Positions 1 to 64,000 of a DNA stretch of 64,000 nt are shown here, in pieces. Origin of the DNA: an uncultured Acetobacteraceae bacterium (GTDB lineage: Bacteria; Pseudomonadota; Alphaproteobacteria; Acetobacterales; Acetobacteraceae); the NCBI GenBank assembly GCA_903924985.1, contig CAIYDT010000134.1, positions 1-64,000 of the forward strand, given 5' to 3'. Both the position numbers and the translations under genes were made by a program. Under the pieces are notes generated by a model. The model saw only the letters and a program-made list of their open reading frames with translations. It was not told the origin of the DNA and ran no database searches. The stretch's first letter is position 1; each line of letters opens with the position of its first letter.

Positions 1-115
1 AACGCAAGATTGCGAATCGGCGGGCGGGGGTTCCGATTCTTTTCGGAATCCGGAAGGGGCAGTTTGGATTCTATTGTTGCGCTAAGGGTTCAAGATAAAA
101 TGAGGGGATGCTTGA

Positions 116-350
116 GGGGCACCACCCGAATCGCACAGACGTCCATGCAACGTGGGGCGATGCCGATGCCCCGGCGTTTGACCGCCGATTGTCCCGGGGG
201 TCGTTCGCGGCAGGGTGCGGGCGGGGGTCCTCGGGCCACGCCCGAGGATGACGGATTGAGGGGGCGGGGCGCCACCCGAACCGCACAGATGCCCTTGCAA
301 CGTGGGGCGATGCCGATGCCCCGGCGTCCAAACCCCGATTGTCCCGGGGG
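116..350. repeat. Pair of 85-bp intergenic direct repeats
   Basis: Two copies of an 85-bp sequence lie at 116-200 and 266-350, exactly 150 bp apart. By eye they differ at about 10 positions (roughly 88% identity). Each contains the near-palindrome GGGGCGATGCCGATGCCCC. A third, short copy of its core (about 373-385) runs into the stop codon of the aldolase gene. I see no supported gene in 1-384; the long open frames here are a by-product of the high GC content. Confidence 0.75.
229..247. repeat. REP-like palindrome CCTCGGG-N5-CCCGAGG
   Basis: A perfect 7-bp inverted repeat with a 5-nt loop, followed by ATGACG, lies between the two 85-bp repeats. The same unit with small changes recurs at 32965-32983, 33047-33065 and 48832-48850, always between genes. 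It looks like a dispersed REP-type element. Confidence 0.7.
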
Positions 351-384
351 AGGACGGGTTGAGGGGGCGGAGGTGGGGCGATGC

Positions 385-1173
385 CTATCCCCCGTGCGTC
401 TTCCGCAGGAACCCGGTCCGGGACACGGCGCCGGCCATCATGAAGCCCCCGTCCTGGCCGGACAGGATGAACCGCGCGCCCATCCCGATGTAGCGTGGCA
501 TGATCGCCTCATTGTAGATGCCGGCCATGCCGGGGAATTTGCCGGTTTTCTCGCAGGCGGCGATCATGGTGGCGTAGGCCTCGGCCAGGCGGTCGTTGCC
601 GAAGTCGCCGGGGATGCCCATCTCGGCGCACAGATCGTTGGACCCGATCAGCAGCACGTCCACGCCCGGGACCGCCGCGATCTCGGCGGCGTTGGCGATG
701 GCCAACGGGGTTTCCAGCATCACCACCGTCAAATTGGACTTGTTCAGCACCGTCACCGCGTCCCCGGTGGACAGCTTCCCGAGCTGGTAGTGCGGGCCCC
801 AGCCGCCGACGGATCGGTGGCCGATCGGGGGGTATTTCAGCTTCTCGACGACCTCGCGGGCCTCGGCGGCGGTATCGACGTGGGGCATGACGATGCCGAG
901 CGCGCCGTTGTCCAGCGCGCGTGTGGCGATGGCGTATTGGCCGTTCGGGACGCGGGCGATGGGGGCGATGCCGGCGTCCAGCGCGGCGGCGGAGATCTGG
1001 GCGCAGGCCTCCAGCGACATGACGCCGTGCTCCATATCCAGGAACAGCCAGTCGAAGCCGGCGGTGGCCATGGCTTTGGCGATTTCGACCGAGCGGGTCA
1101 TGCGGATGCCGACCCCGAGGGATAGCTGGCCGGCTTCAAGCTTCTCCCGGGCGACGTTACGGACGGTGGTCAT
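385..1173 (-). CDS. HpcH/HpaI family aldolase
   Basis: A 262-residue class II, metal-dependent aldolase of the HpcH/HpaI family, which cleaves 4-hydroxy-2-oxoacids into pyruvate plus an aldehyde. The family signature FDWLFLDMEHG (about 40-50) carries the catalytic His. RVPN follows at about 74-77, then the metal-binding Glu in VMLETP (about 154) and Asp in IGSNDL (about 180). The length fits the family. It is the last gene of a minus-strand run with the serine hydrolase and PhyH genes, 14 bp after the hydrolase stop, which suggests a small catabolic operon. The substrate cannot be read from the sequence. Confidence 0.9.
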   Translation of the reverse strand: MTTVRNVAREKLEAGQLSLGVGIRMTRSVEIAKAMATAGFDWLFLDMEHGVMSLEACAQISAAALDAGIAPIARVPNGQYAIATRALDNGALGIVMPHVDTAAEAREVVEKLKYPPIGHRSVGGWGPHYQLGKLSTGDAVTVLNKSNLTVVMLETPLAIANAAEIAAVPGVDVLLIGSNDLCAEMGIPGDFGNDRLAEAYATMIAACEKTGKFPGMAGIYNEAIMPRYIGMGARFILSGQDGGFMMAGAVSRTGFLRKTHGG

Positions 1174-1187
1174 GGTTCAAAACCCCT

Positions 1188-2648
1188 TCAGGCAAAGGTG
1201 TCGATGGCCGTGGCGATCATCCGGTTGAGTGACCCCAGATCCATCTTGTGATCGGTCTCGTTGGTGACGGCGACGGTCAGCCGGTGCCGCCGCAGGATGA
1301 ACACCCGGTTGTCGGAGGCGCCCGCCGCCCAGGCGGTATCGACGGGCAAATCCGGGAACAGACGGTCGGTGTTGGTGCGGAAGCAGGCGGCATAGCTGGT
1401 GCCGCTGTGGGTGGCGGTCAGGGCGTAGTTGACCCAGCCGTTTGGTAGCAGGCGCTCCCCATGCCAGACGCCGTCGTTCAGGTACAGCACTCCCAGCTTG
1501 GCGTAGTCGCGGGGCGTGGCGTAGCCGGCGCCGGAAGCGATGAAGTTGCCCGCGATGTCGGCCGAGTGCTGGTAGCTGGTCATGCCCAGCCGGTCGGCCA
1601 GCAGGCCGTAGGCCGTCTCATGGTACGGCAGCCCGCGCCGGCCGATCTGGTCCTGGATGATGGAGCCCAGCACGTTGATGCCGGCGTTGACGTAGCGGAA
1701 CACCGAGCCGGGGATGGCGGCGACGACGGACCGCTGCGCAGCCTCGAACGCGTCCACCCCGTCCTGGTAGACGGCGCTGTTCTCGAAGCCAAGGACCGTG
1801 CGTCCGTCCTCCAAAAGCACCGGGAAGCCGATACCCGAGCGCATGCGGACCAGGTGGTCGAGGGTGATCAGCCGGTGGATGCCGCGCGGATCGGCCCAGA
1901 GCGGGGCCGGCGCCGGGTCGTGCATGGAGTTCAGCCAGCCGTCGTGGATCATCCGCCCGATCACCGTGCACGTAATGGCCTTGGTCATCGACCAGCTCGG
2001 CGTTGCCTTGTTCGGGCCGCCGAAGTCGCTGTAGCGCTCCAGCAGGACGCGGTCGGGTTTGGCGATCAGCACGCCGTATACGCCGAAGGACGTGGCCATG
2101 AAGGCGTCCAACGCCTTGGTCATCGCGGCGGGGGGGGGCGCGGGGTCGGCCACGTCTTCGCCGAACGGCCAGGGCTTGCCGGCGGGGGTGGCGTGGCGGT
2201 GGAGGGGCTTGGGGTCGAAACGGGGCACGGCGTGCTCGCCCAGCAGGATGCTGCCGTAGCCGGGGCGGGTGACCGCGGAGCCGATGATGGGCGGGCCGAA
2301 GGATGGGTCGTTCCAGGCGACGGTGACCCGCTGGTCGCCCGCGTCGGTCTCCACCCGGATTTGTCCGCCGGCGAGTGCGGCCTCCAGGTCGCCCGAGATG
2401 TCCGTATCGTCCGACCGCGAGTCCAGCCCGGCCGGCACGACGGCGGCGCGCGGACGGAGGTGCAGGTTGGCGGTGTGATGGTCCAGGCCCGTCACGTACA
2501 GCATATCCGCGAGCCGCTTGGCGGCGAAGTTCGCGGAGCGTTGCCGCAGCGATCGGAGGGAGGCGTCGTAGACCAGCGGGTCCACTGGCCCATCCCCCAG
2601 AGGATGCGGGGTGGCGTCGAAGATGGGTTCGGCGGCGGGGGTGGTCAT
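1188..2648 (-). CDS. Beta-lactamase-family serine hydrolase
   Basis: A 486-residue penicillin-binding-fold serine hydrolase. The nucleophile motif S-M-T-K is at about 220-223 (context PSWSMTKAIT), and the second motif Y-V-N at about 319-321 (FRYVNAG). This family includes class C beta-lactamases, esterases and 6-aminohexanoate-dimer hydrolases. The N-terminal 180 residues precede the catalytic domain, and I see no clear signal peptide, so the protein is probably cytoplasmic and not a beta-lactamase in the resistance sense. The ATG overlaps the TGA of the upstream PhyH gene by 4 nt (ATGA), indicating translational coupling. Confidence 0.87.
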   Translation of the reverse strand: MTTPAAEPIFDATPHPLGDGPVDPLVYDASLRSLRQRSANFAAKRLADMLYVTGLDHHTANLHLRPRAAVVPAGLDSRSDDTDISGDLEAALAGGQIRVETDAGDQRVTVAWNDPSFGPPIIGSAVTRPGYGSILLGEHAVPRFDPKPLHRHATPAGKPWPFGEDVADPAPPPAAMTKALDAFMATSFGVYGVLIAKPDRVLLERYSDFGGPNKATPSWSMTKAITCTVIGRMIHDGWLNSMHDPAPAPLWADPRGIHRLITLDHLVRMRSGIGFPVLLEDGRTVLGFENSAVYQDGVDAFEAAQRSVVAAIPGSVFRYVNAGINVLGSIIQDQIGRRGLPYHETAYGLLADRLGMTSYQHSADIAGNFIASGAGYATPRDYAKLGVLYLNDGVWHGERLLPNGWVNYALTATHSGTSYAACFRTNTDRLFPDLPVDTAWAAGASDNRVFILRRHRLTVAVTNETDHKMDLGSLNRMIATAIDTFA

Positions 2649-3538
2649 TTGGCCATTTCCGGGGTGAGGGCGGCGGCGGGGATGTCGAAGAAGCGGTGCT
2701 TCATGCCCTTCTGGTTCTCGTACAGGGAGCCTTGCTTGACGGCCGGCGGCAGCGGCAGGCGCACCGGAGCGGGGGCCAACCGAGGCTCCCGCGTTTGGCC
2801 GGCGACCATCAGATCGTCGAACCTGGCGATCCCGCCGGGGAAACCCAGCAGCGGCCAGGCATCGGCGGCGCGGAACTGGAACAGCAGCAGGCGCCGGTCG
2901 CGGTCGGACACGTTGGGCGCCGAGCCGTGGACCGCGCGGACGTGATGCACGGTGATGGAGCCGGCCTTGCCCAGCAGCGGGATGGCCTTGGCGTAGTCCA
3001 CGTCGTGGTTGGTCGGGTCCATGGCGCCGCAGAATATGCCGTCCGCGTGGTGGTCGTAGGTGGGCCCCCGGTGGCTGCCGGGGATGATCATCAGCGGCCC
3101 GTTCTCCATCGCCATGTCATCGAACATGACGCCCACGGCCGCGAGGTCGTCGTTGGTGTGGGGGTAGAAGGCCCAGTCCTGATGCCACTCCACCGGTGCG
3201 CCGAAGCCGGCGCACTTCATGTTCAGCTTGGCGGAGTCGAAGCGGATGTCCGGGCCCCACAGGTCCTTCAGGACCGCGAGGATGCGCGGATGCCGAGTCA
3301 GGGCGGCATATTCGGGATGGTGCTGGGTGGCGGCCTTGATGCGCCGCACCCGCGGGTTTTCCGGGGTGTGGCTGTCCTCGAGGTCGTAGATCTCGTTATG
3401 GGCCGAGATGCCGCGGGCACGTTCGACGAAGCCGTCGGTGACGGCGCGGAGGCGCTGGACCTCCAGGGGCGTCAGGACGTCGGGCACCACGATGGCGCCA
3501 ACTTCGTTGTATTCCTGGATTTGAGCCTGGGTGAGCAC
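2645..3538 (-). CDS. Phytanoyl-CoA dioxygenase (PhyH) family protein
   Basis: A 297-residue Fe(II)/2-oxoglutarate-dependent oxygenase of the PhyH family. The facial triad is visible as H-x-D in VEWHQDWAF (about 119-121) and a distal His in RAVHGSAP (about 204). An Arg a few residues later suits 2-oxoglutarate binding. I chose the GTG start because it has a GGGAGAAA ribosome-binding site just upstream and begins at the family's usual N-terminus (LTQAQIQEY). The frame stays open far upstream, but that part resembles nothing. It is the first gene of the operon with the serine hydrolase and the HpcH aldolase; a role in oxidising an organic acid or ester is inference. Confidence 0.88.
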   Translation of the reverse strand: MLTQAQIQEYNEVGAIVVPDVLTPLEVQRLRAVTDGFVERARGISAHNEIYDLEDSHTPENPRVRRIKAATQHHPEYAALTRHPRILAVLKDLWGPDIRFDSAKLNMKCAGFGAPVEWHQDWAFYPHTNDDLAAVGVMFDDMAMENGPLMIIPGSHRGPTYDHHADGIFCGAMDPTNHDVDYAKAIPLLGKAGSITVHHVRAVHGSAPNVSDRDRRLLLFQFRAADAWPLLGFPGGIARFDDLMVAGQTREPRLAPAPVRLPLPPAVKQGSLYENQKGMKHRFFDIPAAALTPEMAK

Positions 3539-3611
3539 CGATTTTCTCCCGCTGGTTGCCGGCAGATTAGCACCTTGGGGCGGGGTGAGCGCAAATGCGG
3601 CTTGCCGACGT

Positions 3612-3634
3612 GGATATCGGCAAGCTATCCGATA
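3612..3634. promoter_or_regulatory. Palindromic site TATCCGATA, first of four
   Basis: The segment GCTATCCGATAAG (3624-3636) matches 11 of 13 positions of the palindrome GCTATCCGATAGC that recurs near parA and around 50.2 and 51.9 kb. It is preceded by GGATATCGG (3612-3620), which makes a TATCGG/CCGATA inverted repeat. It lies about 75-95 bp upstream of the PhyH start and is a candidate operator. The binding protein is unknown. Confidence 0.5.
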
Positions 3635-3658
3635 AGAAACGCCTTGGGAGTCCTCGCC

Positions 3659-3892
3659 GTGGCCATCGACGTGCGCGACCGCGCCATCGTGCAGCCAGAA
3701 GCGGCCTCCCGCCGCGATGCCTGGCCGCCCAATGGCGGGCGCCCCGGCAGCGATCTGGAATTCATGCGGACCCACCATCTGGACCCGCACTGGGACTACG
3801 ACGACCCCACCCAGGTGCTGCCCCCCGGCGTCGATGAGCAATTGCGCCGCGATTTCTTCATGAACAACGCCCGGACTGTCTATGGCGGTTGA
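3659..3892 (+). pseudogene. Internally deleted amidohydrolase (family 2) remnant
   Basis: An open frame of about 77 codons joins two pieces of an amidohydrolase-2 TIM-barrel protein. The first half (PPNGGRPGSDLEFMRTHHLD) matches the N-terminal part of such enzymes, which normally continue into a long barrel. The second half (HWDYDDPTQVLPPG, then RRDFFMNNARTVYG) is the typical C-terminus with the HWD-[FY]-DDP motif. About 250-300 residues that normally lie between are missing. The junction falls at CCGCAC (3785-3790), a plausible microhomology. No catalytic core remains, so the frame is non-functional. The identification is from family memory. Confidence 0.7.
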
Positions 3893-3924
3893 CGAATCAT
3901 CCGCGAGCGCCGTCTCTTGCGCGT

Positions 3925-4626
3925 ATGAATGTCCCACCGCCGGAAACACTGGCTTTGCCGACCGGTACCGCTCGGGTGGAGTGGCGCCGCAGCAGCCGTG
4001 CTCGGAGGGTGAGTTTACGTGTCGATCCAAGGGGTGGTGCAGTGGTGGTGACGTTGCCTTCGCGGGCCAGCCATCGGTCCGGAATGGCGCTGCTGATGAG
4101 CCATGTGGATTGGGTGGCCGATCGCCTCGCGGCTCTGCCGGAGGCGGTGCCGTTTGTCGATGGTGCGATGGTTCCGGTTTGCGGCGTTCCCCATCGTATC
4201 CGGCATGTGCCCTCCGCCCGTGGTGGAGCCTGGCTGCACGACGACGAACTGCATGTTGCGGGTGCCCCCGAATTCCTGCGTCGGCGCGTGGTCGATTTCC
4301 TGCGGGCCGAGGCGCGCCGGCGGTTGAGCGCCCTGGTTTCGGTAAAGGCTGCGCTGGGTGGCGTGACGCCGAAGCGTATCGTGGTGAAGGATACCTCCAG
4401 CCGCTGGGGCAGTTGCGCGCCCGATAAGACCTTGGCGTTCAGCTGGCGCCTGGTGATGGCCCCGGAGTTCGTGCAGGACTACGTCGCCGCGCACGAGGTC
4501 GCCCATATCGGGCACATGAACCACGGCAAATTGTTCTGGGCGCAGGTCGACCGGCTGACCCCACACACCAAGGTCGCGATCGCCTGGTTGCGGCACGACG
4601 GGGCGCGGCTACAGCGGATGGGGTGA
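3925..4626 (+). CDS. YgjP-like (M48/DUF45) metallopeptidase domain protein
   Basis: A 233-residue YgjP/DUF45-type zinc metallopeptidase. The catalytic HEVAH is at 190-194 (AAHEVAHIGH) with a third ligand His at about 200 (MNHGKLFW). The preceding DTSSRWGSC block (157-164) is the family signature. The N-terminal half is Arg-rich (RRSSRARRVSLRV). A TTG 36 nt upstream is an alternative start, but the ATG in front of MNVPPPE is preferred. The cellular role of this family is poorly known. It follows the amidohydrolase remnant closely but is probably not functionally linked to it. Confidence 0.87.
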   Translation: MNVPPPETLALPTGTARVEWRRSSRARRVSLRVDPRGGAVVVTLPSRASHRSGMALLMSHVDWVADRLAALPEAVPFVDGAMVPVCGVPHRIRHVPSARGGAWLHDDELHVAGAPEFLRRRVVDFLRAEARRRLSALVSVKAALGGVTPKRIVVKDTSSRWGSCAPDKTLAFSWRLVMAPEFVQDYVAAHEVAHIGHMNHGKLFWAQVDRLTPHTKVAIAWLRHDGARLQRMG

Positions 4627-4757
4627 TAATCCGCCATGGTGCCCGAGATGCCCCGCGCGGCCACGGTCTTAACGACGCTGAGGGCCGCGATGGTGGTCGC
4701 GGCGGCGCCTAAGCCAGTCAGTCCGCGGCGGGAGATCGTGGGTTCGTTGAATGCCAT
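4479..4757 (-). pseudogene. Orphan Tat signal peptide, probable truncated gene
   Basis: The ATG at 4757 has a good AGAGG ribosome-binding site. The frame reads MAFNEPTISRRGLTGLGAAA and on through TTIAALSVV: a twin-arginine motif (SRRGLTG), a hydrophobic stretch and a possible cleavage site near AAR. After about 45 residues the frame merges into antisense of the metallopeptidase gene and stops with no recognisable domain. A TTGACA lies about 95 bp upstream on the same strand. I read this as the 5' end of an exported, probably cofactor-containing, protein whose body has been deleted. It could also be a short expressed peptide. Confidence 0.45.
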
Positions 4758-5079
4758 GCGCCTCTGTCCTATTTCCCAATTCTGGGTTTGTTGCATGCCG
4801 GCACGGGCCTGGTTCGGCCCCGCCGGGGGTTGTTAGGCAACTGGTGTGTCAAGAGAGGGGCTGGGAAAGTCAGGTGGCGGAGAGCCGCTTCTCTTTTCAG
4901 TTGCGTCGGGACTGAAATCCCGGCCGCGCAACACCCCGGCCGAGGTACTCCTACAGTACCTGTTGCATTTCAAATGTGAATCCACCTACCGGCCTTCGCC
5001 GGCATGACGTGATAGCGCTGTCACGAAGGTCACTCCTCGGCCGACCGGTATCAGAGGGTTGCGTGGCAATTTAGCGGGC
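4758..5079. other. Intergenic region with a REP-like hairpin
   Basis: About 320 bp without a supported gene. It holds the palindrome CCGGC-CTTC-GCCGG followed by ATGACG (4989-5008), a common dispersed-repeat form in GC-rich alphaproteobacteria, and a short AT-rich palindrome CATTTCAAATG near 4965. Otherwise I see nothing. Confidence 0.5.
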
Positions 5080-5571
5080 TCAAAAAATCCCGGCGTCCAA
5101 GCCTGCCGCGAACGCCGCCCCCAGCTCGGCGCACCGCGCCAGATCCGCCGGGCCAACCGACTTAGGTGCCAGGATCGCTTCCGGCGTTTGGGCATGCGTG
5201 CACACGATCAGCGGCTCCATGATAGGACGCAGCCGCCAGCCCGTGGCGATGCGGGCGATCTGGCGGGCGGCGTTTTCGCCGTCGCTGCCGGCGCAGATCA
5301 TCGTGGCGTAGGGCCGGCCTTCGATGCAGCCTAGCGCCGGGTAGTAGCTACGGTCGAAAAAATCCTTCATCGGGCCTGACAGCGCGGCCAGATTCTCCGG
5401 TGTCGCGAAAATGAAGCCGTCGGCCGAGAGCAGGTCGGATCCGGTTGTCGTTTCAGCCGACAGCAACTTGACGTTTATACTGGGCTCCGCTGTCGCGGCG
5501 CGCCGAGCGGCCTCGGCCATTTGGCTTGTGCCGCCCGTGCGGGAGTGGAAGACGATCAGAAGTGTCTTCAC
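5080..5571 (-). CDS. Flavodoxin-like NAD(P)H-dependent oxidoreductase
   Basis: A 163-residue flavodoxin-fold protein. The FMN phosphate-binding loop is at the N-terminus (LLIVFHSRTGGTSQMAEA, about 4-21), followed by GFIFATPENLAALSGPMKDF, the FMN-reductase/WrbA-type loop after strand 3. It is short, with no extra domain, and probably reduces quinones or other small acceptors using FMN. It lies 3 bp downstream of the small partner gene of parA on the same strand, so it may be co-transcribed with the partition cassette. That arrangement is unusual and may be accidental. Confidence 0.8.
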   Translation of the reverse strand: MKTLLIVFHSRTGGTSQMAEAARRAATAEPSINVKLLSAETTTGSDLLSADGFIFATPENLAALSGPMKDFFDRSYYPALGCIEGRPYATMICAGSDGENAARQIARIATGWRLRPIMEPLIVCTHAQTPEAILAPKSVGPADLARCAELGAAFAAGLDAGIF

Positions 5572-5574
5572 GCG

Positions 5575-5904
5575 TTATCCGAGTTCGCGCTTCAACGCCG
5601 CCAATGCGTGTTCCAGCGTTTCGCCCAACACCCAGCCTTTGGCGTCGCTGATGGCATAGAAGGCGTCGACCGTTTCCTGCGACGCTTTGACGTTGAACTG
5701 CACGTTGCGGCCGGTGCGATGACGGCGTTGCGCCCGTTTCGGGGTGGCGACCGGCTGCTCGCGACTGCGAAAATGGGCTGCCTCCGCCACGGCCCGCACT
5801 TGCTCCTGCAAGGGCGCCGAGGTGTCGGGCCCGGGGCGGGGTGCGAAGCCGCCGATGTCGAGGTCGTCGGCTTCGAAAATGCTCGCGCGCGTACCGCTCA
5901 TCAC
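5575..5904 (-). CDS. Small ParA-partner protein, probable DNA-binding
   Basis: A 109-residue protein. Its N-terminal half is disordered (FAPRPGPDTSAP) and basic around 58-66 (KRAQRRHRT). The C-terminal 45 residues (RNVQFNVKASQETVDAFYAI, then a helix with LGETLEHALAALKREL) look like a ribbon-helix-helix or stability-determinant domain. Its start overlaps the parA stop by 4 nt (ATGA). Small RHH-type proteins encoded just after a short ParA act as ParB-like centromere-binding and autoregulatory factors in type Ib plasmid partition systems. That role is inferred from position and fold; I recognise no exact family. Confidence 0.6.
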   Translation of the reverse strand: MMSGTRASIFEADDLDIGGFAPRPGPDTSAPLQEQVRAVAEAAHFRSREQPVATPKRAQRRHRTGRNVQFNVKASQETVDAFYAISDAKGWVLGETLEHALAALKRELG

Positions 5905-6596
5905 GCCACCTTCCGCTGTGGTTCGGCTGCTTTGGATTCCCTGAGGATGGCAATCGTTTCTGCCGCGAAGGCGCGTGCATTGGCCATCGAGGCCGGAATG
6001 TTGGTCACCTGTGTCGCATCCAGGCCCGAAAGCGTGCCACCGAATACGAAAATGGCGCGATAGGCCTCGCGTTCGTGGATCTGCGTGCCGAACACGCGCA
6101 TGCCGGCATTGACGAACTCGGCCTCGATGCTTTTCAGGGTGCGCGGGCGAATGGCAGCGCTGGTGCGGGTGAACAGCACGGCCAGCGGAATGGTTTTGTT
6201 GAACGCCCGTTCCTGCCGACGAATCAGCGCGATGGCTTTCACCGCCTCCGCCGCGTCGAGTTGGGAGCCCTGCGTGGGGATGATCGCCAGATCGGCGCGG
6301 CTTAACGCGTAGCCGACCATCATTGAGGCCGTGCCTTCCAGGTCCACCACCACGAAGGCGCTTTCGGTCGCGGCGCGTTCGATGGCGTCGATGATCGTGT
6401 CCTCGGTGATATCGGCGAGGATGGTGAGCGTCGCCGGTTTGCCGGGGCGGCTGCCCCAGCGGGAGACCGGCTTGTTCGGGTCGGCGTCGATGAAGGTGAC
6501 GCTGGCGCCGCGTTCTGCCAATTCGGCCGCCAGCAGCACGGCGGCGGTGGATTTTCCGGCGCCGCCTTTTGGGCTGGCGAAGACGATGGTTGGCAT
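5901..6596 (-). CDS. parA: ParA-family ATPase, plasmid-type
   Basis: A 231-residue Walker-type ATPase of the ParA/MinD superfamily. The deviant Walker A loop is KGGAGKST (10-17), with FIDADPNKP (about 36-44) as the A' motif and VVVDLEGTAS as Walker B. The protein is short and lacks the N-terminal HTH of large ParAs, which is the form found in type Ib plasmid partition cassettes and some chromosomal copies. It is followed, with a 4-nt overlap, by a small probable DNA-binding partner. An array of GGATATC-type repeats lies immediately upstream. It might partition a protein cargo or be a relic of an integrated plasmid. Confidence 0.85.
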   Translation of the reverse strand: MPTIVFASPKGGAGKSTAAVLLAAELAERGASVTFIDADPNKPVSRWGSRPGKPATLTILADITEDTIIDAIERAATESAFVVVDLEGTASMMVGYALSRADLAIIPTQGSQLDAAEAVKAIALIRRQERAFNKTIPLAVLFTRTSAAIRPRTLKSIEAEFVNAGMRVFGTQIHEREAYRAIFVFGGTLSGLDATQVTNIPASMANARAFAAETIAILRESKAAEPQRKVA

Positions 6597-6631
6597 GCTG
6601 GGCCTCGAGTCGGGACTGTCGGAAGCGATTC

Positions 6632-6690
6632 GATATCCGATAGCCGCCTGGAAGACAACTGGATATCTATAGGATATCTATCAGATTTCA
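6632..6690. promoter_or_regulatory. Candidate centromere/operator array upstream of parA
   Basis: This AT-rich island sits in GC-rich surroundings, 36 bp upstream of the parA start. It contains GATATCCGATAGC (6632-6644), 12 of 13 to the palindrome GCTATCCGATAGC. It also contains two perfect direct repeats GGATATCTAT at 6661-6670 and 6672-6681, 11 bp apart (one helical turn), then TATCAGATT. Such arrays in front of small parA operons typically serve as both operator and parS. The 13-mer is found exactly, in reverse complement, at 50235-50247. Confidence 0.6.
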
Positions 6691-6747
6691 AAGTAGACGC
6701 GACCCCCTGTCCGGCGGCATGGTGCGGGAAAACACGGGGACTCCCTC

Positions 6748-7755
6748 ATGCGTATGCTGTTCGCCGCGATTTTGGCTTTGGCCGCCGTGCCAGCCTTGGC
6801 GCAAAACACGCCCGGCCCGACCTTGGCCAACGTGCTGAAGAAAGGGTACGTCGAATGCGCCGTTCCCTCAGGCACCCCCGGCTTCGGCTTCGTCGATAGC
6901 AAGGGGGAGTTCCGCGGGCTGGATGTCGACACCTGCAAGGCGGTGGCCGCGGCGATCTTCGGCGATGCGTCCAAGGCGCGTTTCATGGGGTTGAACGGCG
7001 CCCAGCGTCTGCCGGCGCTGCAATCGGGGCAGGTGGATTTGGTCGTGCAGACGCTCACCCAGACCCAATCGCGGGAGGCTGCGAATGGCCTGCTGTTCAC
7101 CGGTGTGAACTTTTACGATGGGCAGAGCTTCCTGGTGCGCAAATCGTCCGGCGTAAAATCCGCGAAAGACCTGGCGGGCGCCTCCATCTGCGTCAGCGCC
7201 GGTAGCACCAGTGAGCTGAATTTGGCCGACTGGTCGCAGGCCGCCGGGGTGAAAATCAACCCGGTGGTGTTCGAGCGGGTGGATGAAGGACGCGCCGCGT
7301 ACGACAAGGGCCGGTGCGACGCATATTCGACCGACTCCAGCCAGCTCGCGACCATCGCCACCATCATGCACGACCCCGAGGACCAGATGGTCTTATCTGA
7401 CATCATCAGCAAAGAACCGCTGGGGCCGGCGGTGCGTCAGGGCGACGACCAGTGGTATGAGATCGTTAAGTGGACGTTGAACGCCCTGATCGAAGCGGAG
7501 GAGCAGGGAATCACCCAGGCCAATGTGGACGAGAAGCTGACCAGCCAGACACCGCAGATAAAGCGCCTACTGGGCACGACCGGCGACTACGGAAAGTTCA
7601 TGGCGCTGGACAACAAATGGGCGTTCAACGCCATCAAGGCGGTGGGTAATTACGGGGAGATGTTCGACCGCAATTTCGGCCCGCTGAAGATGCCGCGCGG
7701 GAAGAACGCGCTGTGGAGCAAAGGCGGACTGATGTATTCGGCACCCATCCGCTAG
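6748..7755 (+). CDS. General amino-acid ABC transporter substrate-binding protein, AapJ-like
   Basis: A 335-residue periplasmic binding protein of the polar amino-acid (SBP family 3, AapJ/BztA) type. A signal peptide covers about residues 1-19 ([19 protein letters not shown]). The mature protein shows the family features [36 protein letters not shown] and [20 protein letters not shown]. The permease and ATPase genes (aapQMP) that usually follow are absent here; the next gene is convergent. It therefore serves a transporter encoded elsewhere or is an orphan receptor. It shares the promoter-bearing gap with divergent parA. The stop overlaps the accC stop inside a CTAG. Confidence 0.88.
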
Positions 7756-9089
7756 GTGCCGACGAACCCTTCCAGCCAGTGGATGGTGTATTCCCCGGCC
7801 TGAAACTCAGGGGCATCCACGATGCGGCGGTGCAGGGGGATGGTGGTCTTGATCCCCTCCACCGCGAACTCATCCAGCGCCCGTCGCATGCGGTTGATGG
7901 CCTCGGTGCGGGTCGGGGCGTGCACGATTAGCTTGGCCACCATGCTGTCGTAGTAGGGGGGTACGAAATACCCGGCGTACAGCGCACTATCGATGCGCAC
8001 GCCGAGGCCGCCCGGCGCGTGGTAGGATGTCACCCGACCGGGGGTGGGCATGAACGTGACTGGGTCTTCGGCGTTGATGCGGCACTCGATCGCGTGGCCG
8101 GAGAACGTGATGTCCTTCTGCTCGTAGCCGAGTTCGGCGCCGGCCGCGACGCGGATCTGTTCCCGCACCAAATCGATATCGCAGACCATTTCGGTGATTG
8201 GGTGTTCCACCTGCAATCTGGTGTTCATCTCGATGAACGCGAACTGGCCGTCCTGATACAGGAACTCCAGCGTGCCGGCGTTGCGGTATCCGAGTGTCCG
8301 CAGGGCGGCGGTGGCGGTGGCGCCCAGGCTGTCGCGCTGCGCGGCGTTCAGCGCGGGGGAACCGGCTTCCTCCAGCACCTTCTGATGGCGGCGTTGCAGG
8401 GAGCAATCGCGTTCGCCGAAATGTACGACGTTGCCGTGCGAATCGGCCAGTATCTGCAATTCGATGTGCCGTGGGCGGTCGAGATATTTCTCGATATAGA
8501 CGGCATCGTTGCCAAAGGCGGCGCGGGCTTCGGTGCGGGCGCCACGGAACGCGTCCTCCAGTTCCGAGGGGCTGCGTGCCACCCGCATGCCGCGCCCGCC
8601 GCCGCCGGCCGCGGCTTTGATCAGCACGGGGTACATGATGCTTTCGGCGACTGCGCGTGCGGTTTCGAGGTCCGGAACGGAACCGGGGGAACCGGGAACC
8701 AGGGGAACGCCAAGCGTCGCCATCGCGGTTTTGGCCGCGATCTTATCGCCCATCATGGCGATATGGGTGGGGGAAGGCCCGATGAAGGTCATGCCGTGCG
8801 CCTCCACCATGTCCGCGAAGCCGGCGTTTTCCGACAGGAAGCCGTAGCCGGGGTGGATTGCGTCGGCACCAGTGATCGAAGCGGCGGTCAGAATCGCCCC
8901 CACGTTCAGGTAGCTCTCCTTGGCTGCGGGGGGGCCGATGCACACGGCCTCATCCGCCAGACGGACATGCATCGCCGTCGCGTCGGCGGTTGAGTGCACT
9001 GCCACGGTCGAGATGCCCAGCTCGCGGCAGGCGCGCTGGATGCGAAGCGCGATTTCGCCGCGATTGGCGATCAGGATTTTGCGGAACAA
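7752..9089 (-). CDS. accC: Acetyl-CoA carboxylase, biotin carboxylase subunit
   Basis: A 445-residue biotin carboxylase that carboxylates biotin on BCCP with ATP and bicarbonate, the first half-reaction of malonyl-CoA synthesis. Visible features are the N-terminal [16 protein letters not shown], the glycine-rich ATP-grasp loop [13 protein letters not shown], the block [17 protein letters not shown] and the catalytic [16 protein letters not shown]. The start appears to be TTG, 4 nt after the accB stop, as no ATG or GTG fits the conserved N-terminus. It forms the usual accB-accC pair. Confidence 0.97.
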
Positions 9090-9093
9090 GGGG

Positions 9094-9543
9094 TCAGTCC
9101 ACGATCATCAAAACTTCGCCGAATTCGACCGGCGAACTGTTCTCCACCAGCACCCGGGCGACGGTGCCCGCCTTCGGTGCCTTGATTTGATTGAAGGTTT
9201 TCATCGCCTCGATCAGCAGCACCGTCTGCCCGGCCGTAACCTGCTGGCCCACGGTGACGAAGGGCGGCGAGCCGGGTTCGGGCGACAGATAGGCGACGCC
9301 GACCATCGGGCTGGTGATGGCACCGGGGTGAGAGGCATCGGGGGCGGCCGGCGCTGAAGCTTGCACAACGACCGGCGCCGCGGCGGCCGGCGCGGCGGCA
9401 ACGGCCAGCGGGTCCACGGCACCGCCGCGGACCACCCGGATACGGGCGTCCTTATCGACCAGTTCCAGCTCGGTCATGCCGGTTTCGGCCATGATCAAGG
9501 CCAGACGGCGGATCGAGTCAGGGTCTGTGGGGATACGGTTCAC
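9094..9543 (-). CDS. accB: Biotin carboxyl carrier protein of acetyl-CoA carboxylase
   Basis: A 149-residue BCCP. The C-terminal biotinyl domain has the biotinylation motif [16 protein letters not shown] with the target Lys in EAMK. It is preceded by a flexible Ala/Pro-rich linker ([20 protein letters not shown]). The N-terminus ([25 protein letters not shown]) matches the family. I chose the GTG start because GGAGG lies 7 nt upstream; the frame extends further but without similarity. It delivers carboxybiotin from AccC to the carboxyltransferase. Confidence 0.95.
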
Positions 9544-9688
9544 GCGGAGTCCTCCGGTAAAATCGGGGGGTGAAAGCATTGGCGCAGGCCGTAGCATAGT
9601 GCCGCGCGCCGGTCCAACCCGAGCGTCCCCTTGGGGTCCCGTTGCCGGGCGACCGCGCCGGGGCCATAATCGGAGGATGCCGAGCACC

Positions 9689-9901
9689 GTGACACTGACC
9701 CTGAATGGCGAAAGCCGCACGTTCGAGGGGCCCACCCAGGGGCCGTTGTCCGTTCAGGGGCTGCTGGTCCAGTTGGAGCTCGACCTGCGCAAAGTGGCGG
9801 TGGAGTTGAACGAGGAAATCGTCCCCCGCTCCCGCTATACGGAAACCTGGCTGGCCAGCGGTGACTCGCTGGAGATCGTGCATTTCATTGGTGGAGGCTG
9901 A
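9689..9901 (+). CDS. thiS: Thiamine biosynthesis sulfur carrier protein ThiS
   Basis: A protein of about 70 residues with the ubiquitin-like ThiS fold and the C-terminal HFIGGG, whose terminal Gly-Gly is adenylated and thiocarboxylated to donate sulfur for the thiazole ring. The start is uncertain. The GTG gives the normal N-terminus (TLTLNGES) with GGAGG 12 nt upstream. An ATG at 9677 directly abuts that GGAGG and so is less likely. thiG follows at once. I see no TPP riboswitch in the 80 bp upstream, and thiC, thiE and thiO are not in the window. Confidence 0.9.
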
Positions 9902-9902
9902 C

Positions 9903-10694
9903 GTGGACGGACCTGTTGCTGGCGAAGACACCTGGACGGTTGCCGGCCGGACTTTTCGTTCGCGCCTGATTGTCGGCACCGGGCGCTACAAGGATCTGGA
10001 AGAAACCGGCGCCGCGATCGAGGCGAGCGGCGCGGAAATCGTCACCGTGGCGGTGCGGCGGGTTAATTTGTCCGATCCCAAGGCACCGATGTTGCAGGAT
10101 TACGTCGATCCCAAGAAATACACATACCTGCCAAATACCGCTGGCTGCTTCACCGCTCGGGAAGCGGTACGCACGCTGCGCCTGGCGCGGGAGGCCGGCG
10201 GCTGGAACCTGGTGAAGCTGGAGGTACTCGGGCCGGCGCCGCTGCTTTACCCCGACATGCCGGGCACGTTCGAGGCGGCGGCGGAGCTGATCAAGGACGG
10301 GTTCGAGGTGATGGTGTACTGCGCCGACGACCCCCTGGCGGCGGTTCGGCTGCAGGAGATGGGGTGTGTGGCGATCATGCCGCTGGGCGCGCCGATCGGA
10401 TCGGGCCTCGGGCTGCAGAACCCGGCGATGCTGTCGATGATCAAGGAGAACGTGACGGTGCCGTTCCTGGTGGATGCCGGGGTGGGCACGGCGTCCGACG
10501 CGGCGATCGCGATGGAGCTGGGGTGCGACGCGGTGCTGCTGAACTCGGCGATCGCGCATGCCAAGAACCCGATCCTGATGGCCAAGGCGATGAAGCACGC
10601 GGTTGAGGCGGGGCGGCTGGCTTATCTGGCCGGGCGGATGCCGCGGCGGATGGGGGCGGATCCGTCCAGCCCGTTGAGCGGGTTGATCCGGTAG
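9903..10694 (+). CDS. thiG: Thiazole synthase ThiG
   Basis: A 263-residue thiazole synthase, which condenses 1-deoxyxylulose 5-phosphate, dehydroglycine and the ThiS thiocarboxylate. The Schiff-base lysine is in LVKLEVLG (about K105). Other family blocks are [31 protein letters not shown] and the phosphate loop [18 protein letters not shown]. The GTG start directly follows the thiS stop and uses GGAGG in the end of thiS. The C-terminus ([19 protein letters not shown]) is typical. thiS and thiG are translationally linked. Confidence 0.96.
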
Positions 10695-10750
10695 GGCGGC
10701 TTTGCGAGGTCCGGAGAGTCAATTCCAGCGACGATTCGTATGACACCGGG

Positions 10751-10966
10751 TTGCGCTTTCGATTTCTCCATGATCGTGACCCGGATCGAGAAATCATGGC
10801 GACCGTGCACAGGATGAAGTGCCGGCTGGCACCCCCATTCTGTTTGAACGTAAAGCAGCCCGACAGCACCGCGACCGAGGCGAAGGGCGGTACCAGCCTG
10901 TATTTCCGGGACCCCGACGACAACTCGGTGGAGGTCGCGCCCCCCGGACTCTGGCCGCATTACTGA
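10751..10966 (+). pseudogene. C-terminal fragment of a VOC (glyoxalase-like) protein
   Basis: Only the last 27 residues are recognisable: GGTSLYFRDPDDNSVEVAPP followed by GLWPHY. This is the typical end of VOC-fold (glyoxalase/bleomycin resistance) proteins, with the metal-ligand Glu in the final strand. The 45 codons before it match nothing in that family and there is no plausible ribosome-binding site. I read it as a 3' fragment left after loss of most of the gene; the upstream limit given is only where the frame opens. Confidence 0.55.
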
Positions 10967-11023
10967 ACCGGTTGCCAACCCCTTGGAAAGCGTTGTGAAC
11001 TACGCCCAACAGGGAGAAGCGCC

Positions 11024-12586
11024 ATGTCTCAGATTACCCAGTTCTTACGCCGCGCCGTGCAGATCAACGGGCGCGGGGTCGCGACTATTTTTGGGGAACG
11101 CCGGCAGGACTGGGCCACCTTCGCGAACCGAGCGGCTCGGCTGGCCGGGGGGCTGGCGGGGTTGGGGTTCAGGCCGGGGGACCGCATCGGCATTTTGGCG
11201 CTGAATTGCGACCGGTATCTGGAGAGCTTCTTCGGTCTGTCGATGGGCGGGTTCGTGTTCGTGCCGATCAACACACGGTTGGCCCCGCCGGAGATCGTAT
11301 TTTGGCTGGCGGACTCCGGGTGCTCGGGTTTGTTGGTGGACAATGCTTTCGTGCCGATGCTGCCGAAGGTGCTGCCGGAAACGCCAGAGATGCGGCACGT
11401 CGTTTATATCGGGGACGGCCCGACACCCGACGGGCAGAAGTCTTACGAAGCCCTGATCGCCGGTGCGCAGCCGGCCGGGGATGCCGGGCGAAGCGACCAC
11501 GACATGGCGGGCATTTTCTACACTGGAGGCACCACCGGCCGGTCGAAGGGCGTGATGCTGAGCCACGACAACATTTTATCCAATGCCCACAACATAGCCA
11601 TCGCGGCACCATTCCGGGAGCAAACCTGCTACATTCACGCGGCGCCGATGTTTCATCTGGCCGATGGTGCGATGACCTTCATCGTGACCGCGAACGGAGG
11701 CAGCCACGCCTTTCTGCCGCGCTTCGATCCGGCCACGTTCCTGCGTATGGTGGCAGAGCACCGGGTTACCACCGCCCTGATCGTTCCTACCATGATCAAT
11801 ATGCTGGTGCATCATCCGGAAGTAGCACAGTGCGATCTGTCCAGTTTGACCGATCTGCTGTACGGCGCCTCCCCCATGCCGGAGGCGGTGATCATGCGCG
11901 CGATGGAGGTGATGCCGAAGGTTCGGTTCACTCAGGCGTACGGGCAGTCCGAAGCGTCGCCGGTGATGACGCTGATGCCGCCGGAGTCGCTTTGGGTGGA
12001 CAGTAAGTTATCGAAACGCATCAAGTCGGCGGGACGTGGGGTTTTGGACTGCGAAATCAGGATCATGGACGAGAACGACAACGAAGTGCCTCGCGGTACT
12101 GTCGGTGAGATTTGCGGCCGCGGGAAAATGGTCATGCTGGGCTACTGGAAGCAGCCGGAGCTGACCGCGCACACGTTACGCAACGGTTGGCTGCACACGG
12201 GCGACGGCGGTTATATGGACGAGGACGGGTTCGTCTACATCGTCGACCGCGTGAAGGACATGATCGTCAGCGGCGGGGAGAATGTTTACTCGGCGGAGGT
12301 GGAGGAAGCGCTTTACGCGCATCCCGCCGTTGCGGAGTGCGCCGTGATCGGGGTGCCGGACGATACGTGGGGCGAACGGGTGCATGCGATCGTTCGGTTT
12401 AAGCTGGATATGGCGGTGACTGAGACGGAATTGATTACGTCGTGCCAGGCGTTGATCGCTAATTATAAATGTCCTCGGAGTGTGACGATTTCAGCAGAGT
12501 CGTTGCCGTTGTCTGGGGCTGGGAAGATTTTGAAGTCGGAGCTGCGGAAGCCGTACTGGGAGGGGCGGGAGAAACGGGTCAACTGA
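11024..12586 (+). CDS. Long-chain acyl-CoA synthetase/AMP-dependent ligase
   Basis: A 520-residue ANL-superfamily ligase. The P-loop is YTGGTTGRSKG (166-176). The A5 block is FTQAYGQSEASPVM, the A7 block LHTGDGGYMDEDGFVYIVDR and the A8 hinge KDMIVSGGENVYSAEVEEAL. The catalytic lysine is in LSGAGKILKSEL near the C-terminus. This is the FadD-like type that activates medium or long acyl chains, or aryl acids, with ATP and CoA. The ATG has a GGGAGAAG ribosome-binding site. It converges on oxyR, with 4 bp between the stops. No linked beta-oxidation genes are visible. Confidence 0.9.
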   Translation: MSQITQFLRRAVQINGRGVATIFGERRQDWATFANRAARLAGGLAGLGFRPGDRIGILALNCDRYLESFFGLSMGGFVFVPINTRLAPPEIVFWLADSGCSGLLVDNAFVPMLPKVLPETPEMRHVVYIGDGPTPDGQKSYEALIAGAQPAGDAGRSDHDMAGIFYTGGTTGRSKGVMLSHDNILSNAHNIAIAAPFREQTCYIHAAPMFHLADGAMTFIVTANGGSHAFLPRFDPATFLRMVAEHRVTTALIVPTMINMLVHHPEVAQCDLSSLTDLLYGASPMPEAVIMRAMEVMPKVRFTQAYGQSEASPVMTLMPPESLWVDSKLSKRIKSAGRGVLDCEIRIMDENDNEVPRGTVGEICGRGKMVMLGYWKQPELTAHTLRNGWLHTGDGGYMDEDGFVYIVDRVKDMIVSGGENVYSAEVEEALYAHPAVAECAVIGVPDDTWGERVHAIVRFKLDMAVTETELITSCQALIANYKCPRSVTISAESLPLSGAGKILKSELRKPYWEGREKRVN

Positions 12587-12590
12587 CGGG

Positions 12591-13511
12591 CTACCCCAGC
12601 ATATCCCGGCAAACATCCGACAACCGCCCCGCCAGCGCCCGGTAATCCGCCGCGCGGGGCGCGTTTGGCCGCCAGGCCAGCCCCAGCGTCCGCCAAGCCC
12701 CCGCCGCCGATAACGGTCGCAGCACGACCCCACTCCCCTCGGCAATGCCGGCCGCCACCGCCAACCGAGGCAGCAGCGTCACCCCCAACCCGCCCGCGAC
12801 CATCTGCACCAGCGTGTGCAGGCTGGTGGCGGCGAAGCCGTCCTGGTCGCCGCGCTCCCCCGCGAGCAGGCCGCAGACCGCGAGGGCCTGATCGCGCAGG
12901 CAATGCCCATCCTCCAGCAGCAACAGGTGCTCGCTGGACAAAGCGCTGACGGGGACGGTTTCCTCGCGGGCCAGGCGGTGGTCGGGTGGGAGGGCGACGA
13001 CGAAGCTGTCCCGCGCGACCTGCAAGGCATCGGCGCCGCCGCAGTCGCAGGGGAGTGCCAGCAGCAGCAGGTCCAACCGGTTCGCGGCGAGGCGGTCCAC
13101 CAGACGGGCTGTGGTATCCTCCCGCAAATAGAGCCGCAGGCGGGGGAAGGCGGCGCGCAACGCCGGCATCAGGCGGGGCAGCAGGAACGGTCCGATGGTT
13201 GGGATGACGCCGAAGCGGAGTGGGCCGGACAGCGGCTCGCGCGCGGCGTCGGCGGCCTCACTGACGGCCTCCAGCGCGGCCAGGGCGGTGCGGGCGCGGT
13301 CGACCAACTCCAGGCCGAGCGGGGTGAACACCACGTGCCGCCCGGCGGCGCGGTCGAGGATGGGGGCGTCGAGTTGCCGCTCCAGCGTCAGCAGCCCGGC
13401 GGAGAGGGTGGATTGCGTCACCGCACAGGCCAAGGCGGCCCGGCCGAAGTGGCGGGATTCGGCGAGAGCGACGAGGTAGCGGAGTTGCTGGGGGCTGGGG
13501 AGGATGGTCAT
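12591..13511 (-). CDS. oxyR: Hydrogen-peroxide sensor, LysR-type regulator OxyR
   Basis: A 306-residue LysR-type regulator. The N-terminal winged helix spans about 6-65 (LRYLVALAESRHFGRAALAC, then TQSTLSAGLLTLE). The effector domain has the peroxide-sensing pair C204 and C213 in DGHCLRDQALAVC, the same spacing as C199 and C208 of E. coli OxyR, so I call it OxyR and not a generic LysR. It would activate catalase and peroxidase genes when oxidised. No such gene is adjacent, so its targets lie elsewhere. Confidence 0.88.
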   Translation of the reverse strand: MTILPSPQQLRYLVALAESRHFGRAALACAVTQSTLSAGLLTLERQLDAPILDRAAGRHVVFTPLGLELVDRARTALAALEAVSEAADAAREPLSGPLRFGVIPTIGPFLLPRLMPALRAAFPRLRLYLREDTTARLVDRLAANRLDLLLLALPCDCGGADALQVARDSFVVALPPDHRLAREETVPVSALSSEHLLLLEDGHCLRDQALAVCGLLAGERGDQDGFAATSLHTLVQMVAGGLGVTLLPRLAVAAGIAEGSGVVLRPLSAAGAWRTLGLAWRPNAPRAADYRALAGRLSDVCRDMLG

Positions 13512-13651
13512 GGGGCGATGAATGCCGGCAAAGGGCGGTGGGTCGTCAACGGGAAATCGCGGATTTTTACCAAGCGCCCGAACCGCTGAGTCGTTGCGGC
13601 CCTACTGGCGGGCTCGGGCGTCATATGCGTTAGAAGGAGCAGGAGGCATAT

Positions 13652-14503
13652 GTGACCGCTCTGTTCGCCATCAGCGATTTGCACCTGAACCACCGCGCCA
13701 ACCGCGAGATCGCGGAGGCGCTCCGCCCCGACTCTCCGGACGATTGGCTGGCGGTTGCCGGGGATGTGGCGCACGACGCGGACGATATCGTCGCATTCCT
13801 GGCTCTTATGCGGTCCCGGTTCGCCAAGGTGCTGTGGACCCCCGGCAATCACGACCTATGGAGCCGGAGCGGCGACCCTTTGCGTGGCGTGGATCGGTAC
13901 CAACAATTGGTCCACCGCTGCCGTGGCGCCGGTGTTCTGACGCCCGAGGATCCTTTTCCACTCTGGCCCGACCCCGCGGGCGACATCGCCGTGGCGCCGT
14001 TGTTTGTGCTCTACGACTACACACTGCGCCCGGAGGGGGAGTCCAAGCAGGCCGCCATGGCGCGGGCCATCGCGGCCAGGGTGGTGTGCACCGATGAATC
14101 CCTGCTCGCCCCGGACCCTTATCCAGATCGCGAATCCTGGTGCGCCGAGCGCCTGCTCTTCACGCGGGCCCGGCTGGACGCGATACCCGAAACGGCGCGA
14201 ACGGTGGTGATCTCCCACTGGCCGTTGCATCCGGGCCCGGTCGGGCGGCTGCGGCATCCGGAGTTCAGCCTGTGGTGCGGAACGCGGGAAACGGCCGATT
14301 GGCACGTCCGCTACCGCTGCGCCGTGGCGGTGCATGGGCACCTGCACATCCCCCTGACCGAGGAATACGACGGCGTGCGGCACGAGGAAGTGTCGCTGGG
14401 CTACCCCCGCGAACGGGCGGCGCGCACGCGTCCGGTGGACTATGGATTACGGAAAATTTTGGTGCGCCCGGTAGGACTCGAACCTACAACCGAGCGGTTA
14501 TGA
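13652..14503 (+). CDS. Calcineurin-like metallophosphoesterase
   Basis: A 283-residue metallophosphoesterase with the dinuclear-metal motifs in order: SDLHLNHR (8-15), VAGDVAHDADD, TPGNHDLW (about 65-72), VISHWPLHP and VHGHLHIPL. It probably hydrolyses a phosphodiester or phosphomonoester; the substrate is unknown. The GTG start is preceded by AGGAGG. The last 15 codons (ending in RPVGLEPTTERL) are antisense to the tRNA gene and were almost certainly acquired by read-through after loss of an earlier stop. Confidence 0.85.
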   Translation: MTALFAISDLHLNHRANREIAEALRPDSPDDWLAVAGDVAHDADDIVAFLALMRSRFAKVLWTPGNHDLWSRSGDPLRGVDRYQQLVHRCRGAGVLTPEDPFPLWPDPAGDIAVAPLFVLYDYTLRPEGESKQAAMARAIAARVVCTDESLLAPDPYPDRESWCAERLLFTRARLDAIPETARTVVISHWPLHPGPVGRLRHPEFSLWCGTRETADWHVRYRCAVAVHGHLHIPLTEEYDGVRHEEVSLGYPRERAARTRPVDYGLRKILVRPVGLEPTTERL

Positions 14504-14536
14504 GCCGCCAGCTCTAACCAATTGAGCTACAGGCGC
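14460..14536 (-). tRNA. tRNA with CAT anticodon (Ile2 or elongator Met)
   Basis: A complete 77-nt cloverleaf reads on the minus strand. The acceptor stem is GCGCCTG paired with CGGGCGC, with a D arm GCTC/GAGC and an anticodon stem GGCGG/CCGCT around loop CTCATAA. The T arm is GTAGG-TTCGAGT-CCTAC, and the end ACCA encodes the CCA. Anticodon CAT fits elongator Met or, after lysidine modification, Ile2. The CTCATAA loop and variable loop CGGTT look more like Ile2, but this is not decisive. Confidence 0.93.
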
Positions 14537-14709
14537 ACCGTGCCGGGGAATTTGGCCTCCCTGGCGGCGGGGCGCAAGCGTGCGATTTGCTTCATGTTCA
14601 AGGTTCTGGCATACGCCGCGCCACTTCCACCCTGGCCGGGGCGGCTGCGCTCGCGCGCGTGCCTATCGCACCGGCTGCCATACGTGATTCGATAAGAGGA
14701 AAACCTCGG

Positions 14710-16794
14710 ATGCACTCGGCCCAAATCGCGATCCTTGCCTGCGGCGTGCTGGCACTGATCTACGGCCTGATCACCGCCAGGCAGGTGTTGGCGGCGGATG
14801 CCGGCAACGCCCGCATGCAGGAGATCGCCGCCGCCATTCAAGAGGGCGCCGGCGCCTATCTGAACCGGCAGTACACCACCATCGGCATCGTCGGCATCAT
14901 CATCGCCGCCATTCTGCTGCTGCTGCTCGGCGCGAAGGTCGCCATCGGCTTCGTCATCGGCGCCATTTTGTCCGCCGTCGCCGGCTATGTCGGCATGAAC
15001 GTGTCGGTGCGCGCCAATGTGCGCACGGCGCAGGCGTCACGGCAGGGCCTCGCGGCCGGGTTGGACATCGCCTTCAAGTCGGGCGCGATCACCGGCATGC
15101 TGGTGGTTGGCCTCGGCCTGCTGGGCGTCGCCGGGTATTACTTCATGCTGACCAACGGACAGGCGGCGAATGCCGACCCGCGTCCGACCATGGAGGCACT
15201 CGTTGGGTTGGGCTTCGGTGGATCGCTGATCTCTATATTCGCCCGTCTGGGCGGCGGTATCTTCACCAAGGGCGCCGACGTGGGCGCGGACCTGGTGGGC
15301 AAGGTCGAAGCGGGTATCCCCGAGGACGACCCCCGCAACCCCGCGGTGATCGCCGATAACGTGGGCGACAACGTGGGCGATTGCGCCGGTATGGCCGCCG
15401 ACTTGTTCGAGACCTACGCCGTGACCATCGTCGCCACCATGCTGCTGGCGGCCATTACGTTCACCGGCGCGGCGCAAGCCTCGCTGCTGATGCTGCCGCT
15501 TGCCATTTGCGGCATCTGCATCATCACCTCGATCGTCGGCACCTACTTCGTGAAGCTGGGCGCCGATAACGGGATCATGAAGGCGCTGTACAAGGGCCTG
15601 CTCGTCACCGGCGTGCTGTCGGTCGTCGGCGTCGGGGTTGTGATCCAACAGGTCGTCGGGTTCGGCGAGATCCAGAACGGCACCACCGGCATGCAGCTGT
15701 TCATCTGCGGCCTGGTCGGGCTGGCGGTGACCGGCCTGCTGGTGTGGATCACCGAGTATTACACCGCGACGGAATACCGCCCGGTTCGGTCGATCGCGCA
15801 AGCCTCCACCACCGGTCACGGCACCAACGTGATCCAGGGTCTGGCGATTTCGATGGAAGCGACCGCTGCCCCGGTGATCGTGATTTGCATCGGCATCATC
15901 GTGACCTACATGCAAGCCGGCCTGTTCGGCACCGCGGTGGCGGCGACGACCATGCTGTCGCTGGCGGGCATGATCGTCGCGCTGGACGCGTATGGCCCGG
16001 TGACGGACAACGCGGGCGGCATCGCCGAGATGGCCGACCTGCCGAAGGAAGTGCGCGTCACCACCGACGCCCTGGACGCCGTTGGCAACACTACGAAAGC
16101 GGTGACCAAGGGCTACGCCATCGGCTCCGCCGGCTTGGCGTCGCTGGTGCTGTTCGCGGCCTACACGCAGGACCTGAAGCACTACTTCCCGACCCTGAAC
16201 GTCGATTTCGCGCTGCAAAACCCGTACGTCGTTGTCGGCCTGATCATCGGTGGCCTGCTGCCGTATCTGTTCGCGGCGATGGGCATGACGGCGGTCGGTC
16301 GCGCGGCCGGCGCGGTGGTGGTGGAAGTCCGCCGTCAGTTCCGGGAGATCCCGGGCATTATGGCCGGCACCGCCAAGCCGGAATACGGCACCGCGGTGGA
16401 CATGCTGACCAAGGCCGCGATCAAGGAGATGCTGATTCCCTCGCTGCTGCCCATCGCGGCACCGGTGGCGCTGTGGATCGTCATCGACATCATCGCCGGC
16501 CGGGCCGCGGCGTTTGCCTCGCTGGGCGCGATGCTGCTGGGCACGATCGTGACGGGGCTGTTCGTCGCGATCTCCATGACCTCCGGCGGTGGGGCGTGGG
16601 ATAACGCGAAGAAGTACATCGAAGAGGGCAACCATGGCGGCAAAGGCTCCGACGCGCACAAGGCGGCGGTGACCGGCGATACCGTGGGCGACCCGTACAA
16701 GGACACCGCCGGCCCGGCGGTGAACCCGATGATCAAGATCACCAACATCGTGGCGCTGCTGCTACTGGCGATTTTGGCGGGGATTTTGAAGTAA
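14710..16794 (+). CDS. hppA: K+-independent proton-translocating pyrophosphatase
   Basis: A 694-residue membrane-bound pyrophosphatase with about 16 membrane helices, which couples PPi hydrolysis to proton export. The catalytic region is [20 protein letters not shown] followed by [20 protein letters not shown], and the second acidic cluster is near the C-terminus ([19 protein letters not shown]). The signature [16 protein letters not shown] has Lys where K+-dependent enzymes have Ala, so this is the K+-independent H+ type. I chose the ATG before [11 protein letters not shown] because it begins the first membrane helix. It is divergent from the tRNA, and a terminator follows. Confidence 0.96.
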
Positions 16795-16822
16795 GGCTTT
16801 TCCCGCCCCGGCGGATAAGGAA

Positions 16823-16854
16823 GCGGCCCTGGGCGTGAGTCTGGGGCCGTTTTT
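16823..16854 (+). terminator. Rho-independent terminator after hppA
   Basis: CGGCCC (16824-16829) and GGGCCG (16844-16849) form a stem extended by weaker pairs, followed directly by five T (16850-16854). It ends the hppA transcript ahead of leuS. Confidence 0.75.
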
Positions 16855-16914
16855 CGTTGGGCCGCTGCCTCACGCCCTTGCACAACGCTCCCGCCCGCCC
16901 GATACATCCGCCCC

Positions 16915-19521
16915 ATGAGCGACGTTGCGATACAGGCGGTCGAAGGGCCGCGCTACGATTTCCGGACCGCCGAACCCAGGTGGCAGCAAGCCTGGGCCGA
17001 TCGCGGCTGCTTCCACGTGGACGACGTCCCGACGGACGGCAAACCCAAATACTACGTGCTGGAGATGTTCCCCTACCCCTCGGGGAAAATCCACATGGGG
17101 CATGTCCGCAACTACACCCTCGGCGACGTGGTGGCGCGCTACAAGCGGGCGCGGGGGCATTCTGTCCTCCACCCCATGGGCTGGGACGCCTTCGGCCTCC
17201 CGGCGGAGAACGCGGCGCGGGAACGCGGCGTGCATCCGTCGAAATGGACCCACGACAACATCGACGCGATGCGCGCCGAGCTGAAGCGGATGGGGCTGTC
17301 GCTGGATTGGGCGCGGGAGTTCGCGACCTGCGACGTCGAATATTACCAGCATCAGCAGAAGCTTTTTCTCGATTTCCTCAAGGCCGGTTTGGTCGAGCGC
17401 AAGGAAAGCTGGGTCAATTGGGACCCGGTCGACGGCACCGTCCTGGCGAACGAGCAGGTGATCGACGGCCGCGGCTGGCGCTCCGGCGCGCTGGTGGAGA
17501 AGAAGCAGCTCAGCCAGTGGTTCTTCAGCATCACCAAGTTCGCCCCCGACCTTCTTAAAGCGTTGGATACGCTGGACCGCTGGCCGGAACGTGTGCGCCT
17601 GATGCAGGCCAACTGGATCGGCCGCTCCGAAGGTGCCCGCCTGCGTTTCGATCTGGCGGATGGCCATGACTCCGTCGAGGTCTACACCACCCGCCCCGAC
17701 ACGCTGTATGGCATGTCCTTCATGGCCATCGCGCCGGAGCACCCGCTCGCCGCGCAGGTTGCCGCGACCGATCCGAAAGCGGCCGCGTTCGTAGCGGAGT
17801 GCCGGTCCAAGGGCACCTCCGAGGCCGTCATCGAGACCGGGGAGAAGCTGGGTTACGACACCGGCCTTCGGGTCAAACACCCGTTCATCGAGGGTGCTAC
17901 CTACCCGATCTGGATCGCCAATTTCGTGCTGATGGAATACGGCACCGGCGCAATCTTCGGCTGCCCGGCGCATGATCAGCGCGATCTGGACTTCGCCCGC
18001 AAATATCATCTGGATGTCACCCCGGTGGTGCTCCCGCCGGGCGCCGATCCCGCGACCTTCGCCGTCGGGAAAGAGGCTTACGTCGGGCCAGGCACCGCGT
18101 TTAACTCCGCCTTCCTGAACGGGTTGGACGTGGACGCGGCGAAATCCGCCGCCATCGCCAAGCTGGCCGCGCAACACCAGGGCGAGGGCGTCACCAACTG
18201 GCGTCTGCGCGATTGGGGTGTGTCCCGCCAACGCTACTGGGGCTGCCCGATCCCCGTCATCCATTGCGACTCCTGCGGCGCAGTGCCGGTGCCCGACGCG
18301 GACCTGCCGGTGACCCTGCCGGAGGACGTGACCTTCGACCGCCCCGGCAACCCGCTGGACCATCACCCCACCTGGAAGCATGTGAACTGCCCGCGCTGCG
18401 GTAAGCCGGCGCGGCGGGAAACTGACACGTTCGACACCTTCGTCGACAGTTCCTGGTATTTCGCGCGGTACTGCTGCGCCTCCGACACCACCCAGCCGCT
18501 GGCCCGCGCCGCGGTCGATCACTGGATGCCGGTGGACCAGTATATCGGCGGGATCGAGCACGCGATTTTGCACCTGCTGTATTCCCGCTTCTTCACCCGC
18601 GCGATGAAGGAAACCGGCCACGTCGCGGTGGAGGAACCCTTCGCCGGCCTGTTCACCCAGGGCATGGTGAACCACGAGTCCTACAAGGCCGTGGACGGCA
18701 CCTGGCTCTACCCGGAAGAGATTGAGAAGCGCCCGGACGGCACAGCGGTCCGCCGCGAAACCGGCGAACCGGTGACGGTCGGCCGCATCGAGGCGATGAG
18801 CAAGTCCAAGCGCAACACCATCGATCCCGGTGAGATCATCAACCGTTACGGTGCCGACACCGCCCGCTGGTTCATCCTGTCCGACAACCCGCCCGAACGC
18901 GACATGGAATGGACGGAATCCGGTGCGGCCGGCGCCTTCCGCTACACCCAGCGCATCTTCCGCCTGGCCGAAGCGTTGCCTGCCGCCGAACCGAAGCCTG
19001 CCGAATTCGGTTCGGCTGGCCGCACCCTCCGCCGCGCCACCCACAAAGCCATCGCAGCAGTGACCGAGGCGTGGGAGGGGTTTGCCTTCAACGTCGCCGT
19101 CGCCCGCCTTTACGAACTGGCCAACGCCGTCACCGACGCCGAGCGGGCGAAAGACGAGCCCGGCCTTGGCTGGGCACGCCGGGAAGCGGTGGAAATGCTC
19201 GCCCGCCTGGCCAGCCCTGCCATGCCGCACTTGGCGGAAGAGATTTATGCCCTGCTGCAGCCCGGCGCCGGCATGCTGGTCGCCGATCTGCCTTGGCCGG
19301 ACGCGGAACCCACGCTCCTGGTGGCGGATAGTGTCACGATCGCTGTGCAGGTGATGGGTAAACTGCGCGGATCGGTCGACGTTCCACCGAATGCCCCCGC
19401 CGACACCGTTATCGCCGCCGCCGAAGCGGAGCCCAACGTTGCCCGGTCGCTCGAAGGCAAGCGCATCATCAAGCGCATCCACGTCCCCAACCGTATCGTC
19501 AACTTCGTGATTGCCGGATGA
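16915..19521 (+). CDS. leuS: Leucyl-tRNA synthetase
   Basis: An 868-residue class I aminoacyl-tRNA synthetase. The HIGH-type motif is KIHMGHVRN (about 59-67) after FPYPSG. The zinc and editing domains lie in the middle, with the CP1 editing Thr-rich block [20 protein letters not shown]. The KMSKS motif is AMSKSKRN (about 627-634). The order is typical for bacterial LeuRS. It is the first gene of a leuS-lptE-holA operon common in alphaproteobacteria; its stop overlaps the lptE start by 4 nt. Confidence 0.98.
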
Positions 19522-20057
19522 CCCACTCTCTGCCCCGCCGCAATGTTTTGACGTTGGGCCTGATGGGCGCGGCCCTGGCCGGCTGTGGCTTTCGGCCAGT
19601 CTACATGCCCACCGCATCCGGCAAACCCGGCGTGGCGGAGCGGGAACTCGCCGCGGTCGAGGTTGGGATCATTCCCGAGCGTCCTGGCCAGCTGCTGCGC
19701 CAGGCCTTGCAGGAGCGTTTCGCGAGCGATGCGGGGCTACCGCACCGTTACACGCTCGCGGCGGATTTCCGTATCGCGGGCGAGGCCGTTGGCATTCAGG
19801 TCGACAACAGCGCAACCCGCATTCGCCTGACGGGCAGCGTGAACTGGGTTCTGCGGTCGCGCGACTCCGCACGTGTGCAACTGACGTCGGGCAGTGCCAG
19901 GACGCTGGACGGCTTCAACCTGTTCGCCGACCAATATTTTGGTGCCACACTGGAAAACGATGTGGTACAGAAACGCATTGCCGAGAACTTAGCGGATCAG
20001 GTCGCCTTGCAGCTCGCGACCTGGTTCAATCATCGCGCCAACCCGCCGGCCGGTTGA
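19518..20057 (+). CDS. lptE: LPS-assembly lipoprotein LptE
   Basis: A 179-residue outer-membrane lipoprotein. The twin-Arg-like N-terminus and hydrophobic segment end in the lipobox ALAGC (Cys at about 23), followed by GFRPVYMP, which is the conserved LptE start. LptE plugs the LptD barrel and helps insert lipopolysaccharide into the outer leaflet. Its place between leuS and holA supports the call, because this order is conserved. The start overlaps the leuS stop (ATGA). Confidence 0.9.
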
Positions 20058-20061
20058 GCGC

Positions 20062-21078
20062 ATGAAGCTAGCCACGACACAGGTGGCGGGGTTTCTGCGC
20101 GATCCCGGTGCCTGCCGGGTGGTGCTGTTGTATGGCGACGATGCCGGTATGATCCGCGACAGGGCCGAGATGCTCGTGCGGGCCGTGGCAGGGTCGCTGG
20201 ACGACCCTTTCTTGGTGGCTGAGTTAACGCGCGACGAGATCGGTGCGCTGCCGGATGAGGCAGCGTCCCTGCCGTTGACCGGCGGGCGGCGCGTGGTGCG
20301 GGTACGCGATGCCACCGATGCGGCAACCGATTCGGTGCGCGCCATCCTGAAGGGTCGCGCTCCCGCGCTGGTCGTGCTGGAAGCGCCGGGCATCGCCACA
20401 CGGTCCCGCCTGCGGACGGCGCTAGAGGAAGCCCCTGACGGCGCCGCCATCGGCTGCTATCCGGAGGAAGGCAGAGCGCTGGAAGCAACCATTCGTGGCA
20501 CATTGACGGACGCCGGGGTGCGAGTGGATCCCGACGCGTTGTCCTGGCTCACCGCGCAACTCGGCGCCGACCGCGCCTCCACACGGTCGGAACTGGAGAA
20601 ACTGGCGCTCTATGTGGGGCCGAACGGGCGGGTCGATCTGGACTCGGCCATGGCGTGCGTCGGCGATCTGGCGGGATTGTCGCTGGACGATGCGCTGTTC
20701 GCGGCGACCACCGGAGACGTGGCGACGGCGGACCGTGCGCTGGAACTGGCGATGGCGGAGGGTGCGGTGCCGGTGCAGGTACTGCGCGCCGGCCTCGGGC
20801 ACATTCAGAAGCTGCATCGCGCCCGTCTGGCGATGGAGGAGCAGGGGCTGACCGCTGCCGACGCCATGAAAACGCTCCGGCCGCCCATTTTCTACCGCCG
20901 GACCGGGGCCTTCACCCGATCCCTGTCCCTCTGGCCGCTGCCGGCTTTGACGGCGGCGTTGGCGGGATTGGCGGAGGCGGAGCGCGGTTGCAAACGCACC
21001 GGCTGGCCGGATGAGGCGCTGTGCCGCAACACCGTTCTGGCGCTGGCACGCCGGGCGGCGGTCGTTGCGAGACGTTGA
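20062..21078 (+). CDS. holA: DNA polymerase III delta subunit
   Basis: A 338-residue delta subunit of the clamp loader. The N-terminal AAA-like fold begins LYGDDAGMIRDRAEMLVRAV. The middle has the family block LTAQLGADRASTRSELEKLA (about 156-175), and the C-terminal helical collar carries LRAGLGHIQKLHRARL. Delta opens the beta sliding clamp. The gene begins 4 nt after the lptE stop, as in other alphaproteobacteria. Confidence 0.94.
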   Translation: MKLATTQVAGFLRDPGACRVVLLYGDDAGMIRDRAEMLVRAVAGSLDDPFLVAELTRDEIGALPDEAASLPLTGGRRVVRVRDATDAATDSVRAILKGRAPALVVLEAPGIATRSRLRTALEEAPDGAAIGCYPEEGRALEATIRGTLTDAGVRVDPDALSWLTAQLGADRASTRSELEKLALYVGPNGRVDLDSAMACVGDLAGLSLDDALFAATTGDVATADRALELAMAEGAVPVQVLRAGLGHIQKLHRARLAMEEQGLTAADAMKTLRPPIFYRRTGAFTRSLSLWPLPALTAALAGLAEAERGCKRTGWPDEALCRNTVLALARRAAVVARR

Positions 21079-21188
21079 CACCTCCCATAGGGGGTGACCA
21101 TCGCGTATTCGAGGCTCGCTACGACGGAGGGGGGCGGATACCCGTTTGGGCGAGAGGTCACGGCCTGAATCCAGGGAACCGCATTTTT

Positions 21189-21202
21189 TTGATCCAGATC
21201 AC
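21189..21202 (+). promoter_or_regulatory. FNR/CRP-type box upstream of a small gene
   Basis: TTGATCCAGATCAC matches 13 of 14 positions of the FNR/FixK-type palindrome TTGATCCAGATCAA. It lies about 80 bp before the ATG at 21274 in an otherwise empty 195-bp gap. A TATGCT hexamer follows at 21213. The regulator is not in the window. Confidence 0.5.
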
Positions 21203-21273
21203 AACATCGTGATATGCTTTCTGGTAAGCGGAGGGGCCATCGCGTTACCGTTGCCTTCGATCGGGAGCATGCC

Positions 21274-21582
21274 ATGCGTCTTTTGCTGCTTATGCGGTCC
21301 CCACTGGCGTTTCCCCTGGCGTTCGCCGTCCCGATGACGATCTGGCTGGCGAGCGCGGTGTCCCACCGCGTCCCGTCGAGCCAGGATCTGGGTATGGTTT
21401 GGGTTTACGTCAGCGCCCTGTGCGCCACGCCCGGCGACCCGAACGACTGCCGGCCGACCGGACAGGCGTCGATACGCGTCTTCGACAGCCGCGAGGATTG
21501 CGCGGCGCATCTGAACGCCGATCTGAACCGCGCGGGGAATCCCCGCCTGATGGGCAGTTGCCTGCGCCGGCAGGAGGCCTGA
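21274..21582 (+). CDS. Small exported or membrane-anchored hypothetical protein
   Basis: A 102-residue protein I do not recognise. Residues 5-30 are hydrophobic (LLMRSPLAFPLAFAVPMTIW), a signal peptide or membrane anchor. The rest is polar with four Cys (ALCATPGDPNDCRP, REDCAAHL, GSCLRR), probably two disulfides in the periplasm. The ATG has GGGAGC as a weak ribosome-binding site. A near-consensus FNR/FixK box upstream suggests oxygen-dependent control, so a respiratory or microaerobic role is possible; that is inference only. Confidence 0.6.
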   Translation: MRLLLLMRSPLAFPLAFAVPMTIWLASAVSHRVPSSQDLGMVWVYVSALCATPGDPNDCRPTGQASIRVFDSREDCAAHLNADLNRAGNPRLMGSCLRRQEA

Positions 21583-21587
21583 CCGCG

Positions 21588-22154
21588 CTATTGCGGCGGG
21601 AACCCAAGCTCCCGCCGTTTCACCTCGATCGGATCGTTACCATCGCGGCGGGATAGCGCCCATTTGTCGGACAGGCCGCCGCCGGCCGGGGCGGGTTGAC
21701 CGCGCAACACCTCGAACACCACCGTGCGGTGGGCGATGCGCCAGGCGCCGTCCTTGCGGGTCATACGATCGACGTAGCGGCCGATGACCTCGGTTTCCAC
21801 CGCCTGATCCCCACCGATGGGCGCTCCGCGGAGATAGGCCAGGCGGGCGTCTCCGGCTTCCGGGCTGAGACGCTGGTGGGTGATGAAGTAGGCCTCCAGC
21901 AGGGCGCTGTCCGGTCCGTCGAACTCGATGACGATGTTGCCCACGACATGCATGGATTGCTCAATCGTGGCGTGGCGCTTGACCAGGGATTGGATGAACC
22001 CGTCGATGCCGCCTTTGTAGCCGCCGTGATCGTCATGGGCGTCGGTGTGGTAGGCGGATCGGACCAGATCCCAGTTCTTGCGGTCCACCCCGCGGACGTA
22101 GCGGAACAGGCAGTCCTGGATTTCCTGCCGGTCCTGAAAACGCATGGTGTCCAT
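21588..22154 (-). CDS. SnoaL/NTF2-like protein
   Basis: A 188-residue protein with an NTF2-like fold of the SnoaL type: EIQDCLFRYVRGVDRKNWDL (10-29) followed by SAYHTDAHDDHGGYKGG, then HVVGNIVIEFDGPDSALLEA and the closing DGAWRIAHRTVVFEVL. This form is common among small dehydratases, isomerases and ring-hydroxylase-associated proteins in catabolic clusters. The ATG with AGGAGG upstream is clear. The gene is divergent from the broken MFS gene. No reaction can be assigned. Confidence 0.82.
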   Translation of the reverse strand: MDTMRFQDRQEIQDCLFRYVRGVDRKNWDLVRSAYHTDAHDDHGGYKGGIDGFIQSLVKRHATIEQSMHVVGNIVIEFDGPDSALLEAYFITHQRLSPEAGDARLAYLRGAPIGGDQAVETEVIGRYVDRMTRKDGAWRIAHRTVVFEVLRGQPAPAGGGLSDKWALSRRDGNDPIEVKRRELGFPPQ

Positions 22155-22199
22155 GTTTCCTCCTGTGCGGCACAATGGCGGGGAACATTGAGACATCCG

Positions 22200-22965
22200 A
22201 TGCGCTTGTTGACCACCCCGCTGCTGCGAGTCACTGGGCGGGCGCCCTTCCCTTTGCTTGTGGCTCTGACCGCCTGCGGCACCCTGGGCATGCACATCAT
22301 CATTCCCGCTTTGCCCGCGACGGCGCGCGCGATGGGGATCTCCATCGGCACCGCGCAGCTGACAATCACACTGTATTTGATCGGATTGGCGGCGGGGCAG
22401 CTGCTGTATGGGCCGCTGTCGGATCGGTTCGGGCGGCGGCCGGTGCTGTTGGGGGGGCATGACGCTGTTTACGCTGGCGGCCGCGCCGTTCATCTTCGAG
22501 AACCATCTGCATCGGCCGACCCAGGATGTAGGGCTGTACTACCTGATCCTGATGCTGGGCGTTGCCACGGGCGGGATGCTGGCGAACCGGCTGTCCCGGT
22601 TTGTGACGCTGCGCACCGGGTTGCGTATCGCGAACGCGCTGGCGATTTCCGGGGCGGGTTGCTTCATGCTGGCGGAGCTTTCGGGCCATCTGTCGGTGCC
22701 GACGGTGGTGGGGTCGATCACGCTGTTCATGGTGGGCACCGGCATGGCGAGCCCCTTCGCTTTGGCGGGGTCGGTCAGCGCCAACCCTCAGGCGATTGGT
22801 GCGGCATCGGGGTTGTACGGGTTCTTTCAGATGGGCTACGGGATGCTCTGCACCATCGCGATCGAGAGCTGGAACCCCGGCTCGGTGTTGCCGGTCGCGA
22901 TCATATTGCTGAGTTCGACGCTGGCGTCGCTCTGCGTGCTGACGTGGTCGGCGCGGCGGGCGTGA
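22200..22965 (+). pseudogene. Bcr/CflA-type MFS exporter, deleted and frameshifted
   Basis: The first 86 codons encode helices 1-2 and the MFS loop motif (YGPLSDRFGRRPVLL). After the G7 run at 22451-22457 the coding continues in the +1 frame with LAAAPFIFENHLHRPTQDVG and runs through about six further helices to the stop at 22965. That second part corresponds to roughly helix 7 onward of Bcr-type drug exporters. About 130-150 residues (helices 3-6) are absent, so this is not just a homopolymer sequencing error. The gene should be non-functional. It begins with an ATG at 22200 and is divergent from the SnoaL-like gene. Confidence 0.8.
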
Positions 22966-22966
22966 G

Positions 22967-24952
22967 TTACCAGGCGCGCACTTCCAGCCAAGTGCTCTGA
23001 TAGGTCGCGCCCTCCCCCATGTCGGTGTAGGTGTCCGCACAGAGCATGTTGACGGTGCCGGTCACGGCCTCATTGTCTGGGCGCTGGCCGGGGACCAGGA
23101 TGACGCCGGGCTGGACCTCATCGCGGACGTGGAGGATCAGTCCGATTTCGCCGCAATCGTTATGAAGTCGCACCTTCTGGCCGTCGGTCAGGCCGCGCAC
23201 GGCGGCGTCGTCCGGGTGCAGCACGGCGTAGGGGGCGCCCTCCCGCCGGCGCAGGAAGCCGACGCCGGAAAACGCGGTATGGCTTTGGAAGTAGCCCGGG
23301 GCGGTTAGCAGCTGGAGAGGATATTGTTTCGTATCCGCCGGATCTGGCTGCCAGTAGGGCAAGGTATCGCTGGCGAACTCCATCTTACCGGAGGGCGTAC
23401 GGAATTCCTGCCCGTTCCTGTGCCCAATCGATACCGGGCCTTGGGTGGGAAGCGTGGCGGGATCGTACTCCGCGGCGGTGCCTTTCGCGCCCCGGAACAT
23501 TTCCTTGAGGATATCCGGCTGACTCATGGAGAACACCGGATCGGTCAGACCCATCCGTTTGGCGAGTTCCTGCGTCAACCGGATGTTGGACCAGGCCTGT
23601 CCCCGCGGCTCGATCACCTTGTTGCCATACTGCATATAGTAGGTGCCATAGGACCGATAAAAGTCCTCGGTTTCCAGGTAGGTCGTGGCGGGCAGCACGA
23701 TGTCGGCGTATTTCGCGGTGACCGACAGGAACGGGTCGTGCACGACGGTGAACAGGTCATCCCGCGCGAGGGCCGCTCGCATTTTGGTGGTGTCGGGGTT
23801 GGTGACGGCGGGGTTGTTGGCGGCGATGAACAGCGCGCAAATGGGCGGGTCGTTCAGGGTCAGCAGCGCCTCGCCCAGCTTCAAATGGTTGATGGTGCGC
23901 GTTGCCACGGGGCCGGAAGGTTTGCGGACGGCGTTGTAATTCAGGTCGAATGATGCCGCGGTGGCCAGCAGCGCTCCGCCGCCGTAACGGCCATAGGCGC
24001 CGGTGACGCCGGGCAGCATCGTTACGGTGCGGAGGTTGTTGCCGCCGTAGGTGAAGCGGCTCATGCCGAAACCGATGCGGATAAAGGATTTCTTCGCCGA
24101 GCCGTACATCGCGGCAAACCGTTCCACATCTGATTCAGTTAGGCCAGTTATTTCCGCTGTGTAAGCGGGTGTGAAGCGGGGCAGGACTTCTGCCCGCACC
24201 CGGTCGAAACCCGTGGTGTGCGAGGTAATGTATGCCTCATCGGTTTTGCCGTCGCGCACCAGTATGTGCATGACGCCCAGCGCCAGGGCCGAATCGGTCC
24301 CGATCCGGATGGGCAAATACCAGTCAGCCGCCTTCGCCGCCCGCGTCCGCCGGGGATCGATCACGATCAGCTGCGCACCGCGCGCCCGAGCCTCCTCGAC
24401 CTTGGCCCAGAGGTGTACGGCGGTGGCGTGCAGGTCGGAGCCCCAGCAGACCACCAGATCGGACTCGACGATGGATTCCGGATCGGCACCCCCGACCGGA
24501 CCCACCACGGAATCCCACGCGGCCTCGGCGCAGGAGTCGCAAACGGTGCCGCCCCATAGCCGGCTGGTCCCGAGTGCATGGAACAACCCGTTCATCAGGC
24601 CACGGTTCATCAGGCCCTGATGCGCGCTGTAGGCGTATCCAAGGATGCCCATCGGACCGTCTTTGTCGATGATGGCTTTCCAACGGGCCGTTATTTCGTC
24701 CAGCGCATCGCCCCAGGCGATCGGCGCGAAGGTGCCGCTCCCCTTGGGGCCGGTGCGGCGCAGCGGCGTGGTCAGGCGCTCGGGGGAGTGCACCAGCTCC
24801 ATATCGCGGTTGACCTTGCCGCAAGCAAAGCCGGCAGTCAGGGGGTGGTCCGGGTCACCCTGGATGCGGACGACGCGGCCGTTGTCCACCTGCACGAGCA
24901 GGGAGCACATGTCCGGGCAGTCATGCGCGCATACGGTTCGGATGGTCTGCAC
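22967..24952 (-). CDS. Molybdopterin-dependent oxidoreductase
   Basis: A 661-residue DMSO-reductase-family enzyme. The N-terminal [4Fe-4S] site is C8-x3-C12-x3-C16-x27-C44 (TVCAHDCPDMCS and GFACGKV). Molybdopterin-binding blocks follow: SDLVVCWGSDLHATA, QLIVIDPRRTRAAKAADWYL and the C-terminal dinucleotide-binding domain with VRLHNDCGEIGLIL. No Tat signal is seen, so it is probably cytoplasmic, as in formate dehydrogenase-like or thiol-oxidising members. The start is GTG. No partner subunits or Mo-cofactor genes lie nearby. Its substrate is unknown. Confidence 0.88.
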   Translation of the reverse strand: MQTIRTVCAHDCPDMCSLLVQVDNGRVVRIQGDPDHPLTAGFACGKVNRDMELVHSPERLTTPLRRTGPKGSGTFAPIAWGDALDEITARWKAIIDKDGPMGILGYAYSAHQGLMNRGLMNGLFHALGTSRLWGGTVCDSCAEAAWDSVVGPVGGADPESIVESDLVVCWGSDLHATAVHLWAKVEEARARGAQLIVIDPRRTRAAKAADWYLPIRIGTDSALALGVMHILVRDGKTDEAYITSHTTGFDRVRAEVLPRFTPAYTAEITGLTESDVERFAAMYGSAKKSFIRIGFGMSRFTYGGNNLRTVTMLPGVTGAYGRYGGGALLATAASFDLNYNAVRKPSGPVATRTINHLKLGEALLTLNDPPICALFIAANNPAVTNPDTTKMRAALARDDLFTVVHDPFLSVTAKYADIVLPATTYLETEDFYRSYGTYYMQYGNKVIEPRGQAWSNIRLTQELAKRMGLTDPVFSMSQPDILKEMFRGAKGTAAEYDPATLPTQGPVSIGHRNGQEFRTPSGKMEFASDTLPYWQPDPADTKQYPLQLLTAPGYFQSHTAFSGVGFLRRREGAPYAVLHPDDAAVRGLTDGQKVRLHNDCGEIGLILHVRDEVQPGVILVPGQRPDNEAVTGTVNMLCADTYTDMGEGATYQSTWLEVRAW

Positions 24953-25312
24953 CTGGGTGGCTCCGCGATTGAAGGTCTATCAATGCCAGATCGGGATCGT
25001 AGCACGCAGGACCGGTGAGAGCGGAGCTGGTTGGACCAATGCGACGATGCGGGCTTCCGTCGATCCGCGCCAGCTCCCCTAACCGCACCCGCGATCATCA
25101 ACCGACACCCCTCGGCCATCGAACATCCCCCGGACACGCTGTCCTAAGGGGACATTCCACCTTTGCGCTAACAGCCCTGCTAACCACGCGTCAGCCAGGT
25201 GGGCAAATCGCAGGTAGGCTCGAGTATGCGACCACGAAGCCCTACGATACCTTCGCCGGGCGGCCAAAGCATCTACGGTCCGCTTCCGCTCAAGACCCGA
25301 TCTTCAGCTGCG
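24953..25312. other. Intergenic region, possible insertion-element relic
   Basis: About 360 bp with no gene I can support. The block AAGGGGACATTCCACCTTTG (25146-25165) resembles terminal sequences of some IS elements (GGGGACATTTC...TTTGC), but there is no transposase fragment and no clear inverted partner. Nothing else stands out. Confidence 0.3.
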
Positions 25313-27982
25313 TCACGCCGTCCGATCCCCGCTAACCCCCAACGCCGCCTGAGCCGCCGCCAACCGCGCCACCGGCACCCGGTACGGGCTGCACGACACA
25401 TAATCCAGCCCCACGCTCTCGCAGAACGCGATGGAGGCCGGGTCGCCCCCATGCTCCCCGCAGATCCCCATCTTCAGGCCCCCCTTTGTGGAGCGCCCTT
25501 TCTCGACCGCAATGCGCACCATCTCCCCCACGCCCTCGACGTCGATGGACACGAAGGGATCCTTCTCCAGGATGCCCGCCTCCACATACGCCGGCAGGAA
25601 CTTGCCGGCATCGTCGCGCGACAAACCGAACACCGTCTGGGTCAGGTCGTTGGTGCCGAAGCTGAAGAAGTCCGCGACTTCCGCGATCTTGTCGGCCATC
25701 AGCGCCGCCCTGGGCAGCTCGATCATTGTGCCCACGCTGTATTCGATGGACCGCCCAGCTTCCGCGAACACCTCTGCGGCGATCTTGTCCACCTGCGCTC
25801 GGGTGATTTCCAGCTCGCGACGCGTGCTGACCAGCGGGATCATGATCTCGGGGTGGGGGGCATCCTCGGTCGCCGCGACCAGAAGGGCGCCCTCGAAGAT
25901 CGCCCGCGCCTGCATCTCGTAGATCTCGGGATAGGCGATCCCCAACCGGCAGCCGCGATGCCCCAGCATGGGGTTGGCTTCCGACAGTTCCTCGGCGCGC
26001 TGGCGGATGGTGGCGACGTCGGCGCCCAGGCTGTCCGCGACCTCCTGCATTTCCTGGTCAGCGTGCGGCAGGAACTCGTGCAGCGGCGGATCGAGCAGGC
26101 GGATCGTCACCGGCAGCCCCGCCATGATGGTGAACAACTGCCGGAAATCCTCCCGCTGGAACGGCAGCAACCGAGCCAGCGCGTCGCGGCGACCTGACTC
26201 CGTCGAAGAAATAATCATCTGCCGCACCGCCAGGATGCGCTCCGGATCGAAGAACATGTGCTCCGTCCGGCAGAGGCCGATGCCCTCCGCCCCGAACTTC
26301 CGCGCGGTCGCAGCATCCAGCGGGGTTTCGGCGTTGGCCCGCACGCCCATGCGGCGGCACCCGTCGGCCCATTCCATCAAAGTGCCGAAATCGCCTGACA
26401 AAGCCGGTTCGATCATCGCGACGGAGCCCAGGAAGACCTCCCCGGTCGCGCCGTCCAGGGTGATCGTCTCCCCCGCGCGCACTGTCTTGCCGCCGGTGGT
26501 CAGGGTCTGGCCATTGTAATCTACCGCGATCCCGCCGGCGCCGGCGACGCAGGGGCGACCCATGCCGCGCGCCACCACGGCCGCGTGGCTGGTCATCCCG
26601 CCGCGAGTCGTCAGGATGCCCTTCGCGGCGTGCATGCCGTGAATGTCCTCGGGGCTGGTTTCGATGCGGACGAGGATGACGGCCTCGCCTTTGGCGGCGC
26701 GGCTTTCCGCCTCATCGGCGTTGAACACCACCGCACCCACGGCGGCGCCGGGGCTGGCGGGCAATCCCTTGGCCAGCAACGTGCGCGGCGCTTTGGGGTC
26801 CAGCGTGGGGTGCAGCAGTTGATCGAGCGAGGCCGGATTCACCCGCTGCACCGCCTCGGCCTTGTCGATCAGCCCGTCATTCGCCATCTCCACCGCCATG
26901 CGCAACGACGCGGCGGCGGTGCGTTTGCCGTTGCGGGTTTGCAGCATGTACAGCTTGTTTTGCTGCACGGTGAACTCGATGTCCTGCATGTCGCGGTAGT
27001 GCCGCTCCAGCTTTTCGCGCACCGCCATCAGCTCGGCGTATGCGTTCGGCATGACGGTTTCCAGGGGCATTTCCCCCGGCTTGGCGCCCTTGTTGGACAG
27101 CGGCTGCGGGGTGCGAATGCCGGCGACGACGTCCTCGCCCTGCGCATTGGTCAAATATTCGCCGTAGAAGATGTTCTCCCCGGTGGACGGATCGCGGGTG
27201 AAGCACACGCCCGTGGCGCAATCGTGCCCCATGTTGCCGAACACCATCGCCTGCACGTTGACCGCCGTGCCCCAGTCCGAGGGGATGTCGTGCAGCCGGC
27301 GATACGTGTTGGCGCGCGGGTTCTCCCACGATCCGAACACCGCGCCGACGGCGGCCCAGAGCTGCTCGCGCGGGTCCTGCGGGAAGGGCTTGCCGGTTTC
27401 CTGCTGGACGAGGTCTTTGTAGCCCTCCACCACATTCTTCCAATCATCGGCGGTCAGGTCGGTGTCTTCCACCACGGCGGCCTCGATCTTGGCCTGCTCG
27501 ATGATTTCCTCGAACCGGTGGTGATCGACGCCCAGCACGACGGAGCCGAACATCTGGATGAAGCGGCGATAGGAGTCCCACGCGAACCGGGTGTCGTTGG
27601 CCAAGATCGCCAGCCCGGCCACGGTCGTGTCGTTCAGCCCGAGGTTCAGCACCGTGTCCATCATGCCCGGCATGGACACCCGAGCACCGGAGCGGACGGA
27701 AACCAGCAGCGGCTTCTCGGCATCGCCGAATTTCAGGCCGACTGCTTCCTCGACAAGGCGCAGCGCGTTCTCAACCTGCGCGGCCAGATCGTCCGGGTAC
27801 TTGCGGCCGTTCGCGTAGAACGCGGTACAGAGCTCGGTGGTAATAGTGAACCCGGACGGCACGGGCAGGCCGATGCTGGCCATCTCCGCCAGATTCGCAC
27901 CCTTCCCGCCCAGCAGGTTACGCATGTCCGACCGGCCCTCATTGAGGCCGGCGCCGAAGGAGTAAACCCACTTATTGGTCAT
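25313..27982 (-). CDS. ppdK: Pyruvate, phosphate dikinase
   Basis: An 889-residue PPDK that interconverts pyruvate + ATP + Pi and PEP + AMP + PPi. The N-terminal nucleotide domain has LLGGKGANLAEMASIGLPVP. The central swivelling domain carries the phospho-His in GGMTSHAAVVARGMGRPCV. The PEP-utilising C-terminal barrel shows GIGLCRTEHMFF and SFGTNDLTQTVFGLSRDD. It follows glyS by 2 bp, an order frequent in alphaproteobacteria. With the pyrophosphatase encoded at 14.7 kb it fits a PPi-linked energy economy. Confidence 0.97.
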   Translation of the reverse strand: MTNKWVYSFGAGLNEGRSDMRNLLGGKGANLAEMASIGLPVPSGFTITTELCTAFYANGRKYPDDLAAQVENALRLVEEAVGLKFGDAEKPLLVSVRSGARVSMPGMMDTVLNLGLNDTTVAGLAILANDTRFAWDSYRRFIQMFGSVVLGVDHHRFEEIIEQAKIEAAVVEDTDLTADDWKNVVEGYKDLVQQETGKPFPQDPREQLWAAVGAVFGSWENPRANTYRRLHDIPSDWGTAVNVQAMVFGNMGHDCATGVCFTRDPSTGENIFYGEYLTNAQGEDVVAGIRTPQPLSNKGAKPGEMPLETVMPNAYAELMAVREKLERHYRDMQDIEFTVQQNKLYMLQTRNGKRTAAASLRMAVEMANDGLIDKAEAVQRVNPASLDQLLHPTLDPKAPRTLLAKGLPASPGAAVGAVVFNADEAESRAAKGEAVILVRIETSPEDIHGMHAAKGILTTRGGMTSHAAVVARGMGRPCVAGAGGIAVDYNGQTLTTGGKTVRAGETITLDGATGEVFLGSVAMIEPALSGDFGTLMEWADGCRRMGVRANAETPLDAATARKFGAEGIGLCRTEHMFFDPERILAVRQMIISSTESGRRDALARLLPFQREDFRQLFTIMAGLPVTIRLLDPPLHEFLPHADQEMQEVADSLGADVATIRQRAEELSEANPMLGHRGCRLGIAYPEIYEMQARAIFEGALLVAATEDAPHPEIMIPLVSTRRELEITRAQVDKIAAEVFAEAGRSIEYSVGTMIELPRAALMADKIAEVADFFSFGTNDLTQTVFGLSRDDAGKFLPAYVEAGILEKDPFVSIDVEGVGEMVRIAVEKGRSTKGGLKMGICGEHGGDPASIAFCESVGLDYVSCSPYRVPVARLAAAQAALGVSGDRTA

Positions 27983-27984
27983 GA

Positions 27985-30051
27985 TCAGCCTTCAATGCGA
28001 GAAAAGTCGGCGACGCGGTCCATTGTAGCGCGAACCCGATGCAGGAGTCGCAAACGATTGCGGCGTAAATCGGTATCGGGCGCGTTGACCGTAACATCGG
28101 TGAAGAAGGCATCCAGCGGCGCCCGCAGCCCGGCCATGGCGGTCATGGCGCCCGCGTAGTCTTCAGCCGCCAATTGCCGGTCGAGGTCGTGCATGCCGGC
28201 CAGAGCGTGGTCCAGCGCGATCTCCGCCGGTTCCCGCGATAATGCGGGGTCGGTCGGACCGGTGTGCGGCCCGTCCTTACGGTCCTCGATTCGCAGAATA
28301 TTGGCCGCTCGGCGGTACGCGGTCAGCAGGTTGGTGCCATCCTCGGTGCCCAGCAGCTCCGCCACAGCGCTTGCCCGAGCCAGCAGTCGCACGATGTCGT
28401 CGTCGGCACCGGTGGCGAACACGGCGGTCAGCACGTCGTGACGGGCACCTTCCGCTCGCAGCTGAACTCGCAGCCGGTCGGCCAGGAACTCCAGAATTTC
28501 CTTCGGCGGGACGGGGTGCATCCCGTGGTGGTGGAACCCATGCCCGGCGTCGTCGATCAGGGTCAGCAACGATAGCCGCAGCCCGTTCTCCCGGATGATG
28601 CGGATGATGCCCAGCGCCGCGCGGCGCAGCGCGTAGGGATCGCCGGCGCCGGTCGGCTTTTCCCCGATGGCGAAGAACCCGACGAGCTGGTCCAACTTGT
28701 CGGCCAGCGCCACAGCGACGGAGACCGGTGCGCTGGGCGCGGCTTCATTGGGGCCGCGTGGGGCGTAGTGCTCGCGGATGGCGTCGGCGACCTCGATCGG
28801 CTCCCCGTCGTGCAGCGCGTAGTAGCTGCCCATGACGCCTTGCAGTTCGGGGAACTCCCCGACCATGCCGGAAACCAGATCGGCCTTCGCCAGCTCCGCC
28901 GCCCGTTCCGCCATCGCACCGGGGGCGCCGACATGCGGGGCGATGATGTCGGCCAGCCGCTTCAGCCGGGTCACCCGCTCCCCCTGCGTACCCAGCTTGG
29001 CCTGAAAGGTGACATGCGCCAGGGACGGCACCCGGCTCTCCAGCAGCGCCTTGCGGTCCAGGTCCCAGAAGTGGCGCGCGTCGGAGAAACGGGCGCGCAG
29101 CACACGCTCGTTGCCGGCGATAATGGTCTTCCCCCCATCGTCCGCCGCGATGTTGGACACGAACGCGAACCAGGGCGCGGCTTTGTTGTCGGCCGTGCGC
29201 AACGCGAAGTAGCGCTGGTTGACCCGCATGGAGACCTGCATCACCTCGGGCGGCAGATCCATGTGTTCGGCGGCGATGCGTCCAAGCAGCGGGACGGGGC
29301 GTTCGACGAGGCCGGCGACTTCGTCGAGCAGGCCGGGATCGTCCACCACGGTGCAGTGCTGTTCCGCCGCCAGGGCCGCGATGGCGGCGGCGATGGCGCG
29401 CTTGCGGTCGGCGGCGTCCACCAGGACGTGGCGGTCGGCGAGTTTGGATTTCCAGTCCGCGACGGATGAGACTTCGAAGGCGTCGGGGGCGTGGAAGCGG
29501 TGGCCCTCGGTCAGGTTGCCGCTGGCCAGACCGTGGCCGTCATCGGCACCATCAGCCAGAGAGAACGGCACCACCGCCCCATCCAGCAGGCAGACGATGC
29601 GGCGCAACGGGCGGACCCAGGTGAAGTTCGAACTGCCGCCCCAGCGCATGGATTTCGGCCAGGGGAAGCGTTTGAGAATGTTGGGAATGGAGGTTTTGAT
29701 AAGGTCAATGGCCGGAATCGGCGGATTGACACGCTCCAGGACCCAAAAGCCTTCCGCTTCTCTAAGCTCGCCCTCTGATGCCTCGTTCTTACGGATGAAT
29801 CCCTGAATCGCCTGGTCGGGCGCACCAATGCGTGGGCCTCGCGTAACCGTTGTTGCGCCCGGCGCCACCGAGGCTACCTCAATCCCGTATGCTATCCGTC
29901 GAGGTCCATAGAATACCTGCGGGCGGGCGTACTGAACTAAAATCTGCGCCATGAAGCTGTTCGAAATCAGACGTGCCAAATCGTCCGCTGCTCGAGCTTG
30001 CATGCGCGCGGGGATTTCCTCACTGAACAACTCAAGAAAAAACTCGGCCAT
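27985..30051 (-). CDS. glyS: Glycyl-tRNA synthetase beta subunit
   Basis: A 688-residue beta subunit of the alpha2-beta2 bacterial GlyRS. It begins with the typical AEFFLELFSEEIPARMQARA. It contains EVMQVSMRVNQRYFALR and an HD-like central region, and ends with a DALR-like anticodon-binding domain (FFTDVTVNAPDTDLRRNRLRLLHR). The ATG lies only 2 nt after the vapC stop, so glyS is expressed from a message that also carries the toxin-antitoxin pair, unless an internal promoter exists. Confidence 0.97.
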   Translation of the reverse strand: MAEFFLELFSEEIPARMQARAADDLARLISNSFMAQILVQYARPQVFYGPRRIAYGIEVASVAPGATTVTRGPRIGAPDQAIQGFIRKNEASEGELREAEGFWVLERVNPPIPAIDLIKTSIPNILKRFPWPKSMRWGGSSNFTWVRPLRRIVCLLDGAVVPFSLADGADDGHGLASGNLTEGHRFHAPDAFEVSSVADWKSKLADRHVLVDAADRKRAIAAAIAALAAEQHCTVVDDPGLLDEVAGLVERPVPLLGRIAAEHMDLPPEVMQVSMRVNQRYFALRTADNKAAPWFAFVSNIAADDGGKTIIAGNERVLRARFSDARHFWDLDRKALLESRVPSLAHVTFQAKLGTQGERVTRLKRLADIIAPHVGAPGAMAERAAELAKADLVSGMVGEFPELQGVMGSYYALHDGEPIEVADAIREHYAPRGPNEAAPSAPVSVAVALADKLDQLVGFFAIGEKPTGAGDPYALRRAALGIIRIIRENGLRLSLLTLIDDAGHGFHHHGMHPVPPKEILEFLADRLRVQLRAEGARHDVLTAVFATGADDDIVRLLARASAVAELLGTEDGTNLLTAYRRAANILRIEDRKDGPHTGPTDPALSREPAEIALDHALAGMHDLDRQLAAEDYAGAMTAMAGLRAPLDAFFTDVTVNAPDTDLRRNRLRLLHRVRATMDRVADFSRIEG

Positions 30052-30053
30052 GC

Positions 30054-30449
30054 TCAGTCCTTCAACGCCGGTTCGATATCGGTGTGGATGAAATCGTTGC
30101 CCTTGAACAGCAACGGTTCCCGCTCATGCCTGGCGACGCCATAGACCATGCAGTCACCGTAGTTGAGTTGGGCCGGGTGATGCGGCTTACCGAACAGCCG
30201 CCGGCCGCGCCGGGCTTCACGGGCATGGTCGGCGGTGAAGGGCACGATCTCGATTCCAAAGTCCCGGATGAAATCGTCGAACCGGTCGGCGGCGTAGGCA
30301 TCGCCCATGGCATCGACCCGCAGCGTCGCCTCGAACCACGATGCCGATGGCATGCGCCGCGCATCGGATGCGGCGATTGCCCTGGCATACCGGGCGGCGT
30401 CCGGTTCGGCCAAAACGATGGCAAGCACGGCCGATGCGTCGATAATCAC
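30054..30449 (-). CDS. vapC: VapC-family PIN-domain toxin
   Basis: A 131-residue PIN-domain ribonuclease. The acidic metal-binding residues are visible: D4 (MIIDASAVLA), E40 (ASWFEATLR), D99 (NYGDCMVYG) and D119 (KGNDFIHTD). The length and the LLFKGNDF ending are classic VapC. Members cleave tRNA or rRNA. It starts inside the end of vapB (4-nt overlap) and ends 2 nt before glyS. VapB should neutralise it and co-repress the pair. Confidence 0.92.
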   Translation of the reverse strand: MIIDASAVLAIVLAEPDAARYARAIAASDARRMPSASWFEATLRVDAMGDAYAADRFDDFIRDFGIEIVPFTADHAREARRGRRLFGKPHHPAQLNYGDCMVYGVARHEREPLLFKGNDFIHTDIEPALKD

Positions 30450-30703
30450 AGCGGCAGTCCGTTCTGGTCGTACAGGTCGCTCATGTCGGAACTGACGGGT
30501 TCCCGCATGTGGGCACGGATCTCCCTGCCCATGGCCAGCATCTTTTGCACCTGCGCCTCGATACCGCGTTCGCGCTCCTGCCGGTCCAATTCGGTCCGCA
30601 GCGCCTTGGTGACGACCGCAGTCAGGCTCTCGCCCGTCAATTCGGACAAGCGGGATGCCAAACGATAGGCGTCCTCGCTTTTGATGTTCAGTTGCGCGCC
30701 CAT
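30446..30703 (-). CDS. vapB: VapB-family antitoxin
   Basis: An 85-residue antitoxin of the type that begins LNIKSEDAYRLASRLSELTG, a short DNA-binding N-terminus, followed by a charged helical tail (ELDRQERERGIEAQVQKMLA) that would wrap VapC. It is encoded directly upstream of vapC with a 4-nt overlap. A candidate operator lies in the 61-bp gap after glyQ. Confidence 0.88.
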   Translation of the reverse strand: MGAQLNIKSEDAYRLASRLSELTGESLTAVVTKALRTELDRQERERGIEAQVQKMLAMGREIRAHMREPVSSDMSDLYDQNGLPL

Positions 30704-30714
30704 GGCGGCACCCC

Positions 30715-30747
30715 GGTAGAATATGTGGTGGAAATGGTAGAAATACC
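30715..30747. promoter_or_regulatory. Candidate VapB operator
   Basis: Two GGTAGAA repeats (30715-30721 and 30736-30742) lie 21 bp apart, two helical turns. The second is part of GGTA-GAAA-TACC. They occupy most of the 61-bp glyQ-vapB gap, where an autoregulatory operator and an internal promoter would be expected. Confidence 0.45.
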
Positions 30748-30764
30748 GCCGGGCGTAGCGAAAG

Positions 30765-31619
30765 TCACGCCGAATCGCCCGCGACCCACGCCTCGCAGCA
30801 CCCTTTCGCCAGCGCCCGCACCCGCCCGATATAGCTCGCCCGTTCGGTCACACTGATCACCCCACGGGCATCCAGCAAATTGAACAGGTGGCTGGCCTTG
30901 ATGCACTGGTCGTAGGCCGGCAACGCCAGATGCTTTTCCAGCAAAGCCGAACACTCCTTCTCGGCATCCGAGAAATGCCGCGACAGCATCGCCGTGTCCG
31001 CGAATTCGAAGTTGTGGGCGCTGTATTCTTTCTCCGCCCGCAGGAACACGTCGCCGTAGGTCACTCCCTCGCCGTTGAAGTCCAGGTCATAAACGTTTTC
31101 CTTGTCCTGGACGTACATCGCCAGCCGCTCCAGCCCATAGGTCATCTCGAAGCTGGGGAAGGTAACGGGGATGCCGCCGACCTGCTGGAAGTAGGTAAAC
31201 TGGCCGACCTCCATGCCGTCGCACCAAACCTCCCACCCCAGGCCCCACGCCCCGAGGGTGGGGCTTTCCCAGTCGTCCTCCACGAAGCGGAAGTCGTGCT
31301 TCAGCGGGTCCAGCCCGATTTCGCGGTAGGAGGCCAACAACAGCTCCTGCGCATCGGCCGGGCTGGGCTTCATGATCACCTGGTACTGATAATAGTGCTG
31401 CAACCGGTTGGGGTTCTCCCCATAGCGCCCATCGGTCGGGCGGCGGCTGGGCTGCACATAAGCGGCGCGCCAGGGCTTTGGCCCGAGGGCCCGCAATGTC
31501 GTCGCCGGGTGAAAAGTTCCGGCACCCATCTCCACGTCGTACGGCTGCAGGATGACGCACCCCTGCCGAGCCCAGAAGGTGTGCAGGCGCAAAATCAGGT
31601 CCTGAAAACTGGGGGTCAT
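30765..31619 (-). CDS. glyQ: Glycyl-tRNA synthetase alpha subunit
   Basis: A 284-residue alpha subunit carrying the class II catalytic core. The signature blocks are [54 protein letters not shown] and [20 protein letters not shown]. The length is normal. In most genomes glyS follows directly; here a vapBC pair of about 0.7 kb separates them. Confidence 0.98.
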
Positions 31620-31734
31620 CTCTCATTCCGGCCGGTCGTGATGCGGCGCACCATTAAGCCCCGGATGCTACAGGGGCAAGAACAAGCGCAGTTCGGGCTT
31701 CAACCCCGGCCCCAACCGCGCTAACCTCCCCTTC

Positions 31735-32043
31735 ATGGACCAGGAAACACCCCGCGCCCACCACGATCTGGGGGGCGTACCAAAATTCATGTGCGAGCCC
31801 GTGGATATCGAGCCGCATGCCCTGACCGACTTCGACCGGGAGGTTGATGCCATCCGCGGCATCCTCGGCGCGAAGCAGATCATGTCGGTGGACGAGCTCC
31901 GCCGCGGCATCGAGTCCATCCCGGAAGACCAGTACCACAAGCTCAGCTATTACCGCCGCTGGATCCGCTCGATCACCGACAATCTGCTCCAGAAGGGCAT
32001 CATCACCGAGGCCGAACTGCACGCGGCGCTGGGGGAGTCATGA
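31735..32043 (+). CDS. Nitrile hydratase/thiocyanate hydrolase beta-type N-terminal subunit
   Basis: A 102-residue protein matching the N-terminal half of nitrile hydratase beta: a start with HHDLGG, then a helical region with SVDELRRGIESIPEDQYHKL and SYYRRWIRSITDNLLQKGII. In ordinary nitrile hydratases this is fused to the SH3-like C-terminal half. Here the second half is the next gene (4-nt overlap). Thiocyanate hydrolase and toyocamycin nitrile hydratase have the same split. It is the first gene of a three-gene operon. Confidence 0.85.
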   Translation: MDQETPRAHHDLGGVPKFMCEPVDIEPHALTDFDREVDAIRGILGAKQIMSVDELRRGIESIPEDQYHKLSYYRRWIRSITDNLLQKGIITEAELHAALGES

Positions 32044-32321
32044 CCTACAGCGCGGGTGCCACCGTGCGGGTGAAGGACGACTGGCCGGAAACCCGCGGCC
32101 CGGTGCACATCCGCACGCCGCATTATGTGCGCGGCCAGCGCGGCACCGTCGTCCGCCATCTGGGGGACTTCCCCAACCCGGAAGACCTCGCCTTTGCCCG
32201 CCCCGCCGAACAGCGGCCTCTCTACCATGTACGCTTCGGCATGGCCGCGCTGTGGAACGGTCAGGGCGCCTCAGATGAGGTTCAGGTGGAAATCTTCGGA
32301 CATTGGCTGGAACCGGCATGA
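32040..32321 (+). CDS. Nitrile hydratase/thiocyanate hydrolase beta-type C-terminal subunit
   Basis: A 93-residue protein equal to the C-terminal SH3-like half of nitrile hydratase beta: HIRTPHYVRGQRGTVVRHLG, FPNPEDLAFARP and PLYHVRFGMAALWNG. The two Arg of RTPHYVRG correspond to the conserved arginines that contact the oxidised cysteines of the metal centre in the family. It overlaps both neighbours by 4 nt. Its existence as a separate chain sets this enzyme apart from two-subunit nitrile hydratases. Confidence 0.85.
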   Translation: MTYSAGATVRVKDDWPETRGPVHIRTPHYVRGQRGTVVRHLGDFPNPEDLAFARPAEQRPLYHVRFGMAALWNGQGASDEVQVEIFGHWLEPA

Positions 32322-32896
32322 ACATCCTGGAAACCGATGGCGAACGCCTGCTGGAAGCAGTGCGCGGGTTGCTGGCGCAGAAGGGCCTCGCCTCCCCGGC
32401 CGAGATCGCCGAACGCATCGCCATCACCGACAACGCCAGCCCCGGCCAGGGCGCGCGCATGGTCGCCAAGGCCTGGACCGACCCCGCGTACCGGGATCTG
32501 ATGCTGACCGACGGCACCAAAGCCGCCGAGGCTCTGAACATCCCCATGCGCGGCATGCCGCCGCTCGGCGTGCTGGAAAACACGCCGGAGGTGCATCACC
32601 TCGTCGTTTGCACCCTGTGTAGCTGCTACCCCCGCGCCGTGCTGGGGTATCCGCCGTTCTGGTACAAGTCGGCCGCTTACCGGTCCAAAGCCGTCCGCGA
32701 CCCCCGCGGCCTGCTGGCCGAGTGGAAGACCACGATCTCCCCCGACGTGAAGGTCCGCGTGGTGGACTCGACCGCCGACTACCGCTGGATGGTGCTGCCG
32801 ATGCGCCCGGCGGGAACCGAGGATTGGACGCCCGAACAGCTCGCCGCCATCGTCCGCGAGGGCGACATGGTCGGGGTGACCGTTCCGTCGGTCTGA
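32318..32896 (+). CDS. Nitrile hydratase alpha/thiocyanate hydrolase gamma-type catalytic subunit
   Basis: A 192-residue catalytic subunit. The metal claw is C98-T-L-C101-S-C103 (VVCTLCSCYPRAVLG). Thr between the first two Cys marks the cobalt type, whereas iron enzymes have Ser. The C-terminus (MVLPMRPAGTEDWTPEQLAA) is standard. The ATG overlaps the previous stop. Substrate, nitrile or thiocyanate, cannot be settled: the gene order beta-N, beta-C, alpha matches scnB-scnA-scnC, but the YPRAVLGYPPFWYKS context also fits nitrile hydratases. No cobalt-insertion activator or amidase gene is nearby. Confidence 0.88.
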   Translation: MNILETDGERLLEAVRGLLAQKGLASPAEIAERIAITDNASPGQGARMVAKAWTDPAYRDLMLTDGTKAAEALNIPMRGMPPLGVLENTPEVHHLVVCTLCSCYPRAVLGYPPFWYKSAAYRSKAVRDPRGLLAEWKTTISPDVKVRVVDSTADYRWMVLPMRPAGTEDWTPEQLAAIVREGDMVGVTVPSV

Positions 32897-32960
32897 GGCT
32901 GGCCCGGCAGGTTTTGCCGAGACGACTGCAACGCTTGCCGCCCCGTGCCGTTTATTATCG

Positions 32961-33072
32961 CCATCCTCGCGCTTGACCCGAGGACCGCCGCGGCCACCGG
33001 CCTTTGGCACTCCCCCACAATTCCAACGGCTTGTGCCGCGTGGGGTCCTCGGGTCAAGCCCGAGGATGACGA
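32961..33072. repeat. Paired inverted REP-like units (BIME-like)
   Basis: Two related units face each other: CCTCGCGCTTGACCCGAGG (32965-32983) and CCTCGGGTCAAGCCCGAGG (33047-33065). The reverse complement of the second matches the first over about 27 of 30 bases including flanks, so the 112-bp segment could fold into a long hairpin. It fills the gap between the hydratase operon and flgE. Confidence 0.7.
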
Positions 33073-33135
33073 TTGAGAGAAGCTGGCACGCTTCCTGCTC
33101 CTCCCCTCCCGACCGCACCCCTCGGGAGTCCCGCC

Positions 33136-34455
33136 ATGTCGTTGCTCGGAGCGCTGAACAGCGCCATCAGTGGATTGACTGCCCAATCCACGTCGTTCTC
33201 CAACATCAGCGAAAACGTCGCGAACGCGCAGACCGTGGGCTACAAGCAGGTCGATACCAGCTTCGTTGACTACCTCACGACCAGCAACAACACGGTCAAT
33301 GAGCCTGGCGCCGTGGTCGCGCTGCCCGATTACGCCAATAGCGTGCAGGGGACTGTCACCCAGACCTCCAACCCGCTGAACATGGCGATCGCCGGGCAGG
33401 GGTTCTTCCCCGTGTCGCAGCCGACCAGCACGGTTAACAATGTCACTAGTTTCTCACCGCAGCAGTACTACACCAGGGCGGGAGATTTTCAGGTCAATAG
33501 CGCCGGGTACATGGTCAACAGCGCGGGGCTGTACCTGAATGGCTGGCAGGTAGATCAGACCACTGGACTGGTGAACCAGAACGCGTTGGCGCCCATTCAG
33601 GTGTCGCAGACGGTGTTCAATCCGGTGGCCACGTCCTCGGTGCAACTGTCGGCCAATCTGCCCGCCACACCCACCGCCGGCACAGCAACGGCAACGGCCC
33701 CTATCTCTTCGGACATCAACGTCTACGACTCGCTGGGCACCGAGCACACGGTGACGCTGAACTGGGTGCAGAACGCGGCGAACGACTGGACGGTATCGGT
33801 GAACGCGCCCTCGCTGACACCCTCGGCGCTGGGATCGGCGGAGGTCACGTTCGGCTCGACCAGCGGCAATCCCGTACCGGCCGGCACCATCGGCCAGATC
33901 GCCAACGTCACCGGCACCGTCACCGCGGCGGGCTACACCACCGGGCAGCCGGCGGCTTTGGATTTTACCGCCGATTTCGGCTCCGGCCCGCAGACCATCA
34001 GCCTGAACATGGGCACCTACGGGCTGACCAACGGGGTCACGCAATACGCCGGCTCCGCCTACAGCCTGGGGGGCCTGACGCAAAACGGCGTGCCCCCCGG
34101 CAGCTTTTCCAGCGTGGTGGCGCAGGCCGACGGCAGCGTGGTCGTGAACTACAACAACGGACAGAGCCGAACGATCGCGCAGATCCCAATCGCCACCTTC
34201 AACGCGCCGGACAAGCTGCAAAGCCAAAACGGCCAGGCCTTCACCGCCACGCTGCTGTCCGGCACCCCGACCGCCGAGGCGGCGAACACCCACGGCGCCG
34301 GCACCATCGTCACCAGTTCGGTGGAAGGGTCGAACGTCGATATCGCCACCGAGTTCTCGCATCTGATCGTGGCGCAGCAGGCCTACTCGGCGAATGCCAA
34401 GATGATTACCGCCGCCAACCAGCTGCTGACCACCACGATCGACATGAAGCAGTAG
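33136..34455 (+). CDS. flgE: Flagellar hook protein FlgE
   Basis: A 439-residue hook protein. The N-terminus has the rod/hook signature (LGALNSAISGLTAQSTSFSN, then ISENVANAQTVGYK). The middle is variable and Gly/Thr-rich. The C-terminal heptad region VEGSNVDIATEFSHLIVAQQ AYSANAKMITAANQLL is typical of axial proteins. I chose the ATG in front of SLLGALNSA because upstream codons match nothing. It is the first gene of the flgE-flgK-flgL run. Confidence 0.93.
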   Translation: MSLLGALNSAISGLTAQSTSFSNISENVANAQTVGYKQVDTSFVDYLTTSNNTVNEPGAVVALPDYANSVQGTVTQTSNPLNMAIAGQGFFPVSQPTSTVNNVTSFSPQQYYTRAGDFQVNSAGYMVNSAGLYLNGWQVDQTTGLVNQNALAPIQVSQTVFNPVATSSVQLSANLPATPTAGTATATAPISSDINVYDSLGTEHTVTLNWVQNAANDWTVSVNAPSLTPSALGSAEVTFGSTSGNPVPAGTIGQIANVTGTVTAAGYTTGQPAALDFTADFGSGPQTISLNMGTYGLTNGVTQYAGSAYSLGGLTQNGVPPGSFSSVVAQADGSVVVNYNNGQSRTIAQIPIATFNAPDKLQSQNGQAFTATLLSGTPTAEAANTHGAGTIVTSSVEGSNVDIATEFSHLIVAQQAYSANAKMITAANQLLTTTIDMKQ

Positions 34456-34459
34456 CGCC

Positions 34460-35989
34460 GTGAACCTCGACGCCGCCCTGTCCATCGCCACCGGCGGAGT
34501 GGCGAATATCGACCGCCAGCTGGCGTTGGTGTCGCAGAACATCGCCAATGCCAGCACGCCCGGATATGCGACGGAGGTCGGCACGCAGCAAGCGTTGACC
34601 GAATCCGGCCTTCCCATGGGGGTCAGGTCCGGCCCGGCGACCCGCCTGACCGACGCCGCGTTGCAAGCGCAGACGCAAGCGCAGGCCAGTACGGTGGCGG
34701 ACCTGACGACCCAGCAAACCGCGTTGCAGGCAATCGACGCCGTCCAGGGCACCCCCGGCCAGGGCAATGACCTGCCCAGCCTGCTCGGAGCCCTGAGCAA
34801 CCAGTTCTCCACTTTACTCAACCAGCCTGACAACCAGACGGCGCAAAGCGCGGTGGTCGGCGCGGCGAGCACGCTGGCCAGCGGCATCAACGCCCTGAGC
34901 AACGCCTATACCGCTCAGCGGAACACGGCGCAGGGCAATCTGGTGAGCGGGATCGCCTCCGCCAACCAAGCCCTTACCCAGATCGGGAGCCTCAACAACC
35001 AAATCGTCACGCTGAAATCCACCGGCCAATCCACCGCCGATCTGGAAAATCAGCGCGACAGAGCGGTGAACACGCTGTCGGGGCTGCTGAATGTCAAGAC
35101 GCTGGTCAGCCCGAACGGGGATATGCTGGTGTTGACAAACGCCGGCCTGACATTGCCGACCCGCGACACGACCGGCCCGCTCAGCATCGCCAACGCCAAC
35201 GCCGCTCCGCAAACGTCGTATGCATCCGGTACGCTGCCCGGCGTCATGCTGAACGGGCAGGACGTCACCGGCCAAATCCGGGGCGGTCAACTCGGCGCCA
35301 ACATCGCGCTGCGCGACACCACCTTGCCAACCTACCAGGCCGAACTGGATGAGTTCTCCCAGACGCTGGCGTCCCGATTTTCGGCGCAGGGTCTGACCCT
35401 GTTCACCGATCCCACCGGCGCGGTTCCCAGCGGCGGCGGCACGCCGGCGCAAGCGGGGTATGTGGGGTTCGCGGGAACCATCCAGGTCAATCCCGCCGTG
35501 ACAGCCAACCCGTCGCTGGTGCGTGACGGCACGCAGGCGGTGGCGGGCGATCCGGCCGGTGCCTCGGCGTTTACGCCCAACCCGGCCGGCGGGCCGGCCG
35601 GGTTCAGCACGCTGATTTCCCGTATCCTGACCTACGCGATGGGCCCCAACGCGCAATCCGGCGTGACGCAGCCATCGCCCAACCTGACCGGCCTCGGGCC
35701 GGCGGGCACGTTGCAGGCGCCGTTCGGCGCGCCGGCGGCGTTGTCGGATTTCGCCAGCGCGCTGGTCGGATCGCAGGCCCAGGACAGCGCCAGTGTCACG
35801 AATCAACTGCAAACCGAGACCGCGGTGCAGGCCAGCCTGACCGGCAAGCTGTCGGCCGAAACGGGGGTAAGCATGGACACCGAAATGGCATCCGTCGTGG
35901 CGTTGCAGAACGCCTACGGCATCAATGCGCGCATCATCTCCGCCACGCAGACAATGTGGACACAACTGCTCAGCGCCGTGGCGGCCTGA
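34460..35989 (+). CDS. flgK: Flagellar hook-associated protein 1, FlgK
   Basis: A 509-residue first hook-filament junction protein. The N-terminus has LVSQNIANASTPGYATEV, then a long coiled-coil region (LGALSNQFSTLLNQPDNQTA onward), and a C-terminus with TGVSMDTEMASVVALQNAYG INARIISATQTMW that matches FlgK. The GTG start is 4 nt after the flgE stop. It is encoded between flgE and flgL, as expected. Confidence 0.9.
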   Translation: MNLDAALSIATGGVANIDRQLALVSQNIANASTPGYATEVGTQQALTESGLPMGVRSGPATRLTDAALQAQTQAQASTVADLTTQQTALQAIDAVQGTPGQGNDLPSLLGALSNQFSTLLNQPDNQTAQSAVVGAASTLASGINALSNAYTAQRNTAQGNLVSGIASANQALTQIGSLNNQIVTLKSTGQSTADLENQRDRAVNTLSGLLNVKTLVSPNGDMLVLTNAGLTLPTRDTTGPLSIANANAAPQTSYASGTLPGVMLNGQDVTGQIRGGQLGANIALRDTTLPTYQAELDEFSQTLASRFSAQGLTLFTDPTGAVPSGGGTPAQAGYVGFAGTIQVNPAVTANPSLVRDGTQAVAGDPAGASAFTPNPAGGPAGFSTLISRILTYAMGPNAQSGVTQPSPNLTGLGPAGTLQAPFGAPAALSDFASALVGSQAQDSASVTNQLQTETAVQASLTGKLSAETGVSMDTEMASVVALQNAYGINARIISATQTMWTQLLSAVAA

Positions 35990-35991
35990 CG

Positions 35992-37074
35992 ATGTCCGGC
36001 GCCATCGGCCAAACCGAATACGGGCTGCTGAGCCAGTTGCTGGCCAGCAGCGCCACCATCCGGCAGAACCTGAACACGCTGAGTCAGCAGGCCAGCAACG
36101 GGCTAATCGCCGATACCTACGCGGGGCTCGGCAACGGCGCGTCCGTGTCGCTGAGCCTGCACCCCCAAATCGCCGCTTTGCAGATCCAGCAAAGCAATAT
36201 CGACGCCGCCACGTCCCGCCTCGGGGTCACCCAGACGGCGATGACCCAATTGCAGAGCATCGCCTCCACCTTTCTGGCGGATTTGAACAACCTGAATGGC
36301 CTGAACCCGTCGGAGGTCGACAGTGTCGCGGCGAACGCCAAGGCCGCTCTGACCCAGACCGCCAGCCTGCTCGATACCCAGGATGGCAACGTCTACGTCT
36401 TCGCGGGTCAGGACAGCCAAAACCCGCCGGTGCCCAACCCCGACGCGATCGGATCGTCGGGCTTCGCCACCCAGATCGCAACCGCCGTTTCGGCGCTATC
36501 GACCAATGGCGCCGCCGCGACCGCTGCCGCGACCCTGAGCATCGCCAGCTCCAACGCGGCCGGGACCACGCCGTTTTCGGCGTATCTGTCGCAGCCGGCC
36601 GGCGCGGCGCAGGCGCCCGCCTTGCAGACCGCTGGGGGGCAAATCCAACAGGTGGGGCTGTTGGCCAGCGCCAACAGTTCCATAGCCTCCACCGGCACGT
36701 CCACCACCGGATCCTACATGCGCGACCTGATGCGCGCCCTCGCCACCATAGGCTCGCTGAGCAGTTCCCAGGTCAGCGACCCTAACTTCGCCAGCCTGAT
36801 CCAGGACACCCGCACCAGCCTGACGGGCGCCGTCAGCGCCATGGCGGCAGACACCGGCGTGCTGGGCGACACGCAAGCCAGCCTGACGACCATGCAAACC
36901 AACCTGAGTCACACCCAAGCCACGCTGACCACCCAGGTCGGAAGCGCGGAGAACGTCGATATGGCCGCGACTTTGTCGGCTCTGACCCAGACTCAAACAC
37001 AATTGCAGTCGTCCTATCAGCTGATCGCCAGCCTGGGCACGCTGTCGCTCGCAAAATATTTGCCGGTAGGGTGA
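35992..37074 (+). CDS. flgL: Flagellar hook-associated protein 3, FlgL
   Basis: A 360-residue second junction protein of the flagellin superfamily. The N-terminal helix reads QNLNTLSQQASNGLIADTYA, followed by LQIQQSNIDAATSRLGVTQT. The C-terminal helix is GSAENVDMAATLSALTQTQT. The central domain is Ala/Ser-rich. The ATG lies 2 nt after the flgK stop. Confidence 0.88.
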   Translation: MSGAIGQTEYGLLSQLLASSATIRQNLNTLSQQASNGLIADTYAGLGNGASVSLSLHPQIAALQIQQSNIDAATSRLGVTQTAMTQLQSIASTFLADLNNLNGLNPSEVDSVAANAKAALTQTASLLDTQDGNVYVFAGQDSQNPPVPNPDAIGSSGFATQIATAVSALSTNGAAATAAATLSIASSNAAGTTPFSAYLSQPAGAAQAPALQTAGGQIQQVGLLASANSSIASTGTSTTGSYMRDLMRALATIGSLSSSQVSDPNFASLIQDTRTSLTGAVSAMAADTGVLGDTQASLTTMQTNLSHTQATLTTQVGSAENVDMAATLSALTQTQTQLQSSYQLIASLGTLSLAKYLPVG

Positions 37075-37089
37075 AAAAAATGCGCCGCG

Positions 37090-37104
37090 TTTACGTTTGG
37101 TTAA
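37090..37104. promoter_or_regulatory. Possible CtrA box upstream of flagellin
   Basis: TTTA-N7-TTAA (TTTACGTTTGGTTAA) differs from the CtrA full-site consensus TTAA-N7-TTAA at one base and continues as TTAACC. It lies 78 bp before the flagellin start, in the only sizeable gap of the flagellar run. CtrA controls flagellar genes in many alphaproteobacteria. Confidence 0.4.
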
Positions 37105-37181
37105 CCTTTACCCGTCACACTCCCCCTCGATCCCGCAAAAAGTGGGGCAAGTGCAACCCCAGGAAATGAAGGTAAGACACC

Positions 37182-38033
37182 ATGTCCCTGAACTCAGTGA
37201 ACACCAACGTCGGCGCGATGATCGCCCTTGCATCGTTGAACTCGACGAACAGCCAGTTGGCGGCGGTGCAAAAGCAGGTTTCCACCGGCTATCGCGTGGC
37301 GGACGCCACCGATGACGGCGCGGCCTATGCCATTGCGCAGAACGTCCGCTCCGCCATCGGAGCCTTGACCAGCGCCAACCAGCAGCTTGGCGGTGTGCAA
37401 GGGCTGCTGTCGACGACGCAGTCCGGCCTGAACAACATCTCCAGCATGATGTCCAGCATGCGCGATGTGTTGGTCAAGCTGTCGGACGGCAACGTGCAGG
37501 GCAACGACCGCACCAATTACGAGAAGCAGTACAACTCGATGCTGTCGAACGTGAAGACATTCGTCCAGGATGCCAGCTACAACGGCAAGACGCTGATCGG
37601 CGATCTTTCAGGCAGCAACGGCATCTTTGCCCGTGTGGCGGTGGCACGTAACGAATCCGGGTCGTCCTACGGCATCGCGACCTTCAGCGGATCGGCGCTA
37701 TATGGCTCGGTCGCCTTCACGACCACCCAGATGAACGGTGCTTCGACCATCGCGGCGCTGATCACTTCCAGCGGCACTTTCGTCAACCAGCAGCACGCGG
37801 TTGGGCAGGCGCTGAACGATATCGGTTCCTCAGCCAACTATGTGTCCAACCAGATCAGCTACAACAGCGACAAGGTCAACGCGCTGAACAGCGGCCTTGG
37901 CGCTCTGGTGGACGCCAACCTGGCGCAGGAATCGGCGCAGTTGCAGGCGCTGCAAATTCGCCAGCAGCTCGGCACGCAGGCCCTGTCGCTCGCCAATCAG
38001 GCGCCGCAGACCCTGCTCAGCCTCTTCAAGTAA
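37182..38033 (+). CDS. Flagellin
   Basis: A 283-residue filament protein with the conserved ends SLNSVNTNVGAMIALASLN and QVSTGYRVADATDDGAAYAI at the N-terminus, and LVDANLAQESAQLQALQIRQ QLGTQALSLANQAPQTLLSL at the C-terminus. The variable central domain is short (about 100 residues), typical of small alphaproteobacterial flagellins. It contains many Ser and Thr that could be O-glycosylated by the GT41 enzyme encoded downstream. flbT and flaF follow. The 5' leader has AATGAAGG as ribosome-binding site. Confidence 0.95.
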   Translation: MSLNSVNTNVGAMIALASLNSTNSQLAAVQKQVSTGYRVADATDDGAAYAIAQNVRSAIGALTSANQQLGGVQGLLSTTQSGLNNISSMMSSMRDVLVKLSDGNVQGNDRTNYEKQYNSMLSNVKTFVQDASYNGKTLIGDLSGSNGIFARVAVARNESGSSYGIATFSGSALYGSVAFTTTQMNGASTIAALITSSGTFVNQQHAVGQALNDIGSSANYVSNQISYNSDKVNALNSGLGALVDANLAQESAQLQALQIRQQLGTQALSLANQAPQTLLSLFK

Positions 38034-38052
38034 GGGTCGCCGGCCGTTCGGT

Positions 38053-38077
38053 CCCAGGACATCGGCTGCGTCCTGGG
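38053..38077 (+). other. Stem-loop between flagellin and flbT
   Basis: CCCAGGAC (38053-38060) and GTCCTGGG (38070-38077) form a perfect 8-bp stem with a 9-nt loop. No T-run follows, so it is not a classical terminator. It may act as a transcript-stabilising hairpin or partial attenuator after the flagellin gene. Confidence 0.55.
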
Positions 38078-38107
38078 GTCCGGCGTCCACACCGTGGGAG
38101 AGGCCGA

Positions 38108-38629
38108 ATGTCCGCTCTGGTACTCGAACTTCGCGCCGGCGAGATGATGATCGTCAACGGTGCGCCCATTCGGTTTCGTTCCCGGTCGAAGATCGAGCTG
38201 ACCTCGCATGTCCGGTTTCTGTTCGGCAAACAAATCATGGCCCCGGACGAAGCCGACAGCCCGGCCAGGCGCATCTATTTCGCGTTTCAGGCCGCTTATA
38301 TCGGCAACGATGAAGAACGGCCGCGCGGCCTTGTCGCCGCCCGCTCGTTAATCGACGACTTCAAGGACGCAACGACATCCGCCGTCGCTCGCGACATGCT
38401 CGACCAGGCGTTGGACGCGGCGGAGGCAGATAATTGCTACAAAGCACTGAAACTGACCGGCCGGGTGATCCAGCATGAGGATGCGGCGCTCGGACGGTTC
38501 GCCGGCGCGACACCAATAAATCCCACAATAAATCCCACTGGGGCCAAAACGGCCTGGAACGGACCCGTCCCCGCAATCAGGAGCAAGGACCATCATGAAA
38601 ACCATGACCCACGCCACACGAGCATATGA
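38108..38629 (+). CDS. flbT: Flagellin synthesis repressor FlbT
   Basis: A 173-residue FlbT protein, which in Caulobacter binds the 5' leader of flagellin mRNA and lowers its stability until the hook is complete. The family N-terminus is LVLELRAGEMMIVNGAPIRF followed by RSRSKIELTSHVRFLFGKQI, and the helix SARRIYFAFQ-type block follows (ARRIYFAFQAAYIGNDEER). The last 30 residues are low-complexity and run 35 nt into flaF, so the original stop may have been lost. Confidence 0.88.
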   Translation: MSALVLELRAGEMMIVNGAPIRFRSRSKIELTSHVRFLFGKQIMAPDEADSPARRIYFAFQAAYIGNDEERPRGLVAARSLIDDFKDATTSAVARDMLDQALDAAEADNCYKALKLTGRVIQHEDAALGRFAGATPINPTINPTGAKTAWNGPVPAIRSKDHHENHDPRHTSI

Positions 38630-38942
38630 GGCTGCCTCCGTCCGGCGATCCCAGCGGGCGCAAGAGGCCGATGTCTTCCACCGCGCCACCGGCGCCCTGC
38701 GCACAGCGCGCGATGGGACGCCGATCGCCCGTATCCGCGCTTTGGCGGACAACCGGCGGCTTTGGACCACGGTTGGCGATCTGATGTTCGACCCGCTCAG
38801 CACCCTACCCGCACCATTGCGTGCCCAGATCATTTCCGTCGGCCTCGCGGTGCAGCGGGAAATGGACAACGAGGAGCCGAACTTCGACTACCTCATTACC
38901 ATCAACGAACACATCGCCGCCGGGTTGTCCGACGCACACTGA
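38595..38942 (+). CDS. flaF: Flagellar biosynthesis regulator FlaF
   Basis: A 115-residue FlaF protein, the positive partner of FlbT and a chaperone-like factor needed for flagellin production in alphaproteobacteria. Recognisable parts are ATRAYEAASVRRSQRAQEAD, then DNRRLWTTVGDLMFDPLSTL and the closing SVGLAVQREMDNEEPNFDYL. The ATG has AGGAGCAAGGA upstream within the end of flbT. Confidence 0.9.
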   Translation: MKTMTHATRAYEAASVRRSQRAQEADVFHRATGALRTARDGTPIARIRALADNRRLWTTVGDLMFDPLSTLPAPLRAQIISVGLAVQREMDNEEPNFDYLITINEHIAAGLSDAH

Positions 38943-38966
38943 AAGTCCGCTCAAAAGGAGCCCATC

Positions 38967-40403
38967 ATGGATATGGTACACGCGACCGCCGACCCTCTCG
39001 CATTGGTGCGGCGCGTCGGCGCCCTGATCGATGCCGGCCGCTGCGGCGCCGCCGGCCCCCTGCTCGCCGCCGCTCGGCAGTTGATCGAACCATCCCCGGA
39101 ACTCAGCCTGCTGGCCGCCCGCCTGGCCGAGGGCCTGGGCGAACATGCACTCGCCCGAGCCGAATTCGACGCCGCTATCGAAGTATCCCCGGACCATGGG
39201 GACCTCCGCAAACAACGCGCCTCGTTCTGCCAGCGGACCGGCGACTACGAACGCGCGGCCCGCGACGCGGCTGAGGCCGTCATCCTCGATCCCGCGGACC
39301 CGGACGCGAAAGCTATGCTCGGCAGTGCATTATTGAACCTCGGGCATCCGGCGGAGGCCCGAACCTGCCTATCGGAAGCCTGCTCCGCCGAACCGCGAAA
39401 CCCGGCATTCCGCGAAGCGCTGGCCGTCGCGACAGAGACCGACGGCGACCCCGAAGCCGCCTTCGCCATTCTGCGCGCGGGCCTGTCCCCCATGGGAGGC
39501 CCGCTGAACCTGCGCAACGCCGCCATCCTGTTCTGCATCCGGCACCGCGATTTCCCCACCGCCGTCAGTCTGGCCGAAGATGGGCGCATCGCCGGCACGG
39601 TGGATGCTTGCCTGTTCGGCCTGAAGGGTCACGCCCAATCCAGCCTCGGACTGCACGCCGAAGCCGCCGACTCCTACGCCGAAGCGCTAAAACTGGGACC
39701 GGACGACCCTTATGTCCGGCATCTCGTTGCCTCCAGCGGCCTGCTGCCCGGCGCCAAACGGGCGCCGCCGGACTATCTGCGGGCGGTGTTCGATGGTTAC
39801 GCCGACCGGTTCGACGATCATCTGATCGGGTTGGGCTATCAGATCCCCGGGGCGATCCGTCGGGTCGTGCTGGAATATCTGGACGCGATGGGCCAATGCG
39901 GGCCGGTGCTGGACCTCGGCTGCGGCACGGGACTGATCGGGGTGGCGATCGCCGATCTGCCCATCGGGCCGCTGACGGGCGTGGACATCTCCGGCCGCAT
40001 GCTAGCGGAAGCTGAAGCCAAGAGCCTGTATGCAACACTGGAGGAAGCCGATGTCCTCGACTGGCTCGCCGAAGATACCGGCACCTGGAATCTGATCCTG
40101 GCCGGGGACATGCTGTGTTATTTCGGCGCGCTCGACCCGCTGCTGCGGGCCATCCATCCCCGGCTGGCACCCAACGGCTGGTTCGTGTTTTCGGTCGAGG
40201 AGCGCCTGACCGAGGCTGAGGGCCAGGGTTGGGCATTGCACCGGCAAGGTCGTTACGCCCACACCCAGGCCTATCTGGAGGACTCCCTGCGCGCCGCGGG
40301 CTTCACGCTCCGCGACATGCGGCGGCAAACGATCCGGTACGAGGGCGGCGCCCCAGTGCCGGGCTTCCTGCTGGTGGTCGAGCCGGCGCCGGCCGTCCAC
40401 TAA
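38967..40403 (+). CDS. TPR-methyltransferase fusion, probable flagellin modification
   Basis: A 478-residue protein. Residues about 1-260 are tetratricopeptide repeats (for example ALARAEFDAAIEVSPDHGDL and AEAADSYAEALKLGPDDPYV). The C-terminal 210 residues are a class I SAM-dependent methyltransferase with motif I VLDLGCGTGLIGVAIADL (about 314-331), GVDISGRMLAEAEAK and LILAGDMLCYFG. It stands 24 bp after flaF and 4 bp before the GT41 gene, so it is probably in the flagellar operon. TPRs would recognise flagellin or a chaperone. The methyl acceptor, protein or glycan, is unknown. Confidence 0.82.
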   Translation: MDMVHATADPLALVRRVGALIDAGRCGAAGPLLAAARQLIEPSPELSLLAARLAEGLGEHALARAEFDAAIEVSPDHGDLRKQRASFCQRTGDYERAARDAAEAVILDPADPDAKAMLGSALLNLGHPAEARTCLSEACSAEPRNPAFREALAVATETDGDPEAAFAILRAGLSPMGGPLNLRNAAILFCIRHRDFPTAVSLAEDGRIAGTVDACLFGLKGHAQSSLGLHAEAADSYAEALKLGPDDPYVRHLVASSGLLPGAKRAPPDYLRAVFDGYADRFDDHLIGLGYQIPGAIRRVVLEYLDAMGQCGPVLDLGCGTGLIGVAIADLPIGPLTGVDISGRMLAEAEAKSLYATLEEADVLDWLAEDTGTWNLILAGDMLCYFGALDPLLRAIHPRLAPNGWFVFSVEERLTEAEGQGWALHRQGRYAHTQAYLEDSLRAAGFTLRDMRRQTIRYEGGAPVPGFLLVVEPAPAVH

Positions 40404-40407
40404 GCCC

Positions 40408-42324
40408 ATGACTGCCTTGATCCAGGCCCGCGACGACGCCCTGCGCCGTTGCGGGATGGTCCCCTCGGATCCAGCCGCCTGGGACCGGCTGGGCCAGATA
40501 CTGACGGCGTCCGGCGATCCCGCCTTGGCGTATGCGGCCTTCGTCGAAGGGGAAACCCTGGCGCCGCTGGCCGTGGACATCGCCTTGCACGGCGTGGAGG
40601 CCGCCACGGCCGCCGGCGCCCTGCCCGACGCACTGCGCCGCCTGAACGCGCGCTGCGCCACTGACCCGTTCAACCCCGCGGGGCATACCGCGCGCGGCGT
40701 CGCGCTGGAGCGTCTTGGCCATCACCCCGCGGCGTTGGACGCCTTGGAAGTCGCATCGTCCCTGGCCCCCGACGCCCCCATGCCCACCTGGCTCCTGGGC
40801 GCCGTCCTGGCGCGATCAAACCGGCTTCAGGAAGCCGAGGCCGCGTTGCGCCGCGCGCACGACCTCGCACCGAAGAATCCGCGCGTATCCAACGACCTCG
40901 CGGCGGTTCTCACTCGAATGCATCGCCATCGGGAGGCTCGTACCATCCTGCTGGACCTCGCGGGCTGGTCGCGAGAGGCCGCATCGGTGCTGTGCAACCT
41001 CGCCACCGCGACGGTCAGCGTGGGGTATCAGGCCGAAGCGGTGGACCTTGCCGAGGAAGCGATCAGCCTCGAACCCTCGTCGGTCCTGCCGTGGCGCACC
41101 CTGTGCAATACCCTCCCATACTGCGCTGAGGTAGACGGCGCACGCCTCCTGGCGGCATCGCGTGCTTGCGCCGAACGGCTGCCGCGGGAACAGTTGCCCG
41201 CGTTTCGGAACACGCCAGACCCGAACCGGCCTTTGACCGTGGGGCTGTTGTCCGGCTCATTACGGAGCCATCCGGTCGGGTGGCTGACGGTCGCGGGCTT
41301 CGAGACACTCGACCCGGATGCGTTCCGCCTGGTGTGCCTCACCCGTTCGGCGGAGGGTTCCGACCCCATCACCCACCGGTTTCAGGCGATCGCGCACGAT
41401 TGGATCGACGCGGACACGCTGAACGATCTGGCTCTCGCGCAATGCGCGCGCACCGTTGGGCTGGACGTGCTGATCGACCTCGGCGGCTACGGCGACGCGG
41501 GACGCATGCCGGCCTGCGCCCACCGGTTGGCGCCAGTGCAGATCAAATGGGTCGGCATGCAAAACCACAGCACCGGCCTGCCGGAAATGGACTGGTTCCT
41601 GACCGACCGGTGGGAGACACCCGCCGAACTGGAGCATCTATACTCGGAACGGTTGCTGCGCCTGCCGGATGGATATGTTTGCTACAGCCCGCCGTCGTAT
41701 GCGCCCGAGGTGGCGCCCTTGCCCGCTTTGACAAACGGGTTCTTAACGTTCGGATGTTTTAACAACTTGGCGAAGGTCACGCCCACCGTCATCCAAACAT
41801 GGACCCGCATCCTGCATCGCGTGTCAGGCTCTCGGCTTGTGCTGAAGACGCACCAGTTCAGCGAAGCCGGCACCGCCGCCGAGATGCTGGCCGCTTTCGC
41901 CTCCGCGGGGATCGATCCCGGCCGGATCGAGCTGCGCGGCGCCTCCCGCCATCGGGCCTTCATGGCGGAATACAACGACATCGACATCGCGCTGGACCCA
42001 TTCCCGTATTCCAGCGGGCTGACGACCTGCGAGGCGCTGTGGATGGGCGTGCCGACCCTGGTTTACGCCGGCGAGATCTTCGCCGCCCGGCACTCGCTCA
42101 GCCACATGTGCAACGCCGGTCTGCCGGATTGGGTGGCACACAACACGGCGGGGTACGAGGCGCTGGCCGTGGCGAAGGCGTCCGATGTCGCGGCGTTGGC
42201 CGCGCTGCGGGCGGGCCTGCGAGCGCGGGTGAAAGCCAGCCCGCTGACCGATGCACCCCGGTTCGGGGCGAATCTGGGGGCGGCGATCCGCTTCGCCTGG
42301 CGGGATTGGTGCCAAAATCGCTAG
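40408..42324 (+). CDS. TPR-GT41 (O-GlcNAc transferase-like) glycosyltransferase, FlmG-like
   Basis: A 638-residue protein. N-terminal TPRs span about 1-260, and a SPINDLY/OGT-type GT41 catalytic domain covers about 270-620: LTVGLLSGSLRSHPVGWLTV, LDVLIDLGGYGDAGRMPACA, APVQIKWVGMQNHSTGLPEM, FLTFGCFNNLAKVTPTVIQT, and the sugar-nucleotide site DPFPYSSGLTTCEALWMGVP. In Caulobacter a protein of this architecture, FlmG, glycosylates flagellin. The position beside flagellin, flbT and flaF supports the same role. Its stop overlaps the stop of the convergent SGNH-like gene in CTAG. Confidence 0.88.
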   Translation: MTALIQARDDALRRCGMVPSDPAAWDRLGQILTASGDPALAYAAFVEGETLAPLAVDIALHGVEAATAAGALPDALRRLNARCATDPFNPAGHTARGVALERLGHHPAALDALEVASSLAPDAPMPTWLLGAVLARSNRLQEAEAALRRAHDLAPKNPRVSNDLAAVLTRMHRHREARTILLDLAGWSREAASVLCNLATATVSVGYQAEAVDLAEEAISLEPSSVLPWRTLCNTLPYCAEVDGARLLAASRACAERLPREQLPAFRNTPDPNRPLTVGLLSGSLRSHPVGWLTVAGFETLDPDAFRLVCLTRSAEGSDPITHRFQAIAHDWIDADTLNDLALAQCARTVGLDVLIDLGGYGDAGRMPACAHRLAPVQIKWVGMQNHSTGLPEMDWFLTDRWETPAELEHLYSERLLRLPDGYVCYSPPSYAPEVAPLPALTNGFLTFGCFNNLAKVTPTVIQTWTRILHRVSGSRLVLKTHQFSEAGTAAEMLAAFASAGIDPGRIELRGASRHRAFMAEYNDIDIALDPFPYSSGLTTCEALWMGVPTLVYAGEIFAARHSLSHMCNAGLPDWVAHNTAGYEALAVAKASDVAALAALRAGLRARVKASPLTDAPRFGANLGAAIRFAWRDWCQNR

Positions 42325-43373
42325 CGAGACACTCCCGACCAAAGCACGATATAATCGTCCGATGTCTCTCCTTGCCCCGCCCCCGCCATATCGCGCGATA
42401 GCCGGTCCGCGACGCCGGTCCGGTAGTGGATGCCGTCCCAGTAATTGTCGTCCGCCTCGGTAATCGGGCTCGGCCGCATGAAATCCAGCACCTGCGTGTT
42501 CGGCACGCGTGCGGCCTCCGCCACCACGCGGCGGCGGCATTCGTCCCACACGACAGCGCCCGCGCTGCCCGGGTCGGTCAGCATGCGATGGTTGTACGGG
42601 ATGAAAAACAGCACCTTGCGGGTCGCCGCCGGAACGGAAACAAGCATCGCCCGCAACGGACCCATCGCCGGGTAGGACCATGCCGAGGGCGCACCTTCCC
42701 GCTCCCCGCCCGGCACATAGGGGCCTTCGCCGCGTAAATGCACCAAAGCCCGCGCGGAATCGTAGGTGGCATCGGGCGGCACGAAGCTGGTGTAGCCGTC
42801 CCGCCCCTGATCCGGCTGCTTGATCCCGATCATGATGCCAAACATCTGCCCAGCCGACTGCACAGTGTAGGCATTGAACATTTCCAGATAGCCAGCCCAA
42901 AGGTTGTCCCGGTACATCCACTCCGGGAACGTGCGAAACGTCAGCCGCTGATAGTCGGGGCCCGTCGGGCACCAACGGTAATCCAGACCCAGCATCACCA
43001 CTTTCGGTGCCGGGTGCGTTCGGGCGAACAACCCGAACAGCCGCGACTGCTCGTAGACCGTGGCATCGTTCATCGCCAGATTGACAAAACGCGCGCCGAA
43101 TAACGGGTTCAGCACCTCCGGCCGCAACAGCCGGCTGCTGGAGGTGCCTATGATCGCGCTGTCGAACCGCGGGGACCGCGCCAGCGAGGGGTAGGAGAAT
43201 CGCTGGTTGCTCGCGACCGGCGGGCGGTCGGCCGGCGGCGACAGCGGCAGCGTGTCGAACGGATCCACCAACACAACGAAGGCGTAAACGATCCCCGCCG
43301 CGATCGCGGCGGCGCCGGCGATCAGGCGGAAAAACCGCCGCCAGGGGTCAGAACTGGAAATAGATGAAGACAT
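42321..43373 (-). CDS. Membrane-anchored SGNH-like protein paired with MBOAT
   Basis: A 350-residue protein with one N-terminal membrane helix (FFRLIAGAAAIAAGIVYAFV, about 14-33) and an extracytoplasmic domain. DSAIIGTSSSRLLRPE resembles the nucleophile block of SGNH/DltD/AlgJ-type proteins, and YWDGIHYRTGVADRL near the end supplies the Asp-x-x-His pair. It overlaps the MBOAT gene by 26 nt. Such pairs transfer acyl groups to surface polysaccharides: the MBOAT moves the acyl across the membrane and the SGNH protein attaches it. The ATG at 43373 is preferred over an upstream TTG. Confidence 0.72.
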   Translation of the reverse strand: MSSSISSSDPWRRFFRLIAGAAAIAAGIVYAFVVLVDPFDTLPLSPPADRPPVASNQRFSYPSLARSPRFDSAIIGTSSSRLLRPEVLNPLFGARFVNLAMNDATVYEQSRLFGLFARTHPAPKVVMLGLDYRWCPTGPDYQRLTFRTFPEWMYRDNLWAGYLEMFNAYTVQSAGQMFGIMIGIKQPDQGRDGYTSFVPPDATYDSARALVHLRGEGPYVPGGEREGAPSAWSYPAMGPLRAMLVSVPAATRKVLFFIPYNHRMLTDPGSAGAVVWDECRRRVVAEAARVPNTQVLDFMRPSPITEADDNYWDGIHYRTGVADRLSRDMAGAGQGETSDDYIVLWSGVSR

Positions 43374-44727
43374 TGGGCAACCGCCCGCCAATCAGCAGCA
43401 AGAGATACGCCAGCCCCACGCCCGCCGGCACCGCGATCCAGGGCCTCGGGCGCAGTCGGGTAAGCGCGGCCACATGGCTCGTTGGGCCGATCACCGCCGC
43501 CGAGGCCCCCAGCACCAACGCCCGCGCGGAGTCCCGGTCCAGCGAGACATGGCCAACGCCATGCGCGCCCACCATCGACGCCAGCACCTGCCCGGCAGTG
43601 GAGAAATCCGGGGACCGAAACAGCACCCAGCACGCCATCACGAACACCAGCGTCAGCAACCAAGACACCACGCGAGGCAACGGGAACCCCCGTTGCTCCC
43701 AAACATGGTTCACTGCCAGAGCCACGCCGTGCAACCCGCCCCACACGACAAAGGTCCAGTTGGCGCCGTGCCACAACCCGCCCAGCAACATGGTCGCGAC
43801 GACGTTGACCGCCTGCCGTATCGGACCGCAACGGCTGCCTCCGAGCGGGATGTACAGATAATCCCGCAGAAACCGGCTGAGCGTCATGTGCCACCGCCGC
43901 CAGAAGTCCCGCACCGAGACGGCCCGGTATGGCGCATCGAAGTTGAACGGCAACCGCAGCCCGAACATCAGCCCCAGCCCGATGGCCATGTCCGAATAGC
44001 CCGAGAAATCGAAGTAGATCTGCAGGGTATAGGACCCCGCCGCCGCCCAGGCCTCCGCCATCGACAACGGGGTGCCCAATGCCTTCGTGAACAAGGGATC
44101 GGCGAGCATCGCAAGCGTATCGGCCAGCAGCACCTTCTTGCCCACGCCGATAATGAACAGCACGAAGCCGCGCGACAGACTGTCCCACATCGCGGGCCCG
44201 CGCGGGTCGGCGCGAAACTGGTGGATGATCTCGTTGTGCCGCACCAGCGGGCCGGCAATGAGCTGCGGGAAGAAAGAGACGAACATACAAAAGTCGAGGA
44301 ACCCGTATATGTGCCGATCGCCCCGCCGCAGGTCGATCAAATAGGAGATCTTCTGGAACACGAAAAAACTGATCCCCAGCGGCAGGATCAAATGCCACGG
44401 CTGCCAGTCGTCCCCCGCCAGCCCGAATGCGGTGCCGCGCAGGAAGTCGGCGTATTTGAACAGGCCGAGCACCGCCAGATTCAATGCCACGCCCAAGACC
44501 GGGATCGACGAATGGCGGGCCCGCCCGAACCACTGGGCAAACAACCAGTTCGCGACCGTCAGCCCCATTAGCAGCGGCACGAACCGGACGTCCCACCAGC
44601 CGTAGAAACCGAGCGACGCCAGCACCACCACGCTCTGCCGCGCCACGCGGTTGCCAGCGAACGCGTAATACAGGCCCAGCACCACCGGCAGGAAGACGAC
44701 GATGAAGAATTGCGAATTGAAAAGCAC
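43348..44727 (-). CDS. MBOAT-family O-acyltransferase (AlgI-like)
   Basis: A 459-residue polytopic membrane O-acyltransferase. The signature blocks are FWRRWHMTLSRFLRDYLYIP LGG and, later, LLGGLWHGANWTFVVWGGLH with the catalytic His in WHGA. The N-terminus FNSQFFIVVFLPVVLGLYY is typical of AlgI/PatA homologues. It starts with GTG 3 nt after the M20 stop. Together with the SGNH-like gene it probably acetylates an exported glycan. Proximity to the flagellar glycosylation genes, on the opposite strand, is suggestive only. Confidence 0.9.
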   Translation of the reverse strand: MLFNSQFFIVVFLPVVLGLYYAFAGNRVARQSVVVLASLGFYGWWDVRFVPLLMGLTVANWLFAQWFGRARHSSIPVLGVALNLAVLGLFKYADFLRGTAFGLAGDDWQPWHLILPLGISFFVFQKISYLIDLRRGDRHIYGFLDFCMFVSFFPQLIAGPLVRHNEIIHQFRADPRGPAMWDSLSRGFVLFIIGVGKKVLLADTLAMLADPLFTKALGTPLSMAEAWAAAGSYTLQIYFDFSGYSDMAIGLGLMFGLRLPFNFDAPYRAVSVRDFWRRWHMTLSRFLRDYLYIPLGGSRCGPIRQAVNVVATMLLGGLWHGANWTFVVWGGLHGVALAVNHVWEQRGFPLPRVVSWLLTLVFVMACWVLFRSPDFSTAGQVLASMVGAHGVGHVSLDRDSARALVLGASAAVIGPTSHVAALTRLRPRPWIAVPAGVGLAYLLLLIGGRLPNVFIYFQF

Positions 44728-44730
44728 CGT

Positions 44731-45855
44731 CTAGCCCAACGTCTCCAGCAGCCCCGCCAGGAATGCGGCTCGGGGGGCCAGGTTCCGCCACAGGATGTGC
44801 TCGTGCTTCACATGCGCCCCGGCGCCGGGGCAGCCGAGCCCATCCAACGTCGGAATGCCGAGCGCGGCGGTGAAATTGCCGTCGGAGCCGCCGCCGCGCG
44901 ACTGACGAGGCAGGCGGATGCCGACGTGGTCGGCAATGCCGCGGGCATGCTGGTATAGCGCCACGATGCCGGGGTTTTCGGTGTAAGGGGGGCGGTTCAT
45001 GCCGCCCCGCACGATGACGCGGCAGCCGGCGGTGCGGGCGGTCAACGCGAGCAATTGCTGCTCCATGGCTTCGCCTTCGGCCGGGGTGTTGACGCGCAGG
45101 TCGATCTCGCAGCCGGCTTCGGGGGAAACGACGTTGGGCCGCGAGCCGCCCCAGATCGGCGCCGTGTTCAGGGTGATGCCGATTTCATGATCCACCATGG
45201 CGTGGATGGCGAGGATCTGGTGCGCCAGCTCCACGGTCGCCGAGGCGCCATCCTGAAAACTGGTGCCGGCGTGCGCGCCCCGGCCCTCGACGCGTAGCGT
45301 GAACCGCCCAACGCCTTTACGCGCCGTCACGCAGGCGCCGCCCTGGCCGGCGGGTTCCGGAATCAGGGCGAACGCCGCCTGCGCGGCCTCCCGCTCGATC
45401 ACGTCGCGGGAGGACGGGCTGCCGACCTCCTCATCCGGGGTCAGCAGCAGCACGATGGGGCGTTTGGTGGGAATTTTTTGTGCCAGGATGGAGCGAACGG
45501 CATGGAACGCCAGGAAGCTGCCGGCCTTCATGTCGTAGATGCCGGGTCCGTGCGCCTTGTCGCCGTTCACCTCGTAGGGCATCGCGTCCAGGGTGCCGTG
45601 CGACCACACCGTGTCCAAATGGCCGGCGATCAGAATGGGCGCGCCCTCCCCCGGCGTGCGGGCGATCAGATTGTCACCGAAGCCGTCGCGGCCGGGGATG
45701 CGGGCGATGCCGGCGCCGGCGCGGGTGAGTTCGCCCTCCGCCACGTCCATCAGGCGGTTCACCGCCGCAGCATCGGTCGTGGGCGTTTCCATCCGCACCC
45801 AGGCGGATAGTTCGCGCAGCAGGTCGTCCGAGGTGCCGACGTTGGTCTGGATCAT
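44731..45855 (-). CDS. M20-family carboxypeptidase (CPG2-like)
   Basis: A 374-residue di-zinc peptidase of the M20 (glutamate carboxypeptidase) type. Metal and catalytic motifs are LIAGHLDTVW (H-x-D), GPGIYDMKAG, LLTPDEEVGS (E-E) and the dimerisation-domain block GRGAHAGTSFQDGASATVEL. The C-terminal His ligand lies in HVKHEHIL. The ATG start has AGGAATGG upstream; further upstream codons show no similarity. It probably hydrolyses an N-acyl amino acid or folate-type conjugate in the cytoplasm. It is first in a tandem with the MBOAT gene, though a functional link is not evident. Confidence 0.9.
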   Translation of the reverse strand: MIQTNVGTSDDLLRELSAWVRMETPTTDAAAVNRLMDVAEGELTRAGAGIARIPGRDGFGDNLIARTPGEGAPILIAGHLDTVWSHGTLDAMPYEVNGDKAHGPGIYDMKAGSFLAFHAVRSILAQKIPTKRPIVLLLTPDEEVGSPSSRDVIEREAAQAAFALIPEPAGQGGACVTARKGVGRFTLRVEGRGAHAGTSFQDGASATVELAHQILAIHAMVDHEIGITLNTAPIWGGSRPNVVSPEAGCEIDLRVNTPAEGEAMEQQLLALTARTAGCRVIVRGGMNRPPYTENPGIVALYQHARGIADHVGIRLPRQSRGGGSDGNFTAALGIPTLDGLGCPGAGAHVKHEHILWRNLAPRAAFLAGLLETLG

Positions 45856-45959
45856 GCGGCCATTCCTATGATGGCTCCCGCCGCTGGGCGCAACCGGCCG
45901 CGAGGTTGATTTGCCCCGCCGCTTCCCGCAAGAAAGCGCCCCAAGCAACAGGATCGCCG

Positions 45960-46880
45960 ATGCGCATCTACCACACTTGGCAAGGTCTGCCGGACGACGC
46001 GCGCGGTGCCATCGTCGCATTGGGCAACTTCGACGGCGTGCATCGCGGCCACGCCGGCCTGCTGCGCGCCGCCCACGCCGCCCGTCCCGCCAAGCCCCTG
46101 GCCGTGCTAACCTTCGAACCCCACCCGCGCGAAGTCTTCCGCCCCGAAGATCCCCCCTTCCGCCTGACCCTGTCCGCCGAACGCGCCGACGCGCTGGCCG
46201 CCCTGGGCGTGGCAATCCTGTACGAATTGCCCTTCAACCACGACTTCAGCCTGATGACAGCCGAGGATTTCGTGGTCGAGGTCCTGCACAAAGGCCTCGG
46301 CGCGAAACATCTGGCCTCCGGCGAGGACTTTGCCTTCGGCCACCGCCGCGGCGGCGACACGGCGTTTCTTGCCGCCCGCGCCGAGGCCCTGGGCATGGGC
46401 CTGACCCTGGTGCCGCCCGTCACCGACGCGCGGGGCCCCCTGTCGTCGACCCGCATCCGCCGAGCGCTGCAGGACGGTTACCCCGAACGGGCAACGGCGG
46501 AGCTAGGGCGCCCCTGGGCCATCCGTGGGGTGGTCGCGCACGGTGCCCGTCTGGGCCGCACCATCGGCTTCCCCACCGCCAACGTCGCGTTGGGTCAGCA
46601 TCTGGAGCCAGCGCGCGGCGTCTACGCCGTCACCGTCCGCACCGCCGACGGCGCCGTCCACAAGGGCGTCGCCAACATTGGCCGCCGCCCAACGGTGAAT
46701 GCCGGCACCGAAAGCCGGCTGGAGGTCAATTTGTTCGGCTTCTCCGGCGACATCTACGGCACCGAAATCACCGTCGCTTTGCACGCCTTCATCCGCCCAG
46801 AAATCAAATTCCCCAGCCTGGACGCCCTGAAAACCCAGATTGCCAACGATGCCGAGGAAGCGAAACGACTCCTCGGGTAA
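45960..46880 (+). CDS. ribF: Bifunctional riboflavin kinase/FAD synthetase
   Basis: A 306-residue RibF. The N-terminal adenylyltransferase has ALGNFDGVHRGHAGLL (about 20-35) and LSSTRIRRAL. The C-terminal kinase has RTIGFPTANVAL, RGVYAVTVRT and IGRRPTVNAG. It makes FMN and then FAD from riboflavin. The ATG at MRIYHTWQGL fits the family start. It does not sit with ileS or lspA as in many genomes. Confidence 0.96.
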   Translation: MRIYHTWQGLPDDARGAIVALGNFDGVHRGHAGLLRAAHAARPAKPLAVLTFEPHPREVFRPEDPPFRLTLSAERADALAALGVAILYELPFNHDFSLMTAEDFVVEVLHKGLGAKHLASGEDFAFGHRRGGDTAFLAARAEALGMGLTLVPPVTDARGPLSSTRIRRALQDGYPERATAELGRPWAIRGVVAHGARLGRTIGFPTANVALGQHLEPARGVYAVTVRTADGAVHKGVANIGRRPTVNAGTESRLEVNLFGFSGDIYGTEITVALHAFIRPEIKFPSLDALKTQIANDAEEAKRLLG

Positions 46881-46901
46881 AGAAATCAAGGAGGAAACCC
46901 T

Positions 46902-47651
46902 ATGCCCATGCTGAAACGCCCCGACGGGGAAATCTACTACGAGGAATTCGGGAAAGGCTTCCCTGTCCTGCTGTTCGCCCCCGGCGGCCTGCGCTCCCGG
47001 CTGGAAATGTGGCACCACCCCGCCAACGGCCCGCAACGCACCTGGTGCGATTGGACGCAGGTTCTCGCGGATGCCGGCTACCACGTCATCGCCATGGACC
47101 AACGCAACGCCGGCCAGTCCCGCACCGCCATCGAGGCGGATCACGGCTGGCACACCTATGCCGCCGACCACCTCGCGCTGATGGATCACGTCGGGGCCGA
47201 TAAGTTCCATGTGCTGGGCGGCTGCATCGGCGGCAGTTTTTCTCTCATGGCCGCGAAAGTCGCGCCATCGCGGGTCGCCAGCGCTGTTCTGCAAAATCCC
47301 ATCGGTGTGCATCCCGAACACCCGGACTACTTTCCCAAGAGCCACGCCGACTGGATCGTCGAAAAGCGGGCCGAGCGGCCAGAACTGGACGAGGCCAAAA
47401 TGATCGCGTTCGGCAAGAACATGTGGGATCATGAGTTCGTGTTCTGCGTGGACCGCGATTTCGTGCGCAACTGCCCGGTGCCAACCATCCTGCTGCCCGG
47501 CACGGATATCCCGCATCCGGCGGCGACGGCGACGGAGCTGGAAGCCCTGCTGCCCGGCGTCGAGGTTATCCGCGAATGGCGTGGTCCAGACCATATGGAT
47601 GCGCAACACAAACGAGTTGTCTCCTTCCTCAAAAGGCACACACCATCATGA
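46902..47651 (+). CDS. Alpha/beta-hydrolase with a cysteine nucleophile elbow
   Basis: A 249-residue alpha/beta-hydrolase-fold protein. The strand-loop-helix after VDADKFHVL-type sequence reads LGGCIGGSFSLM, so the G-x-nucleophile-x-G elbow has Cys (C108) where most members have Ser. The acid is probably Asp in LPGTDIPHP and the base His in RGPDHMDAQH. Dienelactone hydrolases use Cys in this position, but overall this looks like a general hydrolase. It has AAGGAGG upstream and shares a 4-nt ATGA overlap with the amidohydrolase gene, so the two likely act on one substrate. Confidence 0.85.
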   Translation: MPMLKRPDGEIYYEEFGKGFPVLLFAPGGLRSRLEMWHHPANGPQRTWCDWTQVLADAGYHVIAMDQRNAGQSRTAIEADHGWHTYAADHLALMDHVGADKFHVLGGCIGGSFSLMAAKVAPSRVASAVLQNPIGVHPEHPDYFPKSHADWIVEKRAERPELDEAKMIAFGKNMWDHEFVFCVDRDFVRNCPVPTILLPGTDIPHPAATATELEALLPGVEVIREWRGPDHMDAQHKRVVSFLKRHTPS

Positions 47652-48691
47652 GCACCACCACACAGGCTGCCCACAGTCCTTACCTGCCGGTGCGCGACGA
47701 CTGGCTTGCGCGCCGGGTCGAGACCGTCCTGGAACCGGAACTGCCGATCGTCGATCCGCACCACCATCTGTGGGAGCGGCCGGGCTGGAACTACATGCTC
47801 GACGATCTGCTGGCCGACACCAACTCCGGCCACAACATCGTCGGCACCGTCTTCGTGCAGTGCCGGTCGATGCACCGCGCTGGCGGACCGGAAGAGTTCC
47901 GCCCCGTCGGCGAAACCGAGTTCGTGAACGGCGTCGCCGCCATGAGCGCATCCGGCGGCTACGGTACCGCCAAGATCTGCGCCGGCATCGTGGGCCACGC
48001 CGACCTGCGCAACGGCGCGCGTGCTGCCCCGGTGTTGGAGGCCCATATCAGAGCCGGCGGTGGACGGTTCCGCGGCATCCGGCACATCACGGCCTGGGAC
48101 GCCGATCCCGCGCTCATGAATCCGGCCTACCCGATGCCGTCCGGCCTGATGGGCGACGCGACGTTCCGCCAGGGTTTCGCCTGCCTGGCCCCGTTGAACC
48201 TGACCTTCGACGCCTGGCTGTACCACCCGCAAATCGGCGACGTCGCGGCGTTGGCGCGCGCCTTCCCCGGCACCGGCATCTGCCTGAACCACATCGGCGG
48301 CCCGCTGGCGATCGGCGCCTATGCCGGGAAACGCGCCGAGGTTTTTTCCCAATGGTCCGCCGCCATCAAGGACCTGGCCACCTGCCCCAACGTCGTCGTC
48401 AAGCTCGGCGGCATGGCGATGCGGATCAACGGCTGGGATTTCCATGAGCGCGCCGAACCGCCGTCCTCGGAAGATCTGGCCGCCGCCTGGAAGCCGTATG
48501 TCGATGTGTGCATCGAGGCCTTCGGCGCCTCCCGCTGCATGTTCGAGAGCAACTTCCCGGTCGACAAAGGCTCCTACGGCTACCAGGCGTTCTGGAACGC
48601 CTGCAAAATCCTGGCAAAGGGTGCCAGCGCCTCGGAGAAGGCCGATCTGTTCTGTGGGACGGCGTCGCGGTTCTATCGGCTGGTGTTGTAA
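47648..48691 (+). CDS. Amidohydrolase-2 family metal-dependent hydrolase
   Basis: A 347-residue TIM-barrel hydrolase of the amidohydrolase-2 group (lactonases, decarboxylases). The metal motif IVDPHHHLWER is at about 36-46. Later blocks are RGIRHITAWDAD, ICLNHIGGPLAIG (barrel His) and the closing SRCMFESNFPVDK (Asp ligand region), RFYRL. It starts within the end of the alpha/beta-hydrolase gene. The pair probably forms a hydrolysis route for an imported lactone or ester. The substrate is unknown. Confidence 0.88.
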   Translation: MSTTTQAAHSPYLPVRDDWLARRVETVLEPELPIVDPHHHLWERPGWNYMLDDLLADTNSGHNIVGTVFVQCRSMHRAGGPEEFRPVGETEFVNGVAAMSASGGYGTAKICAGIVGHADLRNGARAAPVLEAHIRAGGGRFRGIRHITAWDADPALMNPAYPMPSGLMGDATFRQGFACLAPLNLTFDAWLYHPQIGDVAALARAFPGTGICLNHIGGPLAIGAYAGKRAEVFSQWSAAIKDLATCPNVVVKLGGMAMRINGWDFHERAEPPSSEDLAAAWKPYVDVCIEAFGASRCMFESNFPVDKGSYGYQAFWNACKILAKGASASEKADLFCGTASRFYRLVL

Positions 48692-48740
48692 CACCAAGCG
48701 GCGTTGAAACTGACCGATGCGATGCCTGTCTTACCGTCAT

Positions 48741-48850
48741 GGTCGGCCTTGGGCCGACCACCTCCGGAAGCGGTGGCACAGCGAAACGCCTGTGTTTACC
48801 TGCCTTCCTGGCCTGAGGTGATCGGGTCAATCCTCGGGCCAAGCCCGAGG
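48741..48850. repeat. Two REP-like palindromes in one intergenic gap
   Basis: GGTCGGC-N5-GCCGACC (48741-48759) and CCTCGGG-N5-CCCGAGG (48832-48850) are two perfect 7-bp inverted repeats. They share flanking CCGTCATGGTCG in opposite orientation (48734-48745 and, reversed, about 48851-48862). The arrangement matches the paired units at 32961-33072. Confidence 0.7.
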
Positions 48851-48918
48851 ACGACCATGACGGGAGGAGGCGACGGTGTCCGGAGAGTCAGCGGTTACGC
48901 CGGTTGGGATAACACCCC

Positions 48919-48956
48919 GCCATTTGGCGGTTCAATATATCTTGACGCCAAATGGC
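48919..48956. promoter_or_regulatory. Operator of the Xre-RES toxin-antitoxin operon
   Basis: GCCATTTGGCG (48919-48929) and CGCCAAATGGC (48946-48956) are a perfect 11-bp inverted repeat with a 16-bp spacer. Each half is itself close to palindromic (GCCA-WW-TGGC). An AT-rich stretch and TTGACG (48943-48948) lie inside, so binding would block the promoter. This is the expected place for autorepression by the Xre antitoxin. Confidence 0.7.
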
Positions 48957-48965
48957 CGGTATCCC

Positions 48966-49391
48966 ATGTTGTTGGGCATGTCACCGATAACCGCCCTACG
49001 ACCGACAGCAGCGGCCTCGGACTCGGAGATCACGCGAGCCGAGGCCGCGGCGATGTTGCGTGCCGTCCTGACGTTGTTCGACCGCTGGCAGCTTACTGTC
49101 GCCCAGGGCCGCACGCTGTTGGGCGACCCATCGGAACGGACCTACCAGCGTTGGCGCAATGGGGAGGTCGCCACCCTCCCCCGCGACACCGTCTTTCGGC
49201 TTGGCACGCTTCTCGGCATCCACAAGGCCTTGCGGTACATGTTCGCGCAGCCGGAGCGCGGCTATACCTGGATTCACACGCCGAATGAGGCGTTCGGAGG
49301 CCACAGCGCGCTCGACCGGATGCTGCAGGGCGCGCCGACCAATCTCGCCGCCGTCCGCACCTATCTCGACGCCGAGCGCGGCGGCTGGTGA
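48966..49391 (+). CDS. Xre/MbcA/ParS-type antitoxin
   Basis: A protein of about 141 residues. The N-terminal part is a helix-turn-helix region (SEITRAEAAAMLRAVLTLFD). The C-terminal toxin-binding domain of the MbcA/ParS/Xre (DUF2384) type reads LLGDPSERTYQRWRNGEVAT LPRDTVFRLGTLLGIHKALR and ends with AFGGHSALDRMLQGAPTNLA. The start is either the ATG at 48966 or that at 48978; both follow the operator. It overlaps the toxin gene by 4 nt (GTGA). Confidence 0.88.
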   Translation: MLLGMSPITALRPTAAASDSEITRAEAAAMLRAVLTLFDRWQLTVAQGRTLLGDPSERTYQRWRNGEVATLPRDTVFRLGTLLGIHKALRYMFAQPERGYTWIHTPNEAFGGHSALDRMLQGAPTNLAAVRTYLDAERGGW

Positions 49392-50065
49392 CAACGCCAC
49401 TTCGCTGGGCGGTGTCGCACCGGATCATTCGCACCATCTACCCGCCGGTCGATCTGTTCGAGGACATCGCCCCGCCCGCGGATTGGGACTTGCTGGTCGC
49501 CGCCGAAGCCAAGACCAACCCACGCGTTCTGGACGCCCTGGGCAACCTCGGCTTGGTCCCGGTTTCCCGCCGCGTCGCCGGCCCGACCGCATCTCTGGTG
49601 ATGGGCGCGTTCACGCATGCCTCGGCGGATCGACCGAGCCGCTTCGCGGACGGTAGTTACGGCGTTTGGTACTGCGGGGATCGGTTTGAGGTCGCGTTGG
49701 CGGAAACCGCCTGGCACTTCGAGCGGTTCATGCGCGCCACCGCCGAACCGCCTGGGGAGGCTGATTACCGCGAACTCGTTTGCACAGTGCACGGCCAGGT
49801 CGCGGATGGGTCCGATCCGACGCTTCTTGTGTCCGACAATTGGTCGGCCGGCCAGGCGTTTGGGCGGGAGGTCCGGCGCCAAGGAGGCGACGGCGTTGTT
49901 TACCCCAGCGTGAGGCACGAAGCTGGTCAGGCACTGGCATTGTTCTGGCCAGATTGCGTCGGGTTGCCTGTCACGCAGGCCAAGCAGTTCCGCTACGGAT
50001 GGGATGGGCAACGCATGCATCGGTATCTCGTTCACGGAACCCGCGCCTGGGTGCCGTTCCCATGA
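49388..50065 (+). CDS. RES-domain toxin
   Basis: A 225-residue RES-domain protein. The hallmark block is SRFADGSYGVWYCGDRFEVA LAETAWHFERF (about 79-109), and later VSDNWSAGQAFGREVRRQGG DGVVYPSVR. Characterised RES toxins degrade NAD+ with an ADP-ribosyltransferase-like fold, stopping growth. Here the Arg, Tyr and Glu positions of the block are present. It uses a GTG start inside the antitoxin stop. The pair is a type II toxin-antitoxin module. Confidence 0.9.
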   Translation: MTTPLRWAVSHRIIRTIYPPVDLFEDIAPPADWDLLVAAEAKTNPRVLDALGNLGLVPVSRRVAGPTASLVMGAFTHASADRPSRFADGSYGVWYCGDRFEVALAETAWHFERFMRATAEPPGEADYRELVCTVHGQVADGSDPTLLVSDNWSAGQAFGREVRRQGGDGVVYPSVRHEAGQALALFWPDCVGLPVTQAKQFRYGWDGQRMHRYLVHGTRAWVPFP

Positions 50066-50100
50066 AATGGCCGCATTTTCCTTCATACATACAGTAGCTT

Positions 50101-50248
50101 CCCGATATCCATTTGGTAGATATAGATACCAGGCAGATACCCAAGGACCACCTCACTCCCATGAGTGAGGGCGCAGACCCCGTCTCGGTCGATCTTGTTG
50201 GTGTGCTTGCTACATAATACCAGAGTATTCGATAGCTATCGGATATCC
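50101..50248. promoter_or_regulatory. AT-rich palindrome cluster with a GCTATCGGATATC site
   Basis: The gap between the RES toxin and the convergent TPR gene holds GATATCC (50104), GGTAGATATAGATACC (50115-50130), the perfect inverted repeat CCTCACTC-CCAT-GAGTGAGG (50151-50170) and two abutting perfect palindromes GATAGCTATC and GGATATCC (50231-50248). The 13-mer GCTATCGGATATC at 50235-50247 is the exact reverse complement of the parA-upstream site. No terminator-like T-run is seen. Confidence 0.5.
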
Positions 50249-50253
50249 CAACG

Positions 50254-51858
50254 CTATCCCTTCGCGACGAACGCCTTCGCCCGCGCGATCTCCGGCCGAA
50301 CGGTATCCGCGTGCCTGGCCAGCGCGATCAGTTTCCCGTAGTAGATAGCAGCCTTCTTCCGATCCCCCGCCGCCTCCGCCGCACGCGCCGCGCCGTAGTA
50401 GCCGCGGAAGCGGTTCGGCTCCCGCAGTTGGGACGCTTCGTATTCCTTCAGCGCCTCGGCCGGCTTGCCGGCTTCCAGGAGCATGTCGCCCAACAACTCT
50501 CGGGCCGGCAGGACGCGTCCGGGGGTAACGATGTGCTTCTCGTGGCTGTCTTCCAGGTCGGCTGCGGCCCGCATCAGGGTCAGGGCTTCATCGGTCTTCT
50601 TCTGGGCAAAGGCGATCCAGCCAGCGGCGGCGCGCTGCTGCACCTCGACCTCGGTGGCCCAGTACGGGTCCTTCGCGTCGACCAATGCCTGATGCAGCGC
50701 GACCAGTTGGGCGGCGTTCTGCTCCCCCGCCGCGATGTCGCCCAAACGGGCAGCGCCGAGCGCGCGGGCGAACCAGGTGATCGCTTCGGTGTAGGGCACG
50801 GTGCCGGTGGTCGTCTCCAGTTGCATCGCGGCGCGCCAATCGCCGCGCTCGAGCGCGTAGCGGGCGGGCATCGCGGCTGACGAGTATGCCGCTGGCCGCA
50901 AGGTCCGAGACGCCATTTTGACCTTGAACGCATTGGCCACGTCATTGCGGGCGTCGGCATCGCGCGCCATCTGCAGATCGGCGTACACGGCATAATCGCT
51001 GGCGTGATAGGCTTCCCCCAGCTCGTTGCCGAGGATCGCGGACTGATAGGCGCGGCGATTGGCGGCCACTGAATCCTCCCACGCGCCGACGCGGGTGAAG
51101 ATATGGGACGGCATGTGCTGGGCATGCGGTGCGGCGGGCGCGAGGCCGGCGTAACGGCGCGCGGCCGTCACGCCCCGTTGCGCGAGCGGAGGGGCGTCAT
51201 AAACATGGATCAGGTAATGCGCGATGCCCGGATGGTTCGGGTATTTGACGAGCTCCTTCTCCAGGATCGTCGCCGCTCTGCCATAGGCCGCGAAGGTCTG
51301 ATCCGCCTGCGATTGCGTGCCGGCAATATAAAGTGCGCTGAAGATCTGGGCCTCATCGTCTTTGGGGTAGCGTGCGGCAAGCGCTTCGAAGGCCTTGGAT
51401 CGTTCGGCCTGGCGCTCGTTTTCCTTATGCCGCGGCCAATCCTGGTAGTAAGCGGCAACCGCTTCGACGTAATCGCGCTCCCGCTGGGTCTTGGCGCCGA
51501 TCTTGCGGGCGTCGTCGATCGCGGCCTGGGCTTTTTCCGCCTCCTTGGGGGTGGAGCCGGCGCCGGCGAGCGGGTTCGACATCAGCAGCGCGGCGATGCC
51601 CCAATCGGCGATGGCACAGGTCGGGTCTTTCGCCAGAACATCGCGGAACGCTTGCTCCCCAGCGGTGTACCAGAAGGAGTGCAGCATCGCGACGCCGCGC
51701 TGGAAATCGGCCTGGGCGGCGGGGCTGCAAGAATTGGCAAAGGCGACCTTGCCGACATTGCCGTGGCCTTCATGGCCCTCATGCTCGTCGCGGGCGAAGG
51801 CGGGTCCGGCCGCCAGCAGCAGGGCGATGGCGCTGGCTGCGAGAATGCGGTGTGTCAT
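50254..51858 (-). CDS. Exported TPR-repeat protein of unknown function
   Basis: A 534-residue protein. The signal peptide is about 1-22 (MTHRILAASAIALLLAAGPA FA) and is followed by a His/Glu-rich segment (DEHEGHEGHGN) that may bind metal. The rest is tetratricopeptide-like helices: FQRGVAMLHSFWYTAGEQAF, ALAARYPKDDEAQIFSALYI, the conserved HPGIAHYLIHVYD and HAQHMPSHIFTRVGAW, and AGKPAEALKEYEASQLREPN. Family members are usually annotated only as TPR proteins. It is downstream of the DUF1326 and DUF2182 genes on the same strand, so a shared envelope role is possible. Confidence 0.8.
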   Translation of the reverse strand: MTHRILAASAIALLLAAGPAFARDEHEGHEGHGNVGKVAFANSCSPAAQADFQRGVAMLHSFWYTAGEQAFRDVLAKDPTCAIADWGIAALLMSNPLAGAGSTPKEAEKAQAAIDDARKIGAKTQRERDYVEAVAAYYQDWPRHKENERQAERSKAFEALAARYPKDDEAQIFSALYIAGTQSQADQTFAAYGRAATILEKELVKYPNHPGIAHYLIHVYDAPPLAQRGVTAARRYAGLAPAAPHAQHMPSHIFTRVGAWEDSVAANRRAYQSAILGNELGEAYHASDYAVYADLQMARDADARNDVANAFKVKMASRTLRPAAYSSAAMPARYALERGDWRAAMQLETTTGTVPYTEAITWFARALGAARLGDIAAGEQNAAQLVALHQALVDAKDPYWATEVEVQQRAAAGWIAFAQKKTDEALTLMRAAADLEDSHEKHIVTPGRVLPARELLGDMLLEAGKPAEALKEYEASQLREPNRFRGYYGAARAAEAAGDRKKAAIYYGKLIALARHADTVRPEIARAKAFVAKG

Positions 51859-51915
51859 GGCATGTCCTGTGTGGCTCGGCCACGATACATGACGTTTCGG
51901 TCCCGGACAAGAGCG

Positions 51916-51928
51916 ACTATCCGATAGC
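51916..51928. promoter_or_regulatory. Palindromic site ACTATCCGATAGC
   Basis: This matches 12 of 13 positions of the consensus GCTATCCGATAGC; CTATC-C-GATAG is perfectly symmetric. It lies 58 bp upstream of the TPR gene start and 6 bp past the DUF2182 stop. The same GGGATAGCG sequence runs through the stop codons of both the DUF2182 and TPR genes. Confidence 0.5.
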
Positions 51929-51934
51929 TTCCCG

Positions 51935-52705
51935 CTATCCCCGAACCAACAACGCCACCCCGAACGCCAGCATCGCAACGCCACCCGCCCGAGCGACCCA
52001 GACCCCGCCGGGCAGCAGTTTCTCGGCCAGCACGAAAATCGCGATCCCGGCCACCCACAACAGGTTCATCACCCCAACCACGAACAGCAGCGTCATCAGC
52101 AGCGCGCAACAGCCGAGGCAGTACGCCCCGTGCTCCAACCCCATGCGCAACGCCCCGACCCGTCCATCGCGCCAATGGTTCAACACGAACGCGAAAGGGG
52201 TTCGGCAATGCCGCAAACACGCCTGTTTGAGCGGCGTGAACTGATAGACCCCAGCCAGAATGACCAACACCCCACCGAGTACCGCGCTGGTGGTCGCCAT
52301 CATCGGCGACAGCAGCGCCAACCGGTCCAGCGCCCATTGGCCGAGCGTCGCGACGACGGAGAAGCCCCCCCAGGCAACCAGATAGCCCGCCGCGAAAATC
52401 GAGGTCGGCACGAAATCCTGTCCGCGGGCGCGCCTGCTCCTGTTCAACGTGGCAAATGTCATGATCATCGGTGCCGCGCTCGGCACCATCATGCCGAGCA
52501 TCATGACCCACCACATGGCGAAGGTCAGAACGAAACCAGCCGGGGTCCAAGGCACTGCCATCATCATATCCGGTATGGCGTCGCACAACTCCATGCCAGC
52601 CATGGTCTCGGGCATTGCCAGTAGATACAGCCACGCGAGGCCCGTCACGCCGAGCAGCGCGGACAGGATGATGCCGCGATCGCGCCGGCTGAGCGCCTCG
52701 GACAT
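51935..52705 (-). CDS. DUF2182 integral membrane protein
   Basis: A 256-residue polytopic membrane protein of the DUF2182 family, described as a predicted metal-binding integral membrane protein. Met, His and Cys are concentrated near membrane segments: MAGMELCDAIPDMMMAVPW, WWVMMLGMMVPSAAPMIM, KQACLRHCRTPF and LEHGAYCLGCCALLM. I count about six or seven helices. The ATG at 52705 is preferred over a TTG 21 nt upstream. It directly follows the DUF1326 gene, a recurrent pairing in proteobacteria, so they probably form one system. The function is unknown. Confidence 0.85.
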   Translation of the reverse strand: MSEALSRRDRGIILSALLGVTGLAWLYLLAMPETMAGMELCDAIPDMMMAVPWTPAGFVLTFAMWWVMMLGMMVPSAAPMIMTFATLNRSRRARGQDFVPTSIFAAGYLVAWGGFSVVATLGQWALDRLALLSPMMATTSAVLGGVLVILAGVYQFTPLKQACLRHCRTPFAFVLNHWRDGRVGALRMGLEHGAYCLGCCALLMTLLFVVGVMNLLWVAGIAIFVLAEKLLPGGVWVARAGGVAMLAFGVALLVRG

Positions 52706-52713
52706 CGGGGGGA

Positions 52714-53337
52714 TTATGCCGCCCAAGCAAATGGGGAAAAGTGCCCGTTATTGCCCTTGCCCACCATGTCGAGGCCCAACCCGAACCCCGGGATATGCAA
52801 CTCACTGGCCCGCGCCAAAGCGAGCCGGCGGCTGGCGGGATGACCGACATTGTCCAGGTAGTACGGTTCGCCGCTTTTGTTGCGGGAGCCGACGCCCTCG
52901 ATCTCGAACGACAGAACATCGGGGATCGTGACACCGCGTTTCAGGCCGGACAGGCGAAAGTCGATGGGTTTGAATTCGACGCCTCGGAAATCGCCGACCA
53001 GATTGGTGCGAATCATGCCTGGCGGCCCGCCGGCCTGACCGCTGACGATGGCCGCCAACGCCGCCCGCTGCGCATCATCCGCCCGTTCGTCGACCACACC
53101 CGCAAAAACCCAATTGCCGTCGGCCATCACCTTGCCGGAGCGGATCACCAGCGCGAAGCAGAGCCCGCTCAGGTCGACGCCGCCCGAGTGCCCCTTGTCG
53201 ACGCGGAACACCATGACGGCATGGCAGTTGTCGTTGGTCGCGCCCTCCTGCGGATTGGTATAGACGCAAGGGCATAGGTAGTCGCAGTCGCAACTTTCCA
53301 TATATTCGCCGCTGAGCTGCCATGTGGTTCCGGACAT
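52714..53337 (-). CDS. DUF1326 protein
   Basis: A 207-residue DUF1326 protein. The N-terminus carries a Cys-rich motif (ESCDCDYLCPCVYTNPQEG, then NDNCHAVMVF) that could bind a metal. The rest is beta-rich (VDLSGLCFALVIRSGKVMAD, then FRGVEFKPIDFRLSGLKRGV). No signal peptide. It is encoded immediately before DUF2182. The pair is a candidate metal-handling or envelope system; no member has a firm function that I know of. Confidence 0.85.
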   Translation of the reverse strand: MSGTTWQLSGEYMESCDCDYLCPCVYTNPQEGATNDNCHAVMVFRVDKGHSGGVDLSGLCFALVIRSGKVMADGNWVFAGVVDERADDAQRAALAAIVSGQAGGPPGMIRTNLVGDFRGVEFKPIDFRLSGLKRGVTIPDVLSFEIEGVGSRNKSGEPYYLDNVGHPASRRLALARASELHIPGFGLGLDMVGKGNNGHFSPFAWAA

Positions 53338-53389
53338 CGGTCTCTCCTCCGTCGTGACTGAGACAGGCTAACCGGTCGCGGGGCCGACG

Positions 53390-54244
53390 TCACCCATTCA
53401 CGGCCCGGATGACCTCCGCCCATTTATCCAGCACCGGCAGAATTTTGTCCGCTTTCTCCGAGTCCAAACTCGTTGCGACCCGGTCCACACCCAGGTCGCG
53501 ATAGCGCTTCATCATCTCGACATCCGGCCCCCGGCCCCAAACGGTTATCGGAATGCTATCCGGATCCCGATTGGCTTCCACCGCCATCTTGCGGAACAGC
53601 GGGATCACATCCGCCAGCTCCTGCCTGGCGTATTCCGTCACCTGCGGCATCCAGCCGTCGCCGTAGCGGATGGCGCGACGGGCGGAGTAAGGGAAGGCGC
53701 CGCCGACCAGGATCGGCGGGTGCGGCTTTTGCACCGGCTTCGGCCAGGTCATCATCGGGTCGAAGTTTACGAATTCCCCGTGGTATTCGGCCTTGCTCTG
53801 GGTCCAGATCGCCTTCATCGCCTCGATCCGCTCGCGCGCCAGCTTGTGGCGGGTGGCGAAGACCTGGCCGTGATCCTCCATCTCGTCCTGGTTCCAGCCG
53901 TTTCCGACCCCGAATAGGAACCGCCCGCCGGAGATCTGGTCGATTGAGGCCACCAGCTTGGCCGTCTGGATGGGGTCGCGCTGGGTGATCAGGCACACCC
54001 CGGTGCCCACTTTCAGCGTCTTGGTCGCCACCGCGGCGGCGGTCAGCGACACAAAGGGATCCATCACATCGTAGTATTTCTTCGGCAGCTCACCCCCGAA
54101 AATGAACGGCGTCTTGCGCGTCAGCGGAATGTGGGAGTGTTCGGGCGCCCACATCGCCTCGAACCCGCGCGCTTCCAGCGCCTGGGCGAGTTCGCCGGGG
54201 CCCATTGAGTAGTCGGTGAAGAACATGGATGCGCTGAATTTCAT
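53390..54244 (-). CDS. LLM-class (luciferase-like) F420/flavin-dependent oxidoreductase
   Basis: A 284-residue bacterial-luciferase-fold enzyme. Blocks typical of the F420-type subgroup are RGFEAMWAPEHSHIPLTRKT, VGTGVCLITQRDPIQTAKLV and RFLFGVGNGWNQDEMEDHG, followed by YGDGWMPQV. The cofactor is FMN or F420; the family call does not settle which. It lies downstream of an unknown gene on the same strand with a 66-bp gap. The substrate is unknown. Confidence 0.9.
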   Translation of the reverse strand: MKFSASMFFTDYSMGPGELAQALEARGFEAMWAPEHSHIPLTRKTPFIFGGELPKKYYDVMDPFVSLTAAAVATKTLKVGTGVCLITQRDPIQTAKLVASIDQISGGRFLFGVGNGWNQDEMEDHGQVFATRHKLARERIEAMKAIWTQSKAEYHGEFVNFDPMMTWPKPVQKPHPPILVGGAFPYSARRAIRYGDGWMPQVTEYARQELADVIPLFRKMAVEANRDPDSIPITVWGRGPDVEMMKRYRDLGVDRVATSLDSEKADKILPVLDKWAEVIRAVNG

Positions 54245-54310
54245 GGCGGGTTTCCTGCGTGGAACGACGGGCGCAGGATGGCTCGAAAGCCCGCTGGCGG
54301 CAAACCGGCT

Positions 54311-54955
54311 CTAGAAACTCAGGTTCAGGCTGAATGAGAAAGCGGGGCCGCCGAACTGATCGCGCCCGGCATTGATCGTCATTTTCGCATCTGGAAAGCC
54401 CGAGATCTTGACCGGCTTCGAGATGCTGCAGCCGGTAAACAAAAGATCGAATTTGCGGCTTTTCCATACATCCGTGTCGAACATCAGCGCGATCTGTACG
54501 TCCTTAATACCGTTGTATTTGAACCGCTTTGTGATGCCCAGGAAATCCAGCACCGGTGTAATCGGCACCTTATTGCCAGCGACCTGATCGCCGGCGCCAT
54601 CGTAACTCACCTTACCGTCGATCCCGATCTGCCCGATCACGCCCGGCTTGCCGGTGGCTATATTGAGCTTGCCGACGGTTATGGGCTTGGAGAGCAACAT
54701 ATCGGAAAGCTGCTGAGGGAAATCGGTGGGCAGCGCCGCGTTGAGCTGAGCAAGGCAAGCCTCCAGTCCGTTCGGCGTTCCGGGGCCGGTTTCTTGCTTG
54801 AGATTGCCTAAAATAGGACGAAGACTGTTCTCGAGGGCCTCCAGACGCACTGGTGTCGGCGCCGGCGAGCCCACCTTGGGCAGTCCAACCCAGGTATGAT
54901 ACGCGTAGAGCGCGTCAGGGCCAAAATTCAATGGCTCCACTTTGAAACCGGACAT
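54311..54955 (-). CDS. Hypothetical protein, beta-rich
   Basis: A 214-residue protein I do not recognise. It begins MSGFKVEPLNFGPDALYAYH and ends with alternating polar/hydrophobic strands (KPVKISGFPDAKMTINAGRD, then FGGPAFSFSLNLSF) that look like beta structure. There is no signal peptide and no clear enzyme motif. TGGAGG lies 11 nt before the ATG. Codon use is less GC-biased than in neighbours (ATA, TTT and AAA codons are frequent), a possible sign of transfer. A structural or secreted role is possible but not shown. Confidence 0.65.
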   Translation of the reverse strand: MSGFKVEPLNFGPDALYAYHTWVGLPKVGSPAPTPVRLEALENSLRPILGNLKQETGPGTPNGLEACLAQLNAALPTDFPQQLSDMLLSKPITVGKLNIATGKPGVIGQIGIDGKVSYDGAGDQVAGNKVPITPVLDFLGITKRFKYNGIKDVQIALMFDTDVWKSRKFDLLFTGCSISKPVKISGFPDAKMTINAGRDQFGGPAFSFSLNLSF

Positions 54956-54971
54956 GTCGCAGCGACCTCCA

Positions 54972-55418
54972 CTAAATGCGGGTTGCAGGACTCCCTCGTA
55001 AAACCGTAGGCGTTTGCGCCTTCCGGGGCAAGTGCTGCTCGCCACCTGATAGGGTGCCGGCCAGTTGCGTCCGCCGTTCGGCGAGCCGCGGAAACAGCGC
55101 GTACATCCGCCCCAAATCGGCCTTCACATCGCCCCGGCCGCGCGCCCCGGTCAGCCGGGTGAAGGCCGCCGCGCGCCCGAGCTGCCCGTAGTTCGTGGAG
55201 TCCGTGAGGGTAGTCGGCGCCTTGAAGCCGCGGGGGGAAGTCGCCTCATCGACGATCACCCCGCTCTGGATGGCGTCATTGGCCGAAGTGCGGAAGATGT
55301 AGTTGGCCTTATTGTCCGGCGGCACGAACTGCTTGGCGATCAGCGTGCCGGTGGCGACTTTGTTGATCGCCGGGATTTCCGCATGATGGGCACCATTCCG
55401 ATTGTCACGCCGACACAT
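54972..55418 (-). pseudogene. Chimeric remnant: LivK-type binding protein joined to LivF
   Basis: One frame joins two unrelated domains. The first part ([40 protein letters not shown], then [12 protein letters not shown]) is the N-terminal lobe of a branched-chain amino-acid binding protein. From AAFTRL onward it is the ABC ATPase Liv[35 protein letters not shown], ending after the signature motif without Walker B. The permease genes and most of both proteins are gone, so this is one large deletion through a liv-type operon. No function is expected. Confidence 0.75.
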
Positions 55419-55586
55419 CGGGGCGAGGTGTTAGCGGACGGTGATGGTCGGATCGAGCCCTACTTCCCCGGCTATCCCGCAGTTCGGGCTTGGCGCGACT
55501 CCTTGGGATGCGGAGGATGGGGGTGACTCAGCCTCCGTCTTGACTCCGGTCATGACTCCTTATCAAGAACTTAGGGGATTTCACGC

Positions 55587-56681
55587 GTGCCACGGCCAGA
55601 TTCCGTCGAAGACCTGGACGAAGACTTCCTGCCCCCATCCTGGCAATTCCAGCCGGAACCGCCGGATGACGATCAACCAGCGCTGACCTTCTGGCCTGTC
55701 GCCGAACGCCCAAGGCCGGACCCGCTGCTCATTCCCCTGGCGCGCGCCCAGGACGCCATCGCGCGCCTGGAGGCGGGTGTGGACGCCGCATCCGAAGATA
55801 TCGCCGCCGGCTTGCGCGCCCGCGTCTCGCTGCATGAGGCGTCTGGCTTCCTCGGCCACCACCATACTACCGTACACCCCCGCGATCTGGCGCTGCACGA
55901 GGCCGGGCTGACCGGATCCTACGCCGCCGCCTCTATCCTCGGGACGCTGGCGAACGAGCTGCCGTGGAGTTTCGCCAACGGCCTGGAGCACGACGCCGCC
56001 CCCAAGGACTGGGTCGTGGATCAGGCGCTGCACTACGCCCGCCTATGGCGGCAATTGGCCACCCAACCCGGTGCGCACCGCCCCGAGCGTTGGGGTTCGG
56101 CGCTCACGCTGCTGGGCGCTGGCGGCTTGCATGATGACACCCTTGCCGGCTGGGCAGACGGTCTCCCCAACCGAACGCTGTCGCCCGGTCTGCTCGCGGC
56201 GGCCGAGGTCCTGACCAACGGCGTGCCGGAACACGGCCGCCGAGACCACCTGGACCTGCCCTCCGCCTATGTCGCCGCCTGCCTGTGGCGCTTGCACGGC
56301 TTCGGCCACGGGGTCGCGCTGCCCTTCTGGTCCGCCCCACTGTCCCGTATCGACGCCCTGGCCCAAAAAGCCGGCCTCGACTTCAATCTCGCCTATCTCG
56401 ACTGCATAACCGAAGCCGCCCTCCGCGCTCGGCGGGAACTGGGCGTTCTGCTGAGCGTCGAACGCAAGGCAACAGCCCTGAAAGCGGGCGGGCGGTCGCA
56501 CCTCGCGGACGCCGTGGCATTCGCACTACGGGAACCCGTCGTGACCGCGCGCGGACTAGGGGAGGGGATCGGCGTCTCCACCCGCTCCGCTCTTGATTTG
56601 CTGAAGCGGCTGGCGGACGAGGGACTATTGCGGGAAGCAACGGGACGCTCTGCCTGGCGTGCGTTCGTGGTGGAAAGGTAG
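55587..56681 (+). CDS. DUF1612/HTH_13-type (RHE_PE00001-like) protein
   Basis: A 364-residue protein like the RHE_PE00001 family of rhizobial plasmids. The N-terminal region has [20 protein letters not shown] followed by [20 protein letters not shown]. The C-terminus is a winged-helix-like segment ([40 protein letters not shown]). I recall this as DUF1612 plus HTH_13, but cannot verify it. The start is GTG with AGGGG upstream. Such genes are often on plasmids or islands; together with nearby remnants this suggests imported DNA. The function is unknown, possibly regulatory. Confidence 0.65.
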
Positions 56682-56772
56682 GGGGCCGGACCCGGCAAAG
56701 AAGCTATTTCCCTCGGTTCGCCGCCCCTGTATGAGCGTCCGTCGCTTCCTCATGCCCTCAGGTTTCAGGTTC

Positions 56773-57459
56773 ATGGCCGATTACGTCATTCCCCCACCCG
56801 CCGTTGTTTCCGTCCCTGTCGCGGGCGGCGGCGCCTTCCCGGTGCGCCGTGTGTTCTGCGTCGGCCGCAACTATGCCGCCCACGCCCGCGAAATGGGCAG
56901 CGATCCCGATCGCGAGCCGCCGTTCTTCTTTATGAAACCCTCCGACGCGCTGGTCCTGAACGACGCCGACATGCCGTACCCGTCGCAGACCAAGGACCTC
57001 CATCACGAGATGGAAATGGTCGTCGCGATCGGTAAGGGCGGCAAGGACATCTCCGTCGCCGACGCCCGGAGCCATGTCTACGGCTATGCCTGCGGCCTGG
57101 ACATGACGCGCCGCGACATCCAGAATCAGGCGAAGAAGGAAGGTCGCCCGTGGGACATGGGCAAGGGCTTCGATAAGTCCGCCCCCATCAGCGCCATCGT
57201 GCCGGCCGCGAAGATCGGCCACCCCGGCAAAGGCCTGATCGAGCTGAAAGTGAATGGCAAGGTCACCCAAACCTCCGACCTGTCGATGCTGATCTGGAGC
57301 GTGTCGGAAACCATCTCCTACCTCTCGGGTCTGGTGGAATTGGCGCCCGGCGATCTGATTTACTCCGGCACGCCCGAAGGTGTGGCGGCGGTGAAGGTCG
57401 GCGACGTCATGGAAGGCGTTGTCGAGGGCGTTGGCACGATCCGTTGCCGCGTCGTCTGA
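56773..57459 (+). CDS. Fumarylacetoacetate hydrolase (FAH) family protein
   Basis: A 228-residue FAH-fold hydrolase or decarboxylase. Features: [18 protein letters not shown] (substrate and metal loop), [27 protein letters not shown] with acidic metal ligands, and the C-terminal [22 protein letters not shown]. It is the short form typical of fumarylpyruvate hydrolases and acylpyruvases. The ATG before ADYVIPPP fits; the frame opens further upstream without similarity. Its stop overlaps the xth start by 1 nt. Confidence 0.92.
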
Positions 57460-58256
57460 TGCGGATCGCCACCTGGAACATCAATTCGTTGCGGCTCCGC
57501 ATGCCGCTGCTGAAGGATCTCGTCGGGGCGTTGAACCCCGACGTTATCTGCCTGCAAGAGACGAAAGTCCCGGACGATCTGTTCCCGGCGGCGGGCCCCG
57601 TCGAGCTCGGTTACCCTCACGTCGCCTATCGCGGGATGAAGGGCTACAACGGGGTGGCAATCCTGTCCCGTTTGCCCATCCAGCGCCTGGATATTTCTCC
57701 GGATTGGTGCGGCAAAGGCGATTGCCGGCATGTCGCCGTGACGGTGGATGCCCCCGGCGGACCGATCGAATTGCACGATTTCTACGTTCCCGCCGGCGGC
57801 GATGAGCCGGATCGGGGGGTCAATCCGAAATACGGCCACAAGCTGGATTTCATCGCCGAAGCCCGCAACTGGTTCGCCGCCCGCACCGGTCTGTCCCGCG
57901 CGGTGCTGGTTGGCGATCTGAACATCGCGCCGCTGGAACACGACGTCTGGAGCCACAAGCAGCTCCTGAACGTCGTCAGCCACACCCCCCCGGAAACCGA
58001 GGGCCTGAACGCCTGGATGAACGCCGGCTTCTACGACGCCTTGCGGCATTTCGTGCCAGAGGACCAGAAACTCTACACGTGGTGGTCCTACCGCAACAAA
58101 GATTGGAAGGTGGCCAACCGAGGCCGCCGCCTGGACCACATTTGGGTCACCCCCGATCTGCGTGGTGCCCTGAAAAGCCACACTGTCCTGACCGAGGCTC
58201 GCGATTGGGAACGCGGCTCCGACCACGTGCCGGTCTGTGTGGAGTTGGCGCTTTAG
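57459..58256 (+). CDS. xth: Exodeoxyribonuclease III
   Basis: A 265-residue AP endonuclease/3'-exonuclease of the ExoIII family. Motifs: [24 protein letters not shown] (metal Glu), AILSRLPI, VLVGDLNIAP (Asp-Asn pair) and GSDHVPVCVEL (catalytic Asp-His). It repairs abasic sites. The start codon is within the FAH stop (TGATG). Confidence 0.95.
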   Translation: MRIATWNINSLRLRMPLLKDLVGALNPDVICLQETKVPDDLFPAAGPVELGYPHVAYRGMKGYNGVAILSRLPIQRLDISPDWCGKGDCRHVAVTVDAPGGPIELHDFYVPAGGDEPDRGVNPKYGHKLDFIAEARNWFAARTGLSRAVLVGDLNIAPLEHDVWSHKQLLNVVSHTPPETEGLNAWMNAGFYDALRHFVPEDQKLYTWWSYRNKDWKVANRGRRLDHIWVTPDLRGALKSHTVLTEARDWERGSDHVPVCVELAL

Positions 58257-58277
58257 GTTTCCAGATTGGACCCGACC

Positions 58278-59459
58278 ATGAAATACCTCAGCGAAAAGGG
58301 TACCGACTACCTCCAACGCGCTCGGGATATCGGTCCAGGCATCGACGCCGTGGCGGATGAGATCGAACAACTGCGCGATCTGCCCGCCCCCTTGTTCGCC
58401 GCCCTGCGCGAACGCGGCCTTTTCCGGCTGGTGCAGCCCGAGGACTACGGCGGCGCCGAACTCGACCCGCCCTCCCTGATCCAGGTGATCGAGGAAATCG
58501 CCAGCCACGACGCCAGCACGGCCTGGTGTGTCGGTCAGACAAACATCTGCGCGCTGACCGCCGCGTATCTGGAACCGGCAGTGGTCCAGGACATCTTCGG
58601 CCCCGACACCGGCATCCTGGCCTGGGGCCCCGGCCCAGGGGAAGCCAAAGTAGTACCAGGCGGCTATCGGGTAACCGGCAACTTCGACTTCGCCAGCGGC
58701 AGCCGGTTAGCCTCCTGGCTCGGCGCGCATGTGCCGGTGATCGAAGCCGATGGCGCTAAGCGTCTGGGCGTTGATGGAAAGCCCCTCAGCGCCACCATGT
58801 TCTTCCGCAAAAACACCGTGGAGGTGCGCGACACCTGGCAAACCATGGGCCTGCGCGGCACCGGTAGCGACAGTTATTCCGCCAAGGATCTGTTCGTGCC
58901 GGAGGCCTACACCATGGCGCGCGACGGGTCCGCGAAGCCTCGGGTCACAGGCGAGCTTTACGCGTTTACGCCGAGCACGCTGTACGCTGGGAGTTTCGCT
59001 GGCATAGCATTGGGCATTGCCCGCAGTGTCATGACGTCCTTCGTCGCCGAAGCGGCTGGGTCAGTGCCGCGCGGTGGCAGCCGCAGCCGAGCGGAGAACC
59101 ACGTCATGCAATCGCACGTGGGATGGAATGAGGCACGGCTACGGGCGGCGCGTGTGTTCCTGCTGACCTCGGTGTCCGACATCTGGGCAGAGGCTCGGGT
59201 GCGCGGGCATTTGACGCAGGACGAGCTGATGACCATCCGCATGGCGTCCACCTTCGCGATCCAGTCGGCGAAGCAGGTTGTCGCCGCGCTGTACGAGGCG
59301 GCGGGCGCGATGGCGATTTTCAATGCCCGGCCGTTCGAGCGGCGGTTCCGCGATATTCATACCGTGACGCAGCAGATCCAGGGACATCCGGAGCATTTCG
59401 AGACGGTGGGGCAGGTGCTGCTCGGGCGGAAACCGGATCGGCCGTTGTTTACGTTTTGA
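58278..59459 (+). CDS. Acyl-CoA dehydrogenase-fold flavin oxidoreductase/monooxygenase
   Basis: A 393-residue acyl-CoA-dehydrogenase-fold protein. It has ALRERGLFRLVQPEDYGGAE, ASHDASTAWCVGQTN, TWQTMGLRGTGSDSYSAKDL and the C-terminal RDIHTVTQQIQGHPEHFETV GQVLLG, which is characteristic of the two-component monooxygenase branch (HsaA/HpaB-D like) using reduced flavin. It lacks the catalytic Glu context of true acyl-CoA dehydrogenases. The ATG is preferred over a TTG 12 nt upstream. A reductase partner is not adjacent. Confidence 0.82.
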   Translation: MKYLSEKGTDYLQRARDIGPGIDAVADEIEQLRDLPAPLFAALRERGLFRLVQPEDYGGAELDPPSLIQVIEEIASHDASTAWCVGQTNICALTAAYLEPAVVQDIFGPDTGILAWGPGPGEAKVVPGGYRVTGNFDFASGSRLASWLGAHVPVIEADGAKRLGVDGKPLSATMFFRKNTVEVRDTWQTMGLRGTGSDSYSAKDLFVPEAYTMARDGSAKPRVTGELYAFTPSTLYAGSFAGIALGIARSVMTSFVAEAAGSVPRGGSRSRAENHVMQSHVGWNEARLRAARVFLLTSVSDIWAEARVRGHLTQDELMTIRMASTFAIQSAKQVVAALYEAAGAMAIFNARPFERRFRDIHTVTQQIQGHPEHFETVGQVLLGRKPDRPLFTF

Positions 59460-59652
59460 GGTAGAGGGAACCTTTTAACGAAACCCGAACCTGGCATCAG
59501 GCACCCCTTACGCCTGAGGTGGACCCGCCGCCATACGCAGCTTGGTGTAAGCGATCGTGATATTTCCGGGCGAACGCCGTGGAGAGTTACCGCTGAGCTG
59601 ACACGCCGCCGCATTCAGGTTAGCCTTTACCTCGAAAAGAGTCGGACAGCAC

Positions 59653-60003
59653 ATGACCGTCACCATCCACGGTATCAAGGCCTGCGACACCATGAAGAAG
59701 GCCCGCATCTGGCTGGAATCCCATGGCGTGGCGCATGACTTCCACGACTACAAGACGCAGGGCATTAGCGAAGCAACGCTGCGCGGTTGGGTGGGCCAAA
59801 TCGGCTGGGAGCCCTTGTTGAACCGTGCCGGCACCACCTTCCGCAAGCTGCCGGAAGCGGAGCGCCAGAACCTGGATGAAGCCCGCGCCATCCGGCTGAT
59901 GCTGGCCCAGCCCTCAATGATCAAGCGCCCGGTGCTGGCGGTGGAGGGCGATCTGCTGGTCGGTTTCAAGCCGGAAGCCTACGCGGCGCGCTTCGGCGCT
60001 TAA
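59653..60003 (+). CDS. ArsC/Spx-like thioredoxin-fold protein (YffB type)
   Basis: A 116-residue protein of the ArsC/Spx family. The single active Cys is in GIKACDTMKKARIWLE (Cys 11), followed by HDFHDYKTQGISEATLRGWV, LLNRAGTTFRKLPEAE and SMIKRPVL, the family's Arg-Pro motif. This subset (YffB-like) is of unknown reductase activity, and arsenate reduction is not certain. It is a single gene with 193 bp of empty sequence upstream. Confidence 0.88.
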   Translation: MTVTIHGIKACDTMKKARIWLESHGVAHDFHDYKTQGISEATLRGWVGQIGWEPLLNRAGTTFRKLPEAERQNLDEARAIRLMLAQPSMIKRPVLAVEGDLLVGFKPEAYAARFGA

Positions 60004-60037
60004 CCCATCACGCGCGGCTCGCCATTTCGCCGCTCGT

Positions 60038-60460
60038 GTGTTCGATGAACTCCGTCGTGATTTCCTCGTGCCGCACCATGCGTCGGGTGGCCCGCAGCGT
60101 CGCGAGTTGACTCGGGGCGGACTGGCAAGCGCGATGGTCGAGATCGCGGAAACCGCCGGTATATCGATCACGTCCGATGAGATCGCGATAGCTGCTTCCG
60201 ATCCGGTTCGCGCCGCGTGCGAACTGTTGGGTTTCAATCCCCTGCATGTCGCGCATGAGGGGCGGTTCGTGGTTTTCGTCGCGCCCGAGGAAACCGAACG
60301 GGCGCTGGCGAGCCTGCGCCGACATACCGTGTCGGGAGAGGCAGCGGTTATCGGGCAAGTCCGCGGCGTTCCCGCCGGCTTGGTGTCATGCCGCGGTCCG
60401 TTCGGCACCGAACGGGCGATCGATATGCTGAGCGGGGAGCAGTTGCCGCGGATTTATTGA
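60038..60460 (+). pseudogene. hypE: C-terminal fragment of hydrogenase maturation protein HypE
   Basis: From residue 24 on, the 140-codon frame matches the C-terminal third of HypE: ELTRGGLASAMVEIAETAGI, AACELLGFNPLHVAHEGRFV and the carboxy end PFGTERAIDMLSGEQLPRIY. Here the usual terminal Cys, which carries the cyanide group, is replaced by Tyr. The N-terminal two-thirds with the ATP site is missing, the first 23 residues match nothing, and no other hyp or hydrogenase genes are present. It is a relic; its stop abuts that of the convergent ACP gene. Confidence 0.78.
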
Positions 60461-60697
60461 TCAACGGCCGATATAATCGATGGCCCCGTCCAACGTGAAC
60501 AGCTTCGGATAATTCCGCTCGGGAATTTCGATCTTCGTGCGTTCATGCAGCGCGGCGATAAAATTCAGAAAATCCATCGAATCGAGGTCGAGTTCGTCCC
60601 TGAGCTGGACGGTGCCCTTTAACACCGCATAGTCCGCTTCCGGCGCGATGCCCGCCAGCACGTCGAGCACGATATCGCGCGCTTCCGCCTTGTTCAT
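60461..60697 (-). CDS. Acyl carrier protein
   Basis: A 78-residue acyl carrier protein. The phosphopantetheine Ser is S40 in DELDLDSMDFLNF (the DSM motif); the rest is a typical acidic four-helix ACP. It is the last gene of the ligase-E1-E2 operon, overlapping the E2 stop by 4 nt, so it is not the housekeeping acpP. It probably carries an acyl group made or activated by the neighbouring enzymes. Confidence 0.9.
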   Translation of the reverse strand: MNKAEARDIVLDVLAGIAPEADYAVLKGTVQLRDELDLDSMDFLNFIAALHERTKIEIPERNYPKLFTLDGAIDYIGR

Positions 60698-61836
60698 AAT
60701 GTTTCCGCCTCCTGCAACAGCCGCGCGATCCCGGTCAGCAGTAAGCCGCCCCGATGGCCATCGCTCGCGCGGTGATCTCCAGCCAATGTGACCGTAACGA
60801 CCGGGCGCGGTCCAATGGCGTTGTTCACGACCCAGGGGCGTGTGACAATCCGGCCGATGCCGATCATCGCCACCTGCGGTGGATAGATGATCGGCAGAAC
60901 GGTCTCCGCGCCTCGGTCGCCGAGGCTTGTGACGGTGACAGAGGAATCGCTAAGTTCGGAACTGCGTAAGCCGGACCCGCGCGCTCGCAGGACAAGATCG
61001 CGCATGGCCGCCATCAGTTCGTCCAAGGAACGGTGATCGGTATCGCGGATCGTCGGTGCCACCAGGCCGCCGCCACGCAGCGCGATGGCCCAGCCGACAT
61101 GCACGCCGTCGGCTTGGCGGAATTTATTGTCTTCCCAAAAGCCGTTCAACTCCGGCATTCTGGCCATCGCCAAGCTGATCGCACGTAAAAAGAACGCCGC
61201 TGGCAACAGGCGTTCCGGCGGGGACCGTTCGCTATTAAGGCGTTCGAGACGAGCGGTCATGGCGCTGACGTCGAAGGTCTCACTGACGTAATAATGGGGG
61301 ATTTCCCGTTTCGACCGGCTCATGGCGGCGGCGATCGCCTGGCGCATCGCGGCCGGATCGAATCCGGTACGGCGTCGCACCGGCAACGCGGGTGGGCCGG
61401 CTGCTTCGACGTCCGCCAGAACGATCGCACCGCCAGGTCCGGAGCCGACGATGTGCTGGACGTCGATCCCCCGCTCCGCGGCCACGCGGCGGGCCACGGG
61501 AGAGATGCGGGGATGATCCGCGGTTATCGCGGGCTCAGGTACGAATGCTGGCGGCGGCGATGCAGAAGGGGCCGCAGCTTGGGGCGGCGGCACTACCTGC
61601 TCCGCTCCATCGATTTCGGCGAGAACCGTGCCGACCGGTACCCGACCGCCGACCGGAACCAGGGTTTTCGTCACCACTCCGTCGTTAAAGATCTCGATTT
61701 CGATCGCGCCCTTCTGTGTCTCCACAACAGCGACGATATCGCCGCGTTTGACCGTAGCGCCGGGCTTGACCAGCCATTCCACCAACGTGCCGGCTTCCAT
61801 GTCGGCGCCCAGCGAGGGCATGCGGAAATCGGTCAT
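60694..61836 (-). CDS. 2-oxoacid dehydrogenase E2 acyltransferase
   Basis: A 380-residue dihydrolipoamide acyltransferase. One lipoyl domain has the lysine in [11 protein letters not shown] (about K42). The Ala/Pro linker leads to an E1/E3-binding domain ([26 protein letters not shown], about 125-150). The catalytic domain ends with [12 protein letters not shown], the DHRxxDG active-site motif. The start overlaps the E1beta stop. The E2 core would transfer an acyl group to CoA or, given the gene context, perhaps to the ACP. No E3 gene is in the window. Confidence 0.92.
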
Positions 61837-62828
61837 TTGTTCGCGACCAAGGCCCGCGCCGCGGCAGCGATGGCGGATGGTTGCGGCAGCGCCGCCTGTT
61901 CGAGGTGGGCCGCATAGGGAATCGGCACCTCCCGCGAACAAACACGGGTGATCGGTGCGTCGAGGTCGAAGAAGGCGCCTTCCATGATACGGGCGGAAAT
62001 CTCGGCCGACAGCGACCCGGATTTCCACCCTTCGTCGACGATTACGGCCCGCCTCGTCCGCCGTATCGAATCCAGAATGGCTGGTGTATCCAATGGACGA
62101 AGGACGCGCAGATCGATCACTTCGGCCTCAATTCCCTCTTGCCGCAACGTCTCCGCCGCGTCCAACGTCTTGAATAGCGAGCCACCGTAGCTAATCAGCG
62201 TAACGTCGCGGCCGGGACGTCGTACTTTGGCCGAGGTTATGTCAACGCTGGCGATGGCCGGATCGAGGTCGTCTTCCCGATTGTATAACATCACATGCTC
62301 GAATATCAGCACCGGGTTGGGATCATCGATGGCAGATTGCAACATAAACCGAGCATCCTCGACAGTCGCGGGTGCCAGTATTTTGAGGCCGGGAATGTGG
62401 GCATACCAGCCCTCCAGACTATGCGAATGCTGCGCCGCAAGCTGCTTTCCTGCTCCGGTTGCCATGCGAATCACCAGCGGCACGGAAAACTGCCCGCCCG
62501 ACATATGCGGAATCGTGGCTGCATTGTTGACGATTTGGTCGAGCGCCAGAAGGCTGAAATTCACCGTCATGATTTCCACGATCGGCCGCATGCCGGCGAT
62601 GGCGGCACCGATGCCGGCCCCGACATAAGCGTTTTCCGACAGTGGGGTATCGCGGATTTTGTCTTCGCCCAGCTCTTCGGACAGGCCTTTTGTCACCGCA
62701 TAACAACCGCCGTAACGCGCGACATCCTCGCCCATTAGGAAGACCCGGGGATCCGCGAGAATCGCGGCGCGGATCGCCTGTTTGCATGCCTCGCGGTAAG
62801 TCATGCGCTGTGACACGGTCGTACTCAT
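61833..62828 (-). CDS. 2-oxoacid dehydrogenase E1 beta subunit
   Basis: A 331-residue transketolase-like beta subunit of a pyruvate, acetoin or branched-chain type dehydrogenase. Blocks: [60 protein letters not shown] and the C-terminal [19 protein letters not shown]. The ATG overlaps the E1alpha stop by 4 nt; a longer upstream frame has no similarity. It forms the alpha2-beta2 E1 with the preceding gene. Confidence 0.94.
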
Positions 62829-63811
62829 TGCGGTACGCGGTCCATGATGGTGAATTTCTCCAGGTCCTCCACCGGCTCCCAAGTGCCGGCTTCGGCGAAT
62901 ACGACGGCTGCCTCGATCTCCGTCGCGACGGATGTTTCGATTTCAGCGACTTCACCTGCGCGCAGAATGCCGTTTTGTTCCAGCCAGGTTTCCAGGTGCT
63001 TGATCGGATCTTTCTCGCGCCACGCGGCAACCTCCTCGCGGCTTCGATAGAGCTGCGGGTCGAACAATGAATGGGCTCTGAAGCGATACGTACGGCACTC
63101 AAGCAGGTATGGTTCGCTCGTTCGTTTGATTCGCTCGATCGCGTACTGCGCTGCCACTTCGACCGCGACAACATCCATACCATCGACCGTCTCGCCTGCC
63201 ATGCGGTAGGCGATCGCCTTGCGTTCGATATGCGTTTCGGCTTCGGCACGCTCCAATGCCATACCCATCGAGTAGAGGTTATTCTCGCACACGAACAAAA
63301 CAGGCAATTTCCAGAGTTCGGCCAGGTTCAAGCTTTCATGGAACGATCCTTCGTCGACCGCGCCATCCCCGAAGAAGCAGATGGTCACTGCATCGCGGCC
63401 AAGCATCTTGTCACCCATGGCGATTCCGACGGCGAGGGGCAAGCCGCCACCCACGATCGCATTGCCGCCGTAGAATCTTTTGGCGCGATCGAATATGTGC
63501 ATCGACCCACCTCTTCCGAGGCAACACCCTTCCTGCTTGCCATACAGCTCGGCCATCAGAACATTCATGCCAATACCGCGGGCCAGCGCCTGGCCATGCT
63601 CGCGATAGGTGGCGACGATTGCGTCTTCAGGTCGCAGTGCCTCGACAACGCCGACCGAGACTGCTTCCTCCCCGTCGTAAAGATGCATGAAGCCGCGTAT
63701 TTTCTCGTTCTGATAGAGTTCGGAGCATTTCTCCTCAAACCGCCGAATACGAAGCATCGCCGTCAACAAATGGCGCAAATGCGTACGGTCGAGGTGCACC
63801 TTGTCTGTCAT
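62825..63811 (-). CDS. 2-oxoacid dehydrogenase E1 alpha subunit
   Basis: A 328-residue thiamine-diphosphate-binding alpha subunit. [20 protein letters not shown] precedes the TPP motif [20 protein letters not shown] (about 147-166) with its distal Asn in CENNLYSMG. The phosphorylation-loop region is [12 protein letters not shown]. It is of the PdhA/AcoA size. Its start overlaps the ligase stop by 4 nt, so five genes are coupled in a row. Confidence 0.94.
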
Positions 63812-64000
63812 GACTCCGAACCTTCGAGGGTGGAGAGATCGCCTTCCGGCAGACCGAGCTCGCGCGCTTTGAGCAACCGGCGCATTATCTTGCCGCTGCG
63901 CGTCCGTGGCAGGCCAGAACTGAAGTCGATTTCCTTGGGCGCGACCGCGGCGCCGAGCCGCTTGCGGGCATGGCCGAGGATTTCTCGGCGCAGTGATTCG
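63808..64000 (-). CDS. AMP-dependent acyl-CoA synthetase, C-terminal part
   Basis: The gene enters from beyond the right edge; about 63 residues are visible. The end [35 protein letters not shown] contains the catalytic A10 lysine ([11 protein letters not shown]) of acetyl-CoA synthetase-like ANL enzymes. It is the upstream gene of the E1-E2-ACP operon, with an ATGA overlap. It may load an acyl group onto CoA or onto the operon's ACP. Confidence 0.85.

Follow-up and report, generated by a model that had tools for sequence, protein, structure and literature searches.

ParA ATPases whose partner is a small ribbon-helix-helix protein are known mainly from plasmids; the ParB of canonical systems is larger and of the HTH type, and its parS spans 16 bp. 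In type Ib plasmid systems, such as ParF-ParG-parH of TP228 and delta-omega-parS of pSM19035, the centromere lies upstream of the operon and is made up of direct and inverted repeats, as far as the cited accounts describe it (PMC5016525, PMC3235114), and one review, in the scheme outlined there, also classes small chromosomal ParAs as type Ib (PMC9178275). The parCAB system of the Myxococcus plasmid pMF1 belongs to the same type, and its ParB-binding iterons are reported to be dispersed beyond the operon (PMC3235114). In archaea, the chromosomal SegA-SegB system combines a ParA with a ribbon-helix-helix protein, and the SegB motif is given as a 13-bp palindrome with S at its centre, TCTAGASTCTAGA, with sites described upstream of segAB and farther along the chromosome (PMC12284271).

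The window analyzed here, a 64,000-nucleotide stretch of a 118-kb contig from an uncultured Acetobacteraceae bacterium, carries a two-gene cassette (5575-6596) that is located near accC on the chromosome and is found in seven related genomes. Its layout resembles that of TP228 and pSM19035 as described in the cited sources (PMC5016525, PMC3235114), with a small ParA, a small partner predicted to be a ribbon-helix-helix protein and repeats upstream, but differs in the chromosomal location, in the sequence of the 11-bp iterons and in having additional iteron pairs at distances of up to 45 kb. By layout, the cassette can also be likened to type Ib parCAB of pMF1 with its dispersed iterons (as reported in PMC3235114), which, however, is plasmid-borne and consists of three genes, and to SegA-SegB, with which it shares the chromosomal ParA, the predicted type of partner and an S-centred 13-bp palindrome found both upstream of the operon and elsewhere. 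Unlike the present system, SegAB is archaeal and its sites, in the published description, are mostly within genes and spread over the chromosome (PMC12284271), and the 13-bp motif of the window is GCTATCSGATAGC rather than the SegB motif. On this analogy, archaeal SegAB appears to be the closest functional parallel. Bacterial chromosomal ParABS systems, as outlined in the cited papers, likewise combine a ParA-family ATPase with a DNA-binding partner (predicted in our case) on chromosomal sites (PMC7333895, PMC7022226). A literature search, run on terms other than the annotation name of the partner, found no paper on the present cassette.

The parA gene (5901..6596, minus strand) encodes a 231-aa Walker ATPase of type Ib (ParF-like) that lacks an N-terminal DNA-binding domain, contains the Walker A motif KGGAGKST at residues 10-17 and has ParF (4dzz, E 5.5e-18) and a ParA (5u1g, E 6.1e-18) as its closest solved relatives. 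The start of the partner gene (5575..5904, minus strand) overlaps the parA stop. Its 109-aa product has a long N-terminal tail and a predicted ribbon-helix-helix domain, as judged from an alignment of 42 sequences, in which F45 and R48 are invariant, a structure model and a PDB profile. In the model, the two C-terminal helices have pLDDT of 92-94 by ten-residue block and the tail is of low confidence; the best Foldseek matches (Arc, Rv0298, ORF56 and MazE-mt10) are weak, none with E < 0.4. The partner profile also produced weak matches to PDB chains, with a designed helical repeat protein first (E 0.005), followed by ORF56 (E 0.039) and Arc (E 0.6), and none of the five sequences listed is named SegB. 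Searches of Pfam, NCBIfam and PHROGs gave no family for the partner and, in particular, no match to the ParB family of canonical ParABS systems; its plasmid relatives are annotated 'stability/partitioning determinant'. The dN/dS values are 0.054-0.072 for parA against five congeners and 0.045-0.12 for the cassette, with dS of the same order as for accC, and the cassette is under purifying selection.

Upstream of parA, base-identity autocorrelation over 51 loci peaks at lag 11 (mean Z 3.2, with Z > 2 in 80% of the loci). The parA-proximal array (6632..6690, minus strand) comprises units 6655, 6666 and 6677 in 11-bp steps and a unit at 6632-6644, which is 23 bp from this run; the sequences exactly 11 bp away from this unit match it poorly (7 and 6 mismatches). 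A tandem repeat with a period of 11 is found at 6661-6681, the highest pair score on the contig (26.1) is at 6666, and the array aligns gap-free across the present genome and six congeners. Internally palindromic 11-bp iterons are located upstream of the operon as in type Ib centromeres, and we infer that this array is the centromere; a sigma-70 scan before parA recognised no promoter. The original prediction described a 13-bp palindrome, which indeed recurs at four sites, but the true unit is the 11-bp iteron, and the 13-mer is one such iteron (GCTATCSGATA) with two additional bases. Arrays of the GCTATC type are also found between parA and the replication initiator gene on plasmid pE and upstream of parA on a Niveispirillum plasmid, and a Q.N.K beta-strand in the partner tracks this iteron type (23/28 vs 4/14, P 0.0015, uncorrected for kinship). 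The suggested role as a parS or operator is well supported for the conserved, 11-bp periodic parA array, which tracks the predicted DNA-contact residues of the partner, but more weakly for the three distal sites. An integrated plasmid was considered and rejected: of the 20 proteins of the window that were searched, none is a replication or transfer protein; the sole plasmid-linked name among those searched is a weak match of 55587-56681 to RHE_PE00001 (49.5 bits vs the cut-off of 250).

All four predicted sites are present, with two mismatches to the 13-mer at 3624 and one each at 6632, 50235 and 51916, and their cores are intergenic as predicted, by reading of ORFs and orthologues, with longer overlapping ORFs judged to be non-genes. 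The exact 9-mer TATCSGATA has 4 matches in the window, and the rarity expected at the outset (about 0.1) is borne out by the genome rate, which gives 0.15 per 64 kb (Poisson P 2e-5, or 5e-6 when the rate excludes the window). The whole assembly (5,585,638 bases) contains the 9-mer at 13 places, 4 of them inside the window, and the backwards-read pattern at 3. When mismatches are allowed, the enrichment in the window is mild: 22 matches to the 13-mer with up to 3 mismatches vs a shuffle mean of 12.7 (1/100 shuffles as high), and 9 vs 4.0 for the 9-mer with up to 1 mismatch (2/100 shuffles as high).

The three distal cores each have a partner exactly 11 bp away, whereas only 1/9 other genomic 9-mers has an 11-bp partner with up to 4 mismatches. 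All distal pairs are on the plus strand. The pair of units 3613 and 3624 (3613..3636; score 19.9; 3 mismatches, P 0.0024) is flanked by a PhyH-like gene, named by eye, and a divergent YgjP-like gene. The strongest distal pair (50224..50247; score 24.4; partner at -11 with 3 mismatches, P 0.0025) is located between convergent genes, one with a RES domain and the other weakly TPR-like, and no promoter-like or terminator-like site was found at it. The pair of units 51916 and 51927 (51916..51939; score 21.6; partner at +11, 4 mismatches, P 0.016) is between a PpoB2-domain gene and a weakly TPR-like gene, 58 bp upstream of the latter, and just beyond the stop of the gene 51935-52726; the second unit overlaps this stop. 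A motif for which 44 loci from outside the genus served as the training set, combined with the 11-bp pairing rule in a scan of the 118-kb contig, ranked the predicted sites at the top together with a new, weaker pair at 50097..50120 (score 17.6, reduced to 17.0 by a local background). With a local background and a cluster threshold of 17.5, the window contains 4 clusters, the other 54 kb of the contig none, and 41 other stretches (588,707 bp) contain 3; with a fixed background, the window has 5 clusters vs 6 in the 41 stretches. After sequence reversal, the contig yields three pairs that score near 19 and the window two clusters. Single-unit scoring places the contig maximum outside the window, at 85595. 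The unusual feature is local clustering of iteron pairs rather than their total count. The idea of a terminus or a MatP-like system was rejected: the cumulative GC skew changes direction about 25 kb into the contig, yet no dif-like sequence was found (best 11/15 positions, vs 13 in a control contig); GGGNAGGG is too rare for a judgement of strand bias.

We consider it probable that the 109-aa protein binds the iterons as operator and centromere, and that the distal pairs are extra anchor sites of a plasmid-derived chromosomal partition system. A type Ib (ParF/ParG-like) plasmid-type system would have become established chromosomally in the ancestor of a single clade of the genus and then been retained. 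Dimers of the predicted ribbon-helix-helix protein most likely sit next to each other on the GCTATCSGATA iterons, with roughly one dimer per helical turn. When bound to 6632-6690, the protein would occupy the parA promoter region, repressing its own operon, and also form a partition complex from which the flexible tail, with F45 and R48, would reach nucleoid-bound ParA-ATP. Additional loading would take place at the pairs 3613, 50224, 51916 and, perhaps, 50097, through which ParA would pull or position the surrounding stretch of the chromosome. The cassette, the array, the 11-bp periodicity, the conservation, the chromosomal place and purifying selection are shown by the sequence; that the protein binds, represses its operon and acts on the chromosome is what we infer.

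An alternative that we regard as unlikely is that only the array before parA is functional, as an operator and perhaps a local centromere, with the distal pairs being inert chance matches or decaying plasmid remnants. Distal sites are not retained at orthologous places: the 3613 site is absent from the corresponding stretches of three related genomes (G001, G015 and G045), and the second stretch inspected in G001 yielded no more than a weak candidate (14.8). Contig C145, among other places, also contains pair-like sites, and the 9-mer is at background level genome-wide, with 13, 10, 17, 7 and 15 copies in carriers of the cassette vs 2-21 in 18 non-carriers, most of which also exceed the reversed control. 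Background-level counts had been named in advance as evidence against the prediction, and the simple 9-mer does behave in this way; because carriers and non-carriers are alike, these counts are uninformative as a test. Against inert distal pairs, there are three of them with exact 11-bp spacing within one 64-kb stretch, and partly syntenic DNA of G015 contains sites of its own, as does, more weakly, that of G003. In G015, contig C200 has 3 clusters over 60 kb and C211 has 1 over 100 kb, each partly syntenic with 42-59 kb of the window, vs 0 in 14 control stretches totalling 199.6 kb; its own parA array scores 16.3, under the threshold. The distal sites turn over between species.

It is quite improbable that an unrelated transcription regulator uses the motif as its operator to govern the genes beside the sites. 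The positions of 51916 upstream of a gene and of 3613 between divergent genes would fit such a role, but the genes on either side of 50224 converge, the motif model was built from arrays upstream of parA in organisms not of the genus, and the iteron type tracks contact residues of the cassette partner. Still less credible is conjugation-like processing of the VirC1/VirC2-overdrive type in place of partition: ParA does match Pfam VirC1 (E 1.1e-18, 67.9 bits vs the cut-off of 24), but it also passes the Pfam cut-offs of MipZ, CbiA, AAA_31 and ParA, scores 70.3 bits against the NCBIfam VirC1 equivalog (cut-off 313) vs 112 for ParA_partition (itself below the cut-off of 180), and neither a relaxase nor a transfer gene is found among the 20 proteins searched. 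Finally, the proposed small mobile (MITE-like) repeat, suggested by several similar short copies in one region, can be virtually dismissed because a comparison of the four sites, each extended by 300 bp in both directions, shows similarity in the iterons and otherwise only short matches, the longest (20 bp, 95%, E 3e-4) being between coding stretches near 6532 and 51816.

Returning to the partition system with extra anchor sites, a tentative and rather doubtful extension is that it is a bacterial counterpart of SegAB, i.e., a domesticated type Ib system whose partner would load onto a number of palindromic, S-centred iteron pairs distributed over some 50 kb, and which would segregate or position that region beside, or in place of, ParABS. 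If the preferred reading is true, a chromosomal copy retained clade-wide under selection of accC strength, with its own scattered sites, would allow one to ask directly what a plasmid segregation machine does on a chromosome and whether the archaeal SegAB design had the same origin. Provided that it holds after correction for kinship, the association of three beta-strand residues with the iteron sequence would aid prediction of centromeres in this cassette family.

The 13-bp palindrome GCTATCSGATAGC noticed in the original prediction is present at 3624 (two mismatches) and at 6632, 50235 and 51916 (one mismatch each). The window contains four perfect copies of the 9-mer TATCSGATA, where 0.15 would be expected per 64 kb (P 2e-5). 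The sequence is thus present, but the actual repeat unit is an 11-bp iteron (consensus GCTATCSGATA), of which the 13-mer is a version extended by two bases. Autocorrelation of base identity over the last 200 bases before parA in 51 loci (47 of the 56 loci from one scan, left after removal of four near-duplicates and five without a parA start or represented by a fragment only, plus three plasmids and the window) is strongest at lag 11 (mean Z 3.2; Z >2 in 80% of the loci), with lesser peaks at lags 7, 18, 22 and 29, which identifies the element as an iteron array with an 11-bp unit. In the window, the array units at 6655, 6666 and 6677 follow in 11-bp steps; the unit at 6632 is 23 bp off this run and has no good partner at exactly 11 bp. 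The array aligns without gaps between this genome and six congeners; GGCTATCGGATA is nearly invariant in the seven genomes, and GCTATCGGATA is present in all of them, with the first G of the adjoining GCGG replaced by A in one. Five sister cassettes (L060, L061, L065, L066 and L073) match the GCTATC motif loosely at most once upstream of parA and, by eye, seem to carry other repeats there; the upstream DNA of L033 and L071 also looks different and contains three and five loose matches, respectively.

The ParA protein (5901-6596, minus strand) has ParF as its nearest solved structure (E 5.5e-18) and scores above the Pfam cut-offs of VirC1, MipZ, CbiA, AAA_31 and ParA and below the NCBIfam cut-offs of both VirC1 and ParA_partition. 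The partner protein (5575-5904, minus strand) matches no family in Pfam, NCBIfam or PHROG, and its homologues are encoded 3' of parA in 42 of 47 loci. A profile built from 41 of these homologues and the window sequence yields weak PDB matches to ORF56 and Arc, ranked below a designed repeat protein. In the structure model, two C-terminal helices are predicted with confidence and the tail has low confidence, and Foldseek retrieves Arc, ORF56, antitoxins, CopG, ParG and MatP with this model, none at a significant E-value. The strand QFNVK of the partner is similar to QFNLR of Arc, in which Q, N and R contact DNA. Among 42 loci compared for strand pattern and iteron type, at least three GCTATC-type sites are found in 23 of the 28 with a Q.N.K partner vs 4 of the 14 with other patterns (Fisher P 0.0015), and at least two in 25 vs 6 (P 0.0025), both tests ignoring kinship.

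Genome-wide totals of the 9-mer do not distinguish cassette carriers: among the 40 genomes searched, carriers of a close ParA orthologue have 13, 10, 17, 7 and 15 copies vs 2-21 in 18 other genomes of the genus, and an excess over the reversed control is present in genomes lacking the cassette as well. In this assembly (a 285-contig draft of 5.59 Mb), the 9-mer is found at 13 places, four of them in the window, and the reversed control at three. With up to one mismatch, the 13-mer occurs seven times in this genome (control, 2) and 6, 10, 2, 9 and 0 times in genomes G001, G003, G010, G015 and G016 (controls, 3, 7, 5, 4 and 2).

With a symmetric motif trained on 44 parA-upstream loci (the window and the six relatives closest to it excluded) and a score for two units spaced by 11 bp, the highest-ranking pairs on the whole contig (118,294 bases, of which the window is the first 64,000) are those of the parA array (6666 and 6655), 50224, 51916, 3613, 50097 and 6632. 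The best single unit, at 85595, is outside the window. The best pairs in 100 simulated contigs have a mean score of 14.9, a 95th percentile of 17.3 and a maximum of 20.2; given that the reversed contig contains three pairs scoring near 19 and the reversed window two clusters above threshold, the threshold is not sharp. In a separate test with the distal core held fixed and a partner demanded at exactly 11 bp, the three distal cores have partners with 3, 3 and 4 mismatches (P 0.0024, 0.0025 and 0.016), and a partner with up to four mismatches accompanies one of the nine 9-mers off the contig (on C117). At a threshold of 17.5 with local base composition as the background, there are four clusters in the window, none in the remaining 54 kb of the contig and three in 588,707 bp from 41 stretches elsewhere in the genome (taken in part from contigs already known for the 9-mer). 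The enrichment has P 4e-4 for all four clusters and P 0.005 when the three distal clusters are counted alone; a fixed background gives five, zero and six clusters. The 50224 pair is located between convergent genes, so that there is no obvious promoter for an operator at this position. An Xre/MbcA-ParS antitoxin and RES-domain toxin pair (48876-50065) immediately precedes the 50097 and 50224 pairs, and an inverted repeat, GCTTGCCGA...TCGGCAAGC, read from the sequence at 3600-3625, overlaps the 3613 iteron.

In the congener G015, three clusters are found in 60 kb of contig C200 and one in 100 kb of C211, parts of which are syntenic with 42-59 kb of the window; 14 control stretches of this genome (199.6 kb) contain none at the same threshold and three at a threshold of 16 with a fixed background. 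No cluster exceeds the threshold on its parA contig, where the parA array scores 16.3. G003 has one candidate (15.8, equalled in 1% of simulations) between orthologues of the genes flanking the 50-52 kb group, and G001 a weak one (14.8, equalled in 2%) in 8.9 kb scanned. In G001, G015 and G045, the stretch equivalent to the surroundings of 3613 lacks this site. Thus, the positions of the sites shift between species, yet at least one other species again has sites in this neighbourhood.

ParA homologues (E 1e-40) are encoded in 10 of 33 genomes of the genus. Seven of these, including this one, have a close orthologue, the other six being 87-96% identical (split into two fragments in G047). The six genomes that share the close orthologue with this one also have the most similar AccC (90-95%, vs at most 86% in 23 others listed; three genomes have no match at the cut-off used). 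In a midpoint-rooted tree of 49 sequences, six ParA sequences of the close-orthologue group come together as a single clade (support 100/100). Of the loci of more distant ParA homologues (42-60% identical; L087 and L088 of G016, L202 of G041, L204 of G043), only L202 has an iteron cluster within the scanned DNA. Genes on the contig include accC, glyS, ppdK, a membrane pyrophosphatase gene and flgE, each above its NCBIfam cut-off, and two tRNA genes. The accB and thiG genes were named by eye, the ThiG-like protein having no NCBIfam match at E 1e-20; accC, accB and thiG are adjacent in 10 of 12 accC stretches from genomes without a close orthologue, thiG missing from two (one at a contig end), and none of the 12 shows the cassette. 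The cassette and accC share a contig in this genome, G001, G003 and G015; in G010, G045 and G047, they are on separate contigs and the cassette, or its 5' part, adjoins the same solute-binding-protein gene, so it likely occupies the same chromosomal place in these three genomes. Over five congeners, dN/dS is 0.054-0.072 for ParA, 0.045-0.12 for the partner and 0.030-0.062 for accC, and the dS of the cassette is of the same order as that of accC, which argues against a decaying plasmid relic. A search of the assembly for the ParB family (TIGR00180) matched a single protein, of 568 aa (C171:38466-40172; L238:8466-10172), whose N-terminal part is methyltransferase-like by eye. No canonical chromosomal ParB was found in the draft, which may reflect a gap; the same search was positive in 10 of 14 control genomes including Caulobacter. 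Along the contig, the GC skew turns from positive to negative at about 20000-25000; no dif-like site was found.

Among plasmid relatives, Ancylobacter pE has a GCTATC-type array between parA and the gene for its replication initiator; the rest of the plasmid contains no cluster (reversed sequence, 3). The Niveispirillum plasmid (155 kb, 150 kb scanned), in which repA is ~20 kb from parA, contains seven clusters, five of which are no more than 4 kb from parA (2 in the reversed control); it also encodes an Xre/MbcA-ParS antitoxin and RES toxin pair. The repeats upstream of parA in the Acuticoccus plasmid differ in sequence.

According to a review, many chromosomes encode small ParAs, and orphan ParAs without parB and parS occur (PMC9178275). 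Our literature search retrieved no bacterial chromosomal pair of ParA and a ribbon-helix-helix protein with its own sites; the archaeal SegAB system combines a chromosomal ParA with such a protein and a 13-bp S-centred palindrome (PMC12284271). Other sources describe partner binding, operon repression and tail-ParA contact for type Ib systems (PMC5016525) and dispersed type Ib sites on plasmids pMF1 (PMC3235114) and pSM19035 (PMC5016525). By analogy, partner dimers would occupy adjacent iterons, shut down their own operon and offer their tails to nucleoid-bound ParA-ATP, with the distal pairs as putative extra loading points. Iteron-pair-like sites are also seen off this contig, at L254:2932 (contig C145) and C117:41795. 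The partition system may have a few further sites elsewhere in the genome.
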